Positions 1-37,357 of a stretch of 37,357 bases of DNA are shown piece after piece. Position 1 is the first letter of the stretch. The number at the start of each line of letters is the position of its first letter. A program made the position numbers and the translations under genes. The stretch is taken from positions 1-37,357 of the IMG/VR virus record IMGVR_UViG_3300025030_000271. One strand, given 5' to 3'. This DNA is from a virus. The notes beneath the pieces were generated by a model that worked only from the letters and a program-made list of their open reading frames with translations, did not search any database and had not been told where the DNA came from.

Positions 1-29
1 ACACGCTGTCCGCCACAATTTCAAGCGAA

Positions 30-1016
30 TTATGCGGCCTTTTTCTGTGCCCTTTCTCGCGCATTGAGCAGATCGCGATAGCGCGACTGGCGCTTGTCGT
101 CATCCCAATACGCCTTATGGGCAGGCGACCCCTTCGGTGCGCCCATGTCGCTTTCGATTTTCTTGATCTCGTCATCGATGGCCCCGGAGACATTGGCGCC
201 GGCATTTGGGACAACCGTCGTAACCGGGTTGATCTCGCGGGCCATGTTGTTCAGCCATCGGATTGCATCGGGGTGGGCCATGATCGGCGTGCCATCGGAC
301 AGCCGGCCGAACTTCAGCAAATCCTTGACGCCGGCCGGGGCGGTATCGAGCAGCCCGTCGATCATGTTCATGTTCGGGCGGAACTCGGCGCCCCATTCAG
401 CATGCAGGGCGTCAGAAGATGCCCGCGCCGCCTCGGCATCCTTGGTCTGGCGCGCGGCTTCTTCTTCTTCCTTGGCCTGATAGTAGAAATTGACCACCTC
501 GGAAGCGATTGATGCAGGAGCATTGACCTTGTGCATGGACACCATGAGTTTGTCAATCAGCGGCTTGTCGTCTTCACCCACCACCAGACCGCCGGCCAGT
601 TTCAGTTCATACTTATCCGGAGCATCGGGAATCCCGTTCTCGGCACGCCATGCCTTGACCTGATCGTCGGTCGCGTTCTTCGGCAGGGCAGAACGTAGCT
701 CGCCTGAACTGATGCGGTTCTGCACCGACAGCAGGGCATTGGCTACATCCTTCGGGCTTGAATACCGGGACAGGCGCTTGTTCAGTCCTTCGTCAGTACC
801 GGCGATCTGCGTGCGCCAGTCGTCGGGCCATGTGGCTTTGCCGACGTCTTCGCCCTTTGCGCCCTGGTCCCCGGATTGGCCGCCCTTGTCCTGCGCGCCC
901 TTGTCAGCCGCGCTCTGGTCTCCTGCGCCGCCCTGGTCTCCGGCATCACCACCACCATCTCCGCCATCCTTGTCGTCCGGCGCCATCAATCGAAACCACT
1001 GATTCCTCACTCGCAT
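30..1016 (-). CDS. Capsid scaffolding-type protein
   Basis: A 328-residue acidic protein. Residues 12-60 are low-complexity, rich in Gly, Asp, Gln and Lys, and the C-terminal third is charged and predicted helical, ending in an Arg/Lys-rich segment. This composition is usual for podovirus scaffolding proteins, which shape the procapsid and bind the coat protein through a basic C-terminal helix. It lies downstream of portal and terminase, where the scaffold is expected; the coat gene would come next but is outside the window. The ATG at 1016 has a clear AGGAGGAG ribosome site. The role rests on composition and position, not on a specific motif. Confidence 0.7.
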   Translation of the reverse strand: MRVRNQWFRLMAPDDKDGGDGGGDAGDQGGAGDQSAADKGAQDKGGQSGDQGAKGEDVGKATWPDDWRTQIAGTDEGLNKRLSRYSSPKDVANALLSVQNRISSGELRSALPKNATDDQVKAWRAENGIPDAPDKYELKLAGGLVVGEDDKPLIDKLMVSMHKVNAPASIASEVVNFYYQAKEEEEAARQTKDAEAARASSDALHAEWGAEFRPNMNMIDGLLDTAPAGVKDLLKFGRLSDGTPIMAHPDAIRWLNNMAREINPVTTVVPNAGANVSGAIDDEIKKIESDMGAPKGSPAHKAYWDDDKRQSRYRDLLNARERAQKKAA

Positions 1017-1034
1017 GATTCACTCCTCCTCTGG

Positions 1035-1385
1035 TTAAACGTCTTTCACTTGGCACGGCGACGGATTCTCGTCGAACCTTACTGCCTTGATCGTCTTCTG
1101 CCCGGTAAGCATCGCCTTCATGAGTCGGTGCCTGCCATCCATCAACTCACCATCCTCGTCAAGAATGATCGGCTTCGTCAGGTCCGCCGCATTGACGGCT
1201 TGCATGTGCATCACCATGTCACGAATGGTCATGTCTTTGTATGTGTAGTACAGACTCAGATGATCAAGCGGGACTTCCATCACCGGAAGATCGCGCGCAA
1301 GCTCAAACAGCCGCGGCACGCTCCATGAGTGGCGACCGAGCGCACACATTTGATCTTGCGGCGTATGCCATTCCTTGATCTTCAT
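1035..1385 (-). CDS. ParB-like domain phage protein
   Basis: I start this 116-residue protein at ATG 1385, which has GGAGGCTGG just upstream; longer reading upstream would overlap the neighbour in another frame. Near residues 75-90 a PIILDEDGELMDGRHRL-type stretch matches the ParB/sulfiredoxin fold signature (D-G-x-H/R-R). Such small ParB-like proteins occur in phage head operons, where their role is not established. It overlaps the stop of the preceding gene by four bases, so it is probably translationally coupled within the head operon. Confidence 0.6.
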   Translation of the reverse strand: MKIKEWHTPQDQMCALGRHSWSVPRLFELARDLPVMEVPLDHLSLYYTYKDMTIRDMVMHMQAVNAADLTKPIILDEDGELMDGRHRLMKAMLTGQKTIKAVRFDENPSPCQVKDV

Positions 1386-1720
1386 CCAGCCTCCGACTTG
1401 TCTGCATTCGGTTCTTTTCCCCGGACGCTGGCAAGATTGGCCTGAATCAATTTCATGATCATTTGACCGACGAACTGCCGGCCCAAGTGGATATGGGTCT
1501 GATCGGGATCGCCGACGACATAAGGCCAATCAGGAAGCGAGCAGGCCGACTTGAGAATCCAGTCAAGCGCGCGCTTCTGCTGGTATGCGTCCGCAGTCCC
1601 TGCGTGCAACGCCTTCAATGCCGAGACATCGGCCAGTTCGTAGTCGTTGGCGGCAGAGGCCAGCCGATTCTCTGCCCTTGGTGCTTTGCGTCTCACTTGA
1701 TCTGGCTGTTCGTTCGCCAT
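1382..1720 (-). CDS. Small phage protein, Bbp19-like
   Basis: A 112-residue protein directly after the portal gene; portal stop and this ATG overlap as TGATG. Residues 45-90 (ALDWILKSAC, then GDPDQTHIHLGRQFVGQ) follow the pattern of the small Bbp19-like family of Bordetella phage BPP-1 and relatives: a short helix, an aromatic/acidic linker and a G-R-x-x-G helix. Family function is unknown, but it regularly lies next to portal genes. Assignment is by recalled pattern and position. Confidence 0.5.
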   Translation of the reverse strand: MANEQPDQVRRKAPRAENRLASAANDYELADVSALKALHAGTADAYQQKRALDWILKSACSLPDWPYVVGDPDQTHIHLGRQFVGQMIMKLIQANLASVRGKEPNADKSEAG

Positions 1721-3336
1721 CACGCCACCGCCATCGGCGTATTCGCGCCTGACAGGTTCTTCGCGATCACTGATCCCTGCTCAAGCCCGGCCAGTAGTTG
1801 CGCGGCTTGCTGCTGTTCCTGCTGCTTGGCAATCATGGCTTCGACTTCCGAATCCGGTCGGACCCACTTGGCCGGTACGCCAATGCCGTCCAGCACGTCA
1901 CGGAGAATGACGCGCGTATCAGGCAGGGCGGCAACGGATTGATCCAACTGAATCGCCGAAGCGATCATCTGCGACATCTCGATGAACTTCTGACCCTTCT
2001 GCGCTTCGATCGCGTCATGCAGCGGGCTTTGAAACTCGAAGCCGATTTCCTTGTTCGATAGCGATTTCGGCATGTCTTGCGGCGAACCGAATGCGCCATT
2101 CCTGAACAGAAGCTCGAAGGTCAGGTCACAGGTTTGCCCGTTGCGCTCGGGTTCCATAGGCTCGAACAGCGGGAGGGCGCCGCGGATGTATTCCTGAATC
2201 CGCTGACCAATCTCGTAGGCAGTCATCTCGGGTCCGCGTTGAGGCAGGGTGAGTTTGTTCAGGTAGAAGCATTGCATCAGCATCGCCCGCGAGTCTCGCG
2301 CCATCTCGGCACCGAACGGCAGCCCTTTGGCGTCGATCGACATCGGGCGCAACGCTTCGCCCAGGCGCTCATCGTAGTCACGATCCACCCACGTCAAACC
2401 GCCGGCAAAGATCGAGACATCGGATCGGACTGCGTCCTTGGTCGCCAGCATCGGCGGGTTCGTGGTCTTCTCGCCAGCCTCAAGCAAGGTATAGGTCATG
2501 GACTGCAACAGCCTGGCTTCAGGCAACGCGGCGACCGTCGAAGGGCTGAAGGCGTACTGAGAGCCTGAAACCGTCTGCCACCGCTCGATGTTGTACTCAC
2601 GATTCCATGTATTGACCGACTCTATCGAGTGCTTGTTCTGGCAGTCGTAATGCAGCGACCAATAAGGGAATTTCCCCTTCTCGTCGTACATGTCGGCCTC
2701 GCAGACCATGTGTATGCACTCGATTTCTTCCATGCCCTTGTTATTTGCAACGAGGTCATTGACCTTCTGATGGACCTTACCTGGGAACAGGGATTGAAGA
2801 TCACGGGCGCACATCTTGTATTTACGGAACACGGCGCAGACCTTGCCGTCAGCGTTCTCGATCCAAGCCACATCGCGAAGGTGATAGCAGCGATACAGCA
2901 GGCCATTGCGCATCCGGTTCAGTCGAACCGACGTCACGGTCTGCCCGAAGCAGGAATAGTCTCCATCACCTTCCTTCATGGCCTTGGTGAATTGCGCGGC
3001 GGGAGAATACATTGCCCGGCGCATGACCTTTGTCGCGTACTGAAGCCAGCGGCTGGCCTCGTTGTCGGGCTCCATTCCATGCTGAAGGGAAGTCTTAAAC
3101 CACTCCTTTGCGGTTGGGCGCAGCATGGTCCCGATCTGGTCCTGAAGGTCGCGCTGACACAGCAGCGGATAGCTTGACATCAGATCACCAGCGAAGTCAT
3201 AGCCGAGTTGGCGCTTGACCGTGAAGTCAGCACGCTGCGGGTAGAAGTTCTCGGCCTGTTCCTGCCATAGCAGCATCAGGCTAGACCGCTTCGAGAACAG
3301 GCTTTCGCCATACTCGTAGAGTTGTTTGATGTCCAT
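1720..3336 (-). CDS. Portal (head-tail connector) protein
   Basis: A 538-residue portal protein of the podovirus head-tail connector family. It forms the dodecameric ring at one capsid vertex through which DNA enters and leaves. The N-terminus (MDIKQLYEYGESLFSKR, then LWQEQAENFYPQRADFT) and the following LMSSYPLLCQRDLQDQIGT segment are typical. I choose ATG 3336 rather than an upstream in-frame start because GGGAGG lies five bases before it and the preceding gene stops one base away. The C-terminal region is Gln-rich. It sits between large terminase and scaffold, as expected. Confidence 0.9.
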   Translation of the reverse strand: MDIKQLYEYGESLFSKRSSLMLLWQEQAENFYPQRADFTVKRQLGYDFAGDLMSSYPLLCQRDLQDQIGTMLRPTAKEWFKTSLQHGMEPDNEASRWLQYATKVMRRAMYSPAAQFTKAMKEGDGDYSCFGQTVTSVRLNRMRNGLLYRCYHLRDVAWIENADGKVCAVFRKYKMCARDLQSLFPGKVHQKVNDLVANNKGMEEIECIHMVCEADMYDEKGKFPYWSLHYDCQNKHSIESVNTWNREYNIERWQTVSGSQYAFSPSTVAALPEARLLQSMTYTLLEAGEKTTNPPMLATKDAVRSDVSIFAGGLTWVDRDYDERLGEALRPMSIDAKGLPFGAEMARDSRAMLMQCFYLNKLTLPQRGPEMTAYEIGQRIQEYIRGALPLFEPMEPERNGQTCDLTFELLFRNGAFGSPQDMPKSLSNKEIGFEFQSPLHDAIEAQKGQKFIEMSQMIASAIQLDQSVAALPDTRVILRDVLDGIGVPAKWVRPDSEVEAMIAKQQEQQQAAQLLAGLEQGSVIAKNLSGANTPMAVA

Positions 3337-3337
3337 G

Positions 3338-3589
3338 TCAACCTCCCAGCGAACCGCCCCCGCCGCCAGTTCCGTCATCACCTGTCAGTATGGTGCTTGC
3401 CCGACCTTGCCTTGCGGTCATGGCGGCGATGGACTTCTTCTTCGCGTCTTTGACGGCTTGATCGTTCGGGGTAGGCATGGGGGTGACGGGTTCCGGCTTT
3501 GGTGCCGCCGGGGCCGGCGCGGATTGTTTGTCATCTCCACCAAAAAGGAGATTCGCAACCAATGAGCCTACTGCTTGTTCCCATGACAT
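3338..3589 (-). CDS. Small Pro/Ala-rich head protein
   Basis: An 83-residue protein between large terminase and portal. The N-terminus is hydrophobic (SLVANLLFGG), followed by a Pro/Ala linker and a C-terminal QGRASTILTGDDGTGG-type motif ending in poly-Gly. Short proteins with this R-A-S-T-x-L-T-G signature are common beside portal genes in podoviruses; their function is not known to me. ATG 3589 is preceded by AAGGAGATAAATC. Its stop is one base before the portal start. Confidence 0.65.
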   Translation of the reverse strand: MSWEQAVGSLVANLLFGGDDKQSAPAPAAPKPEPVTPMPTPNDQAVKDAKKKSIAAMTARQGRASTILTGDDGTGGGGGSLGG

Positions 3590-3592
3590 GAT

Positions 3593-5203
3593 TTATCTCC
3601 TTTTCCCCATTACCGCTTTATTGGGCATGTGATTCCTCCTGCCAATTCCTTGTTCTTCCGATGACGCATGAAACGAGTCTCGCCATGACGGACCATCGGT
3701 CAGGTAAGTCGGGCCTTCAGACCAAGCCATCACGATCGCATCGCCCTTGTTCGTGGATCGCCCGAGCTTGTCGTTGATGTCCTCTTTCGACGTGACCTTG
3801 ATCCCGTTGTATTCCATGTCCAGCGTCCATGCCGCCAAGTCTGCGGCAAGCTCTGCGTCGGGCGGCAGGGCAATCATCGAACCGTCTTGCTGATCGGGAT
3901 CAAGAGCGTCACGCAATTTCCAGATGCTTGCCGATCGATGATTGAAGAATCCGAGCAACCCGTCTTTCGTTCTGCGCACGGACTTGGACGATCCAACGTA
4001 GCCCTTGACCGGAATGTCGTTGGCCTTCAGGTGCTCATACATCGATGTCCCATAGCCGCCCCCCATATCGATGATGACTTGAGACTGATTCCTGCGATGC
4101 GCAACAATGATTCCGCCACCCATCCGACCAGCCCTTTCATTCGGAATGTCCTTCGCGGGTATCTCCACTGGCTTGTCGAACCATCCATCGTGCCTGATGG
4201 CAAGAACCATCGGATCATGCCCGCCGCCAGTGGCATCTACCCCGATTGCGCATTGAGGCACGCCGACCGGAGGCTTTTCGGTCCATCGGGCTTGCGCCTC
4301 AGTTATCCATCGCGTCGGTATAACCTGATTCGGCGCGTCTTGAAATGATGTCCTGAATCCACCCATAAGCAGGGACCGCCATGGCTCAGGCATGGCGTCA
4401 AGCTGCCGCTCGTAGTCTGTGGCGGCGTAGTAAGGGTTATCGCTCACCGCGGCAGGGATGTAGGTCCGCGATGTGGCCTTGACCATCTTTTCGCGGCCGG
4501 CCACGATTACCGGATACTCACCGGGGCCATCGACCCACTGATCCTTCCCGTCCGCATCCGACACGACCCAGCGCAATTCACCGTGCTTCGCAGGGTTGTG
4601 ATAAACAGGATCAAGCCACGGCGCGAACATCTTGATAACCCACAATCCCTCAGGGTTGAGCGGGGGATTTGTCGCCATCACTACCCTGCATCGCTGCCCA
4701 GGGGTGTCGGTGCGCAACCATCCCATCACAAAACGGACTTGAGACTCAGCGAAGTGCGTGGCTTCATCGAAACAAATGTAGTCCCGACCCTTGCCCATCT
4801 GCCCCTGTTCGTCACCTACTCGGTGTGCTGCGGCAAAGTCGATGATATGGTCTTCGCTGATCTTTAGCTTCGGTGGAGGCGAACCATTGAATCCAGCACG
4901 GCTGCCGTGAATCTTCAGCGCATCCTCGACCAATCGGTCAAGGTCGCCGTACTGCCGTCTCATGATCAAGGCGCGTTTATGCTCATTGAAAGCTAGCCCG
5001 AGACCAAGATTCGATTTTCCGCCGCCAGGCTGTCCACCATATAGCAGCACATCCGCATCAGACAAGTAGGCATCAGTCTGCGGCCCGGGATTCGGAATCC
5101 ACTTCATACCCTTGTGCGATGAGCGAGCCTCGGCCGTCAGTTTATCCACTTCCTCCGGGGGAAGCCCTGACAGCCGAGTGATCATCTCATCAAGCGCGCC
5201 CAT
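3593..5203 (-). CDS. terL: Terminase large subunit
   Basis: A 536-residue packaging motor that pumps DNA into the prohead and cuts the concatemer. The ATPase domain shows Walker A GGQPGGGKS (about residues 56-64), Walker B YICFDEATH (about 143-151) and a following MATNPP coupling motif. The C-terminal RNase H-like nuclease begins at GVDATGGGHDPM (about 330), which supplies the first metal-binding Asp. Length is normal for the family. It lies between the 300-residue protein and the small portal-adjacent gene. The small terminase gene is unusually far away, about 4 kb upstream in the operon. Confidence 0.93.
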   Translation of the reverse strand: MGALDEMITRLSGLPPEEVDKLTAEARSSHKGMKWIPNPGPQTDAYLSDADVLLYGGQPGGGKSNLGLGLAFNEHKRALIMRRQYGDLDRLVEDALKIHGSRAGFNGSPPPKLKISEDHIIDFAAAHRVGDEQGQMGKGRDYICFDEATHFAESQVRFVMGWLRTDTPGQRCRVVMATNPPLNPEGLWVIKMFAPWLDPVYHNPAKHGELRWVVSDADGKDQWVDGPGEYPVIVAGREKMVKATSRTYIPAAVSDNPYYAATDYERQLDAMPEPWRSLLMGGFRTSFQDAPNQVIPTRWITEAQARWTEKPPVGVPQCAIGVDATGGGHDPMVLAIRHDGWFDKPVEIPAKDIPNERAGRMGGGIIVAHRRNQSQVIIDMGGGYGTSMYEHLKANDIPVKGYVGSSKSVRRTKDGLLGFFNHRSASIWKLRDALDPDQQDGSMIALPPDAELAADLAAWTLDMEYNGIKVTSKEDINDKLGRSTNKGDAIVMAWSEGPTYLTDGPSWRDSFHASSEEQGIGRRNHMPNKAVMGKRR

Positions 5204-5204
5204 A

Positions 5205-6107
5205 TCACCCCATCAAGCGGATCGGGCTGGATTTGGCGCGGTGAATCTCGCCGTCGCCTGTATGCGGCGAATCCTGCACCATCACATCAACAGCCGGCGC
5301 ACCAAGCACCGCCTGCCGCAGTATCGGACTCTGCGCCATGATCTCGTAGCTTGTGCCCTTGCCTTCACGCTCGCCACACCATGTCTTGCTCATGTAGTCC
5401 AGATCATCGAGAGCGCCTTGCAGAAAGCAGATTTCGCGGGTTGCTGCGGCTTCGCGCTGTTGCGCCTGAGCCAGCCGTCCCGACAGTTCAGCTTTGCGCA
5501 CCGTGCATTTGATCATCCAATGGCTGGATTCATCGATGCCGTACCGAGGTTGCGGGCGCAACAGGTCGGACTCGGGCGGGACAATGACCTGAATACCCAG
5601 ATCAGCGGCGAGTAGGCAGAAGTGCTGGCAGCCAGCCCGCTGATAGCCGTATTCTTCGGTCGCCGACATATCGACACCGTATAGGGCAATCACGTCCTGA
5701 ATCGGATCAAGGTCATCAGCGCGGCGCTGATTCCGCTCTTCGAGAATGTCTTCGATGGCGCAGGCCATCATCCACGCGATCGATGAGGTAAAGAAGAACG
5801 TGCCGTACTTGGCTTCCAGGTCTTCAACCGGCAGGCGCCGAGAGCCAGGAATCTGCGGTACAACATCGTACATCCAGACCAGCTTCTGCATTCCCATCCA
5901 TGCGACGTACTCAGGGCTGAACCACGGCTTTTGCGTGCCGGGCTTGCCGACTACGCCAGGCTCCCATCGATGCAGTTCAAAGAACGCGTCGCACCGCGGC
6001 AGTTGCGGATAGACGCCCGGCGAGCAGGCGAGAATCTTATATTCAGGGTCGGAGAACGGCGCCAGCCCGATTGAGCTTGGCGCCGATCCGATTATGGCGA
6101 GCTTCAT
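5205..6107 (-). CDS. Rossmann-like phage protein of unknown function
   Basis: A 300-residue protein starting MKLAIIGSAPSSIGLAPF, a Gly-rich Rossmann-type beta-alpha opening, with a middle stretch YGVDMSATEEYGYQRAG. Phage proteins of this kind resemble MptE/DUF115-like nucleotide-binding folds found near terminases; the exact reaction is unknown. The ATG has a GGAGGGACACAAC ribosome site. Its stop is two bases from the terminase start, so the two are co-translated. The C-terminal 100 residues are coiled, with an Ala/Gln/Arg-rich helix at about 210-235. Confidence 0.6.
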   Translation of the reverse strand: MKLAIIGSAPSSIGLAPFSDPEYKILACSPGVYPQLPRCDAFFELHRWEPGVVGKPGTQKPWFSPEYVAWMGMQKLVWMYDVVPQIPGSRRLPVEDLEAKYGTFFFTSSIAWMMACAIEDILEERNQRRADDLDPIQDVIALYGVDMSATEEYGYQRAGCQHFCLLAADLGIQVIVPPESDLLRPQPRYGIDESSHWMIKCTVRKAELSGRLAQAQQREAAATREICFLQGALDDLDYMSKTWCGEREGKGTSYEIMAQSPILRQAVLGAPAVDVMVQDSPHTGDGEIHRAKSSPIRLMG

Positions 6108-6137
6108 TGTTGTGTCCCTCCTCCGGACGGTTAAGAA

Positions 6138-6608
6138 TCAGGTTGTAGCTTGAAAGGCGACGGTATTGACCGCAGTCGATGAAATACCTGCGGTAGCCCA
6201 AATCGCTGTCGTGACGCCGACCAGTTCGACAAAACCGCCGCCGGAACTGCGGATGGTCGTCGCGCTGGAGCCGATCGAGCTTCCGTAGATGTACTCGCCG
6301 TTCGCCGTCTTGACGTACAGGGCCGAATCGGTCGATCCGAAGAAGATGTTCTTGCGAACACCCGGAATCGGCGGCGCCAGGGTAAAGACCGGCGTCGATG
6401 CGGCCGACGTGCCGACGACATACGACACGCCGTATGCTTTCATCTGGACGTCCGTGGTTTCTGCGGTCGAGACTGCGACGCGCTGATCATCCGGCCCCAC
6501 CAGAAACTCGGCATTGCCCGGACTACCGGACTGCCCCGAGGACATGGCTTGAAGCCCAAGCCGGCGACCGTGGATACTGGTCAGAATGGAACTGTTGTAT
6601 GCACCCAT
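6138..6608 (-). CDS. Putative virion-associated protein
   Basis: A 156-residue, Ser/Thr/Gly/Ala-rich protein with alternating hydrophobic strands and few charges, as in phage decoration or fibre-associated beta proteins. Start ATG 6608 has GGAGCAACATC upstream. It lies between the fibre gene and the Rossmann-like protein in the late operon. It shares its composition with the 108-residue protein at 8444-8770, especially Thr/Ser runs, but I recognise no family. Confidence 0.55.
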   Translation of the reverse strand: MGAYNSSILTSIHGRRLGLQAMSSGQSGSPGNAEFLVGPDDQRVAVSTAETTDVQMKAYGVSYVVGTSAASTPVFTLAPPIPGVRKNIFFGSTDSALYVKTANGEYIYGSSIGSSATTIRSSGGGFVELVGVTTAIWATAGISSTAVNTVAFQATT

Positions 6609-6688
6609 GATGTTGCTCCTTTATAATTGCGTGCCTGATCGGCTGCTGCGGAGTCCGGTCGTCGGGCCGGTACGGTTCCCCCTCACAA

Positions 6689-8443
6689 TTACTTGTCGAT
6701 TGCCGTAAGCTCAGACTGCGACAACAAGCGTATCCATCCGAATGTCGGGCCTACTGCGCCGTTGATCTGCGACGCTCCGTTCAGATGGCCGTGCTGCAAC
6801 GTGGTGTAGGTCGGCATCGTCGCCGTGGTATCGGGCGTTTGGGCTGTGCCGTCCAGGTCCATCAGCACGCTATTGGTCGCGGCAGATTGCGCAACCTTGC
6901 TCTGCGTCCCCGGCGTGTAGGCGTTGCTCGCAGTAGTCGCCCACTGCGCCGCGCCGCCATCAACTCCCGAGAATTGCACGGCAGTTGCCGAGGTCAGACC
7001 GATGGACGAATATTCGTTCGCTGTACCGTTCGACAGGGACACAATCGCACCAGCCGTAGCAACTCCCACCGGCCTCCAGAAGCTAGTAGCCAAACTCGTG
7101 ATCTGACCGCATAGCGCGCCTGTGTAGGAAAGAACGTCAGCAGGGCGGGTGACGGCTACGGTGGTGGTGTTGATACGGGATGATGGGAATAAGCCAAGCT
7201 CAAATTGCGCATCGCAGAATACGGTAGAGCCTTGCCCCGCCGCAGATAGCGTAGTTCCATCTGTTGATCCGGCTGGATATAACTTCAATGAGGAAGTTGC
7301 TGTCGCGCCAGCTTGCGTCGCAGCAACCCACACTAGCCAAAAATCGTCGTTATAGCTTCTGCAGCCAGACGCTATAGGAGCTATATAGGCACCACCTGTA
7401 GGTACGTTTGATACTGTACCTGCTACCTCATTTATAAGTATTCCCACTAGAAGATAACTGGCTTCGTTGCTCACGAACTGGATAAGTGGGTATACAGGTG
7501 ATGTCACTTTTTTTCCGACTAGGATGGAAAAGCATCCGTTCGTACCTGCTGCGAATACTACGCCGTCTAGGTTTTTGCCTTCAAAAGCTATCGCTGAGTT
7601 GTCGCTCATCACCCACGCATAGTTGGCCTTACCATTTGGCCCAATTGCATTCTGTGTAGCAGATGGTGCATTTAAATTGACCCAAGTCGTAGTGAACGCA
7701 TTACTCTGCAAGCACAGATTCTGCGCACTCCCCTCTACATGATGCCCCCTCTGTGGAAACTCTGCGCTCTCAGAGGTCGGCAGAGGATTGCCGCTGTAAT
7801 CGTAGGGGAAGGTCTTGACACCATCTACCATGCTGCCGTGATAAGCGGGGGCAGATTCGACGCCGATACTGACATACGGCATGGCATCTGTCGTATTGCT
7901 CGCGCCTGTCCGATCCTCGACTTGTAGATCAGCCAGATCAGCAACGGAAGCCGTGACGATCAAAGAGCCTGCGGTGATTGTCTTGGTGACTGAAGTTCGG
8001 GCAACAGCAGAAGCTGCAAGGGTTCCGGTAGCTCCACCCGTTCCGGAGAACGTCGCCGTACCCGTGCCAGCACCCATTGAGAATATATAGGTGCCAGCCG
8101 TCAGCGTCATGCTGTTGTTGCCGCCACTGGCTAGGGTTGTGGTGGTCGTGCCCCATAGGTTGTAGACGCGATTCACATGCCAGAAACCACATTCATTAGG
8201 GAGTAGTCGTACCTCGCGGCCCGCGAAGTCTAGAATGTTCTTGGCAAGATTTCTGGTGAAGGATGGTGTTACTGCGCCACGGATCGGGATCGCGGTGTAG
8301 GGGGCGATGTAGAGTTGCGATGACGACAACAGCAGCGACAGCGGTCGCTGCGAGGCGTGAAGGCCAGACCGCCCGTTATGGACTGCCGCCCGCCCGTTAT
8401 GCCGGAATCCGACCGTCCTACCGTTAAGCCTGGCGTGCAGCAT
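6689..8443 (-). CDS. Tail fibre/spike-like protein
   Basis: A 584-residue Thr/Ser/Gly-rich protein. It has a fibrous repeat-like centre (LTAGTYIFSMGAGTGTATF) and an AQNLCLQSNAFTTTWV segment near 245. From about 400 it continues as FCDAQFELGLFPSSRI then ADVLSYTG, as seen in phage tail-fibre and head-spike proteins with concanavalin-like domains. The likely role is receptor binding or decoration. It starts at the base next to the previous stop (TAAATG). Base composition dips AT-rich around 7300-7700 relative to its flanks, as is common for exchanged receptor-binding regions. Confidence 0.65.
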   Translation of the reverse strand: MLHARLNGRTVGFRHNGRAAVHNGRSGLHASQRPLSLLLSSSQLYIAPYTAIPIRGAVTPSFTRNLAKNILDFAGREVRLLPNECGFWHVNRVYNLWGTTTTTLASGGNNSMTLTAGTYIFSMGAGTGTATFSGTGGATGTLAASAVARTSVTKTITAGSLIVTASVADLADLQVEDRTGASNTTDAMPYVSIGVESAPAYHGSMVDGVKTFPYDYSGNPLPTSESAEFPQRGHHVEGSAQNLCLQSNAFTTTWVNLNAPSATQNAIGPNGKANYAWVMSDNSAIAFEGKNLDGVVFAAGTNGCFSILVGKKVTSPVYPLIQFVSNEASYLLVGILINEVAGTVSNVPTGGAYIAPIASGCRSYNDDFWLVWVAATQAGATATSSLKLYPAGSTDGTTLSAAGQGSTVFCDAQFELGLFPSSRINTTTVAVTRPADVLSYTGALCGQITSLATSFWRPVGVATAGAIVSLSNGTANEYSSIGLTSATAVQFSGVDGGAAQWATTASNAYTPGTQSKVAQSAATNSVLMDLDGTAQTPDTTATMPTYTTLQHGHLNGASQINGAVGPTFGWIRLLSQSELTAIDK

Positions 8444-8770
8444 TTAGCCGGCCTTGTACCAGCCAAGCGACCCACTGCATGCGACCGCGCTAATGAGCGA
8501 TATCCCGCTGGTCGTCGCCGTCGATTGGACGTTGCGAACGGTGGGATTCAGTTCGGCATTCGTGGTCAGCGACGTCGAAGAAGTCGTCGGAATGCTGGCC
8601 TCGGTCGATCCGTAGCGCACCCAGAAGTCCTGATCCATCGAGAAGGCCACGAAGGCCATTCCTGTCGGCACATCGAACGCCTGTCCGGTCGCCGCGGCAA
8701 GAACAACAGCCTGCACGGCATCAGGCCGGACGAGAATGGATTGAGTGGGTAGTCCTGTGCCTTTTGCCAT
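8444..8770 (-). CDS. Small virion protein of unknown function
   Basis: A 108-residue protein with Ala/Val-rich beta character and a long Thr/Ser run (TTSSTSLTTNAELN). Residues 30-55 (FDVPTGMAFVAFSMDQDFWVRYG) resemble a short beta-sandwich. ATG 8770 has AGGAGCGCCGAC before it. It lies immediately upstream of the fibre gene with no gap, so it is likely a virion or fibre-assembly component. I recognise no family. Confidence 0.55.
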   Translation of the reverse strand: MAKGTGLPTQSILVRPDAVQAVVLAAATGQAFDVPTGMAFVAFSMDQDFWVRYGSTEASIPTTSSTSLTTNAELNPTVRNVQSTATTSGISLISAVACSGSLGWYKAG

Positions 8771-8843
8771 GTCGGCGCTCCTTATTTGTGGATGCGCCGC
8801 TGACTTTTACACGCTGTTTGCGTGAATTACAAGATGGAGATAG

Positions 8844-9455
8844 CTACTTGTTCCCCATCAGTTTCGCGGCCCTAGCTAAGGTGAATGCGATGGCCCTGGC
8901 GGATTCGATCAGGTCGCGGGTGACTTCCTTGGATTCGTCGTCTCCCTGCGGCTGCGGGCCATTCATGCCCAACTGCCTCTCAAGGCTGGTCAAACTGGCA
9001 TTCTTGTCGGCCAGCTTGTATTTCTTCGTGGTCGTGGTGATCGGGTTCTCTCCGATCATTGTCTGCTGCGAGATATCCAACCCACAGAGCGCGGCCGCCG
9101 TATCGTCGTCAAGGTCTTGAATGGGTATCGGATGTCCATCCTTGTCAAACAGTTTGCGTGGGTCGAAGAAGGCCATCCTTGCACGCTCTAGAAGGATTCG
9201 CTCCCTCGTAATCTTGAGATTCGAGAAGGTTTCTGCCATCTTGCTGTCAAGAATTTGGCGAACTTCCACATTTTTTAACAGCCTCGATCCCTGACTAGCG
9301 GCCGATTTCGGGCTGAATCCCGCTGCCAGTGCGGCTTGAGTGATATTGCCATTGTTTGACAAATACGCTTCAGCAAATAGCTTTCGCCTATCGGCAGATG
9401 ATAGCCCTTTGCCTCCTGCGTTCTTTCGCTTAGCCGGCTTCTTAGCCTTGACCAT
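8844..9455 (-). CDS. Terminase small subunit
   Basis: A 203-residue protein with a basic N-terminal tail (KAKKPAKRKNAGGKGL). A Terminase_2-type helix-turn-helix follows at about 22-75: FAEAYLSNNGNITQAALAAG, then SPKSAASQGSRLLKN and VRQILDSK. It recognises the packaging site and regulates the large subunit. The C-terminal half carries a charged helix and an acidic segment. Its start overlaps the end of the 63-residue gene upstream. It is separated from terL by three structural genes, which is uncommon. Confidence 0.85.
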   Translation of the reverse strand: MVKAKKPAKRKNAGGKGLSSADRRKLFAEAYLSNNGNITQAALAAGFSPKSAASQGSRLLKNVEVRQILDSKMAETFSNLKITRERILLERARMAFFDPRKLFDKDGHPIPIQDLDDDTAAALCGLDISQQTMIGENPITTTTKKYKLADKNASLTSLERQLGMNGPQPQGDDESKEVTRDLIESARAIAFTLARAAKLMGNK

Positions 9456-9633
9456 TCCGCATCACCTTCAGTTGAGCATGGCCGCACTTGCTGGCCGAGT
9501 CCTGTTTCACGCGGTTGCTGGTGCCATAGCGATGTGAATGCTCACATTTCCAGAGTATTGCACCGTTCACTTGTTGGACCATAGCCTCAAAGCTCCCGTC
9601 TTTGCGCCTGCGTACCCTGGCAACCATCTTCAT
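9442..9633 (-). CDS. Small basic protein between synthase and terS
   Basis: A 63-residue Arg/Lys-rich protein (MKMVARVRRRKDGSFEAMV) with one Cys in WKCEHSH and one in SKCGH; the Cys/His spacing might bind zinc. It overlaps the sugar-synthase stop by ATGA and runs 14 bases into terS. That tight packing is the main argument that it is real. Function unknown. Confidence 0.5.
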   Translation of the reverse strand: MKMVARVRRRKDGSFEAMVQQVNGAILWKCEHSHRYGTSNRVKQDSASKCGHAQLKVMRNGQG

Positions 9634-10487
9634 GCGCCGCGCTTCCCGCCCGATTTGCGCCGGAAGGGCAGGCTTGATGCTTCTGATGCGGTCGGACCGA
9701 ACGTGACTTCGCCCAAAGCAGCGACGGCATCACGTACATCTCTCACCATAGCACCGAATTCGTGCGGTTCCAAGGAGAACGCGGCATCCGGCCCGCCATC
9801 TGCCCGGCTCAGGGTTAGGTGTTTCTCGATCACTGTGGCGCCAAGGACTGCCGCGGCGACCGGGATGGCGGTAGTCAGGGAGTGATCGGATAGGCCGAAC
9901 GGGCACCCATAGCTGAGCGCGGTCATCGCGCGCAGGTTCGCATCCTTGGGTTCTGACGGGTAGGCGCTGGTGCATTTGAGCAGGGTAGGCAGGACTGGTG
10001 CTCGCCCACGGCCACCGGCCGCCACCACGGCATCGAAGATTTCCGCCTTTGTCGCCATACCCGTCGAGATAATCAGCCACTTCCCGGTCTTAGCCGCGTA
10101 CCGGATCAGATTCAAGTCGGTCAGTTCGAAACTTGGTATTTTAAATATTGGACATTGAATGGTTTGCAGGAAATCCACATCGTCCGGATGAAATACGCTT
10201 GAGAACGCCACCAATCCGCGCTCTTTCGCTCTATCGAATAGTGGGATATGCCACACCCGAGGGGTATGTGTTTCCAAGTAGAGATCAAGCAAGTCGTGCC
10301 CAACCCAAGGTCCGGATTTGATCTTGACGCCAGGGTCGGCCATCTGTTCAGGCGTGAAAGTTTGAAGCTTTATTGCGCCAGCGCCAGAGTCGGCTGCCGC
10401 ATCAACAAGCGCGAGCGCCCGATCAAGTGAGCCCAAGTGATTGCCGCTTAGTTCTGCAATGATTAGTGGAACATTTATAGCGTACAT
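9630..10487 (-). CDS. neuB: NeuB/PseI-type nonulosonic acid synthase, short form
   Basis: A 285-residue TIM-barrel synthase that condenses phosphoenolpyruvate with a 6-deoxy or N-acetyl hexosamine to make a nonulosonic acid. The family motifs follow in order: AELSGNHLG, KLQTFTPEQM, FKIPSFELTD, ISTGMAT, LKCTSAYP, GLSDHS and IEKHLTL. Family members are usually about 340-350 residues because of a C-terminal antifreeze-like SAF domain. This one ends just after the barrel and lacks it. It lies with the other sugar genes in the late operon. The first codons overlap the end of the HNH gene, suggesting that gene inserted at its 5' edge. Confidence 0.85.
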   Translation of the reverse strand: MYAINVPLIIAELSGNHLGSLDRALALVDAAADSGAGAIKLQTFTPEQMADPGVKIKSGPWVGHDLLDLYLETHTPRVWHIPLFDRAKERGLVAFSSVFHPDDVDFLQTIQCPIFKIPSFELTDLNLIRYAAKTGKWLIISTGMATKAEIFDAVVAAGGRGRAPVLPTLLKCTSAYPSEPKDANLRAMTALSYGCPFGLSDHSLTTAIPVAAAVLGATVIEKHLTLSRADGGPDAAFSLEPHEFGAMVRDVRDAVAALGEVTFGPTASEASSLPFRRKSGGKRGA

Positions 10488-10951
10488 CCTTGATGCACTT
10501 TGCGCTTAACATTTACGTAGGCTTCGTGAGCGTCTTCTTGGCTACCGAAAACACCAATGTATGTCTGCTTTCCATTGATACATATCTTGGCAGTAAATCG
10601 CCCTGCCTTTGTGCGACTCACACCAAGCAAGTTTATGCTGTCTTTGTGCGGGCGCCTTATGTTCTGTAGATTCACTGCATGATCCACGTCGCGCAGATTA
10701 ATCCATCGGTTGTCGGATCGGATGGTGTTTTTGTGGTCAATCTCAACAGGCCATACCCCGGTCATATAGAACCAAGCCAGACGATGCGCCCCGGTTTTAA
10801 TACCATGCACACCGATGATCACATACCCGCCGCTTAACCATCCGGCCCTATCACCAGCAGATACGCGATTCGATGTTGCTTTAATCCACGTAAATATCCC
10901 CGTATCCGGGTTGTAGTGGATGACCTCCTTTAGTCGTTCTTGGGTAAGCAT
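10475..10951 (-). CDS. HNH homing endonuclease with AP2 domain
   Basis: A 158-residue protein. An HNH_3 nuclease core (TGAHRLAWFYMTG, then VEIDHKN, then NRWINLRDV) spans about residues 60-100. A C-terminal AP2-type DNA-binding domain (GVSRTKAGRFTAKI, YIGVFGSQEDAHEAY) spans about 112-155. This architecture is typical of freestanding phage homing endonucleases. I start at ATG 10951 with GGAGGTATCAA upstream. Its last 13 bases overlap the sugar-synthase start, so it probably moved in beside that gene. Confidence 0.85.
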   Translation of the reverse strand: MLTQERLKEVIHYNPDTGIFTWIKATSNRVSAGDRAGWLSGGYVIIGVHGIKTGAHRLAWFYMTGVWPVEIDHKNTIRSDNRWINLRDVDHAVNLQNIRRPHKDSINLLGVSRTKAGRFTAKICINGKQTYIGVFGSQEDAHEAYVNVKRKVHQGCTL

Positions 10952-11045
10952 TTGATACCTCCAACAAGGCAATTGAGGGGCGTCAGTAATCCGATGTGTT
11001 GGCATCGGAAAGGCTTGCAAACCCTGTCCTGACATTGAAATCATA

Positions 11046-11453
11046 TCATACCCGCCCCAATGTCACCAGAGCCGCGCAGACATCATCCAGCAGCCCTTCG
11101 CTGATGTTCCCGTTGTTCAGGTCGTGCTTCAGTTGCGCGGCTAGTTCCGGCGCGTTCTGCTTCAGCATCCGCAGCTTCTTCGCGGCTTCTGCCCGGTCGG
11201 CGTCAGCTTCGTTGTTCTCGGTCTGAATGATCTGATCCCCGGTCTTTTCGTCGGTCAGGTGGATCAGCGTGGTGCCGTGGCGGTCTTCGATGTTGAGCTT
11301 GACCGTCTGTTCGTTGTAGTCGAGGCTTTGCTTGAAGGCTTCGCGGTCGGCCGGCGTGATCTGAATGACCAGGGCGGGCAGATGGTGCCGCATCTTCCAA
11401 AGGATCAGGCCAATCAGAGCTTCATTGTTCGATTTGTCCGGGCTTGCGGTCAT
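11046..11453 (-). CDS. Phage protein of unknown function
   Basis: A 135-residue protein with alternating charged helices; residues 85-115 form a likely coiled coil (AEAAKKLRMLKQNAPELAAQ). No motif that I recognise. Its ATG overlaps the stop of the acetyltransferase gene by ATGA, so it is co-translated with the sugar genes. It may be a general phage protein (the N-terminus resembles small virion or accessory proteins) rather than part of the pathway. Confidence 0.5.
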   Translation of the reverse strand: MTASPDKSNNEALIGLILWKMRHHLPALVIQITPADREAFKQSLDYNEQTVKLNIEDRHGTTLIHLTDEKTGDQIIQTENNEADADRAEAAKKLRMLKQNAPELAAQLKHDLNNGNISEGLLDDVCAALVTLGRV

Positions 11454-11887
11454 TGTGATGGTCCCTCCAGGGTGTGTTGAATCAATCGGAATCCGAGCTT
11501 TTCAAACATCTTGCGGCTGCGCTCGTTCGTTGGGGCAATGTTTGCAAAAATCTTTGTTCCAAACCCGTGCCGATTGACCATTTCTTTGACGGCCACTTTG
11601 CCATACCCATTGCCGCGAAATTTCTTGAAGATGAATATCCCTATTTCGCGCTGCCTTGTTATGTAGGTAGCCCCGGCAATGTGTCTCTTTGTGCCAATAA
11701 ACGTCCGGTCCCCATCCACCTCGATTAAGCACCAGTCCGCATAGGGATTGCTCCGGACAAAGGCCAGATGTTCATCGACCGTCGGCATCGCTTTGTGGCT
11801 AATGTTCTGGTAAGGTTCCCGTTCAAGCAGCAGGGCGTACAGGTAACAGGCGGCGTCGGCGACGGTATTGACTGGCAGGAGTCTCAT
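11450..11887 (-). CDS. GNAT-family N-acetyltransferase (PseH-like candidate)
   Basis: A 145-residue acetyltransferase. The acetyl-CoA motif A region reads IFKKFRGNGYGKVAV (about 88-102; R-x-x-G-x-G), and the C-terminal part NIAPTNERSRKMFEKLGF matches the end of GNAT domains. In pseudaminic pathways PseH acetylates the 4-amino group of the UDP-sugar. Its place between the HisF-like and synthase genes makes that the best guess, but GNAT substrates cannot be read from sequence. Coupled by ATGA on both sides. Confidence 0.75.
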   Translation of the reverse strand: MRLLPVNTVADAACYLYALLLEREPYQNISHKAMPTVDEHLAFVRSNPYADWCLIEVDGDRTFIGTKRHIAGATYITRQREIGIFIFKKFRGNGYGKVAVKEMVNRHGFGTKIFANIAPTNERSRKMFEKLGFRLIQHTLEGPSQ

Positions 11888-12009
11888 GTAGGAAACTCGA
11901 CTGAAACCAGTCTGTCTGTCAGATCAAGGATAATGCACGGAACGACATTCCTACCGCCGTCGAATAATTTGCTGACCACATACCACACTTCGCCATTAGT
12001 TGGGCTCAT
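11884..12009 (-). CDS. 41-residue coupled small protein
   Basis: A short reading frame (MSPTNGEVWYVVSKLFDGG start) that overlaps the HisF-like stop by ATGA and the acetyltransferase start by ATGA. Exact four-base overlaps at both ends are strong evidence for translation. The sequence looks like a small beta protein with a WYVV strand and a later VVPCIILDLTDRL strand. Function unknown. Confidence 0.6.
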   Translation of the reverse strand: MSPTNGEVWYVVSKLFDGGRNVVPCIILDLTDRLVSVEFPT

Positions 12010-12767
12010 AGTCTTACCTCTATATTGTGCGCTGCAAGATATTCCGCCGCGCCCTTTGGGGTTTGGTCGGTAAACTGAAACATGGCACCCGCCGCTACCG
12101 CATCGGCGCCGGCAAGGATGGCTTTATGGAAGTCTTCATAGGTGCCAGCCCCACCGGAGGCGATTACCGGAATGGACACGGCCCTCGATACCGCGGCGAT
12201 CATTTCCAAGTCGTAGCCTTGCATGGTGCCATCGCGTTCGACGGATTGCAGGAGGATTTCGCCGGCTCCTAAGTCTTGCGCGGCGCGGCATTGGTCGGCG
12301 ATCCCACGCGGGCCAGGGAGGGTATCCAGCGCCTCAACACGCCCATTGCGACGGGTCGCCACCCGCCCATGAAGGACGTCAATCGACACGGCAACGGCTT
12401 GGCTTCCAACAGCAAACGCTATTTTGCTGATCAAGTGCGGGGCTTCTATTGCCGCCGATCCAAATACAATCTTGTCAGCCCCCGCATTCAGCAAGTCACG
12501 CACATCCTGAACAGACCGGATACCGCCGCCCACCGCAAGAGGCATGAAACATTTCGCCGTCAGTTCCTCGATCAGCTTCAAGTCAGGCCCGCGGCCTTCG
12601 GCGGTCGCGGATATGTCCAGCAGAACCAGTTCATCGACACCGCGCTGCTGGTGGATTCGCACGGCTTGAGCGGCGAGGCCGACCGATCGCCATGCGTCGA
12701 AGGCCACGCCCTTGACCAGTTGGCGGCCACGGCAAAGCAAAGTGGGAATTATTCGCTTGGCCAGCAT
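12006..12767 (-). CDS. HisF-like cyclase (WbuZ/PseA-pathway type)
   Basis: A 253-residue TIM-barrel of the HisF family: RIIPTLLCRGRQLVKGVAF at the N-terminus, LLDISATAEGRG, PLAVGGGIRS, VSIDV, QSVERDGTMQGYD and VIASGGAGT. HisF-like proteins of surface-sugar loci use ammonia with the WbuX-type amidotransferase to make acetamidino sugars. The amidotransferase is the next gene upstream, overlapping as TGATG. No HisH-like glutaminase is present, so ammonia may come from elsewhere or from host HisH. A histidine-biosynthesis role is unlikely without other his genes. Confidence 0.85.
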   Translation of the reverse strand: MLAKRIIPTLLCRGRQLVKGVAFDAWRSVGLAAQAVRIHQQRGVDELVLLDISATAEGRGPDLKLIEELTAKCFMPLAVGGGIRSVQDVRDLLNAGADKIVFGSAAIEAPHLISKIAFAVGSQAVAVSIDVLHGRVATRRNGRVEALDTLPGPRGIADQCRAAQDLGAGEILLQSVERDGTMQGYDLEMIAAVSRAVSIPVIASGGAGTYEDFHKAILAGADAVAAGAMFQFTDQTPKGAAEYLAAHNIEVRL

Positions 12768-13849
12768 CACGCCACCAGTATCGGCATTGCCGCCGCATCA
12801 TCTTCAACACGGCGAAAGATTTGCCAGTCCGTGAATTGGTCCATCACCCTGTAAAGTTGATGTCTGGTTATGCCGATCCGGTCGAGGACTTCATCCACAT
12901 GAACCCCGGCATAGACTTCGGGGAAGATTCCATCAAATTCCCTGACCCACTTTGCCGCGTCTTCCCTGCTGATCCTGCCTGATCGAACGTCGATGCTGAT
13001 CTGGGCGCAACCCCTGCCATAGCCGTATTTCCTGAATCCAAGGTAGTCATGCAGGCCGGTTTGGGCATTGTCCAGGTTCTCCGCCGCCCACCAGTTCGCG
13101 GAACTCGGGTTCCTGTAATCCATCCCGGCACCAATGGCAACATCGGCATTCTGGTGGCTGTCCCACGGCAGGTATTGCCCGAGGAAATGGGCCTCGCAAT
13201 CCATCTCTGCCGGCAGTTCATAGTCCTCCATGTCCCGCGCCGTGATCCCTTTCGTTCCAATGAAGTCACCCGGCCGCAGCCCGAGGAATCCGCCGAACTC
13301 AGACCTCCATCGCCGGGTCATCTGCAGGGCTTGCTCGCTGCCCATCGGGCCGCCGTACTCAGCCTGCGGACACTCGCCGTACATGATCAGCGGGATGGCC
13401 AGTTGATTCGCTACCCGGAACGGCGTCGAAAAGATTGCCGCATGTTCCGGCCAGGAGATGTCCCCCACCTGTTCCAACCCAAGCCGGTTCAACTTCGCCC
13501 GGACGGTCATGTTCGGCACGACCTCGATGGTTCTGGCGTACCAGGACAGGTTGTCGATGTTCGCCCGGCCTATTTCGGTCAAGTGACAGGTTCGCGCGGT
13601 GACGATGGTCACGTCAGCGCCCATGTCAAGCAGGGTCAGGACTTGGTAGGTGCTGTCCTTTCCGCCCGAGGACGGAACGATGCACCGCCCATCGAACCGA
13701 TCCAGCAGTTTGACCAGTTCCGCACGGCGCGAATCCCAATCCACGGTCGGTCGGCGAGCGTAGTTGATGCACGCCGAGCATTGCCCGGTTTCGTCAAAGT
13801 ACAGATCGGGCTTGGTATCAGGGTACAGGCAGGTTCTACAGCGGCGCAT
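12767..13849 (-). CDS. N-acetyl sugar amidotransferase, WbuX/PseA type
   Basis: A 360-residue protein. It has a Cys-rich N-terminus (CRTCLYPDTKPDLYF, then CSACINY; two C-x2-C pairs) and a PP-loop ATP pyrophosphatase motif SSGGKDSTY near residue 60. This is the pattern of WbuX/WbpG/PseA enzymes that amidate an N-acetyl sugar to an acetamidino form. ATG 13849 has GGAGAAATAGCC upstream and lies two bases after the methylase stop. The upstream in-frame start would overlap the methylase more and lacks a ribosome site. Confidence 0.87.
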   Translation of the reverse strand: MRRCRTCLYPDTKPDLYFDETGQCSACINYARRPTVDWDSRRAELVKLLDRFDGRCIVPSSGGKDSTYQVLTLLDMGADVTIVTARTCHLTEIGRANIDNLSWYARTIEVVPNMTVRAKLNRLGLEQVGDISWPEHAAIFSTPFRVANQLAIPLIMYGECPQAEYGGPMGSEQALQMTRRWRSEFGGFLGLRPGDFIGTKGITARDMEDYELPAEMDCEAHFLGQYLPWDSHQNADVAIGAGMDYRNPSSANWWAAENLDNAQTGLHDYLGFRKYGYGRGCAQISIDVRSGRISREDAAKWVREFDGIFPEVYAGVHVDEVLDRIGITRHQLYRVMDQFTDWQIFRRVEDDAAAMPILVA

Positions 13850-13851
13850 GG

Positions 13852-14430
13852 CTATTTCTCCAAAAGTGTCGCAACACACCTGTCAAACCCCGCCCCCGCA
13901 TCCCACCGCTTGACCAGCTTCAGGCCCATGTCCTCGTACATCTTACCGAAGGGACGGCGCCAGAGCTTGCCGGCATGGCCCCTGTAATCGACCTCCTCCT
14001 CCTGCTCGGATTCGTATTCAACAGCAAGCACCCACCGCGCGCTGGCGTCGATGATGGCTTGCATGGTCGCCGGAAGTTCATCCGGGCTAATATGGATCAG
14101 GACGCCAGCGGAATAGACCAGTTCGATCATCCCGCCCGAGTAGCAGGACAGCGCGCGCAGAGCTTCGTCGCGGTGCAGATTGATGCCGCAGAAGCTGGCC
14201 TGCGATTCGGCCTTGGCGTTTATCTCGCAGCCGTGAAGCCCGACATGCGGACTGACCGCGCCAATAGCCGATAGATTCCAGCCCGGGCCGGCGCCGACCT
14301 CGAACACCGATCGCGCGCCGGTCAATTCAATGACTCGGTTCCAGAACGGGATGCGCTCGCGCCAGTTGATTTGATTCCTGCTGTGGTACTGGTCGCCGAA
14401 CTCGCCAGCCCAAAAGTTCTCTGTGCTCAT
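13852..14430 (-). CDS. Pseudaminic acid-type SAM methyltransferase
   Basis: A 192-residue class I methyltransferase. The opening (TENFWAGEFGDQYHSRN) matches the family annotated as pseudaminic acid biosynthesis-associated methylase. SAM motif I reads VFEVGAGPGWNL (about 42-53), followed by GCEIN and ELVYSAGVLIHI. It probably O- or N-methylates the sugar acid or its nucleotide form. Its start overlaps the CMP-transferase stop by ATGA. Confidence 0.85.
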   Translation of the reverse strand: MSTENFWAGEFGDQYHSRNQINWRERIPFWNRVIELTGARSVFEVGAGPGWNLSAIGAVSPHVGLHGCEINAKAESQASFCGINLHRDEALRALSCYSGGMIELVYSAGVLIHISPDELPATMQAIIDASARWVLAVEYESEQEEEVDYRGHAGKLWRRPFGKMYEDMGLKLVKRWDAGAGFDRCVATLLEK

Positions 14431-14993
14431 TTCCCCTCCGGGTAAAGTGCTGCGAACATGGATTCAGCCTTGACCCAATCGCATTCTTCGTTGATGTCGC
14501 ATTCGGTTGCCGGGTCGATTTGCATCAGTTGCGCCCAAGCCAATGACCACATACCAAACGACTCGGCGCGTCCAAAATAAAACTGCCCTGGGTCGCGTAG
14601 CCAAGTTGCCACCGGCACTACATAGGATGATGCGGTCGTCAGCAACATTGTGTATGCGATTTTCAAGGTGTCCGCAGTCAGCATCGGGGCAGTCGCGTAG
14701 ATCACGCAAGCGACTTCTGCGCCCGGTATCCCCTTCAGCACTTCCGCCGCCACGTCCTGCGTACCTCTTGCCCCATCATCCGGCACCCGCCGATGCACTT
14801 CGGCGCCGTACTGAATCGCCACCGCCGCAATCTCGTCGTCATCGGTGCTGACGATGATCTTGTCAAAGATGCCCGACTCTGCGGCAACCTGAATGCTGTA
14901 GGCGATGACAGGCTTACCGTGGAACATCCGGATGTTCTTGCGAGGTATCCGAACGCTGCCTGATCGTGCTGGAATTATTGCAATCGTGCTCAT
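14427..14993 (-). CDS. pseF: CMP-nonulosonic acid cytidylyltransferase (PseF/NeuA)
   Basis: A 188-residue nucleotidyltransferase that activates the sugar acid as its CMP derivative. It shows the N-terminal IIPARSGSVRIPRKNI loop (family consensus A-R-x-G-S-x-R-I/L-x-x-K-N), then STDDDEIAAVA and YATAPML. Length is somewhat below the usual 220-230 residues; the C-terminus is short but includes the INEECDWVKAE segment. Whether the substrate is pseudaminic, legionaminic or sialic acid cannot be told. Confidence 0.87.
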   Translation of the reverse strand: MSTIAIIPARSGSVRIPRKNIRMFHGKPVIAYSIQVAAESGIFDKIIVSTDDDEIAAVAIQYGAEVHRRVPDDGARGTQDVAAEVLKGIPGAEVACVIYATAPMLTADTLKIAYTMLLTTASSYVVPVATWLRDPGQFYFGRAESFGMWSLAWAQLMQIDPATECDINEECDWVKAESMFAALYPEGK

Positions 14994-15328
14994 AGGTCAA
15001 GAATGTTCAAGATGGTATCGACCAGCCGACGAGCGAGGATCGGAGTCTTTTCGGTATGCTCGCGCTTATTGGTCAAGATCATCGCGGCCCTGGCTTCCAT
15101 CCGAACTCTCATGCCTTCAGTGATGACCGGCTTCGGCAGCTTTATCTCGATGTTCATCCCGCAATTCGCCGCGGCGTCCATCATGGCCTTGGCGATCTGA
15201 ACCGCTGTCTGAGGGTCAAGGGCGACCCATTGGACAGGGCGCGGATATTGGAGAACCACTTGACCATCACGGTCGCCAACCGCGCATTGGGTAGTGCCTT
15301 CGCCGATGAGTGGGGTTGATCCGTTCAT
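14990..15328 (-). CDS. Phage protein of unknown function
   Basis: A 112-residue protein between the aminotransferase and CMP-transferase genes, joined to them by TAATG and ATGA overlaps. The first half has beta strands (GQVVLQYPRPVQWVAL), the middle an Ala-rich helix (TAVQIAKAMMDAAANCG), and the end is basic and helical. I recognise no enzyme motif. It may be a phage accessory protein caught between sugar genes. Confidence 0.5.
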   Translation of the reverse strand: MNGSTPLIGEGTTQCAVGDRDGQVVLQYPRPVQWVALDPQTAVQIAKAMMDAAANCGMNIEIKLPKPVITEGMRVRMEARAAMILTNKREHTEKTPILARRLVDTILNILDL

Positions 15329-16005
15329 TATTGGAACACCTTAAATTTGTTCAGGTCCGGATAATCGTCATTCGGTAGTGGCGCATTGCGGCTCGGCAGT
15401 ACCGAGAGTTTGTGCAGCAGGCGCGCGGCCACGTCTGGCGACATGTAACAATGCCAGCCAACCATGTCGAAATGGTCATCCTTCGGCGCTACGCCTTCAG
15501 TCCTACCGTCGAAGCGAGCGCGCCTCATCCATGCATCGGCTTCCGGATTGTCGTGCAGGATGGCGCCGCCTTGGCTGTCGCCGAGGGTTTTGCTGGCGTG
15601 GAAGCTGGTGCAGACCATAGCGGAAGGAGGAAGCATTCGCCGAGCGCCCGGACTATCGATCACGTTGTACATGTTTTTCGTGAACCATCGCGCAGAATCC
15701 CATACAGCAAGAGGCTTCAACTGATACCAACCGGCCCATGATTCATCCCTGAACGTCGGCCTGCCGCCTGCGTGGATGATGGCTTGAGGTACGCTGACGT
15801 AGGTATGCTTGGGTATTTCGATTGGCGCACGGCAAATTGTGCCGTTGATAATCGGTCCTTCGATGTACTTTCGCTCGTCGCGCAGATGCCACGCTACCGC
15901 CAGCGTCAGCGCCGCCGTGCATGAATTCACCGCAACAACATAAGGCGCACCGGTATAGTCGGCTACGGCCTTTTCAAAATCTCTTGTGACCTGGTGCGGA
16001 TTCAT
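15328..16005 (-). CDS. Short DegT/PseC-type aminotransferase
   Basis: A 225-residue PLP aminotransferase domain: the N-terminal YVVAVNSCTAALTLAV cofactor loop, a WDSARW segment where the PLP-contacting Asp is expected, and the Schiff-base lysine in SFHASKTLGDSQGGAIL (about residue 144). DegT/PseC enzymes are normally 370-390 residues; the C-terminal small domain is missing here. A full-length frame does not continue in any other phase, so this is either a naturally minimal enzyme or a shortened one. It would transaminate the 4-keto sugar made by the upstream dehydratase. Confidence 0.75.
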   Translation of the reverse strand: MNPHQVTRDFEKAVADYTGAPYVVAVNSCTAALTLAVAWHLRDERKYIEGPIINGTICRAPIEIPKHTYVSVPQAIIHAGGRPTFRDESWAGWYQLKPLAVWDSARWFTKNMYNVIDSPGARRMLPPSAMVCTSFHASKTLGDSQGGAILHDNPEADAWMRRARFDGRTEGVAPKDDHFDMVGWHCYMSPDVAARLLHKLSVLPSRNAPLPNDDYPDLNKFKVFQ

Positions 16006-16102
16006 TCAATGCGCTCCCAATAGCGAGTGGTTGAGTGGTGTCGGCTGGCCAGCGATTGGGCACCAGCCACTTGCCCCGGGCTCCCCCGAACCGACACGAC
16101 CA
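16006..16102. other. Gap with nested inverted repeats between pseB and aminotransferase
   Basis: This 97-base gap holds GTGTCGG (16038-16044) opposed by CCGACAC (16091-16097), and inside it GGCTGG (16043-16048) opposed by CCAGCC (16063-16068). A nested stem-loop could form in the late transcript and act in attenuation or mRNA stability. There is no T-tract, so it is not a simple terminator. It is the only sizeable gap in the upstream part of the sugar operon. Confidence 0.35.
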
Positions 16103-16942
16103 TCATACAGATTTCAGTGCTTCTTGCAACTCCTTTATCGACATGCGCCGCGCAATCTCGCTTGTCTCGCCTGGCCGCATTTCCTCGTGCATCTTTTCAT
16201 TCTCGGCCATGCCGATGATATTCATCTTGGCTCCCATTGCTTCAGCAAGATCGCCAACACGGTAAGCCGGCAATGTCGGAATGAACACGTCGCCACCGAG
16301 CATTTCGTTGATGGCCTTGAGTACCAATTCGGACGCCTCGTGCCGATACATCCAAAACCGCGTCGCATCCGGATCGGTCACAGTCACGGTATCCGATGTT
16401 TCACGTTGTTTGCGCCAGATCGGAATCACGGATCCGGTCGACCCGCTTATGTTTCCATAGAGGCATGACGCAAAGATTGTCCCGCGTTCCCCGGAATACG
16501 CATTCGCGTTCAGGAATATCCGTTCTGCCATCGCCTTCGATAGCCCGTATGTTGTTGTCCCAAGCACGGACTTGTCGCTGTTCAGAAGTACGGCTTTTTT
16601 TACCCCGGCATCAATGCACGCCTTGGCTACGTTCTGAGTCCCGATGATGTTGGTTGCGACGCACTCCATGACGTTGTACGCGCATACCTCTGTACGCTTT
16701 AACGCGGCTCCGTGCACGACTACATCAATATCATGCATCGCCCGCGTGAGCCGGTCCTGGTCGCGGATATCCCCAATGAACCATCGCAGTCGCTGGTCGT
16801 CGTTGAACTCGGCGCGCATGACTGACTGAGCGAACTCGCCGCGGGAATAGATGCACACCTTGCTTGCAAGAGCCCCATCAAGCAAGGTCTTTGCAAACCC
16901 TCGCCCGAAATAACCCGATCCCCCTGTTATCAATACCCTCAT
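16103..16942 (-). CDS. pseB: PseB-type NAD-dependent sugar dehydratase
   Basis: A 279-residue short-chain dehydratase/epimerase. The N-terminal LITGGSGYFGRGFAK gives the NAD motif G-x-x-G-x-x-G. Further on are VVHGAALKR, SDKSVLGTTTYGLSKAMAER with the catalytic Y-x-x-x-K, and C-terminal GMAENEKMHEEM. This is the PseB/FlaA1 pattern, which makes a 4-keto-6-deoxy sugar from UDP-GlcNAc, the first step of pseudaminic acid synthesis. It is the first gene after the late promoter. ATG 16942 has GGGATAGAG before it. It is about 50 residues shorter than typical PseB. Confidence 0.87.
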   Translation of the reverse strand: MRVLITGGSGYFGRGFAKTLLDGALASKVCIYSRGEFAQSVMRAEFNDDQRLRWFIGDIRDQDRLTRAMHDIDVVVHGAALKRTEVCAYNVMECVATNIIGTQNVAKACIDAGVKKAVLLNSDKSVLGTTTYGLSKAMAERIFLNANAYSGERGTIFASCLYGNISGSTGSVIPIWRKQRETSDTVTVTDPDATRFWMYRHEASELVLKAINEMLGGDVFIPTLPAYRVGDLAEAMGAKMNIIGMAENEKMHEEMRPGETSEIARRMSIKELQEALKSV

Positions 16943-16998
16943 CTCTATCCCAGTTAAAAGTTTCCAGCGTGACATTAAGCAGCACATGATGGTGTTGC

Positions 16999-17027
16999 AC
17001 TATCGCCCGCCCCTCGAATTGTGTCAA
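16999..17027 (-). promoter_or_regulatory. Late-operon promoter, sigma70 type
   Basis: On the minus strand, TTGACA (17027-17022) is followed after exactly 17 bases by GATAGT (17004-16999). The -35 box is perfect and the -10 box matches 4 of 6. Transcription would start near 16992, about 50 bases before the pseB start. It would drive the sugar genes and, since I see no terminator before 30, probably the packaging and head genes as well. Confidence 0.65.
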
Positions 17028-17046
17028 GTCGCCCGCCACGTATAAG
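17019..17046 (+). promoter_or_regulatory. Possible rightward promoter
   Basis: TTGTGT (17019-17024), a 16-base spacer, then TATAAG (17041-17046). The -10 box is good (5 of 6) and the -35 box weak. Its -35 overlaps the -35 of the leftward late promoter, so the two would compete for polymerase. It is the best plus-strand candidate upstream of the small-gene operon at 17172. Confidence 0.35.
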
Positions 17047-17074
17047 CTTGGTTTATTCTGGCATAGACGCATTC

Positions 17075-17105
17075 GATTAGACACGCATCGCGTGGTGGGC
17101 TAATC
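17075..17105. promoter_or_regulatory. Palindromic operator-like site
   Basis: GATTAG (17075-17080) and CTAATC (17100-17105) flank an inner inverted repeat CACGC (17082-17086), ATC, GCGTG (17090-17094). It lies between the divergent promoters and the first rightward gene, where a regulator could bind or a leader hairpin could form. The first ten bases, GATTAGACAC, also occur in all three copies of the 59-bp repeat. Confidence 0.5.
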
Positions 17106-17171
17106 TCTGTACATCAACAGTAAATATTACCGGGCGCCGACGGATACGGCGCATTAGATAGGGGAAATATC

Positions 17172-17366
17172 ATGACTACACGTAAGTCTGACGAGATTAT
17201 TACCACGCGGCAGATTGAGCGTAAATCTTCGGCGCATTACCAATACCGTGTCGTCGCGGGGTCGCGATCTAAGCCTGGCGGCTTTATCGGGCAATACCCG
17301 ACGAAGCGCGAAGCCATCGCGCATCTCCCGCGATATGCGGCATACATCAAGAGGGTGACATCCTAG
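17172..17366 (+). CDS. Small basic phage protein
   Basis: A 64-residue basic protein (MTTRKSDEIITTRQIERKSS) with Tyr-rich YQYRVVAGS and KREAIAHLPRYAAYIKRV segments. It is the first gene of the rightward operon and has AGGGGAAATATC before its ATG. The leading gene of a small early operon is often a host-takeover or regulatory protein, but I see no known domain. Confidence 0.6.
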   Translation: MTTRKSDEIITTRQIERKSSAHYQYRVVAGSRSKPGGFIGQYPTKREAIAHLPRYAAYIKRVTS

Positions 17367-17437
17367 CCATCAGCTTATAGCCTTGCTTGCAGGGCTTTAG
17401 GATGCCGACTAGAGCATCATTTTATAGAGGTTATATC

Positions 17438-17659
17438 ATGACAAACCGCATAACTGAACAAGACTTGCAGGGGATCGTTGTGAATCCGACACCAGACCAA
17501 ATCCGCGCCGCCCTGGCCGCTTCCGGCCTCTCCCGTGCCGAGATGGCCCGCGAACTGGAGTACTCAGTTAGGGCGCTGGAGGATTGGCTTTACGGCAAAC
17601 GGGGGTGCCGGCCTGCTGTTTATCGCCAAATGTTGGCATTGTCGAAAGGATCAAAATGA
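17438..17659 (+). CDS. Small helix-turn-helix-like protein
   Basis: A 73-residue protein. Residues 19-60 (IRAALAASGLSRAEMARELEY, then VRALEDWLYGKRGCRP) read as a helix-turn-helix of the XRE/Cro sort. I start at ATG 17438, preceded by AGAGGTTATATC, rather than at an upstream in-frame start with no ribosome site. Its stop overlaps the next ATG as ATGA. Likely a DNA-binding regulator, possibly acting at the palindrome at 17075. Confidence 0.6.
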   Translation: MTNRITEQDLQGIVVNPTPDQIRAALAASGLSRAEMARELEYSVRALEDWLYGKRGCRPAVYRQMLALSKGSK

Positions 17660-18033
17660 AAACCAATCACACTCCCGGCCCTTGGGAACCGCTTGAACAG
17701 GGCGTGAGCATCCAGTCATCCGAAGGATATCACGAAGTATCGGCAACCGCTCCGAATGGCACCTTAGTGAACATATGTTCCATGTTTGAGGGCGAGTTTT
17801 CCAATGCTGCTCTTGATCCCGCCGACGAAACGAGCTACACCATCACGCCGGATGAGGCGCTTTCCAACGCGCGTCTGGTAGCTGCCGCTCCTGATCTGCT
17901 GGCCGCTTTGGAGTCCGTGTTGTTCCCGATCGAGTCGAATGACTTTGCTACGGCCGCGCAGATACGGACGCTTTACACTTCAGAGATACAAGCAGCCCGC
18001 GCCGCCATCTCAAAAGCAAAGGGGAAGAAATGA
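17656..18033 (+). CDS. Phage protein with HTPGPW start
   Basis: A 125-residue protein starting MKTNHTPGPWEPLEQG and containing EALSNARLVAAAPDLLAALE near residues 76-95. Many phages and prophages encode proteins with this HTPGPW...AAAPDLLAAL pattern; their function is unknown. ATG 17656 overlaps the preceding stop as ATGA, and AAAGGATCAAA gives the ribosome site. Confidence 0.7.
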   Translation: MKTNHTPGPWEPLEQGVSIQSSEGYHEVSATAPNGTLVNICSMFEGEFSNAALDPADETSYTITPDEALSNARLVAAAPDLLAALESVLFPIESNDFATAAQIRTLYTSEIQAARAAISKAKGKK

Positions 18034-18263
18034 GAGTTGATGTATACGAAGTCTACTTCAGTGCAAGCGAAAAGAATGGGGAGCCGGATTGCGGTTATCC
18101 TACTCGCTATTTTTGCTCACTGGACAACGCTACCGATTACGCCAAGCGGCAGCTTTTGTCCGATAATTATTTCATCGCTCATTTTGTGTGGTCCGGATCT
18201 CTTTTAGATGCGCTTAATGGCGATGGAGTGCAGTCGCATCGAAAGGTGGTGAGTACATCATGA
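18030..18263 (+). CDS. Small phage protein of unknown function
   Basis: A 77-residue protein, aromatic-rich (VYEVYFSASEKNG, YPTRYFCSLDNATDYAK), joined by ATGA overlaps to genes on both sides. No recognised motif. Its place in a tightly coupled chain supports translation. Confidence 0.6.
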   Translation: MRVDVYEVYFSASEKNGEPDCGYPTRYFCSLDNATDYAKRQLLSDNYFIAHFVWSGSLLDALNGDGVQSHRKVVSTS

Positions 18264-18421
18264 TCCTACACCCACAAGCCCGCATAGCGGCCAACATTGC
18301 CAGACTCTACCCAAGCATCGGGCGGGATGCCGCAAAGGCTATGGCGGCCCGTTTTGGGGTGAATCCGTCGATTCTCACACTAGCCCGAGTCTTGGCGGAG
18401 TGTGAAAGGGCGGGGATATGA
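18260..18421 (+). CDS. 53-residue small protein, helix-turn-helix-like
   Basis: Starts MILHPQARIAANIARLYP and continues AKAMAARFGVNPSILTLARV, which looks like two helices with a turn (FGVNPSIL), as in small DNA-binding proteins. It overlaps the previous stop and the next start by ATGA. Short enough to be missed by ordinary gene calling. Confidence 0.55.
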   Translation: MILHPQARIAANIARLYPSIGRDAAKAMAARFGVNPSILTLARVLAECERAGI

Positions 18422-18546
18422 CCGAAACCATCCACAATGCCATCCTCCACGGGAAATGCCTTATCGGCGCCATGCAGCAAGGGCTTCCGTTCTCCTATGT
18501 GCCGTGGAGGCGGAGCTTTAATTTTTACCCGGCGATGCTGAAATGA
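18418..18546 (+). CDS. 42-residue small protein
   Basis: A short frame (MTETIHNAILHGKCLIGAMQ) with an aromatic/basic C-terminus (SYVPWRRSFNFYP). ATGA overlaps at both ends argue that it is translated. Function unknown. Confidence 0.5.
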   Translation: MTETIHNAILHGKCLIGAMQQGLPFSYVPWRRSFNFYPAMLK

Positions 18547-18602
18547 TCCACGCCGCCATTGCCATAATTGTCGGGCTTGTGATTATCATCCTTCGCAGGT
18601 AA
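18543..18602 (+). CDS. 19-residue hydrophobic peptide
   Basis: The last frame of the rightward operon encodes MIHAAIAIIVGLVIIILRR, a single membrane-length hydrophobic helix with an Arg-Arg end. It starts in an ATGA overlap and stops 36 bases before the terminator stem. It could be a small membrane toxin or inhibitor of the host; this is inferred only from its hydrophobicity and coupling. Confidence 0.45.
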   Translation: MIHAAIAIIVGLVIIILRR

Positions 18603-18638
18603 GATACTCCCTCCCCCGCTGGGCTTCCACCCAGCTTT

Positions 18639-18674
18639 GCCCACGTTGAGCATAGGTTCCGTGGGCGTTTTTTT
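18639..18674 (+). terminator. Rho-independent terminator
   Basis: GCCCACG (18639-18645) pairs with CGTGGGC (18660-18666), followed by G and seven T. It ends the rightward small-gene operon. A second stem, GCTGGG/CCCAGC, lies just before it at about 18618-18635. The attI-like repeat begins 17 bases after the T-tract. Confidence 0.9.
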
Positions 18675-18691
18675 AGTACCTACACGCCAAA

Positions 18692-18750
18692 TACCAGATT
18701 AGACACCTACTGGGTGCAGTTCGCCGTTTTTTAGGGGGTCTACTTCACGT
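18692..18750 (+). repeat. 59-bp attI-like repeat, copy 1
   Basis: Identical over 59 bases to 24762-24820 and, inverted, to 35381-35439. It contains GATTAGACAC, the short palindrome CACCTACTGGGTG, a T6 run, and a TTAGGGGGTC element 18 bases ahead of the core site, like a second binding site for an integrase. The core at the cassette junction here reads GTCGGGG, one base off the GTTGGGG of the other copies. Cassette DNA begins right after the G of this core. Confidence 0.9.
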
Positions 18751-19084
18751 CGGGGGTCTCTTCCCATCGCTGATCAATACTTTCATCTGGCTTCGCTGGG
18801 AGGGCCACCCAATAAAGCACGTCCTCCACGTAGTTGTCGTCCCACCCGTAGCCGGTCGGTATCGTTGGCCCGCCCATGCCGAGCGGGTCTTCGCGCTGTA
18901 GCGCCCATGTGTCCACGGTGGGATGTCCTTTCGTGTCGCGGCTGTAGCGCACCCACACTGCGCAAACCGTGTCCGGCTCTGGAACCCTCTCGTCCATTGG
19001 CACCCAGGCCCCCAACCTGGCGCTCAACTCGGACGTGCCGCTCGATGCTTCGTTCGTCGCTTCAGCGTTTTCCATCGTCATCAC
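18740..19084 (-). CDS. Cassette A1 gene, DUF551-like protein
   Basis: A 114-residue protein. Residues 27-105 (WVPMDERVPEPDTVCAVWV ... VEDVLYWVALPAKPDE) match the DUF551 pattern W-x-P-x-x-E-R-x-P ending in a W-x-x-L-P motif; function unknown. The start, with AGGAGTG before ATG, lies inside the loop of attC A1. The first residues (NEASSGTSELSARLGA) are therefore encoded by the recombination site, and the stop TAG lies inside the 59-bp repeat. It is antisense to attC orientation. Confidence 0.7.
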   Translation of the reverse strand: MMTMENAEATNEASSGTSELSARLGAWVPMDERVPEPDTVCAVWVRYSRDTKGHPTVDTWALQREDPLGMGGPTIPTGYGWDDNYVEDVLYWVALPAKPDESIDQRWEETPDVK

Positions 19085-19131
19085 TCCTTGTTTGTTCCGT
19101 GGGCGGCACGCCGGTTAACTTCACGTTCGGC
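19010..19131 (+). other. attC site A1
   Basis: R'' CCCCAAC (19010-19016), spacer CTGGC, L'' starting GCTCAAC, a long loop with inverted repeat CGTGCCGC/GCGGCACG, L' GGTTAAC, spacer TTCAC, R' GTTCGGC (19125-19131). It ends cassette A1, whose leading core is GTCGGGG, one base short of complementing this R''. The loop is nearly the same as in attC B2 and carries the start of the antisense gene. Confidence 0.8.
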
Positions 19132-19132
19132 G

Positions 19133-19483
19133 TCACACAGCGCCTAGCATCGCGGGTGGTGCCCACGTCGAAATGCCATCTATGATCTGCTGTATCTGTT
19201 CCTCCTCGTCGGAGTTCTCTGCTTCGAGCGTTGCCAGTACCAGCGCGGCGCGGTCGGCGAACTTCGCCAGTTCGGTCAGGTGGTGCCGCACTCGCCGGCC
19301 TTCGATCCGGTACGCCGCGCCCTCGCATTGCCGCGCGCAGGTGTCGCCCTGCCGCAGCATTGCGTTCTCGCGCTCAAGCTCGCGGCACAGTTCCGTCAGC
19401 GCCCTGTGCTGCGGTCCCAAGTCCCACCCTGCTTCCAGGGTCGCGCCAAGTGCTGCGCTTGTTCGTGGTGTGTCGTTGCTCAT
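19133..19483 (-). CDS. Cassette A2 gene, coiled-coil protein
   Basis: A 116-residue protein with helical heptad-like stretches (TELCRELERENAMLRQ and LAKFADRAALVLATLEAENS) and two Cys in CARQCEG. I start at ATG 19483 with GGAGGAAAC upstream. Phages and mobile elements often carry such small coiled-coil proteins; no function can be named. It runs leftward against the attC orientation, and its stop lies two bases from the cassette's leading core site. Confidence 0.6.
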   Translation of the reverse strand: MSNDTPRTSAALGATLEAGWDLGPQHRALTELCRELERENAMLRQGDTCARQCEGAAYRIEGRRVRHHLTELAKFADRAALVLATLEAENSDEEEQIQQIIDGISTWAPPAMLGAV

Positions 19484-19498
19484 GTTTCCTCCAGTGCC

Positions 19499-19582
19499 GG
19501 CCAACCCATCGGTCAACCTTCGTTCGCTTCGCTCACCGGACTGCGCAAAAGCAGCGCAGCCGGGTTACCTCAACCGTTAGAG
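19499..19582 (+). other. attC site A2
   Basis: R'' GGCCAAC (19499-19505), spacer CCATC, L'' GGTCAACC with extra C, loop with CGTTCGCTTCGCTC and a CTGCGC/GCGCAG stem, L' GGTTACC, spacer TCAACC, R' GTTAGAG (19576-19582). The arms pair well. R'' does not complement the cassette's own leading core GTTCGGC, which instead matches the R'' of attC A3. Confidence 0.78.
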
Positions 19583-19839
19583 CGCATGGCCTTGATCTGC
19601 CCAAGCTTGCCCTTCGCCTGTTCGAGTCTCATGCGTAGCGAGGAAACATCGCGCTCCGCCTTGGCGACCAAAAATGCGTGCGCCGCCTCCCATGTGTCGT
19701 GCCAGTTACTCCAATCGGAAACCTTGTTCTCGCGACTGCTACGGAATCCATTATTGGCCGGAAGAACAACCTGCTTGTCCGTCTCGCGCTCAACTTCCAG
19801 CGCCTCAATCTTGTTGAAACTCGTTCTGTACTTAATCAC
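19570..19839 (-). CDS. Cassette A3 gene with its own start
   Basis: An 89-residue protein from GTG 19839, preceded by AAAGGAACCGAA. It shows a beta start (IKYRTSFNKIEALEVERETD), then SDWSNWHDTWEAAHAFLV and a helix RLEQAKGKLGQIKAM. Proteins ending in this W-x-x-W-x-D-T-W...A-E-R...L-x-x-A pattern recur in environmental sequences, as I recall, without known function. This was presumably the gene before fusion; the same bases also form the end of the 234-residue frame. Confidence 0.6.
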   Translation of the reverse strand: MIKYRTSFNKIEALEVERETDKQVVLPANNGFRSSRENKVSDWSNWHDTWEAAHAFLVAKAERDVSSLRMRLEQAKGKLGQIKAMRSNG

Positions 19840-20274
19840 TTCGGTTCCTTTCAAAAGTCGGCTCTCGCAACACGCCGAACCCGGCGCTCGAAGGGATCTG
19901 CGCGATAAGTCCTGCGCAGCCCCCTCAGCTTGAACGTTGGGGGTCTTCAGTGTTTCCAAGTGCTTCAGCGCCCCCCCGACGAAATACGCGGAGAACTCAA
20001 ATTCGTTCGCATAGAACGCAACCTCGCCGGTCATCGCCACTGGCTCCCACCGCTCATTTACCCTCGTCGCGCAGCCAAACAGTCGGGAAAAGCCTTCTGC
20101 GTTCGGGTCGCTGCGGTCTTCGGTGTCGTATTCCTTGTGCCAAAGCGTGCCATCTGATCGAATCTCGTACTGATCGAGCCATTGCGCCGGCGTGTCTTTG
20201 GTCTGGTATTCAAGCGCCGCCGCGCCTTCGGCTGGCAACGGGTAGTGACACCGCAGGTAGTCAAACATTCCCAT
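19570..20274 (-). CDS. Fusion of cassette A4 and A3 genes across an attC
   Basis: A continuous 234-residue frame. Residues 1-110 (MGMFDYLRCHYPLPAEGAAA, a small mixed protein with YANEFEFSAYFVGG) come from cassette A4. Residues about 111-145 (KTPNVQAEGAAQDLSRRSL) are encoded by attC A3 read antisense. The rest is the cassette A3 protein (NWHDTWEAAHAFLVAKAERDV ... MRLEQAKGKLGQIKAM). ATG 20274 has GAGAGGAACAAG before it. The attC thus serves as an in-frame linker. Translation could also restart at GTG 19839. Confidence 0.6.
   Translation of the reverse strand: MGMFDYLRCHYPLPAEGAAALEYQTKDTPAQWLDQYEIRSDGTLWHKEYDTEDRSDPNAEGFSRLFGCATRVNERWEPVAMTGEVAFYANEFEFSAYFVGGALKHLETLKTPNVQAEGAAQDLSRRSLRAPGSACCESRLLKGTEVIKYRTSFNKIEALEVERETDKQVVLPANNGFRSSRENKVSDWSNWHDTWEAAHAFLVAKAERDVSSLRMRLEQAKGKLGQIKAMRSNG
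19874..19942 (+). other. attC site A3
   Basis: R'' GCCGAAC (19874-19880), spacer CCGGC, L'' GCTCGAAGGG, loop with a CTGCGC/GCGCAG stem, L' CCCCTCAGC, spacer TTGAAC, R' GTTGGGG (19936-19942). Sixty-nine bases. The two cassette genes on either side read through it in frame. Confidence 0.82.
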
Positions 20275-20296
20275 CTTGTTCCTCTCCGGGGGAAAC

Positions 20297-20366
20297 CCCC
20301 AACTCTGCGGTGCAGGGGACGCCGCGCGGTGAAGCTGCGCAGCACCCCTGACCTTGCACGTTATGC
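20297..20366 (+). other. attC site A4
   Basis: R'' CCCCAAC (20297-20303), the exact complement of its cassette's leading GTTGGGG at 19936. Spacer TCTGC, L'' GGTGCAGGGG with one extra base, L' CCCCTGACC, spacer TTGCAC, R' GTTATGC (20360-20366). Confidence 0.85.
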
Positions 20367-20657
20367 AGCAACGTCAGCACGTTGTTTCTCCCACTCTTCT
20401 TGCGCCGCATTGCAGCACAGAGGCCCGTCAGCGTCTTCTTCCCACTCGCGCCCGCAAAGGCTGCATTGCTCTTGGTACTCGCGTTCGACATTCAGGCTCA
20501 CCGGGTCTTGTGATCTGTGGTCGCGTACGAATTCCTCGAAGTCTCGGCACCATTCCTCAAGCCGTTGCGCCCGGTCTTCCAGCGTCTTCGACCAGCGTCC
20601 TACCGAATACGGCGGATCGCATGTCACGTTCAAATTCACCAGCACTTTCTGTTTCAT
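20361..20657 (-). CDS. Cassette A5 gene, Cys-rich small protein
   Basis: A 98-residue protein from ATG 20657 (GGAGAAGGCT before it). It has an N-terminal beta strand (KQKVLVNLNVTCDPPYSVG), a charged helical middle (TLEDRAQRLEEWCRDFEEFV), and CSLCGREW with a later CC pair that could form a zinc site. The stop codon is formed by the core site GTTATGC read antisense. Confidence 0.62.
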   Translation of the reverse strand: MKQKVLVNLNVTCDPPYSVGRWSKTLEDRAQRLEEWCRDFEEFVRDHRSQDPVSLNVEREYQEQCSLCGREWEEDADGPLCCNAAQEEWEKQRADVAA

Positions 20658-20676
20658 AGCCTTCTCCAAAAATGCT

Positions 20677-20745
20677 GCATAACCCATCGTTCGAGCGGAG
20701 CTTCGCCATAATGCCGGCGAATCCCGCTCAACTCAGACGTTAGCA
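20677..20745 (+). other. attC site A5
   Basis: R'' GCATAAC (20677-20683) exactly complements its cassette's leading GTTATGC at 20360. Spacer CCATC, L'' GTTCGAGCGG with extra C, L' CCGCTCAAC, spacer TCAGAC, R' GTTAGCA (20739-20745). Confidence 0.87.
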
Positions 20746-20746
20746 G

Positions 20747-21670
20747 TCAACATCTTGAACGCCGGCCGCAGCCGCCACCACCGCATCCGCCTCCGCTGTA
20801 GCTCTGGGCGCTTGTTTGCACCGGCGTCGAAACGAGGCGCTGCGCCTGCGGTCTCGGAGCAAGCGTGAGCGGCGTCTTCATTCCCCAGTCTGCATACACG
20901 TTGCCATCCGGGTGGATCACCGCTTCGTATATGCCGCCGGTCTGTAGCGAAGGCTCTGCAACTGAACCCTTCCACCGCACGGCAAAACCGTTTAGCTGTT
21001 GCTCCATCCCTCGGCAAACCGGGCATTTCGTTTCGTTCAGCACGCCATACTTCGCCGCAAAGATTGATTCCGTTGCTGTCGGCGTCGCATCGCCCGCAAC
21101 TTTGCGGAAACTCACGGCGTCGGCACCGAGGTCTTTGGCGTAGTCAATGAACTGGCCGCAGAAAGCAACTGAAACGTCAGCCTGAACTACGCAGTTAAAC
21201 GTTACGTCGCATGCCGTTTCCCCGTGCAAACGCAAGATCATGTCGCGCAGTGCATCGTCTGTCGGCGTCTTGTCGGTTTTGAACACGTCGCGGTTTGCGG
21301 CCGTGCCAATGGCGTGCCGGCTGATATTGACGTGATCGACGACGCACCCAACGGCGGTAACGAAAGGCAACAAGTTGCCCCCATGCGTTGTAAGCACAAC
21401 CCGTTCAAGCTGGTGGCTTCGGCGGTATTGTCCGAGCCGCGCCAAAACCTTGCCAAACCACGGGCTCAGTGTCGGCTCGCCACCCGATATGCTCAACACC
21501 CGGAACGCATCAGGCAGCCGGGCAAGGTGCGAAAACAACCGATCCAAGTAGTCGGCAGGCGGCCTAATCTTTGCCTCGTCTCGGTTCCAAAAACAGAAGT
21601 CGCACGAGGCGTTGCAACTACCTGGCAGCATCAGGGTTGTGTTCGGCCCGTAGGGGTTCGTTATCTTCAT
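20747..21670 (-). CDS. Cassette A6 gene, radical SAM protein
   Basis: A 307-residue radical SAM enzyme. The cluster motif GSCNASCDFCFWNR gives C-x3-C-x2-C near residues 18-25, and the SAM-binding GGEPT follows at about 64. A later CPVCRG near 227 and a C-terminal Gly/Cys-rich tail (SGGGCGGGGCGRRSRC) suggest further metal binding or an unusual modification function. No substrate can be inferred and there is no evident peptide partner next to it. It is by far the most elaborate enzyme carried in array A and is antisense to attC. Confidence 0.8.
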   Translation of the reverse strand: MKITNPYGPNTTLMLPGSCNASCDFCFWNRDEAKIRPPADYLDRLFSHLARLPDAFRVLSISGGEPTLSPWFGKVLARLGQYRRSHQLERVVLTTHGGNLLPFVTAVGCVVDHVNISRHAIGTAANRDVFKTDKTPTDDALRDMILRLHGETACDVTFNCVVQADVSVAFCGQFIDYAKDLGADAVSFRKVAGDATPTATESIFAAKYGVLNETKCPVCRGMEQQLNGFAVRWKGSVAEPSLQTGGIYEAVIHPDGNVYADWGMKTPLTLAPRPQAQRLVSTPVQTSAQSYSGGGCGGGGCGRRSRC

Positions 21671-21696
21671 TTCGGTCTCCGTAGCAGCAGCAAGAC

Positions 21697-21755
21697 TGCT
21701 AACAAGTCATTCCACCGGACGGCCTTCGGCCGCGCGGTGAATTCCGGCGTTATGC
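21697..21755 (+). other. attC site A6, classic 59-base form
   Basis: R'' TGCTAAC (21697-21703) exactly complements its cassette's leading GTTAGCA. Spacer AAGTC, L'' ATTCCACCG with extra C, loop GGCCTTCGGCC, L' CGGTGAAT, spacer TCCGGC, R' GTTATGC (21749-21755). It is 59 bases long, like the classic 59-base elements. Confidence 0.9.
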
Positions 21756-21896
21756 CTCATCGTCGTCATCCAGTTCTTCGAGGCGCATCTTCCAGCCCTC
21801 AGCAATCGGGGCGAGAACCTCCATCAACTCGCGCTCGTCCCCGACATACCGCGATAGCGCGGCATCTATCGCCTTCAAAACTTCCTTTGCATCCAT
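21750..21896 (-). CDS. Cassette A7 gene, 48-residue acidic protein
   Basis: A short frame from ATG 21896, with GGAGAACGGC before it: MDAKEVLKAIDAALSRYVGD, then a helix and an acidic end (LEELDDDDEA). The stop is created by the core GTTATGC read antisense. Fully helical, function unknown. Confidence 0.5.
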   Translation of the reverse strand: MDAKEVLKAIDAALSRYVGDERELMEVLAPIAEGWKMRLEELDDDDEA

Positions 21897-21916
21897 GCCG
21901 TTCTCCAGTGTTAGAG

Positions 21917-21934
21917 GCATAATTCACGTTGGGG
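21917..21934 (+). other. attC remnant A7
   Basis: GCATAAT (21917-21923) is one base off the R'' expected from the cassette's leading GTTATGC. It is followed directly by TCAC and the core GTTGGGG (21928-21934). L'', loop and L' are missing, so this attC appears to have lost its interior and could not fold; cassettes A7 and A8 would now move as one. Confidence 0.6.
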
Positions 21935-21935
21935 G

Positions 21936-22142
21936 TCAATTCAGCCTCGCCCCGGCCGGTCCAATTTTTACAATGTCATCGGCCATGAATCCGTCCAGTT
22001 CTCCGAGCCTGATCGTTTCCTCAATCACGTCATCGCCGTCGCCGCGCAGGCGTGCGGCGCGCGTCACGAATTCGCGGAACGTCAGCCCTTCGTCTGTCAG
22101 TTTTTTTGCCACAACTGTTATAGCGTCAAGTGCTGTTATCAT
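21936..22142 (-). CDS. Cassette A8 gene, small helical protein
   Basis: A 68-residue protein (MITALDAITVVAKKLTDEGL) with a basic helix FVTRAARLRGDG and an acidic end. ATG 22142 is preceded by GGAGACAGGAA. No family recognised. It lies antisense to attC, with its stop beside the leading core site. Confidence 0.55.
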   Translation of the reverse strand: MITALDAITVVAKKLTDEGLTFREFVTRAARLRGDGDDVIEETIRLGELDGFMADDIVKIGPAGARLN

Positions 22143-22154
22143 TTCCTGTCTCCT

Positions 22155-22391
22155 TCAAAAGCCGGCGCTGGCGGTACGGCGACCCCAACCCGGCGTTCCA
22201 GCGGAGCCTCCGGCGATAAGGCCGGTGACTTCTACGTTATGCCGATGCCCTACTATCTGCCCGTTTCGTACTGTGATGGTCGTCCGGCACTTTGAACAGC
22301 GGTAGCGTTGACCTTGTTCTCGACCTGCCTTTGCAGCGCATTGGCCCCTTGCGTGCCGATACCATTTACCTCCACATGGGCAGGGTGTCAT
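22155..22391 (-). CDS. Zinc-ribbon protein with attC-encoded tail
   Basis: A 78-residue protein. Residues 4-38 contain CPCGGKW, AKAGREQGQRYRCSKC and a TTITVRNG end, a small zinc-ribbon. Its ATG overlaps the replication-protein stop (22388-22391), so it belongs to the early operon. After GHRHN (about residue 52) it reads into attC A8, giving a 27-residue tail (VEVTGLIAGGSAGTPG and on). The native end was therefore replaced when the array inserted. Confidence 0.65.
   Translation of the reverse strand: MTPCPCGGKWYRHARGQCAAKAGREQGQRYRCSKCRTTITVRNGQIVGHRHNVEVTGLIAGGSAGTPGWGRRTASAGF
22183..22242 (+). other. attC site A8, array end
   Basis: R'' CCCCAAC (22183-22189) exactly complements the leading GTTGGGG of its cassette. 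Spacer CCGGC, weakly paired L''/L' arms, an inner CTCCGGCG/GCCGG loop, spacer TTCTAC, R' GTTATGC (22236-22242). Beyond this core, native phage sequence resumes within the zinc-ribbon gene. Confidence 0.75.
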
Positions 22392-22771
22392 GATTGCGCC
22401 CGAATCTTCGCCAGCGCTTCCCTGACGTGCGCCGGCATGAATTTCCGATCGGCTTGCTTTTCTTCGGCCAGGCGAACTGCCGGGGATTTCTCGGTATATG
22501 GCCTGTGCCAGCGAGGAAATTCATCTTCCCATCGTTCTCCGTTGAGCCATGTTGCAGGGTGAGGAATGTGCTGATCATCGGTTCCGCCATCAGCCCAAAT
22601 TCTGCGCCACTCAAAAAGCGCGGTAAGGATTGTCGGGTGCTCAATTGCGGGAATTTTTCCCCATGCGCGCCGCGCGTCTTTCTTGGCCACCCTTCGAGGG
22701 TACATTCCCCAAAAGTCGGAGAACTCGATCTGTAGGTCGGGTTCTTTTGTCTGTAGTGGGACTACGTTCAT
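22388..22771 (-). CDS. Replication protein O/DnaT-like fragment-size protein
   Basis: A 127-residue protein with FSDFWGMYPRRVAKKDARRAW near residues 17-37. This F-x-x-F-W-x-x-Y-P-x-x-x-x-K-x-x-A-x-x-x-W signature is seen in phage replication initiator and primosome-loading proteins, followed by IPHPATWLNGERWEDE. It probably acts in replication start. The short length suits a C-terminal domain type rather than a full initiator. A non-coding stretch with tandem repeats lies just upstream and may be its target. Confidence 0.65.
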   Translation of the reverse strand: MNVVPLQTKEPDLQIEFSDFWGMYPRRVAKKDARRAWGKIPAIEHPTILTALFEWRRIWADGGTDDQHIPHPATWLNGERWEDEFPRWHRPYTEKSPAVRLAEEKQADRKFMPAHVREALAKIRAQS

Positions 22772-23199
22772 TCTTTACCCCTTATGCCTTTACTATCTGC
22801 CCCCGAGCCGAAGGCGAAGCAGTCTTTATCCCGTGAAGGGTCTGCCTTTACGCCATCTGCTCAGGGTCTGCCCCGTCGCGTCAGTTACGATTCGTCAGCC
22901 TTGCTGGGTGCCCGTGCTGACTTCGCCGCGAGCCGCTCTGTTCCATCCCATTATCCCCGCAGTGAGCTTTGCGTATTGGCCGCTGCGAGTTACCCCCTCC
23001 AGCCGATACCTGGCGTGTTGCGCCAAAGCCAATGTTGCCGGGGCACGACATTCCAATCAATAGCCGGATCGTTGAAAATTGCGTCATGGTATTCACTACG
23101 ACTTGTAATTGTTTTTACTACAGCCTTGTAATTGTTTTTACTACAGCCTTGTAATTGTTTTTACTACAGCTAATGTCATATTTATCGGCAAGATTGCCA
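22772..23199. other. Non-coding stretch, possible origin region
   Basis: A 428-base interval in the early operon with no convincing gene on either strand; frames here lack ribosome sites and have unlike-protein composition. It contains three tandem 23-base AT-rich repeats at its right end. At 22782-22802 it has a TTATGCC...TACTATCTGCCC block that recurs at 22239-22262. Position next to the replication-type gene and iteron-like repeats make an origin the best guess. Confidence 0.4.
23102..23170 (+). repeat. Three tandem 23-base AT-rich repeats
   Basis: Three identical consecutive units at 23102-23124, 23125-23147 and 23148-23170, each starting CTTGTAATTG and containing TTTTTACTACAG. Perfect identity suggests recent expansion or functional constraint. 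They are iteron-like and lie upstream of the replication-type gene. Confidence 0.9.
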
Positions 23200-23517
23200 T
23201 CATTTCGGCGCTGTCAAGCCCTCAATGTCCTCGGCCCAGCCTTTGATGCAAAACGCAGCATTGACCAGATCGCGGCCCTGTTGAACCATCGCCGCATCAA
23301 ACCCACCGTAGTAGTCGAGCGATACCCCGATGTCGATCATGTGTTCAGCAAGCCAGCGCAGTTGCTTGGTGATGTCAGTGTGACCTCTTGGGGCGGCCAG
23401 GGGCTTGTAGCGGCGGGCCAGGATAGGTTTCATAGCAGCAGCTAAGTCCTCTCTGCGCGTCTTGGCAGCGATGCGCTTTTGGCGGTCGTTCCAGTTCTTC
23501 ATTTCTTCTCTGGTCAT
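23200..23517 (-). CDS. Phage protein of unknown function
   Basis: A 105-residue protein started at ATG 23517, which overlaps the NinG stop as ATGA. The N-terminus is charged and helical (MTREEMKNWNDRQKRIAAKT); the middle LRWLAEHMIDIGVSLDYYGG may be a beta-helix unit. No recognised family. The longer upstream frame lies inside ninG in another phase and is not used. Confidence 0.6.
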   Translation of the reverse strand: MTREEMKNWNDRQKRIAAKTRREDLAAAMKPILARRYKPLAAPRGHTDITKQLRWLAEHMIDIGVSLDYYGGFDAAMVQQGRDLVNAAFCIKGWAEDIEGLTAPK

Positions 23518-23939
23518 TTCAACTCCTCCAAAGCCTTTGTGTAATAGTTGATGGCGTTCTCGGCAAGCTGTCGCACTTGGCTCGCCGGCAAGATCAATGA
23601 GCCGGCTCGGCGAAGATGATCCAGGGCTTCCCTGCCGTACAAATCGATCATGGCGAGCGTGTACTCGCGCATGTGTATCTCTTTGCGGTAAAAGTTGCAT
23701 GACGGGCAAGCTGGGTGCAGGTTTTCTTCCAGCCATCGGGTCGCCTTCTTTCCGCGCTCGATAAAATGAGCGCAATGGGCTTCTTTCCACGGTAGAACGG
23801 TCGGGCAGGAAATACACTTCACCTGCCCGGCGTGGTCAGCGTACTTTTGCCGGATGTACTGGCTCGTGATCGTATCGGCCTTGGCGATCAGGGTCGGCAA
23901 CTTCGTGAGACCGGCGCGTTTCTTTTTCTTTGGGATCAT
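23514..23939 (-). CDS. ninG: NinG/Rap recombination protein
   Basis: A 141-residue protein of the lambda NinG (Rap) family of Holliday-junction resolvases. The basic start KKKKRAGLTK is followed by CISCPTVLPWKEAHCAHFIERGK and NLHPACPSCNFYRK, whose paired cysteines and histidines form the zinc/HNH-like core, and then DLYGREALDHL. It works with the annealing protein and exonuclease of the opposite-strand operon in phage recombination. Confidence 0.88.
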   Translation of the reverse strand: MIPKKKKRAGLTKLPTLIAKADTITSQYIRQKYADHAGQVKCISCPTVLPWKEAHCAHFIERGKKATRWLEENLHPACPSCNFYRKEIHMREYTLAMIDLYGREALDHLRRAGSLILPASQVRQLAENAINYYTKALEELK

Positions 23940-24094
23940 TTCCGCTTCACCTTCAGCCGATCCACCCGCGTACTCTGCCCCACGCTACGCGCCATCCAGG
24001 CAAGCTCTGCCAGCAGCTTGTCGTGTAGCTCGTCGAGGTCGCGCCAGATGCGCCATTCGAGGTCGAGCAGGCGCTGGTTGATTTCGTCGCTCAT
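23936..24094 (-). CDS. 52-residue helical protein
   Basis: A short frame from ATG 24094 (MSDEINQRLLDLEWRIWRDL) that is wholly helical with a basic C-terminus (RVDRLKVKRK). It overlaps ninG and the gene upstream by exact ATGA junctions, which supports translation. Function unknown; possibly a small coiled-coil partner. Confidence 0.6.
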   Translation of the reverse strand: MSDEINQRLLDLEWRIWRDLDELHDKLLAELAWMARSVGQSTRVDRLKVKRK

Positions 24095-24282
24095 GCCGCG
24101 GAGTGCTCAGCTTGCGCCTTTGCGCGTTCTTTGAGTTTTCGACGGGCGATTCGATAAGCGCGATCAATGGCTTTTTCGATCTGGTGGCTTGGTATCTCAT
24201 AGCATTTTATGTGCCATGTTTCGATGTCTCCGCATAGACATGGCGTCTGGCCGCAGGCACGGTCGACTTCAAATCGTGTCAT
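24091..24282 (-). CDS. Small Cys-containing phage protein
   Basis: A 63-residue protein (MTRFEVDRACGQTPCLCGDI) with three Cys in C-x5-C-x-C near the start and a strongly basic helix (AYRIARRKLKERAKAQ) at the end. ATGA overlaps on both sides. Possibly a DNA-binding accessory protein; no family recognised. Confidence 0.55.
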   Translation of the reverse strand: MTRFEVDRACGQTPCLCGDIETWHIKCYEIPSHQIEKAIDRAYRIARRKLKERAKAQAEHSAA

Positions 24283-24743
24283 AACGCCATTTCCCTGGGG
24301 GTCGGTGCAAAGTGCACGCCGAGTTCGCTTGCCCCATAGGCCATTACCTGAGTCAGGTATTCCGCTTTACCGAACATCGTAAGCCCCTCTGTTGATCCTG
24401 CGAGAATACGCTCTCCATCTGGAGTGAAGTCCCATTTCCGGTAATTTTTCCGGCATCGCTTTGATGGACCATCTTCTTCAGGTAAGAATTCTCGCTTGAA
24501 TTGGATGTGCCACGTCTCGGCGGTGTATTGCCGGCCGCCGACCCATGCCTGAACCGCGATTTCTCCGATACGAATCCACATCAAAGCCCGCTGCTCCCTT
24601 GTGGCGTCGTCGCGGTACTCGTACAGCCTGGCCGCGAGTGTGTGCCCGTCGACGTGCATCTGCGTCCAGTTCGTCGCCACAACCCGCGCCAGAGCGTCGG
24701 CCTTGGCTTGACTGTCGATGATGATGGTTCGGTCGAAGCTCAT
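24279..24743 (-). CDS. ninB: NinB-type recombination protein
   Basis: A 154-residue protein of the lambda NinB (YbcN, Orf) family, which binds single-stranded DNA and helps the annealing pathway. It shows the GHTLAARLYEYRDDATREQRALMWIRIGEIAVQA pattern early on and ETWHIQFKREFLPEED in the middle. The ribosome site GGAG is unusually far, 12 bases, from ATG 24743, and array B's repeat begins 18 bases upstream. The array therefore sits right at its 5' edge. Confidence 0.8.
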   Translation of the reverse strand: MSFDRTIIIDSQAKADALARVVATNWTQMHVDGHTLAARLYEYRDDATREQRALMWIRIGEIAVQAWVGGRQYTAETWHIQFKREFLPEEDGPSKRCRKNYRKWDFTPDGERILAGSTEGLTMFGKAEYLTQVMAYGASELGVHFAPTPREMAL

Positions 24744-24761
24744 GGTGTAAAACTACTCCAT

Positions 24762-24820
24762 TACCAGATTAGACACCTACTGGGTGCAGTTCGCCGTTTT
24801 TTAGGGGGTCTACTTCACGT
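24762..24820 (+). repeat. 59-bp attI-like repeat, copy 2
   Basis: Identical to copies 1 and 3 over 59 bases, and shares five more bases (TCCAT) on the left with copy 3. The core is GTTGGGG at 24819-24825. It separates ninB from cassette B1. In copy 3 the bases around TACCAGATTAG form the last codons of a native gene; here they do not, suggesting this copy derives from elsewhere. Confidence 0.92.
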
Positions 24821-24832
24821 TGGGGGCTTTAG

Positions 24833-25276
24833 ATGAATACGCCTGAGGAGCATCTGAACGGAATAGAGCGATCACATCTTGTCGCGTACGGGGAGCACAT
24901 TCACGCCTACTACCGTCAGTTTCTTGGCCTCTCTTCAGCAGCTCTGACCATCTTATTGGCGCTTCAAAACAACTACATTCCGCAATCACCCGTATTGCCC
25001 ATTCTTGTTCAAGTGTGCTGGGCAAGCCTTGCACTTTGCGTCGCTCTGTCGCTTCTTCTTCTGTGGGGTCGAGCACAGACCAGGCTTGACGTAGCAAACG
25101 CTCTTCGTAAAGAGCGGAGATCAAAAACGGATCAGGCTGTTCTGGAAATGCTTCGCGCACATAACGGCGCATGGCCGCCAGAGCGGAAGATATTTTCCGT
25201 AGCGCGTTATCTGCAGTCAGCTTCATTTCTTATCGCCCTAGTCTCGCTTACGTGGTTTTCCATTGCGAACGTCTAG
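24833..25276 (+). CDS. Cassette B1 gene, three-helix membrane protein
   Basis: A 147-residue membrane protein with hydrophobic segments at about 30-45 (LGLSSAALTILLALQ), 54-80 (ILVQVCWASLALCVALSLLL) and 128-147 (SASFLIALVSLTWFSIAN), and a basic loop between. It starts eight bases after the core site, whose G run serves as ribosome site, and stops one base before R''. It is in the standard cassette orientation, opposite to the phage operon, so expression would need its own promoter. Function unknown. Confidence 0.75.
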   Translation: MNTPEEHLNGIERSHLVAYGEHIHAYYRQFLGLSSAALTILLALQNNYIPQSPVLPILVQVCWASLALCVALSLLLLWGRAQTRLDVANALRKERRSKTDQAVLEMLRAHNGAWPPERKIFSVARYLQSASFLIALVSLTWFSIANV

Positions 25277-25277
25277 C

Positions 25278-25364
25278 CCCCAACCCGGCGCTCAACCTCG
25301 CTCCCTTCGGTCGCTGGACGCTGCGCGATAAAGCCGCGCAGCGCCGGTTAGCTCTACGTTGGGG
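25278..25364 (+). other. attC site B1
   Basis: R'' CCCCAAC (25278-25284), spacer CCGGC, L'' GCTCAACC with one extra C, loop with CTCCCTTCGGTCG and a GCTGCGCG/CGCGCAGC stem, L' GGTTAGC, spacer TCTAC, R' GTTGGGG (25358-25364). A textbook attC; the extra base in L'' fixes rightward orientation. Confidence 0.93.
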
Positions 25365-25696
25365 GTCATCTGCGCACGCCCGAATTCCGTCAGTTCCGCA
25401 ACGTACTCGGTATATCCGCCAGCGGCATCTCGCGGTTCGTACCGGAGCAGCCCGGCATCCAGCATCCGTTCGGCCATGATGTATGTCGGTGAGCCAAGGC
25501 TGCCAGCCCCGCGCCCGTGAACGTGCATTTGCGTTGGGGTATTCTTCACCCACTCGCAGGCCCTCGGGTTCGACAGCCTCCGCAGCCACTCACGCATGGC
25601 CGGTGTGATAGCCCGCTTCGTGGTCAAGACCCCCAACCCGTCGTCCAACGCGGACGTGCCGCTCGATGCTTCGTTGTTGCTCGGTGCGTTATCCAT
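25292..25696 (-). CDS. Cassette B2 gene, antisense, unknown protein
   Basis: A 134-residue protein from ATG 25696 inside the loop of attC B2. Residues 8-22 (NEASSGTSALDDGLGV) are encoded by attC. The body (ITPAMREWLRRLSNPRACEW ... MLDAGLLRYEPRDAAGGYTEY) looks like a small winged-helix-like unit. The tail (TPNVELTGAARLYRAA) is attC B1 read antisense. It runs with phage transcription. Confidence 0.6.
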   Translation of the reverse strand: MDNAPSNNEASSGTSALDDGLGVLTTKRAITPAMREWLRRLSNPRACEWVKNTPTQMHVHGRGAGSLGSPTYIMAERMLDAGLLRYEPRDAAGGYTEYVAELTEFGRAQMTPNVELTGAARLYRAASSDRRERG

Positions 25697-25753
25697 GTTC
25701 AATCTTCTTTTGTGGCGTCCGTGGGCGGCACGCCGGTTAACTTTGCGTTGGGC
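25631..25753 (+). other. attC site B2, array end
   Basis: R'' CCCCAAC (25631-25637) exactly complements the leading GTTGGGG of its cassette. The long loop carries CGTGCCGC/GCGGCACG like attC A1, then L' GGTTAAC, spacer TTTGC, R' GTTGGGC (25747-25753). Native phage sequence follows. Confidence 0.82.
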
Positions 25754-26031
25754 TCATCGTCCGAGTGCGACATGCTTCGCCGCGCCCTATTCGCTATGTC
25801 GTTCAGCAGTGCCAGTGCCGTATCCTGCGACCCGGCGAGGATTGCTTGCCTCGCTTGGTCGCACAATTCACTCGCGCAATCTTCATGGGCTTGGTAAATC
25901 CGCAATTCCTTTAACTCCAATCGCAACTTTGCGGCCTCCATTTCTAGCTCGACAATGCGCAGCGTCATCGTTGTTTCAAACGTCGGCCGGATCATGTGTT
26001 GTTCCTGCACCGTCAGGGCGCTTGGTGTCAT
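25699..26031 (-). CDS. Helical phage protein with attC-encoded tail
   Basis: A 110-residue protein from ATG 26031, which overlaps the preceding stop as ATGA. The middle is a coiled-coil helix (VELEMEAAKLRLELKELRIY) followed by QARQAILAGSQDTALALLND. The last 20 residues (EPNAKLTGVPPTDATKED) come from attC B2, so the array has replaced the native C-terminus. Function unknown. Confidence 0.6.
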   Translation of the reverse strand: MTPSALTVQEQHMIRPTFETTMTLRIVELEMEAAKLRLELKELRIYQAHEDCASELCDQARQAILAGSQDTALALLNDIANRARRSMSHSDDEPNAKLTGVPPTDATKED

Positions 26032-26342
26032 TTCGTTTCTTCCCTTGTGGCCGCGCAAATAGCGTCATTGATCTGCTCTTCTAAACTCTTGCCCGCTGCG
26101 TCCGGCAGCGGCTCACTGCATCCATTCGAGTCATGCAGCGTCACCCACGCCGCACCACGCTCCATCACCAAGCAAAGCGTCCACCCATCCGGCAGGTGAC
26201 CACATACTCGGTTTGCCATGTCTCTTGTTTTCATGCCTCGCGTTTCTTTCGCGTTATGCTCACACTCACACTCTGTGTTGCGAAAGAAATTCTTTATCGC
26301 GCCCGATAATTCGTCGTCCGTCATTTCGCCGTCTGGCTTCAT
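26028..26342 (-). CDS. Phage protein of unknown function
   Basis: A 104-residue early protein with an acidic start (MKPDGEMTDDELSGAIKNFF), Cys/His-containing CECEH and a WTLCLVMERGAAWVTLHDSNG strand pair. ATGA overlaps on both sides. No recognised family. Confidence 0.6.
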   Translation of the reverse strand: MKPDGEMTDDELSGAIKNFFRNTECECEHNAKETRGMKTRDMANRVCGHLPDGWTLCLVMERGAAWVTLHDSNGCSEPLPDAAGKSLEEQINDAICAATREETK

Positions 26343-26527
26343 CGCTTACCTCTTTTCGCTTGGTTCCGTGGTAAATTTGCCTCGCACCACTGCGGGCGCC
26401 GGAAATATAGCGGGCCGCTATCCGTGGGGACCATGACAATATCATCCCCTCGCTTGTGCCCCTTGGCAGGCCATTGTTTCTTGCCGACCCAGATTAAAAT
26501 ATCTATGAGTTCCATGCCGGTAGTCAT
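26339..26527 (-). CDS. Small phage protein of unknown function
   Basis: A 62-residue protein (MTTGMELIDILIWVGKKQWP) with a PLYFRRPQWCEANLPRNQAK end, coupled by ATGA overlaps to both neighbours in the early operon. No recognised family; aromatic and basic residues could suit nucleic-acid contact. Confidence 0.55.
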   Translation of the reverse strand: MTTGMELIDILIWVGKKQWPAKGHKRGDDIVMVPTDSGPLYFRRPQWCEANLPRNQAKRGKR

Positions 26528-26841
26528 TTTGGTTTTCTTTCCGCGGAAAATTTAGCTAGGTTTCGCTTCAGTGTTCGCTGCTGATTGATCCGAACCTTTT
26601 TATCTACTTCGCTCTCAATTTCTCTCTTGTTGTATTGTGGACTCTCCCGTCGTATAGCGTCTTTCTCTGCGGCTCTACACTCACTCAACCCCTCAAACCT
26701 TGTGATGGTTATGGTCGCAACTTCATTGAACCATAGGCGGTTATTCTTGTGATGCGAAATCCGTCCGATTGGCGACATGGACATTCCTATGTATAGCGGC
26801 TTCCCGTCTTTGCCAAGACAACGATATAGGCTATATCCCAT
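26524..26841 (-). CDS. GIY-YIG nuclease domain protein
   Basis: A 105-residue protein opening with YSLYRCLGKDGKPLYIGMS, the GIY-YIG signature in variant form, then PIGRISHHKNNRLWF with the catalytic Arg region, and a Glu in ECRAAEKDAIRRESP. This is a compact single-domain nuclease, perhaps for homing or host DNA attack. A basic tail (RINQQRTLKRNLAKF) may bind DNA. Confidence 0.75.
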   Translation of the reverse strand: MGYSLYRCLGKDGKPLYIGMSMSPIGRISHHKNNRLWFNEVATITITRFEGLSECRAAEKDAIRRESPQYNKREIESEVDKKVRINQQRTLKRNLAKFSAERKPK

Positions 26842-26853
26842 GTTTTGCAGGGT

Positions 26854-27024
26854 TCATTTCACCCCCCTGACCGCAAGCCGTTGGAGAATCTGGCGCACCC
26901 GCTCATACGACAGATCGAACATTGCGCCGATCTCGCGGAGTGTCCATTTGGCCTTATGAAGTCTGGCGATTTCCTTGTCACGCTTCGCATAAGCCTTAGC
27001 TACGATGTCATTTGTTTTTCCCAT
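26854..27024 (-). CDS. Small helix-turn-helix protein, sigma region 4-like
   Basis: A 56-residue protein started at ATG 27024. Residues 24-50 (KWTLREIGAMFDLSYERVRQI) form a clear helix-turn-helix of the sigma-70 region 4 type (E-I-G-x-x-x-x-x-S-x-E-R-V-R-Q-I). It is the first gene of the leftward early operon, right next to divergent promoters, so an autoregulatory or early-switch role is likely. The upstream in-frame start would lie in the promoter region. Confidence 0.7.
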   Translation of the reverse strand: MGKTNDIVAKAYAKRDKEIARLHKAKWTLREIGAMFDLSYERVRQILQRLAVRGVK

Positions 27025-27045
27025 AAGACGCATCCTATCACAGGA

Positions 27046-27073
27046 AAAATAAAAGTGCAAATAAACTTGACAA
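27046..27073 (-). promoter_or_regulatory. Leftward early promoter
   Basis: On the minus strand TTGTCA (27073-27068) is followed after 16 bases by TATTTT (27051-27046), just ahead of ATG 27024. The -35 box shares bases with the rightward promoter, making a back-to-back pair. The -10 box matches 4 of 6. Confidence 0.45.
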
Positions 27074-27095
27074 GCCGTCGCGCCAAGCGCAGAAT
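27067..27095 (+). promoter_or_regulatory. Rightward early promoter
   Basis: TTGACA (27067-27072), exactly 17 bases, then CAGAAT (27090-27095). A perfect -35 box and a 4-of-6 -10 box, the same quality as the late promoter at 17027. It would transcribe the operon from 27173 to 31475 and on into array C. Confidence 0.6.
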
Positions 27096-27172
27096 GCACT
27101 CATTCGCAGCGCACCGCGACCCGGCAACAGAGCGATAGCACCCCGATACGGATCACTGGCACCGCCGACATC

Positions 27173-27331
27173 ATGAGGGGCAGGCAGCGATGGGCCAAAT
27201 GCAACTGGGGAAGATCGGTGTGCAGCATTGTCACATCATCCGCGCCTGGGTATCCATTGGGTGCGGTGATACGTGTATCGCAGAGCGGCGAGGATGTGCT
27301 GGATTCGAAATATTTTGAGGAGGTAAAATGA
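27173..27331 (+). CDS. 52-residue small protein, first of rightward early operon
   Basis: A short frame from ATG 27173 whose stop overlaps the next ATG as ATGA (27328-27331). The end (SGEDVLDSKYFEEVK) is protein-like. There is no strong ribosome site, so initiation may be weak or the start may differ; another frame at 27190-27318 (42 residues) overlaps it. I prefer this one because of the exact coupling. Confidence 0.45.
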   Translation: MRGRQRWAKCNWGRSVCSIVTSSAPGYPLGAVIRVSQSGEDVLDSKYFEEVK

Positions 27332-27453
27332 GCGACAGTGCCGACAATACCGACGAGTGCGACGAGCAATCCCTGGATGAGATCAACGCCGAAGAACTTG
27401 CCTCGTTCGATTCCCGTGAAGCCAGGTGCATCAACGGTGGTGGTGCATTTTGA
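27328..27453 (+). CDS. 41-residue acidic protein
   Basis: MSDSADNTDECDEQSLDEIN and on, acidic, with a Gly-rich end. GAGGAGGTAAA right before the ATG is the strongest ribosome site of this operon. It is likely well expressed. Small acidic early phage proteins often mimic DNA or bind host factors; nothing more can be said. Confidence 0.6.
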   Translation: MSDSADNTDECDEQSLDEINAEELASFDSREARCINGGGAF

Positions 27454-27617
27454 ACGCACTACGCCGCCTCTTTTACACTGCCCTGCTGTGGGCGACAAGC
27501 TTCGAGCTTGCTGTAGCCAAGGTCGCGCCAGATCGTAATCACCGAAACATTGACGCGCTACAGCGTGACGAATCTGAATACGCGATCGCGTTGATCCGTA
27601 TGGACTTAGAACTATGA
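27450..27617 (+). CDS. 55-residue protein with TTG start
   Basis: Starts at TTG 27450 overlapping the preceding stop (TTGA). A hydrophobic stretch (LRRLFYTALLWATSFELAVA) is followed by a charged half, so it may be a signal-anchored membrane peptide. Ends in an ATGA overlap with the next frame. Confidence 0.45.
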   Translation: MNALRRLFYTALLWATSFELAVAKVAPDRNHRNIDALQRDESEYAIALIRMDLEL

Positions 27618-27664
27618 CCATCACTGTGCGGGCCATGAAGGCCATGAAGGCCATCAAGCCATGA
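27614..27664 (+). CDS. 16-residue leader-like peptide
   Basis: MTITVRAMKAMKAIKP, coded by GGCCATGAA-type repeats and linked by ATGA to the genes on both sides. It may only carry ribosomes from one gene to the next. Alternatively the bases are a simple-repeat spacer. Confidence 0.3.
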   Translation: MTITVRAMKAMKAIKP

Positions 27665-28125
27665 GCAGTCGCCAGCCTCCAACGCTTTCAACGTCGCCGG
27701 CCATGCGCCGCATGGTCGATGTTCTGCGTGCCGCTGATTGCACTCAAGCCGAGATTGTCGAGCGCGCCCACGTGGCCATGACGACACTGCAAAAAGGCGG
27801 CTACATGAAGGCAATGCTGGCGATGGAAATCTGCCACATCTGCGACTGGAATCCTCCGCGCGTCTCGGGTCATTGGGCGCCAGTCTATCGCTACGGCAAG
27901 GGGGTAAACGTACCACACCCTCCCGCAGCGGGGAATCTTGAATACTCTCGCCGCTGGCATCGAAATCATCCGAACTACGTCCCACCAAGCCGGCCCAAAA
28001 AGCCGAAGCCCGCCGGAGACCTGCTGTCCGAAGCCGAATTGAAGCGGGTTCGCCGGCAAGCTGCGAAGCTGACTCCGGCAATATTTACGATGGCGGGACA
28101 ATTGGGCTTGACAACCAGGCCATGA
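27661..28125 (+). CDS. Phage protein with helix-turn-helix-like start
   Basis: A 154-residue protein. Residues 15-50 (MRRMVDVLRAADCTQAEIVE, then AMTTLQKGGYMKAM) resemble a helix-turn-helix. The centre has HICDWNPPR, and the end (LLSEAELKRVRRQAAKLTPA) is basic. Likely an early DNA-binding protein. It overlaps the next gene by ATGA. Confidence 0.55.
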   Translation: MSSRQPPTLSTSPAMRRMVDVLRAADCTQAEIVERAHVAMTTLQKGGYMKAMLAMEICHICDWNPPRVSGHWAPVYRYGKGVNVPHPPAAGNLEYSRRWHRNHPNYVPPSRPKKPKPAGDLLSEAELKRVRRQAAKLTPAIFTMAGQLGLTTRP

Positions 28126-28328
28126 ACGCAAAGCGAATCGTCATCCATTACCTCCGCGAGAATGGTTTCGATGGTCTGTGCATGGATGGCTGCGGTTGCG
28201 GCATTGGCGACTTTATGCCGTGCGGCGAATTCGGATCGGAATGCATACCTGCATACGTCCGCATGGGCAGAGAAGATGAAGAATTTCCGGGCGAACCGTA
28301 CTACGAATCTACCAAGCCAACAACATAA
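28122..28328 (+). CDS. Small Cys/Gly-rich protein
   Basis: A 68-residue protein with CMDGCGCGIGDFMPC, four Cys near the N-terminal third, preceded by MNAKRIVIHYLRENGFDGL. The pattern (helix, then C-x3-C-x-C...C) recurs in small phage and prophage proteins of unknown role, as I recall, and suggests metal binding. Confidence 0.6.
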   Translation: MNAKRIVIHYLRENGFDGLCMDGCGCGIGDFMPCGEFGSECIPAYVRMGREDEEFPGEPYYESTKPTT

Positions 28329-28359
28329 TCCCGGCCCTGCCGGTAGGAGGAACACTGAA

Positions 28360-28428
28360 ATGAATGACGATGGCGGGGTCGAGTGGTGGCAAACCCAAGG
28401 ACAACAGGAGGAATTTGAACATGAATGA
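28360..28428 (+). CDS. 22-residue peptide ahead of annealing protein
   Basis: A short frame with a strong site TAGGAGGAACACTGAA before ATG 28360. It encodes an acidic peptide with EWWQ and QQEEFEHE, and its end overlaps the start of the annealing protein by eight bases. It may simply deliver ribosomes to that start. Confidence 0.4.
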   Translation: MNDDGGVEWWQTQGQQEEFEHE

Positions 28429-29218
28429 TCCGAAAGCGGGGCTTGCGCTACTTCGCCAGCCTTTTGACCCGAAGCTAATCAGCCGGCTACCGAAGCCGAC
28501 CAAGGCGCAGACTGATGCCGTCAAAGCGGATTACAAGGCCGGCGTCCGTTGTGAAATCTGTGGGACATGGCATCACCCGAAAGTTGTCCACCTGGATTAC
28601 GTCGGCCATGCTGTATTGACCGACCGTCTTCTGGACGCTGATCCAGAGTGGAATTGGGAACCCGCCAAAACCAACGACGACGGCACTCCAGTACTCGACA
28701 AGGACGGCGGAATGTGGATTAAGCTCACTGTCTGCGGTGTAACCAGACTTGGATACGGGGACGCCGAAGGGAAAACCGGCCCATCCGCCACAAAGGAACG
28801 GATCGGCGACGCCCTGCGGAATGCTGCGATGCGATTCGGGGCCGCGCTCGATCTGTGGAGCAAGGTCGATATTCACTTTGATGAACACGATGACGATGGC
28901 AAGGACGCCGTAGCGAAGAAAGCTGCCGAGGAAGCAGCAGCCAAAGCGAAAGCCGCCGAAGATGCCAAGAACAAGAAGGCCAAACCCTGGCCCGCCGACA
29001 AGTTCGCCGCCACCATTAAGAAACACGCGCCAACGGTCGCCAGCGGGGCCAAGACGGTCGAAGACCTACTGGCATGGATGAAGACGAAAGCGCCGCTCAC
29101 AGCCGAGCAGGAAGACGCTGTGCTGGCCCTGCGCCCGGTATCTGCGGATGGTGAAGTAATGACCGCCGCCGAGATTGCCGCTGCGCTGGAGCTTGAAAAG
29201 AAGGAGGCCGGACAATAA
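28421..29218 (+). CDS. Rad52-like single-strand annealing protein
   Basis: A 265-residue protein from ATG 28421 with CAGGAGGAATTT upstream. The N-terminal two thirds carry the pattern YVGHAVLTDRLLDADPEWNW, then IKLTVCGVTRLGYGD and ERIGDALRNAAMRFGAALDL, which I associate with phage Rad52/DUF1071-type annealing proteins. A CEICGTWHHP motif near 43 may bind zinc. The C-terminal third is an Ala/Lys-rich linker and a small domain. It pairs with the exonuclease two genes downstream in a recombination module. Confidence 0.65.
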   Translation: MNDPKAGLALLRQPFDPKLISRLPKPTKAQTDAVKADYKAGVRCEICGTWHHPKVVHLDYVGHAVLTDRLLDADPEWNWEPAKTNDDGTPVLDKDGGMWIKLTVCGVTRLGYGDAEGKTGPSATKERIGDALRNAAMRFGAALDLWSKVDIHFDEHDDDGKDAVAKKAAEEAAAKAKAAEDAKNKKAKPWPADKFAATIKKHAPTVASGAKTVEDLLAWMKTKAPLTAEQEDAVLALRPVSADGEVMTAAEIAAALELEKKEAGQ

Positions 29219-29475
29219 TGGTCTCAAACGTCGAGCCAAAGGCAGGTGATTCGTTCATTGACGTGTCTGGAACCACCCTGCGGGTAACTAGGCGCGTTCA
29301 CTGCGGCAAGACTTGCGGTGATGGATACTTGCATATTGTTCAACCTTCCAGCGTGGACGAGGGCGCGTTCTCGCCAGCACAAGACATAACAATATATTTA
29401 CGCACCGCGGCAATGGCAAAATTGCTCGCACTAGCTTTTACTGAGTTTGCTGCCGCCATCGAAGGAGATGCATGA
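29218..29475 (+). CDS. Small phage protein of unknown function
   Basis: An 85-residue protein between annealing protein and exonuclease, coupled to both by overlaps. It is beta-rich (GTTLRVTRRVHCGKTCGDGY) with an Ala-rich helical end. No recognised motif; possibly an accessory of the recombination pair. Confidence 0.55.
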   Translation: MVSNVEPKAGDSFIDVSGTTLRVTRRVHCGKTCGDGYLHIVQPSSVDEGAFSPAQDITIYLRTAAMAKLLALAFTEFAAAIEGDA

Positions 29476-31109
29476 AAATGAAGCCGATCAACCTCGTACC
29501 CGGCTCGCCGGAATGGATCAAGTCGCGCAGCGCATCGAAAGCTCCGGCAGTCATGGGCGCCAGCAAGTACCAGTCTCGCAGCGATCTGCTGAAAGTGATG
29601 GCAACGGGCATCACCAAGGACGTCGACGCGGCCACTCAAGCGCGATTCGACGCCGGCCATGCCAGCGAAGCCGCGGCGCGTGAGATTGCCGAGGACATTG
29701 TTTGTGATGGCCTGTCGCCGGTCTGCGGGGAATCGGACGACGGATACCTGACGGCGAGCTTCGACGGCTTGACGTTCGACGGGCGTATCGGCTACGAGCA
29801 TAAGCTGTGGAACGAAAGTCTTGCCACCGCCGTCAGCACCAACGATCTGCCTGAAGAATATAAGTGGCAGATGGATCAGCATATTCTCGTCGGCGGGCTG
29901 GAATACGTCCTGTTCATGGTTTCTGATGGCACCCGCGAGAAGTGCGTTTCGATGGAGTACCGCTCGACGTCGGAACGCGCCGCTGCGCTGATTGCGGCGT
30001 GGAGGATGTTCGACGCCGACCTCGCCGCCTACCAGCACACCGAAGCCGCGCCGGAAGTAGTCGCCGCGCCGCAGATGGCGCTGCCCGCCCTGTCGATTCA
30101 GGTCAGCGGATCAATCAGTCTGATCGACAATCTCGAAATATTCGGTGCGAAGCTGGGCGCATTCATTGCCGGCCTTCCCGAAAATCCAGCCACAGATCAG
30201 GAATTCGCCGACGCCGACGCCGCAGTCAAGACGCTCAAGACCGCCGAGGAAGCCCTGGACGCCGCCGAGTCCTCTGCGCTGGCGCAAACGGCAAGCATTG
30301 ACCAGATGCGCCGCACCGTGGGCTTGTACCGCGATCAGGCACGCACTGCAAGGCTGATGCTCGACAAGCTAGTCAAGGCCCGGAAGGAAAGTATCCGGGT
30401 CGAGATCGTGCTTGAAGCCAGCACAAAACTGGCGGAGCATATCGCCGACCTGAACAAGCGCATCGGCAAACCCTACATGCCGGCGGCGCACGGTGATTTT
30501 TCAGGCGCCATCAAGGGCATGAAGAAAGTTTTGACTTTGCGCGACGCCTGTGATGCAGAGTTGGCGCGATGCAAGATCGAAGCCAACGTCATCGCCGACA
30601 AGATCAGCATCAACCTTGCGAGTTTGCGCGAACTTGCCGCAGATCACGCTTTCCTCTTTGCTGACACGCAAGCCCTCGTTACCGGGAAGGCGAACGACGA
30701 TCTGGTGTTGCTCATCAAGAGCCGGATCAGCGACCACAAGGCCACCGAGGCGAAGAAACTGGAGGCCATAAAAGAGTCGGCGCGGATCGAGGCAGAAAAG
30801 AATGCAGAGGCAAAAATCAAGGCCGAGCAGGAGAGTCTAGCTGCTGAAGCGTTGGCTTCAGTAAAAGCTGCGTCGCCAATGCTACAGGCGATTATCGAAC
30901 CTGCACCCCAGCAGACCGCACAACCTGCCCCAGTAGTCGATTCACGGCCCATATCGCCGCCTGTCCGAGATGCGGCCACCAGACCAACCGATTGCCAAAT
31001 CGTCGAGGTACTCGCCCTACATTACAGAGTACACGAGTCAAAGGTTATCGAGTGGCTTCTGGATATGGACATCGACAAGCAATCCGTGAATCTTGCGGGG
31101 GCAATGTGA
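29472..31109 (+). CDS. YqaJ-type viral exonuclease with long helical C-terminus
   Basis: A 545-residue protein. Residues 1-190 form a YqaJ/lambda-exonuclease-like nuclease: GSPEWIKSRSASKAPAVMGA, then RFDAGHASEAAAREIAED, and the catalytic D...E-x-K region SFDGLTFDGRIGYEHKLW (about 94-111). The rest is a long helical, Lys/Ala/Glu-rich region with a Pro-rich hinge near 490, resembling DUF1351-type extensions. It would resect 5' ends for the annealing protein. The long extension is larger than in most family members. Confidence 0.8.
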   Translation: MKMKPINLVPGSPEWIKSRSASKAPAVMGASKYQSRSDLLKVMATGITKDVDAATQARFDAGHASEAAAREIAEDIVCDGLSPVCGESDDGYLTASFDGLTFDGRIGYEHKLWNESLATAVSTNDLPEEYKWQMDQHILVGGLEYVLFMVSDGTREKCVSMEYRSTSERAAALIAAWRMFDADLAAYQHTEAAPEVVAAPQMALPALSIQVSGSISLIDNLEIFGAKLGAFIAGLPENPATDQEFADADAAVKTLKTAEEALDAAESSALAQTASIDQMRRTVGLYRDQARTARLMLDKLVKARKESIRVEIVLEASTKLAEHIADLNKRIGKPYMPAAHGDFSGAIKGMKKVLTLRDACDAELARCKIEANVIADKISINLASLRELAADHAFLFADTQALVTGKANDDLVLLIKSRISDHKATEAKKLEAIKESARIEAEKNAEAKIKAEQESLAAEALASVKAASPMLQAIIEPAPQQTAQPAPVVDSRPISPPVRDAATRPTDCQIVEVLALHYRVHESKVIEWLLDMDIDKQSVNLAGAM

Positions 31110-31186
31110 TGACCACAACCAAGGCCACCACCAAGATCAAGGCCGATCAGAAACCCGCACCACAGGATGAACCCGCCGACTTTTAA
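31109..31186 (+). CDS. 25-residue peptide with SSB-like acidic tip
   Basis: A short frame (MTTTKATTKIKADQKPAPQD) ending in EPADF, with a TGATG junction to the exonuclease stop. A basic Thr/Lys start, Pro linker and acidic-Phe end look like the disordered tail of single-stranded DNA-binding protein, whose tip ends in D-I-P-F. It could be a decoy tail or a leftover of an ssb gene; small size keeps confidence low. Confidence 0.35.
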   Translation: MTTTKATTKIKADQKPAPQDEPADF

Positions 31187-31199
31187 GGAGGGGAAGAAC

Positions 31200-31475
31200 A
31201 TGAACAAAGCAAAATACTTTGACAGTGCGTACCCCGGAAGCATGTCGGAGCGCGAAGACGGTAGCTATGTGGAGAAGTCGGACAGCGAAACCCTTGCCAA
31301 CGCGCTATTGCAAAACCTATACGCGGCACAGCGCGAGGCCGAAGACTGGAAAGATGCGGCGATACAGCTTGAAAAGCGGCTGAAGGATATTGGCGACTTT
31401 GCCCATGACCGAAGCAAAGGCCCGGCAATCGAGGATGATCTTTGGGAAGTACGGCGAATGGCATACGGCCTATGA
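31200..31475 (+). CDS. Last native gene of the rightward early operon
   Basis: A 91-residue protein from ATG 31200 with AGGAGGGGAAGAAC upstream. It has an acidic helical middle (LQNLYAAQREAEDWKDAAIQ, then LEKRLKDIGDF), consistent with a coiled coil. Its stop TGA is two bases before the outer core site of array C, so the array entered right behind it. Confidence 0.65.
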   Translation: MNKAKYFDSAYPGSMSEREDGSYVEKSDSETLANALLQNLYAAQREAEDWKDAAIQLEKRLKDIGDFAHDRSKGPAIEDDLWEVRRMAYGL

Positions 31476-31476
31476 C

Positions 31477-31565
31477 GCCGAACGTAGAGCTAACCGGCTC
31501 ACGGGCGGCCTTATCGCCCGTGAGCCCAGAGAGCGAAGCGAACGAGGTTGAGCGCCGGGTTGGAG
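31477..31565 (-). other. attC site C7, array end
   Basis: On the minus strand: R'' CTCCAAC (31565-31559), spacer CCGGC, L'' GCTCAACC with extra C, loop with CGTTCGCTTCGCTC and a GGCTCACGGGCG stem, L' GGTTAGC, spacer TCTAC, R' GTTCGGC (31483-31477). R'' exactly complements the cassette's leading GTTGGAG. Confidence 0.92.
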
Positions 31566-31621
31566 GTAACGGGCCATGACACTGGACGAATACCTCACGG
31601 AATGCGAGCTGCCAGAGAACC

Positions 31622-31903
31622 TCATGCCGTACCGCCGGGCGTTGATGTCCTTAGCTTGTGAAGCGCGGCGATGTGCTCTTGTGTCTTCTCGCTCGTGCAC
31701 AGATGGCGAAGCAGCCCAATGGTGCCGGCAGCAGCCACTCGCGATGCTTGAGCATGGCGTTGCTGGTGCATTGCTAGGATGTCGTCAATGGCTTTCGCGT
31801 TTGCTACGCCAGTCATTACCACGACATCTATCAATGTTCTGGCGATGTCTATCAACGCGACTTCGGTTTCAGAAGGCTGCGGCGGAATTGGAAATTCACT
31901 CAT
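31622..31903 (-). CDS. Cassette C7 gene, helical protein
   Basis: A 93-residue protein (MSEFPIPPQPSETEVALIDI) with amphipathic helices (ARTLIDVVVMTGVANAKAID) and a basic end. It is in standard cassette orientation. The core site GTTGGAGGT lies nine bases before the ATG and doubles as its ribosome site. Function unknown. A frame on the opposite strand is its shadow. Confidence 0.65.
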   Translation of the reverse strand: MSEFPIPPQPSETEVALIDIARTLIDVVVMTGVANAKAIDDILAMHQQRHAQASRVAAAGTIGLLRHLCTSEKTQEHIAALHKLRTSTPGGTA

Positions 31904-31913
31904 GTGTAGTTAC

Positions 31914-31983
31914 CTCCAACGACAGAGTGGAGGGGCGCGACGCAGCCTTATCGCGGCGCGTCCCTTCGCACGACGGGTTGTGC
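31914..31983 (-). other. attC site C6
   Basis: Minus strand: R'' GCACAAC (31983-31977), spacer CCGTC, L'' GTGCGAAGGG with extra C, loop with a CGCCGCGATAAGGCTGCGTCG-like stem, L' CCCCTCCAC, spacer TCTGTC, R' GTTGGAG (31920-31914). R'' exactly complements GTTGTGC at 33308-33302, which fixes cassette C6 as one 1.3-kb unit. Confidence 0.88.
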
Positions 31984-32006
31984 GGCAACGTAACTACGGA
32001 GAACGA

Positions 32007-32039
32007 ATGAATGAGTTGGCTCTTTTCGCAGGCGCTGGT
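32007..32039 (+). pseudogene. 5' remnant of a C5-methyltransferase gene
   Basis: ATG 32007, with GGAGAACGA before it, begins MNELALFAGAG, the start and motif I of a C5-cytosine methyltransferase, and then diverges. The same protein motif recurs intact at the methyltransferase start (residues 12-20) 0.55 kb downstream, with different synonymous codons. The nuclease gene between them has evidently split off this original 5' end. Confidence 0.7.
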
Positions 32040-32068
32040 ATAATGAAGCCGCTTATTCGGGAGGCTTC

Positions 32069-32563
32069 ATGGAAACCAAGCGGTGCAGCAAATGCGGTAA
32101 CGATCTACCGCTATCTGCGTTTTACCAGCGCACAGGCGCAAAATCGCACCACTCAGCTTGCAAGGTGTGCGAGCGCGCAATGGCAAAGGATTGGTACGAG
32201 CGCAACAAGGACAAGGCAACAGCCAAGGTCAAGGAGTGGCGGCAACAGAATAGCGATGCCGTCAAGCAGTACCGGGCCGACAACAGGCAGAAGCACTACC
32301 GGCAAGAGCTTGGCAGGAAATACGGCGTTGAGCCATCTTGGTTCGACGAGCAGTTACAGCGCCAAGGCAATGCGTGCGTGTGCTGCAAGCGCCAATTCCA
32401 GTGGGGCGGCAAGCAAACCACGCCGCATGTTGATCACTGCCACAACACCAAAGCGATTCGCGGAATTCTCTGTAACCGATGCAACACCGTTCTTGGCTTG
32501 TGCGAAGACGACGACAAGTTGCTTTCGGCTTTGGCGAGGTATCTGAGGAAATGTCATGGCTGA
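32069..32563 (+). CDS. Endonuclease VII-type HNH nuclease
   Basis: A 164-residue protein with an N-terminal zinc finger (RCSKCGNDLPLSAF ... CKVCERA) and a C-terminal recombination-endonuclease-VII core (CVCCKRQF, VDHCHNTKAIRGILCNRCN, LGLCEDDDKLL). GGGAGGCTTC precedes its ATG. This type acts as a freestanding homing endonuclease in phages. It sits inside the start of the methyltransferase gene of cassette C6 and overlaps the restored start by eight bases. Confidence 0.85.
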   Translation: METKRCSKCGNDLPLSAFYQRTGAKSHHSACKVCERAMAKDWYERNKDKATAKVKEWRQQNSDAVKQYRADNRQKHYRQELGRKYGVEPSWFDEQLQRQGNACVCCKRQFQWGGKQTTPHVDHCHNTKAIRGILCNRCNTVLGLCEDDDKLLSALARYLRKCHG

Positions 32564-33374
32564 TAAGTCGGGCGCTGATGGAGGATTACGCGAACTCGCG
32601 CTCTTCGCTGGGGCTGGTGGCGGAATACTCGGGGGCAAGCTGCTCGGGTGGCGAACCGTTTGCGCTGTTGAGCGTGATGGATACGCCGCACAAGTTCTGG
32701 CACAGCGGCAAAACGATGGATGCCTTGAGCCTTTCCCGATTTGGGCTGACGTGTGCAGTTTTGACGGAAAGCCTTGGGCTGGAATTGTTGACGTTGTTTC
32801 GGGCGGCTTTCCGTGCCAAGACATCAGCAGCGCGGGGAAAGGCGCAGGACTCGACGGCGAACGCTCTGGCCTCTGGCGCGAAATGGCCCGGATCATTGGC
32901 GAGGTTCGACCGCGATTCGTTTTCGTGGAGAACTCCCCAATGCTCACTCTTCGAGGACTCGGAGCCGTGCTTGGAGACTTGGCCGCGATGGGGTTTGATG
33001 CACGGTGGGGAGTGCTGGGAGCTTCCGCCATTGGCGCACCGCACCGAAGAGAGCGAATCTGGATTGTTGCCTACGCTGACCCTGATTTCGTGCGAGCACC
33101 CTGGACGTTTCAAGCGCAAAGACGGGCAACAGACCTGCATAAGCATGGAGTTGGCGAAGCGGGACAACTGGGAAGCTGGTGGGAAGTACAACCCGAACCA
33201 TGCAGCGTGGTTTATGGCATGGCCGGAGTGGTGGACAGACTTAGGCCATTCGGCAACGGACAAGTACCGTCTGTGGCGGCAACGGCATGGCGGATTTTGA
33301 CGCACAACGTAGAGCTAACCGGCTCCGGGCAGGTTCATCGCCCGGAGTCCAGCGACCGAAGGGAGCGAGGTTGA
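32556..33374 (+). CDS. C5-cytosine DNA methyltransferase (cassette C6)
   Basis: A 272-residue Dcm-family enzyme: motif I LALFAGAGGGILGGKLLGW, motif IV SGGFPCQDIS with the catalytic Cys, motif VI region FVENSPML, motif VIII GAPHRRERIW, and a late NGQVPSVAATAW. The usual E-N-V is E-N-S here. It is short, with a small target domain. Residues 250-272 (NVELTGSGQVHRPES) are encoded by attC C5. It may protect phage DNA from host restriction. No partner restriction enzyme is present. Confidence 0.82.
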   Translation: MADKSGADGGLRELALFAGAGGGILGGKLLGWRTVCAVERDGYAAQVLAQRQNDGCLEPFPIWADVCSFDGKPWAGIVDVVSGGFPCQDISSAGKGAGLDGERSGLWREMARIIGEVRPRFVFVENSPMLTLRGLGAVLGDLAAMGFDARWGVLGASAIGAPHRRERIWIVAYADPDFVRAPWTFQAQRRATDLHKHGVGEAGQLGSWWEVQPEPCSVVYGMAGVVDRLRPFGNGQVPSVAATAWRILTHNVELTGSGQVHRPESSDRRERG

Positions 33375-33388
33375 GCGCCGGGTTAGGG
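33302..33388 (-). other. attC site C5
   Basis: Minus strand: R'' CCCTAAC (33388-33382), spacer CCGGC, L'' GCTCAACC with extra C, loop with CTCCCTTCGGTCG and a CTCCGGGC stem, L' GGTTAGC, spacer TCTAC, R' GTTGTGC (33308-33302). Closely similar to attC B1. R'' has one mismatch to its cassette's leading GTTAGAG. Confidence 0.9.
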
Positions 33389-33436
33389 CGCCACCGGGAA
33401 AACAGACCAGCGGCGCTTAGAAAAAAGAGGGAACGA

Positions 33437-33637
33437 ATGCTTACGATAGAGCGAGGGAAGGCGCTAGACAACGAGATCATGAGGGCGATGGCAATCCCGA
33501 TCCGCACAGAACAAATGCTGCACGGTAAAGGGCTGATTGTTGTGCAGTGGATTGCGGAGGACCCAACGGTAGCCGGGTATGAGTTCTTGGCTGAGTACAT
33601 TGCTATGCGAATAAAGGCCATGCGCTCTAACGTGTAG
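33437..33637 (+). CDS. Cassette C5 gene, small helical protein
   Basis: A 66-residue protein from ATG 33437 with GAGGGAACGA before it (MLTIERGKALDNEIMRAMAI, then LIVVQWIAEDPTVAGYEFLA). The last residues (MRSNV) and stop lie in attC C4. It runs with the early operon, antisense to attC. Function unknown. Confidence 0.6.
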   Translation: MLTIERGKALDNEIMRAMAIPIRTEQMLHGKGLIVVQWIAEDPTVAGYEFLAEYIAMRIKAMRSNV

Positions 33638-33747
33638 GTGAGGCGCGGCCCCACCGCGGAAGGAGAAACGAAGTGACAACGACAAAGACACCGCAGGACG
33701 CAAACGAAGGCACGATAGGGGCCGTCGCCTCGACCGCCGGGTTGGGG
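33625..33747 (-). other. attC site C4
   Basis: Minus strand: R'' CCCCAAC (33747-33741), spacer CCGGC, L'' GGTCGAGGCG with extra C, a long loop carrying the start of the antisense gene, L' CGCCTCACC, spacer TACAC, R' GTTAGAG (33631-33625). R'' exactly complements its leading GTTGGGG. Confidence 0.86.
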
Positions 33748-34377
33748 GTACCGACCACTTGCAGAGATGCGTTCGTTGCGATGGTGAGGGACGAGAATTT
33801 CTACCGCGAGGCGTGGTCAAGATGGTCGCTGAAGGCACACTGGACAGGTGCAGTAGGCGGGTTTGCCGACGAAATGTTGCAAAAGCGGTGGAAGGATTTT
33901 CAGGCTGGATGGTGCGCATGCACCCCCAACGCAAAAGTCAGCGGTGGCGGAACGCCGTCCGCTGGACTGCCGGGTTCGACCACTGCACCGACGAAGGATA
34001 GAACTGAAATGCCGAAATGTGGAGGTCGTGAATACTGCACGCGGATGCCTTTTTGCGGCTGTGGCGGTCCGACCGAGGAAGAGATAGACGAAGACGCGCT
34101 GGAGCGCTTCACGAAGGCGATGCGCGTAAAACTGGCGGCGTCCAGAGCCAAGGGGCGGCACGGATGGCACAACCCAGATGTTTGCAGCGTCGAGGATTTG
34201 GCGCGAATGTTTTTCGATCATGTTGCAAAGGGCGATCTGGTCGACATAGCAAACTTTGCGATGTTTCTTCATCAGCGCAAGGGCCGCCCGGAGACTTGGC
34301 GGCTCACTCACCCCGACACATGGGGTGAGGGGTCGAACGTAGAGCTAACCGGCGCTGCGCGCCACGAAAGGGAGTAA
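33673..34377 (+). CDS. Fusion of cassette C4 and C3 genes across an attC
   Basis: A continuous 234-residue frame from GTG 33673 with AAGGAGAAACGAA before it. Residues 1-25 (NEGTIGAVASTAGLGV region) are encoded by attC C4. Residues 26-84 are the C4 protein (FVAMVRDENFYREAWSRWSL, then FADEMLQKRWKDFQAGW). Residues 85-110 (TPNAKVSGGGTPSAGLPGS) are attC C3 read antisense as a linker. The rest is the C3 protein. The end (GSNVELTGAARHERE) comes from attC C2. Confidence 0.65.
   Translation: MTTTKTPQDANEGTIGAVASTAGLGVPTTCRDAFVAMVRDENFYREAWSRWSLKAHWTGAVGGFADEMLQKRWKDFQAGWCACTPNAKVSGGGTPSAGLPGSTTAPTKDRTEMPKCGGREYCTRMPFCGCGGPTEEEIDEDALERFTKAMRVKLAASRAKGRHGWHNPDVCSVEDLARMFFDHVAKGDLVDIANFAMFLHQRKGRPETWRLTHPDTWGEGSNVELTGAARHERE
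33924..33980 (-). other. attC site C3
   Basis: Minus strand: R'' GTCGAAC (33980-33974), spacer CCGGC, L'' AGTCCAGCGG with extra C, short loop, L' CCGCTGACT, spacer TTTGC, R' GTTGGGG (33930-33924). R'' exactly complements GTTCGAC at 34338. At 57 bases it is compact and fully open in the antisense frame. Confidence 0.9.
34009..34377 (+). CDS. Cassette C3 gene with its own start
   Basis: A 122-residue protein from ATG 34009 with GAAGGATAGAACTGAA upstream. It opens MPKCGGREYCTRMPFCGCGG, a Cys-rich knuckle, then an acidic segment (EEEIDEDALERFTKAMRVKL) and WHNPDVCSVEDLARMFFDHV, a pattern that I recall from small phage proteins. It can be translated alone or as part of the 234-residue fusion. Confidence 0.62.
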   Translation: MPKCGGREYCTRMPFCGCGGPTEEEIDEDALERFTKAMRVKLAASRAKGRHGWHNPDVCSVEDLARMFFDHVAKGDLVDIANFAMFLHQRKGRPETWRLTHPDTWGEGSNVELTGAARHERE

Positions 34378-34454
34378 GAGCGATGACGATTGAGAAACCA
34401 CAAGATTCAGTAGCGCCTACGGGCGCAGCGTCCGCGTTGAGCGCCGGGTTGGGG
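34332..34454 (-). other. attC site C2
   Basis: Minus strand: R'' CCCCAAC (34454-34448), spacer CCGGC, L'' starting GCTCAACG, long loop with GGCGC/GCGCC elements, L' GGTTAGC, spacer TCTAC, R' GTTCGAC (34338-34332). R'' exactly complements the leading GTTGGGG of C2. Confidence 0.86.
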
Positions 34455-34503
34455 GTCCGAACCATGAAGAAGGAAAGCGACATGACTGTGTTTGTTGGTG
34501 GCA

Positions 34504-34812
34504 TTACTTGGGTAGACCAAGCGTGGCCCGAAGCTCTGCCAGAAGACCCTCGATTGAGGCTTCGTATTCTTGCTGGAAGGCTCCGAGTTCACTTGGGTCT
34601 ATGCCTAGGAATACTTTCGGCGCCGTTGGCAATTTCGGCAGCCATGCTTCTTGAAGTTCTGCGAGCACTTGTTCGGGCGGTGACGAGGAACGGCGAATTA
34701 CTGTGGCTAGAGCGGTTAGCAGTAGCGTTCGCTGGGCGTTCATTTGGCCCACGGTTTTGTGTCGGGACTCTTCAAGACGCCGGACACGATCTTCAAGGGA
34801 AGGCTGATTCAT
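34504..34812 (-). CDS. Cassette C2 gene, helical protein
   Basis: A 102-residue protein starting seven bases after the core's G run (MNQPSLEDRVRRLEESRHKT, a coiled-coil start, with LLLTALATVIRRS in the middle). Standard cassette orientation. Helical throughout, function unknown. A long frame on the opposite strand (34383-34901) is considered its shadow. Confidence 0.65.
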   Translation of the reverse strand: MNQPSLEDRVRRLEESRHKTVGQMNAQRTLLLTALATVIRRSSSPPEQVLAELQEAWLPKLPTAPKVFLGIDPSELGAFQQEYEASIEGLLAELRATLGLPK

Positions 34813-34819
34813 CTAAGAC

Positions 34820-34887
34820 CCCCAACGTTCAAGATAACCGGGCTTCGCGGCCTTATCGCGAAGCTCCGGTTGATCGCAGGGTTGGGG
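34820..34887 (-). other. attC site C1
   Basis: Minus strand: R'' CCCCAAC (34887-34881), spacer CCTGC, L'' GATCAACC with extra C, loop with CTTCGCG/CGCGAAG stem, L' GGTTATC, spacer TTGAAC, R' GTTGGGG (34826-34820). R'' exactly complements the leading GTTGGGG next to repeat copy 3. Confidence 0.92.
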
Positions 34888-34901
34888 GTCAGCGGTCATG
34901 A

Positions 34902-35366
34902 TCAAGGCGCTTTCTTTGTGGCTGGACCGGAAGATGGGACTACCGCCTGGGTGGGGGGTGCCGATTGTGCTGTGGGGGTTTGCGGTTGCGATGCAGTGGC
35001 TGGCGATTTTCCTTCAGGCGTTTTATCTGCCTTGGCTGCAAACCATACTTGCGCCCCTGTACCGATAAGCGAGGCAACCGTGAGAACGACAACAAGTTTT
35101 TGCAGTTTCGTGTTGCTCTCGTTCAGGTTGGTGATGTGGTCGTGAAGCTCCGTAACGTGACCTTGGAGAGTTTCAATGTGCGCACGTAGTAGATGGGTTC
35201 GGACTGTCTCGCAGATTTGCGGGAACTGGGAGGCGCCAAAATGTGAAGATGCTTGCGGGCGGCAAATGATCGCTGCGAAGTGCTCAAGGCGAGCTATCGG
35301 AAAGCGCGCGATTGCGCCGGAGTTAATGCTCTCTCTCACGTCGTCAAGATCATCTGAGATGCTCAT
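34902..35366 (-). CDS. Cassette C1 gene, membrane-anchored protein
   Basis: A 154-residue protein from ATG 35366, the first cassette after the attI-like repeat, in standard orientation. The N-terminal part is helical (SDDLDDVRESINSGAI), the middle a coiled coil (LQGHVTELHDHITNLNESNT). One membrane segment (LVVVLTVASLIGTGAQVWFA) follows at about 100-119, and then a Pro/Ala/Thr-rich tail. It may be a membrane-tethered surface or signalling protein. It follows the lysis operon in the same direction and could be expressed from it. Confidence 0.7.
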   Translation of the reverse strand: MSISDDLDDVRESINSGAIARFPIARLEHFAAIICRPQASSHFGASQFPQICETVRTHLLRAHIETLQGHVTELHDHITNLNESNTKLQKLVVVLTVASLIGTGAQVWFAAKADKTPEGKSPATASQPQTPTAQSAPPTQAVVPSSGPATKKAP

Positions 35367-35380
35367 TACTGAGACCCCCA

Positions 35381-35439
35381 ACGTGAAGTAGACCCCCTAA
35401 AAAACGGCGAACTGCACCCAGTAGGTGTCTAATCTGGTA
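35381..35439 (-). repeat. 59-bp attI-like repeat, copy 3
   Basis: Inverted relative to copies 1 and 2, identical over 59 bases. Its core GTTGGGG lies at 35382-35376. The outer bases encode the last residues and stop (LPD, TAG) of the DUF1353-like gene. After the short ACTG/CAGT stem and GGTG/CGCC pairing comes a T6 run, so it could also end the lysis transcript. Confidence 0.92.
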
Positions 35440-35839
35440 ATGGATCGGTCAATTCCGGGTTATCGTCTAAATTGCTTGGATGCCCGCCGCGCGCAAGCAC
35501 CACGGCTTTGTGGACAATTCCGGCAAGGAATCCGCCTCGCCGCTTGGCGACCATATCGCGCAACAGCTTGTGGAACTGCGGAGCAAATGTGTCGTAATCA
35601 AGCAACCCTGTGCGGGTCATTTGGCAAAAAGCATCGTGTGGGCAGGAGCACGCCGGGGGCACCACCCATTCAGGGCAAAGTGTCGCCCCGTCCCACGCAT
35701 AACCGGATTCAATGATGAGCGTTCCATCTTCGCACAGCGTGAAAAATTCCTGCGAAATGATGTGCGGGGGAATAATCCCGGTGGCTAGCGCCTCTTTCCT
35801 TGATGCTTGGTATAAGTAGCCTTCGCGGTAGTGGATCAT
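35429..35839 (-). CDS. DUF1353-like phage protein
   Basis: A 136-residue protein with GTLIIESGYAWDGAT near 38-52, the G-Y-x-x-D-G-A core of DUF1353, then CPHDAFCQM and a KLLRDMVAKRRGGFLAGIVH helix. These proteins are frequent in lysis or tail regions; function unknown. The stop codon lies inside the attI-like repeat. Its start overlaps the endolysin stop by ATGA. Confidence 0.7.
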   Translation of the reverse strand: MIHYREGYLYQASRKEALATGIIPPHIISQEFFTLCEDGTLIIESGYAWDGATLCPEWVVPPACSCPHDAFCQMTRTGLLDYDTFAPQFHKLLRDMVAKRRGGFLAGIVHKAVVLARGGHPSNLDDNPELTDPLPD

Positions 35840-36363
35840 GCCAGCACCTTCTTAGCGCGTTCCCAGAAATCCAAGCGGTCAGCCATTCCGTTTGTGCCGC
35901 CGTTGATCCGCTTGGTGATCCGCTCGAAATTCCCGGCATCAGCCAGTTCGTTGAGGCCGTGCGATTGCCAGAACCACGCCGCCGACCGGCACGCAGCAGC
36001 GGGAAGCTCCAACACTTCCGGGTTACTGATCAGGTGATCAGGGTCGCCGTACAGAGCCAGCGAACACTTAGTCATATTGGCGCGGCCCGTGATCTGGATT
36101 AGGCCGCGCCCTTTGAATCGCGGCCCATCTCCCAATTCGATATTGCCTAGATCCTCTCGCCCCTCATAGGCCGCGCCGCTGGCAAGCTCCTTCGTGTAGC
36201 GCAGGCTGCCGGATTCGTGCGCCACCTGGGCGAGAAATGCCGCTATGCGTTCCGGGGTGTTGATCTGGAATTCGGCCATCGCCGCGTTCAGCGGATCGAG
36301 GTAAACCGCTGCGCGAGACATGGCGAACGGAATAATTGCGCGAAGCTGATCTAAGTCAATCAT
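35836..36363 (-). CDS. GH19-type endolysin
   Basis: A 175-residue chitinase-fold lysozyme that cuts peptidoglycan glycan strands. Features: RIAAFLAQVAHESGSLRYTK with the catalytic Glu in HES (about residue 50), then GDGPRFKGRGLIQITGRANM and AAACRSAAWFWQSHGLNELAD. No signal peptide, so export depends on a holin. It lies downstream of the holin candidate and a broken lysozyme frame. Confidence 0.88.
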   Translation of the reverse strand: MIDLDQLRAIIPFAMSRAAVYLDPLNAAMAEFQINTPERIAAFLAQVAHESGSLRYTKELASGAAYEGREDLGNIELGDGPRFKGRGLIQITGRANMTKCSLALYGDPDHLISNPEVLELPAAACRSAAWFWQSHGLNELADAGNFERITKRINGGTNGMADRLDFWERAKKVLA

Positions 36364-36407
36364 AATTTATTCCAATTCATACTGACAGTATTGTTTAATG
36401 GAAGACG

Positions 36408-36521
36408 TCATGATGGATGGACTGATGAGCAGGCCGCAACCATTCCAAAAGGCGGTAGGCGGTAGGGCTTGAGGCGCAGCCCTTCGTCGCGGAGCAGGTC
36501 TTCTTTCAGTTCGGCAATCAT
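36408..36521 (-). pseudogene. Truncated GH24 (T4-type) lysozyme fragment
   Basis: A 37-residue frame starting MIAELKEDLLRDEGLRLKPY. This is the N-terminus of a phage lysozyme, with the catalytic Glu in D-E-G and the K-P-Y-R motif, then unrelated sequence and a stop. The rest of the enzyme is gone; the GH19 gene follows 45 bases later. It overlaps the holin stop by ATGA, so the lysis operon's original coupling survives. Confidence 0.7.
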
Positions 36522-36781
36522 CCCGAAGCCTGCATCTTCAGCCAAGTCCACACAGCCATCACTACGGCAACCAACGGCGCCGCCCATAGCACGAATGACC
36601 GCAGACCCTTGGCTCCTTTGACCAGTCCGACAAGCTCCTGCGTGTTCTCCGCGATGGTTTTCGTCAGCTTCGTATTTTCGGCAATGGAAACCTCGAATCG
36701 GGCATGATCTTCAAAGTGTTTTTTTAGATCGTTTTCCAGCATGTTCAGCCTTTCATGTGCATATTTTATTTGAGCTTCCAT
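36518..36781 (-). CDS. Holin-like membrane protein
   Basis: An 87-residue protein from ATG 36781 with GAAGGGAACAACA upstream. The first 55 residues are a charged coiled coil (YAHERLNMLENDLKKHFEDH), followed by one membrane segment (LRSFVLWAAPLVAVVMAVWT). One-helix proteins with this layout occur beside endolysins and may be holins or lysis regulators. Its place ahead of the lysozyme remnant supports that. Confidence 0.65.
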   Translation of the reverse strand: MEAQIKYAHERLNMLENDLKKHFEDHARFEVSIAENTKLTKTIAENTQELVGLVKGAKGLRSFVLWAAPLVAVVMAVWTWLKMQASG

Positions 36782-36797
36782 TGTTGTTCCCTTCTCG

Positions 36798-37310
36798 CTA
36801 AAGTAGAAACCCACGACTCTGCATGAACTCTACTGGGTGTTTATTTTGTTTTTGGAGATTGCATAGCTTCCTTAAAAGTTGCACATTCCAATCGTTATTC
36901 TTTCCTCCCAGAGAAATCGGCATGATGTGGTCTAAGTGATAATCATCACCAAGCGGAATGCCGCAACAGGCGCATTTTCCTTTTTGAAGAGCGAATAGCT
37001 TTTTAATGATTCCGATAGATAAGTAACCGCCATTTGCTCTCTTTTTTGCCATATACCTCTTACACGATTCTCGCCCTACTTGTCTATTGCCCTTATACCA
37101 GTTGGATCGGTATTTATTGCACCAATCGTGGTTACGATCACGCCAATCTTTCCTTATGGCTTTTAACTTCTCCTGGTTGTTATTCCTCCATGCTGCATTT
37201 GCTGCATTCATGCATTCCTTGCACCAAGTTTTTAGGCCATCAGGCATCTTGGCGTGCCTAGAAAACGATTCTTCATTTTTAACAAGACTGCACTTTGCGC
37301 AAGTTTTCAT
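36798..37310 (-). CDS. HNH endonuclease
   Basis: A 170-residue nuclease. An N-terminal zinc finger (CAKCSLVKNEESF, WCKECMNAAN) precedes a C-terminal HNH core (CACCGIPLGDDYHLDHIMPI, then GGKNNDWNVQLLRKLCN). Freestanding phage homing type. AT-rich compared with its neighbours, suggesting recent arrival. It is the last feature at the right end; the final 47 bases hold no gene that I can call. Confidence 0.82.
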   Translation of the reverse strand: MKTCAKCSLVKNEESFSRHAKMPDGLKTWCKECMNAANAAWRNNNQEKLKAIRKDWRDRNHDWCNKYRSNWYKGNRQVGRESCKRYMAKKRANGGYLSIGIIKKLFALQKGKCACCGIPLGDDYHLDHIMPISLGGKNNDWNVQLLRKLCNLQKQNKHPVEFMQSRGFLL

Positions 37311-37357
37311 GTTGTTTCTCGCCTATGTTGGCGGGATGCCGTTAAACCTTGATTTCT

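Follow-up and report, generated by a model that had tools for sequence, protein, structure and literature searches.

The window analysed here is the whole of a linear, possibly incomplete IMG/VR virus record, 37,357 bases long. It encodes terminases (the small subunit among them), a portal-type connector, RecE and an endolysin, as well as a tail protein, a single-strand annealing protein and endonuclease VII, and therefore meets the criteria for a phage genome (terminase, portal or connector, and lysis genes; Table 1). The left part of the window at 99% identity, and the terminase large subunit at 100%, were each present in two other samples. Interspersed with the phage genes are three arrays of integron-type attC sites, and at the head of each array lies a repeat that we assign to attI.

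Table 1. Coordinates of the features in the window (CM E, E-value with the covariance model)
Feature	Position	Strand	Evidence and remarks
Portal-type head–tail connector	1720..3381	-	phrog_332 3e-65
Terminase large subunit	3593..5203	-	phrog_979 2e-24
attI copy 1, head of array 1	18692..18760	+	98% identity to copy 2; homologous to bacterial attI by intI
attC, array 1, 122 nt	19010..19131	+	CM E 1.4e-6; contains RBS and start of gene 18740-19081 (-)
attC, array 1	19499..19582	+	CM E 1.7e-6
attC, array 1	19874..19942	+	CM E 4e-10; 91% identity to attC in L078
attC, array 1	20297..20366	+	CM E 3.9e-10
Whole cassette shared with bacterial integron	20361..20745	+	gene 20361-20657 (-) and attC; L087
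attC, array 1	20677..20745	+	CM E 4.7e-11
Radical SAM protein, cassette gene	20747..21670	-	PF04055 1.9e-6, just below cut-off
attC, array 1	21697..21755	+	CM E 6.9e-9
attC, array 1, most distal	22183..22242	+	CM E 1.2e-6
attI copy 2, head of array 2	24757..24826	+	100% over 70 nt to copy 3
First cassette gene of array 2, 147 aa	24833..25276	+	canonical orientation; no family match
attC, array 2	25278..25364	+	CM E 3.2e-9
attC, array 2, 123 nt	25631..25753	+	CM E 4e-6; contains start of gene 25292-25696 (-)
Phage single-strand annealing protein and RecE-like exonuclease	28364..31109	+	between arrays 2 and 3
attC, array 3, most distal	31477..31565	-	CM E 1.7e-6
attC, array 3	31914..31983	-	CM E 4.1e-6
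Endonuclease VII-like, cassette gene	32069..32563	+	PF02945 4e-16
C5 cytosine DNA methyltransferase, cassette gene	32556..33374	+	PF00145 5e-30; phrog_363 4e-67; reversed relative to attCs
attC, array 3	33302..33388	-	CM E 4.3e-8
attC, array 3, 123 nt	33625..33747	-	CM E 2.6e-8; contains RBS and GTG start of gene 33673-34377 (+)
attC, array 3	33924..33980	-	CM E 4.7e-11
attC, array 3, 123 nt	34332..34454	-	CM E 1.9e-8; RBS, ATG and leader inside
attC, array 3	34820..34887	-	CM E 4.1e-13
First cassette gene of array 3, 159 aa	34902..35381	-	canonical orientation; no family match
attI copy 3, head of array 3	35375..35444	-	100% over 70 nt to copy 2
Phage endolysin	35836..36363	-	phrog_181 4e-63; beyond array 3

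Three independent scorings concurred and confirmed that the arrays are real. A finder that used only the boxes and stem pairing recovered the arrays and missed some sites. A weight matrix combined with pairing, trained only on 13 class 1 integron attCs from plasmids (L043–L047), gave scores of 22–46 to 16 window sites lying in three uniform blocks; shuffled windows yielded 0.3 expected sites per strand at ≥24. For the third scoring we built an Infernal covariance model (R2) from 47 bacterial attCs, with no window sequence among them, taken from bacterial contigs that had been retrieved with one half-site pattern. RNAalifold alone paired only six columns of the training alignment, so the R and L pairing was supplied from the literature. 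Compensatory change in this alignment backed both the R''-R' and the L''-L' helices, with six of eight pairs of helix 2 covarying and six never broken.

Searched with filters off, R2 detected exactly 16 attCs in the window, all full-length (E = 4.1e-13 to 4.1e-6; next match E = 0.7): seven on the plus strand in array 1 (19010-22242), two on the plus strand in array 2 (25278-25753) and seven on the minus strand in array 3 (31477-34887). A reading of this DNA made earlier from its letters alone had proposed integron-type arrays inside a phage genome and a covariance-model search as the check, and both the arrays and their phage setting were borne out, with sites far above background. It had counted 17 attC-like sites, of which 16 held (E ≤4.1e-6); the remaining one, near 21911-21933, consists only of an L'-R'-like half (GTTAGAGGCATAATTCACGTTGGGGG) and has no R''-L'' arm. 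Its inference of a single orientation per array, called from the extra base in L'', agreed with our data. The window thus satisfies both the definition of attC (R''-L''...L'-R' with the extra base in L'') and that of a CALIN (at least two neighbouring attCs and no integrase). When fitted to R2, the window attCs displayed compensatory changes in both helices, as the bacterial sites do. R2 also recovered the published phage attC cluster in MW202573; it detected nothing in 18 of 20 further viral records, most of them terminase large subunit (TerL) relatives. An Rfam search of the window returned no attC family, its sole match being an unrelated sRNA family.

Each array is headed by one copy of a near-identical repeat of 65–70 nt, which is oriented as its array and terminates in GTCTACTTCACGTTGGGGG, the integron core site G|TTRRR. 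These heads had escaped the sequence-only reading in all three arrays. The positions 18692 and 35439 that it took as the limits of the region correspond to ends of the attI-like repeats and not of attCs. Cores similar to that of the phage repeat occur upstream of intI in Betaproteobacteria, about 160 nt from the intI match (L099, L105). Among 399 Burkholderiales genomes, the core motif GTCTACTTNACGTTRGG was found 17 times, in 15 genomes, versus three times for a reversed-pattern control; in five loci (L124, L129, L131, L132 and L133) it is separated by ∼120–150 nt from a full intI and is directed away from that gene. The phage and six loci (L131–L135, L137) also have an upstream part in common, CCAG[AT]TT..ACAC[CT]T...GGTGC...TTTTAG.GTGTCTAC. 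With the core excluded, the upstream half of the phage repeat aligned to L131–L133 at z 7–8 (p ≤ 0.001), and in a local alignment with gentle gap costs copy 2 was 75–78% identical to the bacterial attI of L131–L135 over 63–68 nt. Since the repeat is, by these alignments, homologous to attI adjoining intI in Burkholderiales, we name it attI, and the window meets the integron criterion of an attI at the array head. A BLAST search with attI in the family of G222 gave nothing beyond a partial core match in G104. The core of copy 1 reads GTCGGGGG in place of GTTGGGGG (GTC for GTT), so this copy may be impaired or dead.

The further integron criterion, an intI beside attI, was not met: a six-frame search of the window for the tyrosine recombinase domain PF00589 gave no match, nor was PF07508 found there. 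We cannot fully exclude an integrase elsewhere in the phage genome, because the record is linear and possibly incomplete. Likewise, IntI (TIGR02249) was detected in none of 14 further viral records, which contain arrays or related sequence. Two of these, G010 and G003, carry 127-bp identical terminal repeats and on that ground appear to be complete and circular. Of 28 bacterial genomes containing the same half-site, 21 had IntI above the curated cut-off.

Other IMG/VR phages contain 5 to about 40 attCs each. The richest, G009 (58.5 kb), encodes a terminase, connector, major head protein and DnaB and has about 40 attCs in five blocks, with a different attI-like repeat heading arrays in three copies that are 90–94% identical. 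While an exact 21-base stretch of the window attI matched nothing in the viral_contigs set, a shorter attI core led to L042. This contig has a central tail fibre gene, five attCs that all face the same way and an attI that shares the core. The homology of the G009 repeats to the attI of L131–L133 was not significant, and the upstream half of the L042 site could not be aligned to it, so we call these heads attI-like by position and core only. Further examples are G010 (18 sites, portal), G008 (13 sites, portal and head protein), G005 (11 sites, portal), G004 (8 sites, DNA polymerase and helicase) and G461 (8 sites in two blocks). attCs were absent from the TerL relatives of the window phage examined with R2, from which we conclude that the arrays are an accessory trait rather than a lineage marker.

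Such contigs also bear on whether the window could be a bacterial contig or an assembly chimera in which bacterial array sequence was fused to phage sequence. The window is, after all, a virus record from a metagenome (37,357 bases), and its close relatives L004 and L005 cover only its left third. Yet the arrays alternate with phage genes, RecE and the annealing protein lying between arrays 2 and 3 and the endolysin after array 3, so that several chimeric joins would be required. Contigs from other samples likewise combine phage genes with arrays, and the terminal repeats of G010 and G003 are as in circular assemblies. We therefore consider a chimera highly improbable, although reads do not exclude it, and we share the earlier view that a bacterial contig is unlikely, given the terminase, connector, RecE and endolysin genes on the contig and the phage genes between arrays.

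Longest-ORF counts proved too noisy in GC-rich DNA to assign gene direction in the window and were dropped for codon-usage scoring combined with Shine–Dalgarno (SD) motifs. By this measure all well-scored genes of array 1 point against the direction of the attCs; the attI-proximal cassettes of arrays 2 and 3 are canonical and most others there are reversed. The cassette genes include those for a DNA methyltransferase and a radical SAM protein, whose top NCBIfam matches, the MoaA and viperin families, were far below cut-off. The first cassette protein of array 2 had no match in 300 Burkholderiales genomes.

attC sites of ∼123 nt, present in the window phage, other phages and bacteria, carry on the reversed strand an RBS, a start codon and a leader (e.g. 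GAASALSAGLG) that reads on across L'' and R'' into the cassette gene. The start lies 57, 66, 72 or 75 nt from R'', distances that are all divisible by three, and in several cases the upstream gene terminates within the same hairpin region. With stop codon, RBS and start codon in one hairpin region, a cassette would enter the phage transcript with its own translation start, and the ∼123-nt attC would double as a translational coupler, a function inferred from sequence. One could go further and regard the hairpins as mainly RNA elements, terminators or translation couplers, whose likeness to attC is secondary; the RBS and start codons within long attCs and the location of the head elements at the ends of transcription units would fit. 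However, the R and L box sequences, the extra L'' base and the G|TT core are features specific to attC, which a model of bacterial attCs detected, and the head elements are homologous to attI adjoining intI, which leaves this the least credible of the readings that we weighed.

Sequence comparison also linked the phage arrays to bacterial integrons, with which they have attCs and one whole cassette in common. The cassette at 20361-20745 was 84.8% identical over 394 nt to L087, a MAG filed as Candidatus Brocadiaceae. Identity rose at the ACGTTATGC junction, remained at about 75–97% through the gene and was lost within the attC, and the edges of the aligned cassette thus coincide with recombination points. 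In addition, the attC at 25278 was 97.6% identical to one in L132, a genome that also has intI and a related attI, and that at 34332 shared 94% identity over 132 nt with one in L089, a Rhodocyclaceae MAG. The methyltransferase cassette protein has a 66% amino acid relative in a stretch flanked by attCs in the bacterial locus L071.

These junctions matter for the question of whether the arrays are passive hitch-hikers, that is, pieces of host integrons acquired by illegitimate or homologous recombination and spread as inert relics by duplication and inversion. The lack of an integrase in the window and of IntI in the 14 viral records would agree with relics, as would the mutated core of attI copy 1 and the many cassette genes without known function, and three nearly identical attI copies are what duplication would produce. 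Against this, the edges of the whole-cassette match fall at recombination points, the R and L boxes of the phage sites are still paired, with compensatory changes, and other phage contigs show the same layout. We regard hitch-hiking as unlikely, though it is the most serious competitor.

Instead, we think it probable that the three arrays of the window are integron platforms that lack an integrase and rely on a host IntI acting in trans, a step that is inferred and was not demonstrated. What we did demonstrate is the presence of attC arrays with attI heads, host-type attI homology and shared cassettes on a contig without a detected integrase. Each platform has an attI of its own ahead of attC-bearing cassettes that share one orientation. 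Upon infection, host IntI would recombine folded single-stranded attCs with the double-stranded phage attI at G|TT, so that accessory genes such as the DNA methyltransferase could be gained, lost or reordered in the phage, which might then pass cassettes between hosts. Many cassette genes lie along phage operons, opposite to the cassette direction of class 1 integrons. A benefit to the phage from such shuffling is inferred. That the arrays are currently active remains undemonstrated, as we neither observed recombination nor found a near-identical phage that differed in its cassettes. With somewhat less assurance, and only slightly in favour, we propose a class of phages with several attI-headed arrays and no integrase that share the host IntI and whose special attCs, with stop codon, RBS and start codon, would express incoming genes from a phage operon.

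Clusters of attCs in phages are known as such. Qi et al. 2023 (PMC9892861) described CALINs in phages including TJE1, PH101, P12002L and MW202573, and found that phage attCs can undergo recombination by IntI1. Those clusters resemble the window in lacking an integrase and in having DNA methyltransferase cassettes, but they comprise few attCs (three in TJE1) in one cluster each, whereas the window has three arrays with 16 attCs in all and an attI for each array; MW202573 contained no attI core within three mismatches. In the Shewanella prophage M16-3 (PMC9892861), a cluster without its own integrase likewise has its own attI, but this cryptic prophage contains intI and two attIs, in contrast to three attIs and no intI here. 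The sedentary chromosomal integrons of Burkholderiales are related to the window by homologous attI, near-identical attCs and one shared cassette, and differ in having intI beside attI, where the window phage has no intI and several array heads. The novelty claimed in the earlier reading, which took attC clusters to be rarely reported in phages and three separate arrays in one phage to be new, was overstated, given the 2023 report and the further array-bearing phage contigs found here. What is new is a single phage with several arrays that each have an attI head and no intI; we found no report of such a phage among open-licence papers.

Bacteria capture cassettes mainly by means of integrons, and our findings bear on the open question of how cassettes travel between distant bacteria. 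The IMG/VR loci, with up to about 40 attCs per phage contig, suggest that phage arrays have been under-counted. Because the three cassette banks of the window have a docking site but no moving enzyme, our data suggest that a virus of environmental bacteria, whose host is unidentified, borrows the host enzyme to trade genes with bacteria. If so, integrase-less phages that have a matching attI and share cassettes with bacteria would come ready equipped to carry cassettes, and the arrays would give phages a modular means of swapping accessory genes.

Attention was also drawn to a family of long attCs (∼123 nt), which occurs in bacteria as well as phages, with four members in the window and others at nine of the compared loci (L042, another phage contig with an attC array; L048, L049, L057, L072, L078, L082, L088; and L089, a Rhodocyclaceae MAG). 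On the strand opposite the attC top strand, these sites contain a ribosome-binding site and a start codon and encode a conserved leader peptide, GAASALSAGLG. The spacing from start codon to R'' was a multiple of three in every case.

Features located in the window.
Feature	Position	Strand
∼123-nt attC	19010-19131	
∼123-nt attC	25631-25753	
∼123-nt attC	33625-33747	
∼123-nt attC	34332-34454	
Half site GTTAGAGGCATAATTCACGTTGGGGG	21911-21936	
Rfam match to Betaproteobacteria-1 RNA (RF02932)	22890-23009	-
23-mer CTTGTAATTGTTTTTACTACAGC, three perfect tandem copies	23102-23170	

The half site carries two R'-like boxes and lacks the left arm; it is possibly a recombination scar or a secondary site, and probably corresponds to the seventeenth attC-like site counted in the sequence-only reading. 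The Rfam match scored 60.8 bits (cut-off 49.4).

Blocks of attCs were also present in other phage contigs. The 58.5-kb G009 (L145-L147; IMGVR 3300022208_000278) holds ∼40 across five blocks, together with three near-identical repeats, termed attI-like from core and array-head position only. G461 (L166), related via RecE, has two blocks, with the attI-like cores CCAGATTAGGCACCTGCGCAGGTGCATATCACACGTTAGG and GGGGTCTAACTTACGTTAG upstream.

Follow-up and report, generated by a model that had tools for sequence, protein, structure and literature searches.

The stretch of DNA analysed here (the window) comprises the 37,357 bases of the virus record IMGVR_UViG_3300025030_000271, and all coordinates below are window positions. 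The locus under study contains, in this order, a relic of the start of a C5 cytosine methyltransferase (MTase) gene, an endonuclease VII (Endo VII)-type nuclease gene (32069–32563) and an intact MTase gene with its own motif I. The features considered are the following:

29472–31109: YqaJ-like recombinase gene (Pfam, 24 bits, just above the cut-off)
31911–31996, + strand: attC-like site forming the left edge of a cassette (73–81 nt at 96–97% identity to two places in the uninterrupted relatives L007/L008)
32007–32039, + strand: relic of the original MTase start, MNELALFAGAG, ATGAATGAGTTGGCTCTTTTCGCAGGCGCTGGT (0 of 27 mismatches to the consensus of uninterrupted starts)
32016–32044, + strand: predicted hybrid sigma70-like promoter, with a −35 box TTGGCT in the relic, a spacing of 17 nt, a −10 box TATAAT at the junction and an extended TG (10 of 12 matches)
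32040–32618, + strand: inserted element, i.e., −10 box, nuclease gene and recoded start of the MTase and of ORF X (absent from L007, with flanks matching on both sides)
32069–32563, + strand: Endo VII-type (DHHRN) nuclease gene, 164 aa, a putative homing endonuclease (Pfam PF02945)
32551–33300, + strand: ORF X, 249 aa, in the +1 frame and covering nearly all of the MTase gene; the element supplies its start MSWLISRALMEDY (open-frame count, shuffle test)
32556–33374, + strand: intact C5 cytosine MTase, 272 aa, with the restored start MADKSGADGGLRELALFAGAG (Pfam PF00145, PHROG 363)
32592–32618, + strand: recoded copy of motif I, ELALFAGAG, GAACTCGCGCTCTTCGCTGGGGCTGGT, with the residues of the relic kept and 7 of 24 bases changed over ELALFAGA
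33301–33392, + strand: attC-like site closing the cassette, with the MTase stop inside (repeat families D1/D2/D4)

The relic amounts to the first 11 codons of an MTase and MTase homology ends at 32040, which confirms the original prediction, made from the letters alone, of an MTase start at 32007 that breaks off. From 32011, on the same strand, this DNA doubles as the relic of the start of ORF X (MSWLFSQALV). The prediction that the same motif begins again with synonymous codons in the intact MTase holds as well for the copy at 32592–32618. This MTase matches Pfam DNA_methylase (105 bits, E = 5.4e-30) and has its catalytic motifs in place (FAGAGGG, PCQ, VENSP, RRERIW, GNGQVP); since motif I is complete and the MTase has a start of its own, the gene is not divided into two required pieces, as it is in the split-gene insertions mobA and mobE. 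Elsewhere in the window, a second, weak match (36% identity) to the C-terminal part of the MTase is observable at 25295–25606 on the − strand.

The nuclease gene matches Pfam Endonuclease_7 with 59 bits (E = 3.9e-16), and its residues C103, C106, D122, H123, H125, R131, C135, C138 and N139 are invariant in 10 relatives. It has both the DHHRN catalytic residues and the zinc-binding CX2-4C and CX2C motifs (residue list from PMC6083498). An endonuclease VII-type gene had been announced at this place, but under the name of HNH nuclease, whereas the protein is of the Endo VII/DHHRN type and not a classical HNH enzyme. Its best PDB profile matches are Hpy99I and T4 Endo VII, Hpy99I being the best match of solved structure. 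No relative of the nuclease was found in the bacterial genome contigs scanned with a close-relative query. Moreover, Endo VII matches from Klebsiella, Escherichia and cyanophages (<60% identity) were rejected as examples of the same arrangement, because in ZX4, the sole case of a C-methylase neighbour examined, the nuclease lies downstream of that gene.

In the uninterrupted MTases of many phages, the same DNA as the relic is directly followed by GGTGGAGGAATACTCGG. This canonical start, with 0–4 mismatches out of 24, is found in the cassette MTases L007, L008 and L009 and in 73 of 81 nuclease-free MTase loci; the 5′ ends of uninterrupted relatives, against which the original prediction was to be checked, thus do resemble the fragment. 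The closest empty alleles, L007 and L008, are attC-flanked cassettes of the same kind as that of the window: the upstream attC is common to all three (97% over 73 nt) and, downstream of the site, 661 of 693 nt (95%) are identical between L007 and the window, which has the nuclease gene and the recoded start in addition, while only the short leader between attC and start codon differs otherwise. A second pair is formed by L117 (empty, Pseudomonas phage VB_PaD_phPA-G) and L011 (filled), which agree at 97% over the 323 nt leading to the site and at 87% over 463 nt beyond it. The mark of homing elements that carry a recoded host-gene end, namely filled and empty alleles between matching flanks, is therefore present twice (window/L007 and L011/L117). 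The uninterrupted motif I of L117 itself (at its start, 986–1030) has diverged at several bases of the presumed target and could represent a resistant allele; because of this divergence, the relic of L011 may have arrived with the donor.

The distribution of the insertion was examined with a profile search of viral contigs, which performed far better than exact-pattern searches for the junction (few loci) and returned 80 nuclease relatives, i.e., 34 in the clade of the window nuclease (at least 49% identity to it, or fragments of such sequences) and 46 more distant ones. The 34 clade loci include near-copies of one phage from related samples, and nearly all loci are environmental contigs. Every one of the 34 clade nucleases lies 20 or 32 nt before a recoded MTase motif I (6–9 mismatches out of 24 to the canonical start), and none of the 46 more distant relatives lies at this site. 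The relic is kept in 27 of the 34 loci, with the same junction codons; 2 of the remaining loci are cut by the contig end, and in 5 others (L255, L264–L267) it is absent though the contig continues upstream. As these loci were fetched separately, the recurrence of relic and junction rules out a chance similarity or a promoter-only origin of the relic. Beyond the relic, 11 filled loci have upstream flanks with no relation to one another (identity of 0.50 vs. 0.49 for shuffled sequences), and conservation in those loci reaches 0.87 for the relic, 0.71 for the nuclease and 0.75 for the MTase body. Relic and recoded copy differ at 5–10 of 24 bases in all 11 loci compared, and the recoded start accompanies the nuclease in 13 of 13 nuclease-bearing MTase loci (34 of 34 in the wider set). 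Both the insertion point and the recoded downstream copy that had been proposed are borne out by the empty/filled pairs and by this survey.

Recoded-type starts also exist without the nuclease, in eight MTase loci (L020, L025, L030, L045, L056, L060, L061, L085), which may have donated the recoded start or remain from elements since lost. The residues KCHG upstream of L045 were considered as the scar of a lost nuclease, a candidate that was dropped because the overlapping X start dictates these residues. In L089/L090, the insertion is otherwise normal but the nuclease copy has an internal stop codon (L089), perhaps in a decaying element.

Mobility was assessed on a tree of the MTase body, with the start left out and 27 nuclease-bearing loci included. 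Nuclease presence requires 16 changes of state on this tree, at least 4 of them being forced by starred branches. On a body tree, the start types change 12 times, and the window MTase groups with two empty alleles, L007 and L009 (SH-aLRT of 99). Nucleases that are 1–2% apart at the amino-acid level adjoin MTase bodies 16–22% apart (e.g., 1% vs. 21% for L258/L263, 2% vs. 22% for L264/L265), and at 3% nuclease difference the body differs by 25%. Near-identical nucleases beside MTases 16–25% apart mean that the unit moves. Nuclease and body distances still correlate (Spearman 0.42), which points to transfer mostly among related phages, a part of the spread being vertical or within related phages.

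This discordance, along with the attC shared with L007/L008, also agrees with the picture originally given of a mobile gene nested in a cassette nested in a phage. The left-edge attC-like site is common to the uninterrupted cassettes L007–L009, even if its hairpin, taken alone, is no better than shuffles. The nested R and L boxes and the bottom-strand fold of attC sites are recognizable at 34816–34890, with a clear hairpin (z of −7.7), while repeats of the same type at 31476–31568 and 33301–33392 have weaker folds. The region 31470–35400 of the window carries an array of attC-like sites (CALIN) on a phage, with ORFs of both strands between the sites.

At face value, such a distribution might result from passive recombination, the nuclease and the recoded-start MTase being swapped as one unit by ordinary homologous exchange at motif I, without homing. 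Phages do recombine through short homologies, and both the nuclease-free recoded starts and the frequent swaps of start type on the body tree are compatible with this scenario. We nevertheless consider it unlikely, because the junction falls at the same codons in 27 loci, the nucleases of the clade are found at this site only and have kept their reading frame and DHHRN residues, and two pairs of alleles differ at the site essentially by the element alone. It is even less probable that the nuclease and the MTase next to it form a restriction-modification pair, an arrangement for which one might invoke the structural match to Hpy99I, the overlap of the nuclease with the MTase start and the methylase-adjacent Endo VII-motif proteins of Helicobacter (PMC6083498): most related MTases are devoid of nuclease, near-identical nucleases stand beside very different bodies, and a relic interrupting the gene would be left unexplained. 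Finally, a group I intron or an intein, with the relic as a 5′ exon spliced to the rest, would fit a relic in frame with the body and ending at a conserved codon, but is hardly credible, given that no self-splicing core is found (Rfam yields no intron match, even with E allowed up to 1), that almost no non-coding space is left and that the MTase's own start and complete motif I make splicing needless.

The target has a second property, which lies in the +1 frame. When the gene is uninterrupted, its start (ATGAATGAGTTGGCTC...) has a second ATG from which this frame reads MSWLFSQALVEEY, i.e., the beginning of ORF X (MSWL). Of 90 MTase genes, 89 have X open over 222 codons; among 61 other long genes on these contigs, only 1 has a +1 frame open over 230 codons. 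Upon synonymous shuffling of the MTase codons, X stays open over the observed length in a median of 0.25% of the trials (53 non-redundant genes). It matches the PHROG family phrog_1008, labelled DNA methyltransferase, and the annotations of Vibrio phage 1.291 and Pseudomonas phage phPA-G show X instead of the MTase. X has no match in Pfam, and its predicted structure (pLDDT of 51) displays no confident fold. X is conserved across phages and is probably an overprinted gene, so far undescribed; in the part of the literature covered, with most subscription journals outside it, we found no published description of the X overlap or of this nuclease insertion. In L083 and L084, the MTase frame stops after 142 codons and X is open for 251, a possible frameshift or decay with X kept.

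Should X be a gene, it would lock the synonymous positions of the MTase start, and this constraint would account for the uniformity of that start among MTases sharing only about 60% identity. Codons are most uniform in the first 13 conserved columns (mean modal codon of 0.83 vs. 0.73 elsewhere), the modest size of the gap being expected if the whole MTase gene is overprinted. Double coding thus probably leaves almost no room for change in the target. The recoded start has its X start (MSWLISRALMEDY) just before motif I and not on top of it, so that motif I is free for recoding while both N-termini are kept.

The relic also appears to serve the expression of the element, which occurs in two forms. 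Form I comprises the window and 12 other loci, where the −35 box (TTGGCT or CTGGCT) comes from the relic and the −10 box (TATAAT and variants) from the inserted DNA, with a spacing of 17–18 nt in 13 of 13 loci, although the intervening bases vary, indels included. In form II, the nuclease is shorter by ~40 residues at its N-terminus and continues the reading frame of the relic, so that it is read from the start codon of the MTase itself; this fusion is present in 12 of 12 loci with an automatically readable relic. The shorter, relic-fused nuclease was observed in L134/L261 and in L250–L263 and L268. Both forms would recruit the victim's start into the element's own expression signals. As a whole, the original prediction is largely upheld in its interpretation, but it had missed the +1-frame ORF, the hybrid promoter or fusion and the nuclease-free recoded-type starts.

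We conclude that the locus very probably harbours a homing element, whose nuclease inserts into the MTase start and brings a recoded replacement start. Read from the sequences, the insertion is precise, with empty sites, a relic, a recoded start, mobility between phages and a promoter-like junction or an in-frame fusion; we infer cleavage by the nuclease, its specificity and the immunity of the recoded copy. According to this model, the Endo VII-type nuclease would recognise phage C5-MTase genes by their first ~45 bp and cut near codon 11 of an unoccupied start. Repair from an element-bearing phage, through ~33 nt of homology on the left and the MTase body on the right, would then insert the nuclease gene together with the replacement start, which, by encoding the same protein with other codons, would maintain MTase function and not rebuild a contiguous target. 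As a guess, the YqaJ-like recombinase could aid such recombination. The start would be a good target because, coding for both the MTase and ORF X, it could hardly be changed by phages, and the element would escape this lock by setting the two starts in tandem instead of stacked. Whether the whole amounts to a natural home-and-rescue drive on a double-coding site locked by X, in which the element un-stacks the starts and uses host signals (relic-completed promoter or relic fusion), is in our opinion an evenly balanced question.

As far as searched, this would be the first known case of a phage homing element that mends its victim by means of a recoded gene start. Since empty, filled and recoded alleles are available in short clonable form, cleavage, immunity and drive are directly testable. 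Beyond the element, the site exposes a probable overprinted gene spanning a large phage methyltransferase family, and element and X together would offer a case of selfish elements using sequence that hosts cannot change.

Several known systems share parts of this organization. Phage-borne integron cassettes (CALINs) are likewise attC-flanked, and some carry MTases (PMC9892861), but these belong to other Pfam families and, in the available parts of that report, a nuclease nested in a cassette gene is not described. F-CphI, a DHHRN homing endonuclease of cyanophage S-PM2, resembles the window nuclease in its motifs (CX2-4C, DHxH, R, CX2C, N), its phage origin and its conserved-gene target, yet it stands alone next to psbA, and the genome that encodes it is shielded by an intron (PMC6083498), a role that the recoded start would play here. 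Like the window element, mobE (in nrdA of Aeh1) and mobA (in the T4 topoisomerase) are nuclease genes within a functionally critical part of a phage gene, but they leave their host gene in two pieces (PMC2988022), whereas here the replacement start keeps the gene whole. Synthetic home-and-rescue drives also combine a nuclease in a needed gene with an uncuttable recoded rescue, but these are engineered, CRISPR-based and used in animals (PMC7968924), so that the analogy is one of logic only. The closest parallel is offered by the fungal mitochondrial mobile ORFs (mORFs) with recoded gene ends, known from Allomyces atp6 and from Glomus atp6, atp9, cox2 and nad3 (PMC3630166). As in the window, a nuclease gene lies in a host gene, with a replacement end that is near-identical in protein and diverged synonymously, the native end being left as a relic (PMC3630166), and our element shows this same combination, with the relic in 27 of 34 loci. 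In all fungal cases, however, the replacement concerns the C-terminal end, with nucleases of the LAGLIDADG or GIY-YIG type (PMC3630166), while the window element resides in a phage, replaces the N-terminal end, encodes an Endo VII-type nuclease, builds a promoter or fusion from its relic and targets a double-coding site. By analogy, it would thus work like the fungal mORFs, yet as a different variant, phage-borne and N-terminal.

Follow-up and report, generated by a model that had tools for sequence, protein, structure and literature searches.

The stretch of DNA analysed here (the window) is a 37,357-nt virus record with matches to terminase, head-tail adaptor, tail, single-strand annealing, and RecE-like proteins. 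Sixteen attC-like sites are spread over three arrays, with seven sites on the plus strand (31477–34887), two on the minus strand in array B (25278–25753), and seven on the minus strand in array C (19010–22242). No match to the integron-integrase (TIGR02249) was found in the record, which may be incomplete. By these matches, the window is a phage record in which three integron-type attC arrays occur without an integrase.

In the usual description, each integron cassette brings a complete reading frame, and attC sites separate the cassettes and serve for recombination. An attC is recognized by an R′ box, GTTRRRY, at the crossover and an AAC-containing R″ partner. The sites of the window were chosen by eye and from repeats, and then scored in leave-one-out fashion with a two-arm weight matrix (PWM). 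Their scores ranged from 21.5 to 55.9, whereas the maximum in 50 shuffled windows was 20.0, a value that the two weakest sites (21697 and 19499) barely exceed. The L″ and L′ arms pair in all 16 sites, with stem scores of 4–7.5. Bottom-strand folding is most distinct in A5 (z -2.37) and A4 (z -1.95), while A6 (-0.80) and the sites at 25631 and 19010 (within -0.80 to -1.03) fold hardly better than shuffles. For comparison, viral contigs were collected with an 18-nt left-arm pattern and two right-arm patterns and then scanned for attC. A calling threshold of 22 yielded 115 distinct sites and a threshold of 20 yielded 126, and the totals given below differ for this reason. The base following GTT in the R′ box is a purine in 113 of the 126 sites (78 A, 35 G); that of A5 reads GTTCGAC. 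A single scan of genome contigs gave one match, to a Pirellulales MAG, without attC.

The plus-strand array includes A1 (31477–31565), A2 (31914–31983), and A7 (34820–34887), and a methyltransferase frame (32556–33374) ends within A3 (33302–33388). In array C, the right arm of the site at 20297–20366 was placed by the scanner. The cassettes C4 and C3, which are the subject of this report, lie among A4 (33625–33747), A5 (33924–33980), and A6 (34332–34454). The DNA of A6 had no match in plasmid or phage records. Three cassettes of this array appear to carry their main gene on the opposite strand (34504–34812, 34902–35381, and 31622–31903, minus), including the cassette behind A6.

All three arrays end in a shared tail (18692–18726 and 24762–24796 on the minus strand, 35405–35439 on the plus strand), in which at least 35 identical nt come after a left-arm-like AACGTGAAGTAG (GACGTGAAGTAG in array C). 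A search of viral contigs with a 26-nt part of this tail found it in no other contig; the tail may be a common array end or an insertion boundary. Between arrays B and C lies a match to Rfam RF02932 (Betaproteobacteria-1 sRNA; 22890–23009, minus strand, 60.8 bits) that hints at a betaproteobacterial host. A tandem unit of ~23 nt with TGTAGTAAAAACAATTACAAG was also seen by eye at about 23100–23180 (minus strand).

The reading frame from A4 to A6

An earlier, sequence-only reading of this DNA had placed C4 and C3 in one 234-residue frame, and that frame is real. It begins with a GTG at 33673, ends with a TAA at 34375–34377 on the plus strand, has zero internal stops, and passes through the intact 57-nt A5 (attC C3 in that reading). 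Beyond what had been described, the GTG sits within A4 and the stop falls within A6. The frame is thus composed, in order, of a leader, C4, the A5 linker, C3, and an attC-encoded tail, NVELTGAARHERE.

At its front, A4 is a 123-nt site of a leader type described below (leave-one-out PWM 46.1, against the shuffle maximum of 20.0). Its variable loop holds the Shine-Dalgarno (SD) motif AGGAG (33661–33665) and, at a spacing of 7, the GTG. The 23 codons that follow, MTTTKTPQDANEGTIGAVASTAG (33673–33741), would form an N-terminal leader, the last codon of which ends exactly at the G^TT crossover between 33741 and 33742. Codon log-likelihood for this leader is 0.30 in frame, compared with -0.78, -0.02, and -0.41 in the other frames tested. 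The C4 gene body (33742–33927) has no SD-preceded start within 75 nt of the crossover, and its frame enters A5 with AAC read as a codon. A5 is attC-like by score (leave-one-out PWM 41.6) as well as by fold, its R′ box at 33974–33980 contains no stop, and its crossover (33974/33975) lies in codon phase 2. As the earlier reading had stated, the linker TPNAKVSGGGTPSAGLPGS is present in the translation, where it is encoded by A5 and its flanks. The C3 gene (33994–34377) follows with an SD motif of its own, AAGGA (33994–33998), and 10 nt further on the ATG at 34009 that had also been pointed out. At the far end, A6 is again a 123-nt site of the leader type (leave-one-out PWM 51.7), in which the stop of the frame is followed five nt on by an ATG at 34383, with a leader extending to 34448.

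Since no stop separates C4 from C3, translation initiated at 33673 would necessarily yield the fusion. Two products are predicted for the locus: the 234-aa fusion, started at 33673, and C3 as a protein by itself, started at 34009.

The same reading proposed that attC shuffles protein domains as well as genes. If so, the C4–C3 join would be a functional two-domain protein, and several features are consistent with this: no stop interrupts the frame across an intact attC, the linker is weakly coding (0.11 in frame versus -0.02, -0.38, and -0.40), and the window contains another through-frame. The latter, also of 234 codons (19573–20274, minus strand), crosses the attC at 19874–19942, whose R′ box is GTTCGGC; by eye, its downstream gene has an SD-like AAGGA and a GTG of its own in the same frame. 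The frequency of such joins argues against this reading. One frame with at least 40 open codons on both sides of the attC was found at 6 of 115 distinct sites (window plus scanned viral contigs), and the count at usable junctions (6 of 106) is not above the 9.1 ± 2.2 (maximum 16) obtained when upstream flanks were permuted 300 times. The join was therefore rejected as a recurrent product of domain shuffling. Homology argues in the same direction, since C3 has an SD-preceded start together with stand-alone homologues. C3 alone matches phrog_8298 (E 6e-21), phrog_16645, and phrog_5040, and homologues occur in 432 phage and 120 plasmid records, with only the C3 part matched. For instance, the homologue in phage LKO4 begins, by annotation, at about residue 13 of C3, two codons past the alignment point at residue 11. 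At other loci, the C3 domain occupies varied positions in longer proteins. Homologues of C4 were absent from the viral-contig and phage searches, no plasmid match among those listed reached C4, and none of the 120 plasmid records covers at least 80% of the fusion in one place. A functional two-domain protein is thus distinctly unlikely, and the join is most simply seen, on its sequence statistics, as a by-product without selected function. What survives of the proposal lies at the N-terminus, where an attC would add protein sequence in the form of the A4 leader. As for an assembly or sequencing indel in 33930–34008, raised in the earlier reading as a possible artefact behind the join, it is scarcely credible. 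In another viral contig (L055), the right arm of A5 is letter-identical over 23 nt and read in the same frame; there, the arm is followed by TTAG, at which the frame stops with the ending GGGTPSAGLPG.

The openness of the C4–C3 join can be related to reading phase. Of the 105 open upstream frames of at least 40 codons, 79 read AAC as a codon on entering attC. When the core length is divisible by three, which is so in 71 of 126 sites, the AAC frame meets R′ as GGT-TRR, the phase in which T-R-R can be a stop. An upstream gene in the AAC frame is present at 83 of the 126 sites, and these frames stop within the attC (54), stop in the R′ box (9), or pass (20). In phase 2, 7 of the 18 cases that reach R′ stop there. 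C4 is open into C3 because the R′ box of the C3 cassette, GTTCGAC, reads TCG where T-R-R is often a stop. Only at A5, the window site 19874, and L012:4957 do frames extend more than 50 codons beyond R′; the first two have GTTCG R′ boxes, and each of their frames extends over more than 100 further codons. A GTTC R′ box is also crossed at three further phase-2 sites, but the frames there meet a stop within 13 codons, so that loss of the R′ stop permits a join and does not make one. A5 has its crossover in phase 2, unlike the leader attCs (phase 0), and the C3 cassette read in phase 0 meets a stop after eight codons.

Leader-type attC sites

Leader-type attCs are 122–124 nt long, and 17 distinct sites are known from the window and the scanned contigs. 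Four are in the window, namely A4, A6, a site in array B (25631–25753, minus strand), and a site in array C (19010–19131, minus strand). The class was named after a length of 123 nt had been seen to recur, and a bin of 118–128 nt (17 distinct sites) was used for comparisons; the 17 are not independent, since their loops are partly homologous. Four of them (L035, L036, L040, and L041) were collected through leader-arm patterns. The leader start codon lies at attC position 48–57 (67 in L041), and all 17 frames reach the crossover between codons. An SD-like motif, either a listed motif or a clear equivalent, precedes the start by 3–12 nt in 16 of the 17. The exception is the array B site at 25631, where an ATG at attC position 57 has a weak SD and follows an upstream stop by 2 nt. 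A strong SD in all four window leaders was rejected, as the site at 25631 has no canonical one.

Past the crossover, the phase used by the leader is nearly always open. At least 50 codons are open in phase 0 at 16 of 17 leader sites, compared with 1 of 17 in phase 1 and 3 of 17 in phase 2; the corresponding counts in the other attCs (n = 109) are 40, 16, and 43. An SD-preceded start in the loop that reads at least 40 codons past R′ is present in 15 of 17 leader sites versus 8 of 106 others (Fisher p 8e-12). Conversely, an SD-start that belongs to the cassette itself and is no more than 75 nt from the crossover is present in only 4 of 17 leader-fed cassettes, versus 79 of 106 others (p 8e-5). 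Some leader-fed cassettes might instead use a TTG located at the crossover or a weak start codon shortly after it. Evidence for codon selection on the leader is weak, with a median NG86 dN/dS of 0.69 in the loop part (82 of 120 pairs computable) and of 1.62 in the right-arm part (111 of 120 pairs), where the hairpin also constrains bases.

Leader attCs also supply the end of the preceding gene. In the AAC frame, their translation gives a tail such as NVELTGAARHEKE, and the stop codon is found either within a few nt of the leader start or overlapping it as ATGA. This stop falls at -4 to +10 nt of the start in 15 of 17 sites, whereas shuffles gave a mean of 2.0 and a maximum of 8 (2000 trials). 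The exceptions are A4, with a stop 35 nt before the start, and the site at 19010, with a stop 14 nt inside the leader. Where a next attC was detected behind a leader-fed frame (n = 12), nine of the frames meet its AAC in frame and six stop inside it. Such cassettes lack a stop of their own and, bar exceptions (an own SD-start in 4 of 17 overall), no SD-start near the front.

Several leader-fed frames contain protein matches that begin just behind the leader. In L041, a Lar restriction-alleviation domain starts at residue 21, after a 17-codon leader (30.0 bits, cut-off 28.6). In L014, a Lar match starts at residue 26, after a 22-codon leader, and at 19010 in the window the leader of 23 codons is joined to a DUF551-like protein matched from residue 26 (E 0.059). 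The weak Lar and DUF551 matches of L014, L036, and the 19010 site, all below the Pfam cut-off, start 2–4 residues beyond the leader, and in L041, L014, and the 19010 site no SD-preceded start is found ahead of the match. Two other comparisons concern the crossover itself. The cassettes of L007 and L014 are homologous from there on; the corresponding residues are AMTHFWC in one and DATHFWC in the other, which has no start codon there. L008 and L025 share the same start-less cassette, with DNA 85–86% identical from the crossover, compared with 40% in the attC loop part of their leaders. To judge from the DNA, this pattern is what exchange at G^TT would leave, although the 17 nt before the crossover, which belong to the conserved right arm, are also 88% identical.

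The leader pattern might be put down to chance, as G+C-rich DNA with few stops would leave frames open in a small family of related loops. The loops are indeed related, and the same phase is open for at least 50 codons in 40 of 109 other attCs. When the loops were shuffled, an SD-start with readthrough was regained in only 274 of 3400 cases, as opposed to 15 of 17 observed, and the observed stop-start adjacency was never reached in 2000 shuffles. Moreover, where the core length departs from 123 nt by an indel (122 or 124 nt), the leader phase is kept intact. On the loop-shuffle and adjacency tests, chance open frames were rejected as the source of the class, and we regard this explanation as highly improbable. 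Another alternative is that the start in the 123-nt attC opens a short ORF only, whose translation would keep the hairpin unfolded and allow initiation to occur anew at the start belonging to the next cassette, the long fusions being incidental. Such a mechanism is described for attC short ORFs and for ORF-11 in the available text of PMC8876359, the upstream stop adjoins the leader start in 15 of 17 sites, and L017 fits, as its leader frame ends after 35 codons with a separate start behind. This account is unlikely all the same. It does not suit a leader phase that stays open in 16 of 17 sites, cassettes that mostly lack an SD-start of their own, or known domains that begin 2–4 residues beyond the leader.

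A further set of attCs of 91–99 nt (L038:9321, L039:2479, L029:758, L029:1167, and L012:751) has an SD-start that leads into the next cassette with the crossover in codon phase 1. These sites are perhaps a second leader convention.

Proposed translation across attC junctions and known systems

Together, the evidence favours a combined account, which we consider probable from the sequence, in which the ORF begins in the leader attC A4 and C4–C3 is an incidental readthrough at A5. Of the two parts, the leader attC is the stronger finding. From the anatomy, frames, and sequence statistics, we infer translation, reinitiation, and leader exchange by integrase as follows. In a leader attC, one half would provide the tail and the stop of the upstream gene, and the downstream gene would receive a Shine-Dalgarno motif, a start, and a hydrophilic leader of ~20 residues from the other half. 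Because the codon boundary at the end of the leader coincides with G^TT, any cassette that is open in this phase would need no start of its own to be translated. Where the stop overlaps the leader start as ATGA or lies within a few nt of it, ribosomes may pass from one gene to the next by termination-reinitiation or bind the SD afresh; at A4, fresh binding is likelier because the upstream stop lies 35 nt before the start. At the short A5, whose R′ box lacks a stop, C4 would simply be read through into C3.

More generally, we lean toward the idea that attC in this integron-array lineage is a translational junction module with standard frames on both sides, that cassettes can be bare gene bodies lacking both start and stop, and that each G^TT reaction swaps start and leader in addition to moving a gene. 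If this is true, the status of some cassettes as genes depends on their position: most attCs would leave them silent, a leader attC would allow their expression, and the N-termini of their proteins would change with each shuffle. Annotation would be affected too, with start-less ORFs missed or truncated. The model would also bear on how ribosomes get through arrays in spite of the attC hairpins, and on the use by phages of cassette pools that include Lar-like anti-restriction proteins. A search of open-access full texts revealed no account of attC sites from which translation of the following protein begins in frame.

The closest genomic setting is that of CALINs, clusters of at least two attC sites without integron-integrase, which have been reported in virulent phages (Qi et al. 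2023, PMC9892861). The window, with 16 attC sites and phage genes in a possibly incomplete record, likewise combines attC arrays with the absence of a TIGR02249 match, and has one DNA methyltransferase cassette, a kind also reported for the phage CALINs. In the available text of that study, no start codons or leaders in attC are reported, whereas the arrays of the window contain such starts and predicted leaders.

In class 1 integrons, fused cassettes such as ant(3'')-Ii/aac(6')-IId and blaGES-1/aacA4 join two cassette genes, sometimes into one bifunctional protein, as far as the available parts of PMC4670013 and PMC8876359 describe them. They arise by attC loss and have an intervening attC that is partly or wholly gone, whereas A5 is intact by its leave-one-out score of 41.6 and folds.

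A start codon within a recombination site is known from ORF-11 of attI1 in class 1 integrons, which acts by coupling according to the available text of PMC8876359 and PMC4670013. Common to both systems are an SD-start in the recombination site and a frame that runs over the crossover, with the R′ bases (often TAG) supplying the stop in ORF-11. It sits in attI, beside the integrase gene, serves the first cassette only, and terminates. In contrast, the leaders described here lie in attC loops within arrays of a record without a detected integrase, are repeated through those arrays, and are mostly open into a start-less cassette. A nearer parallel is a short ORF in attC associated with termination-reinitiation (PMC8876359, citing Jacquier et al. 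2009), with which leader attCs share an upstream stop adjoining a start inside the attC. In the available account, that ORF ends before the start of the next gene, which restarts, whereas the leaders described here, L017 excepted, read on for at least 50 codons (16 of 17) and would form part of the next protein, always in the same phase.
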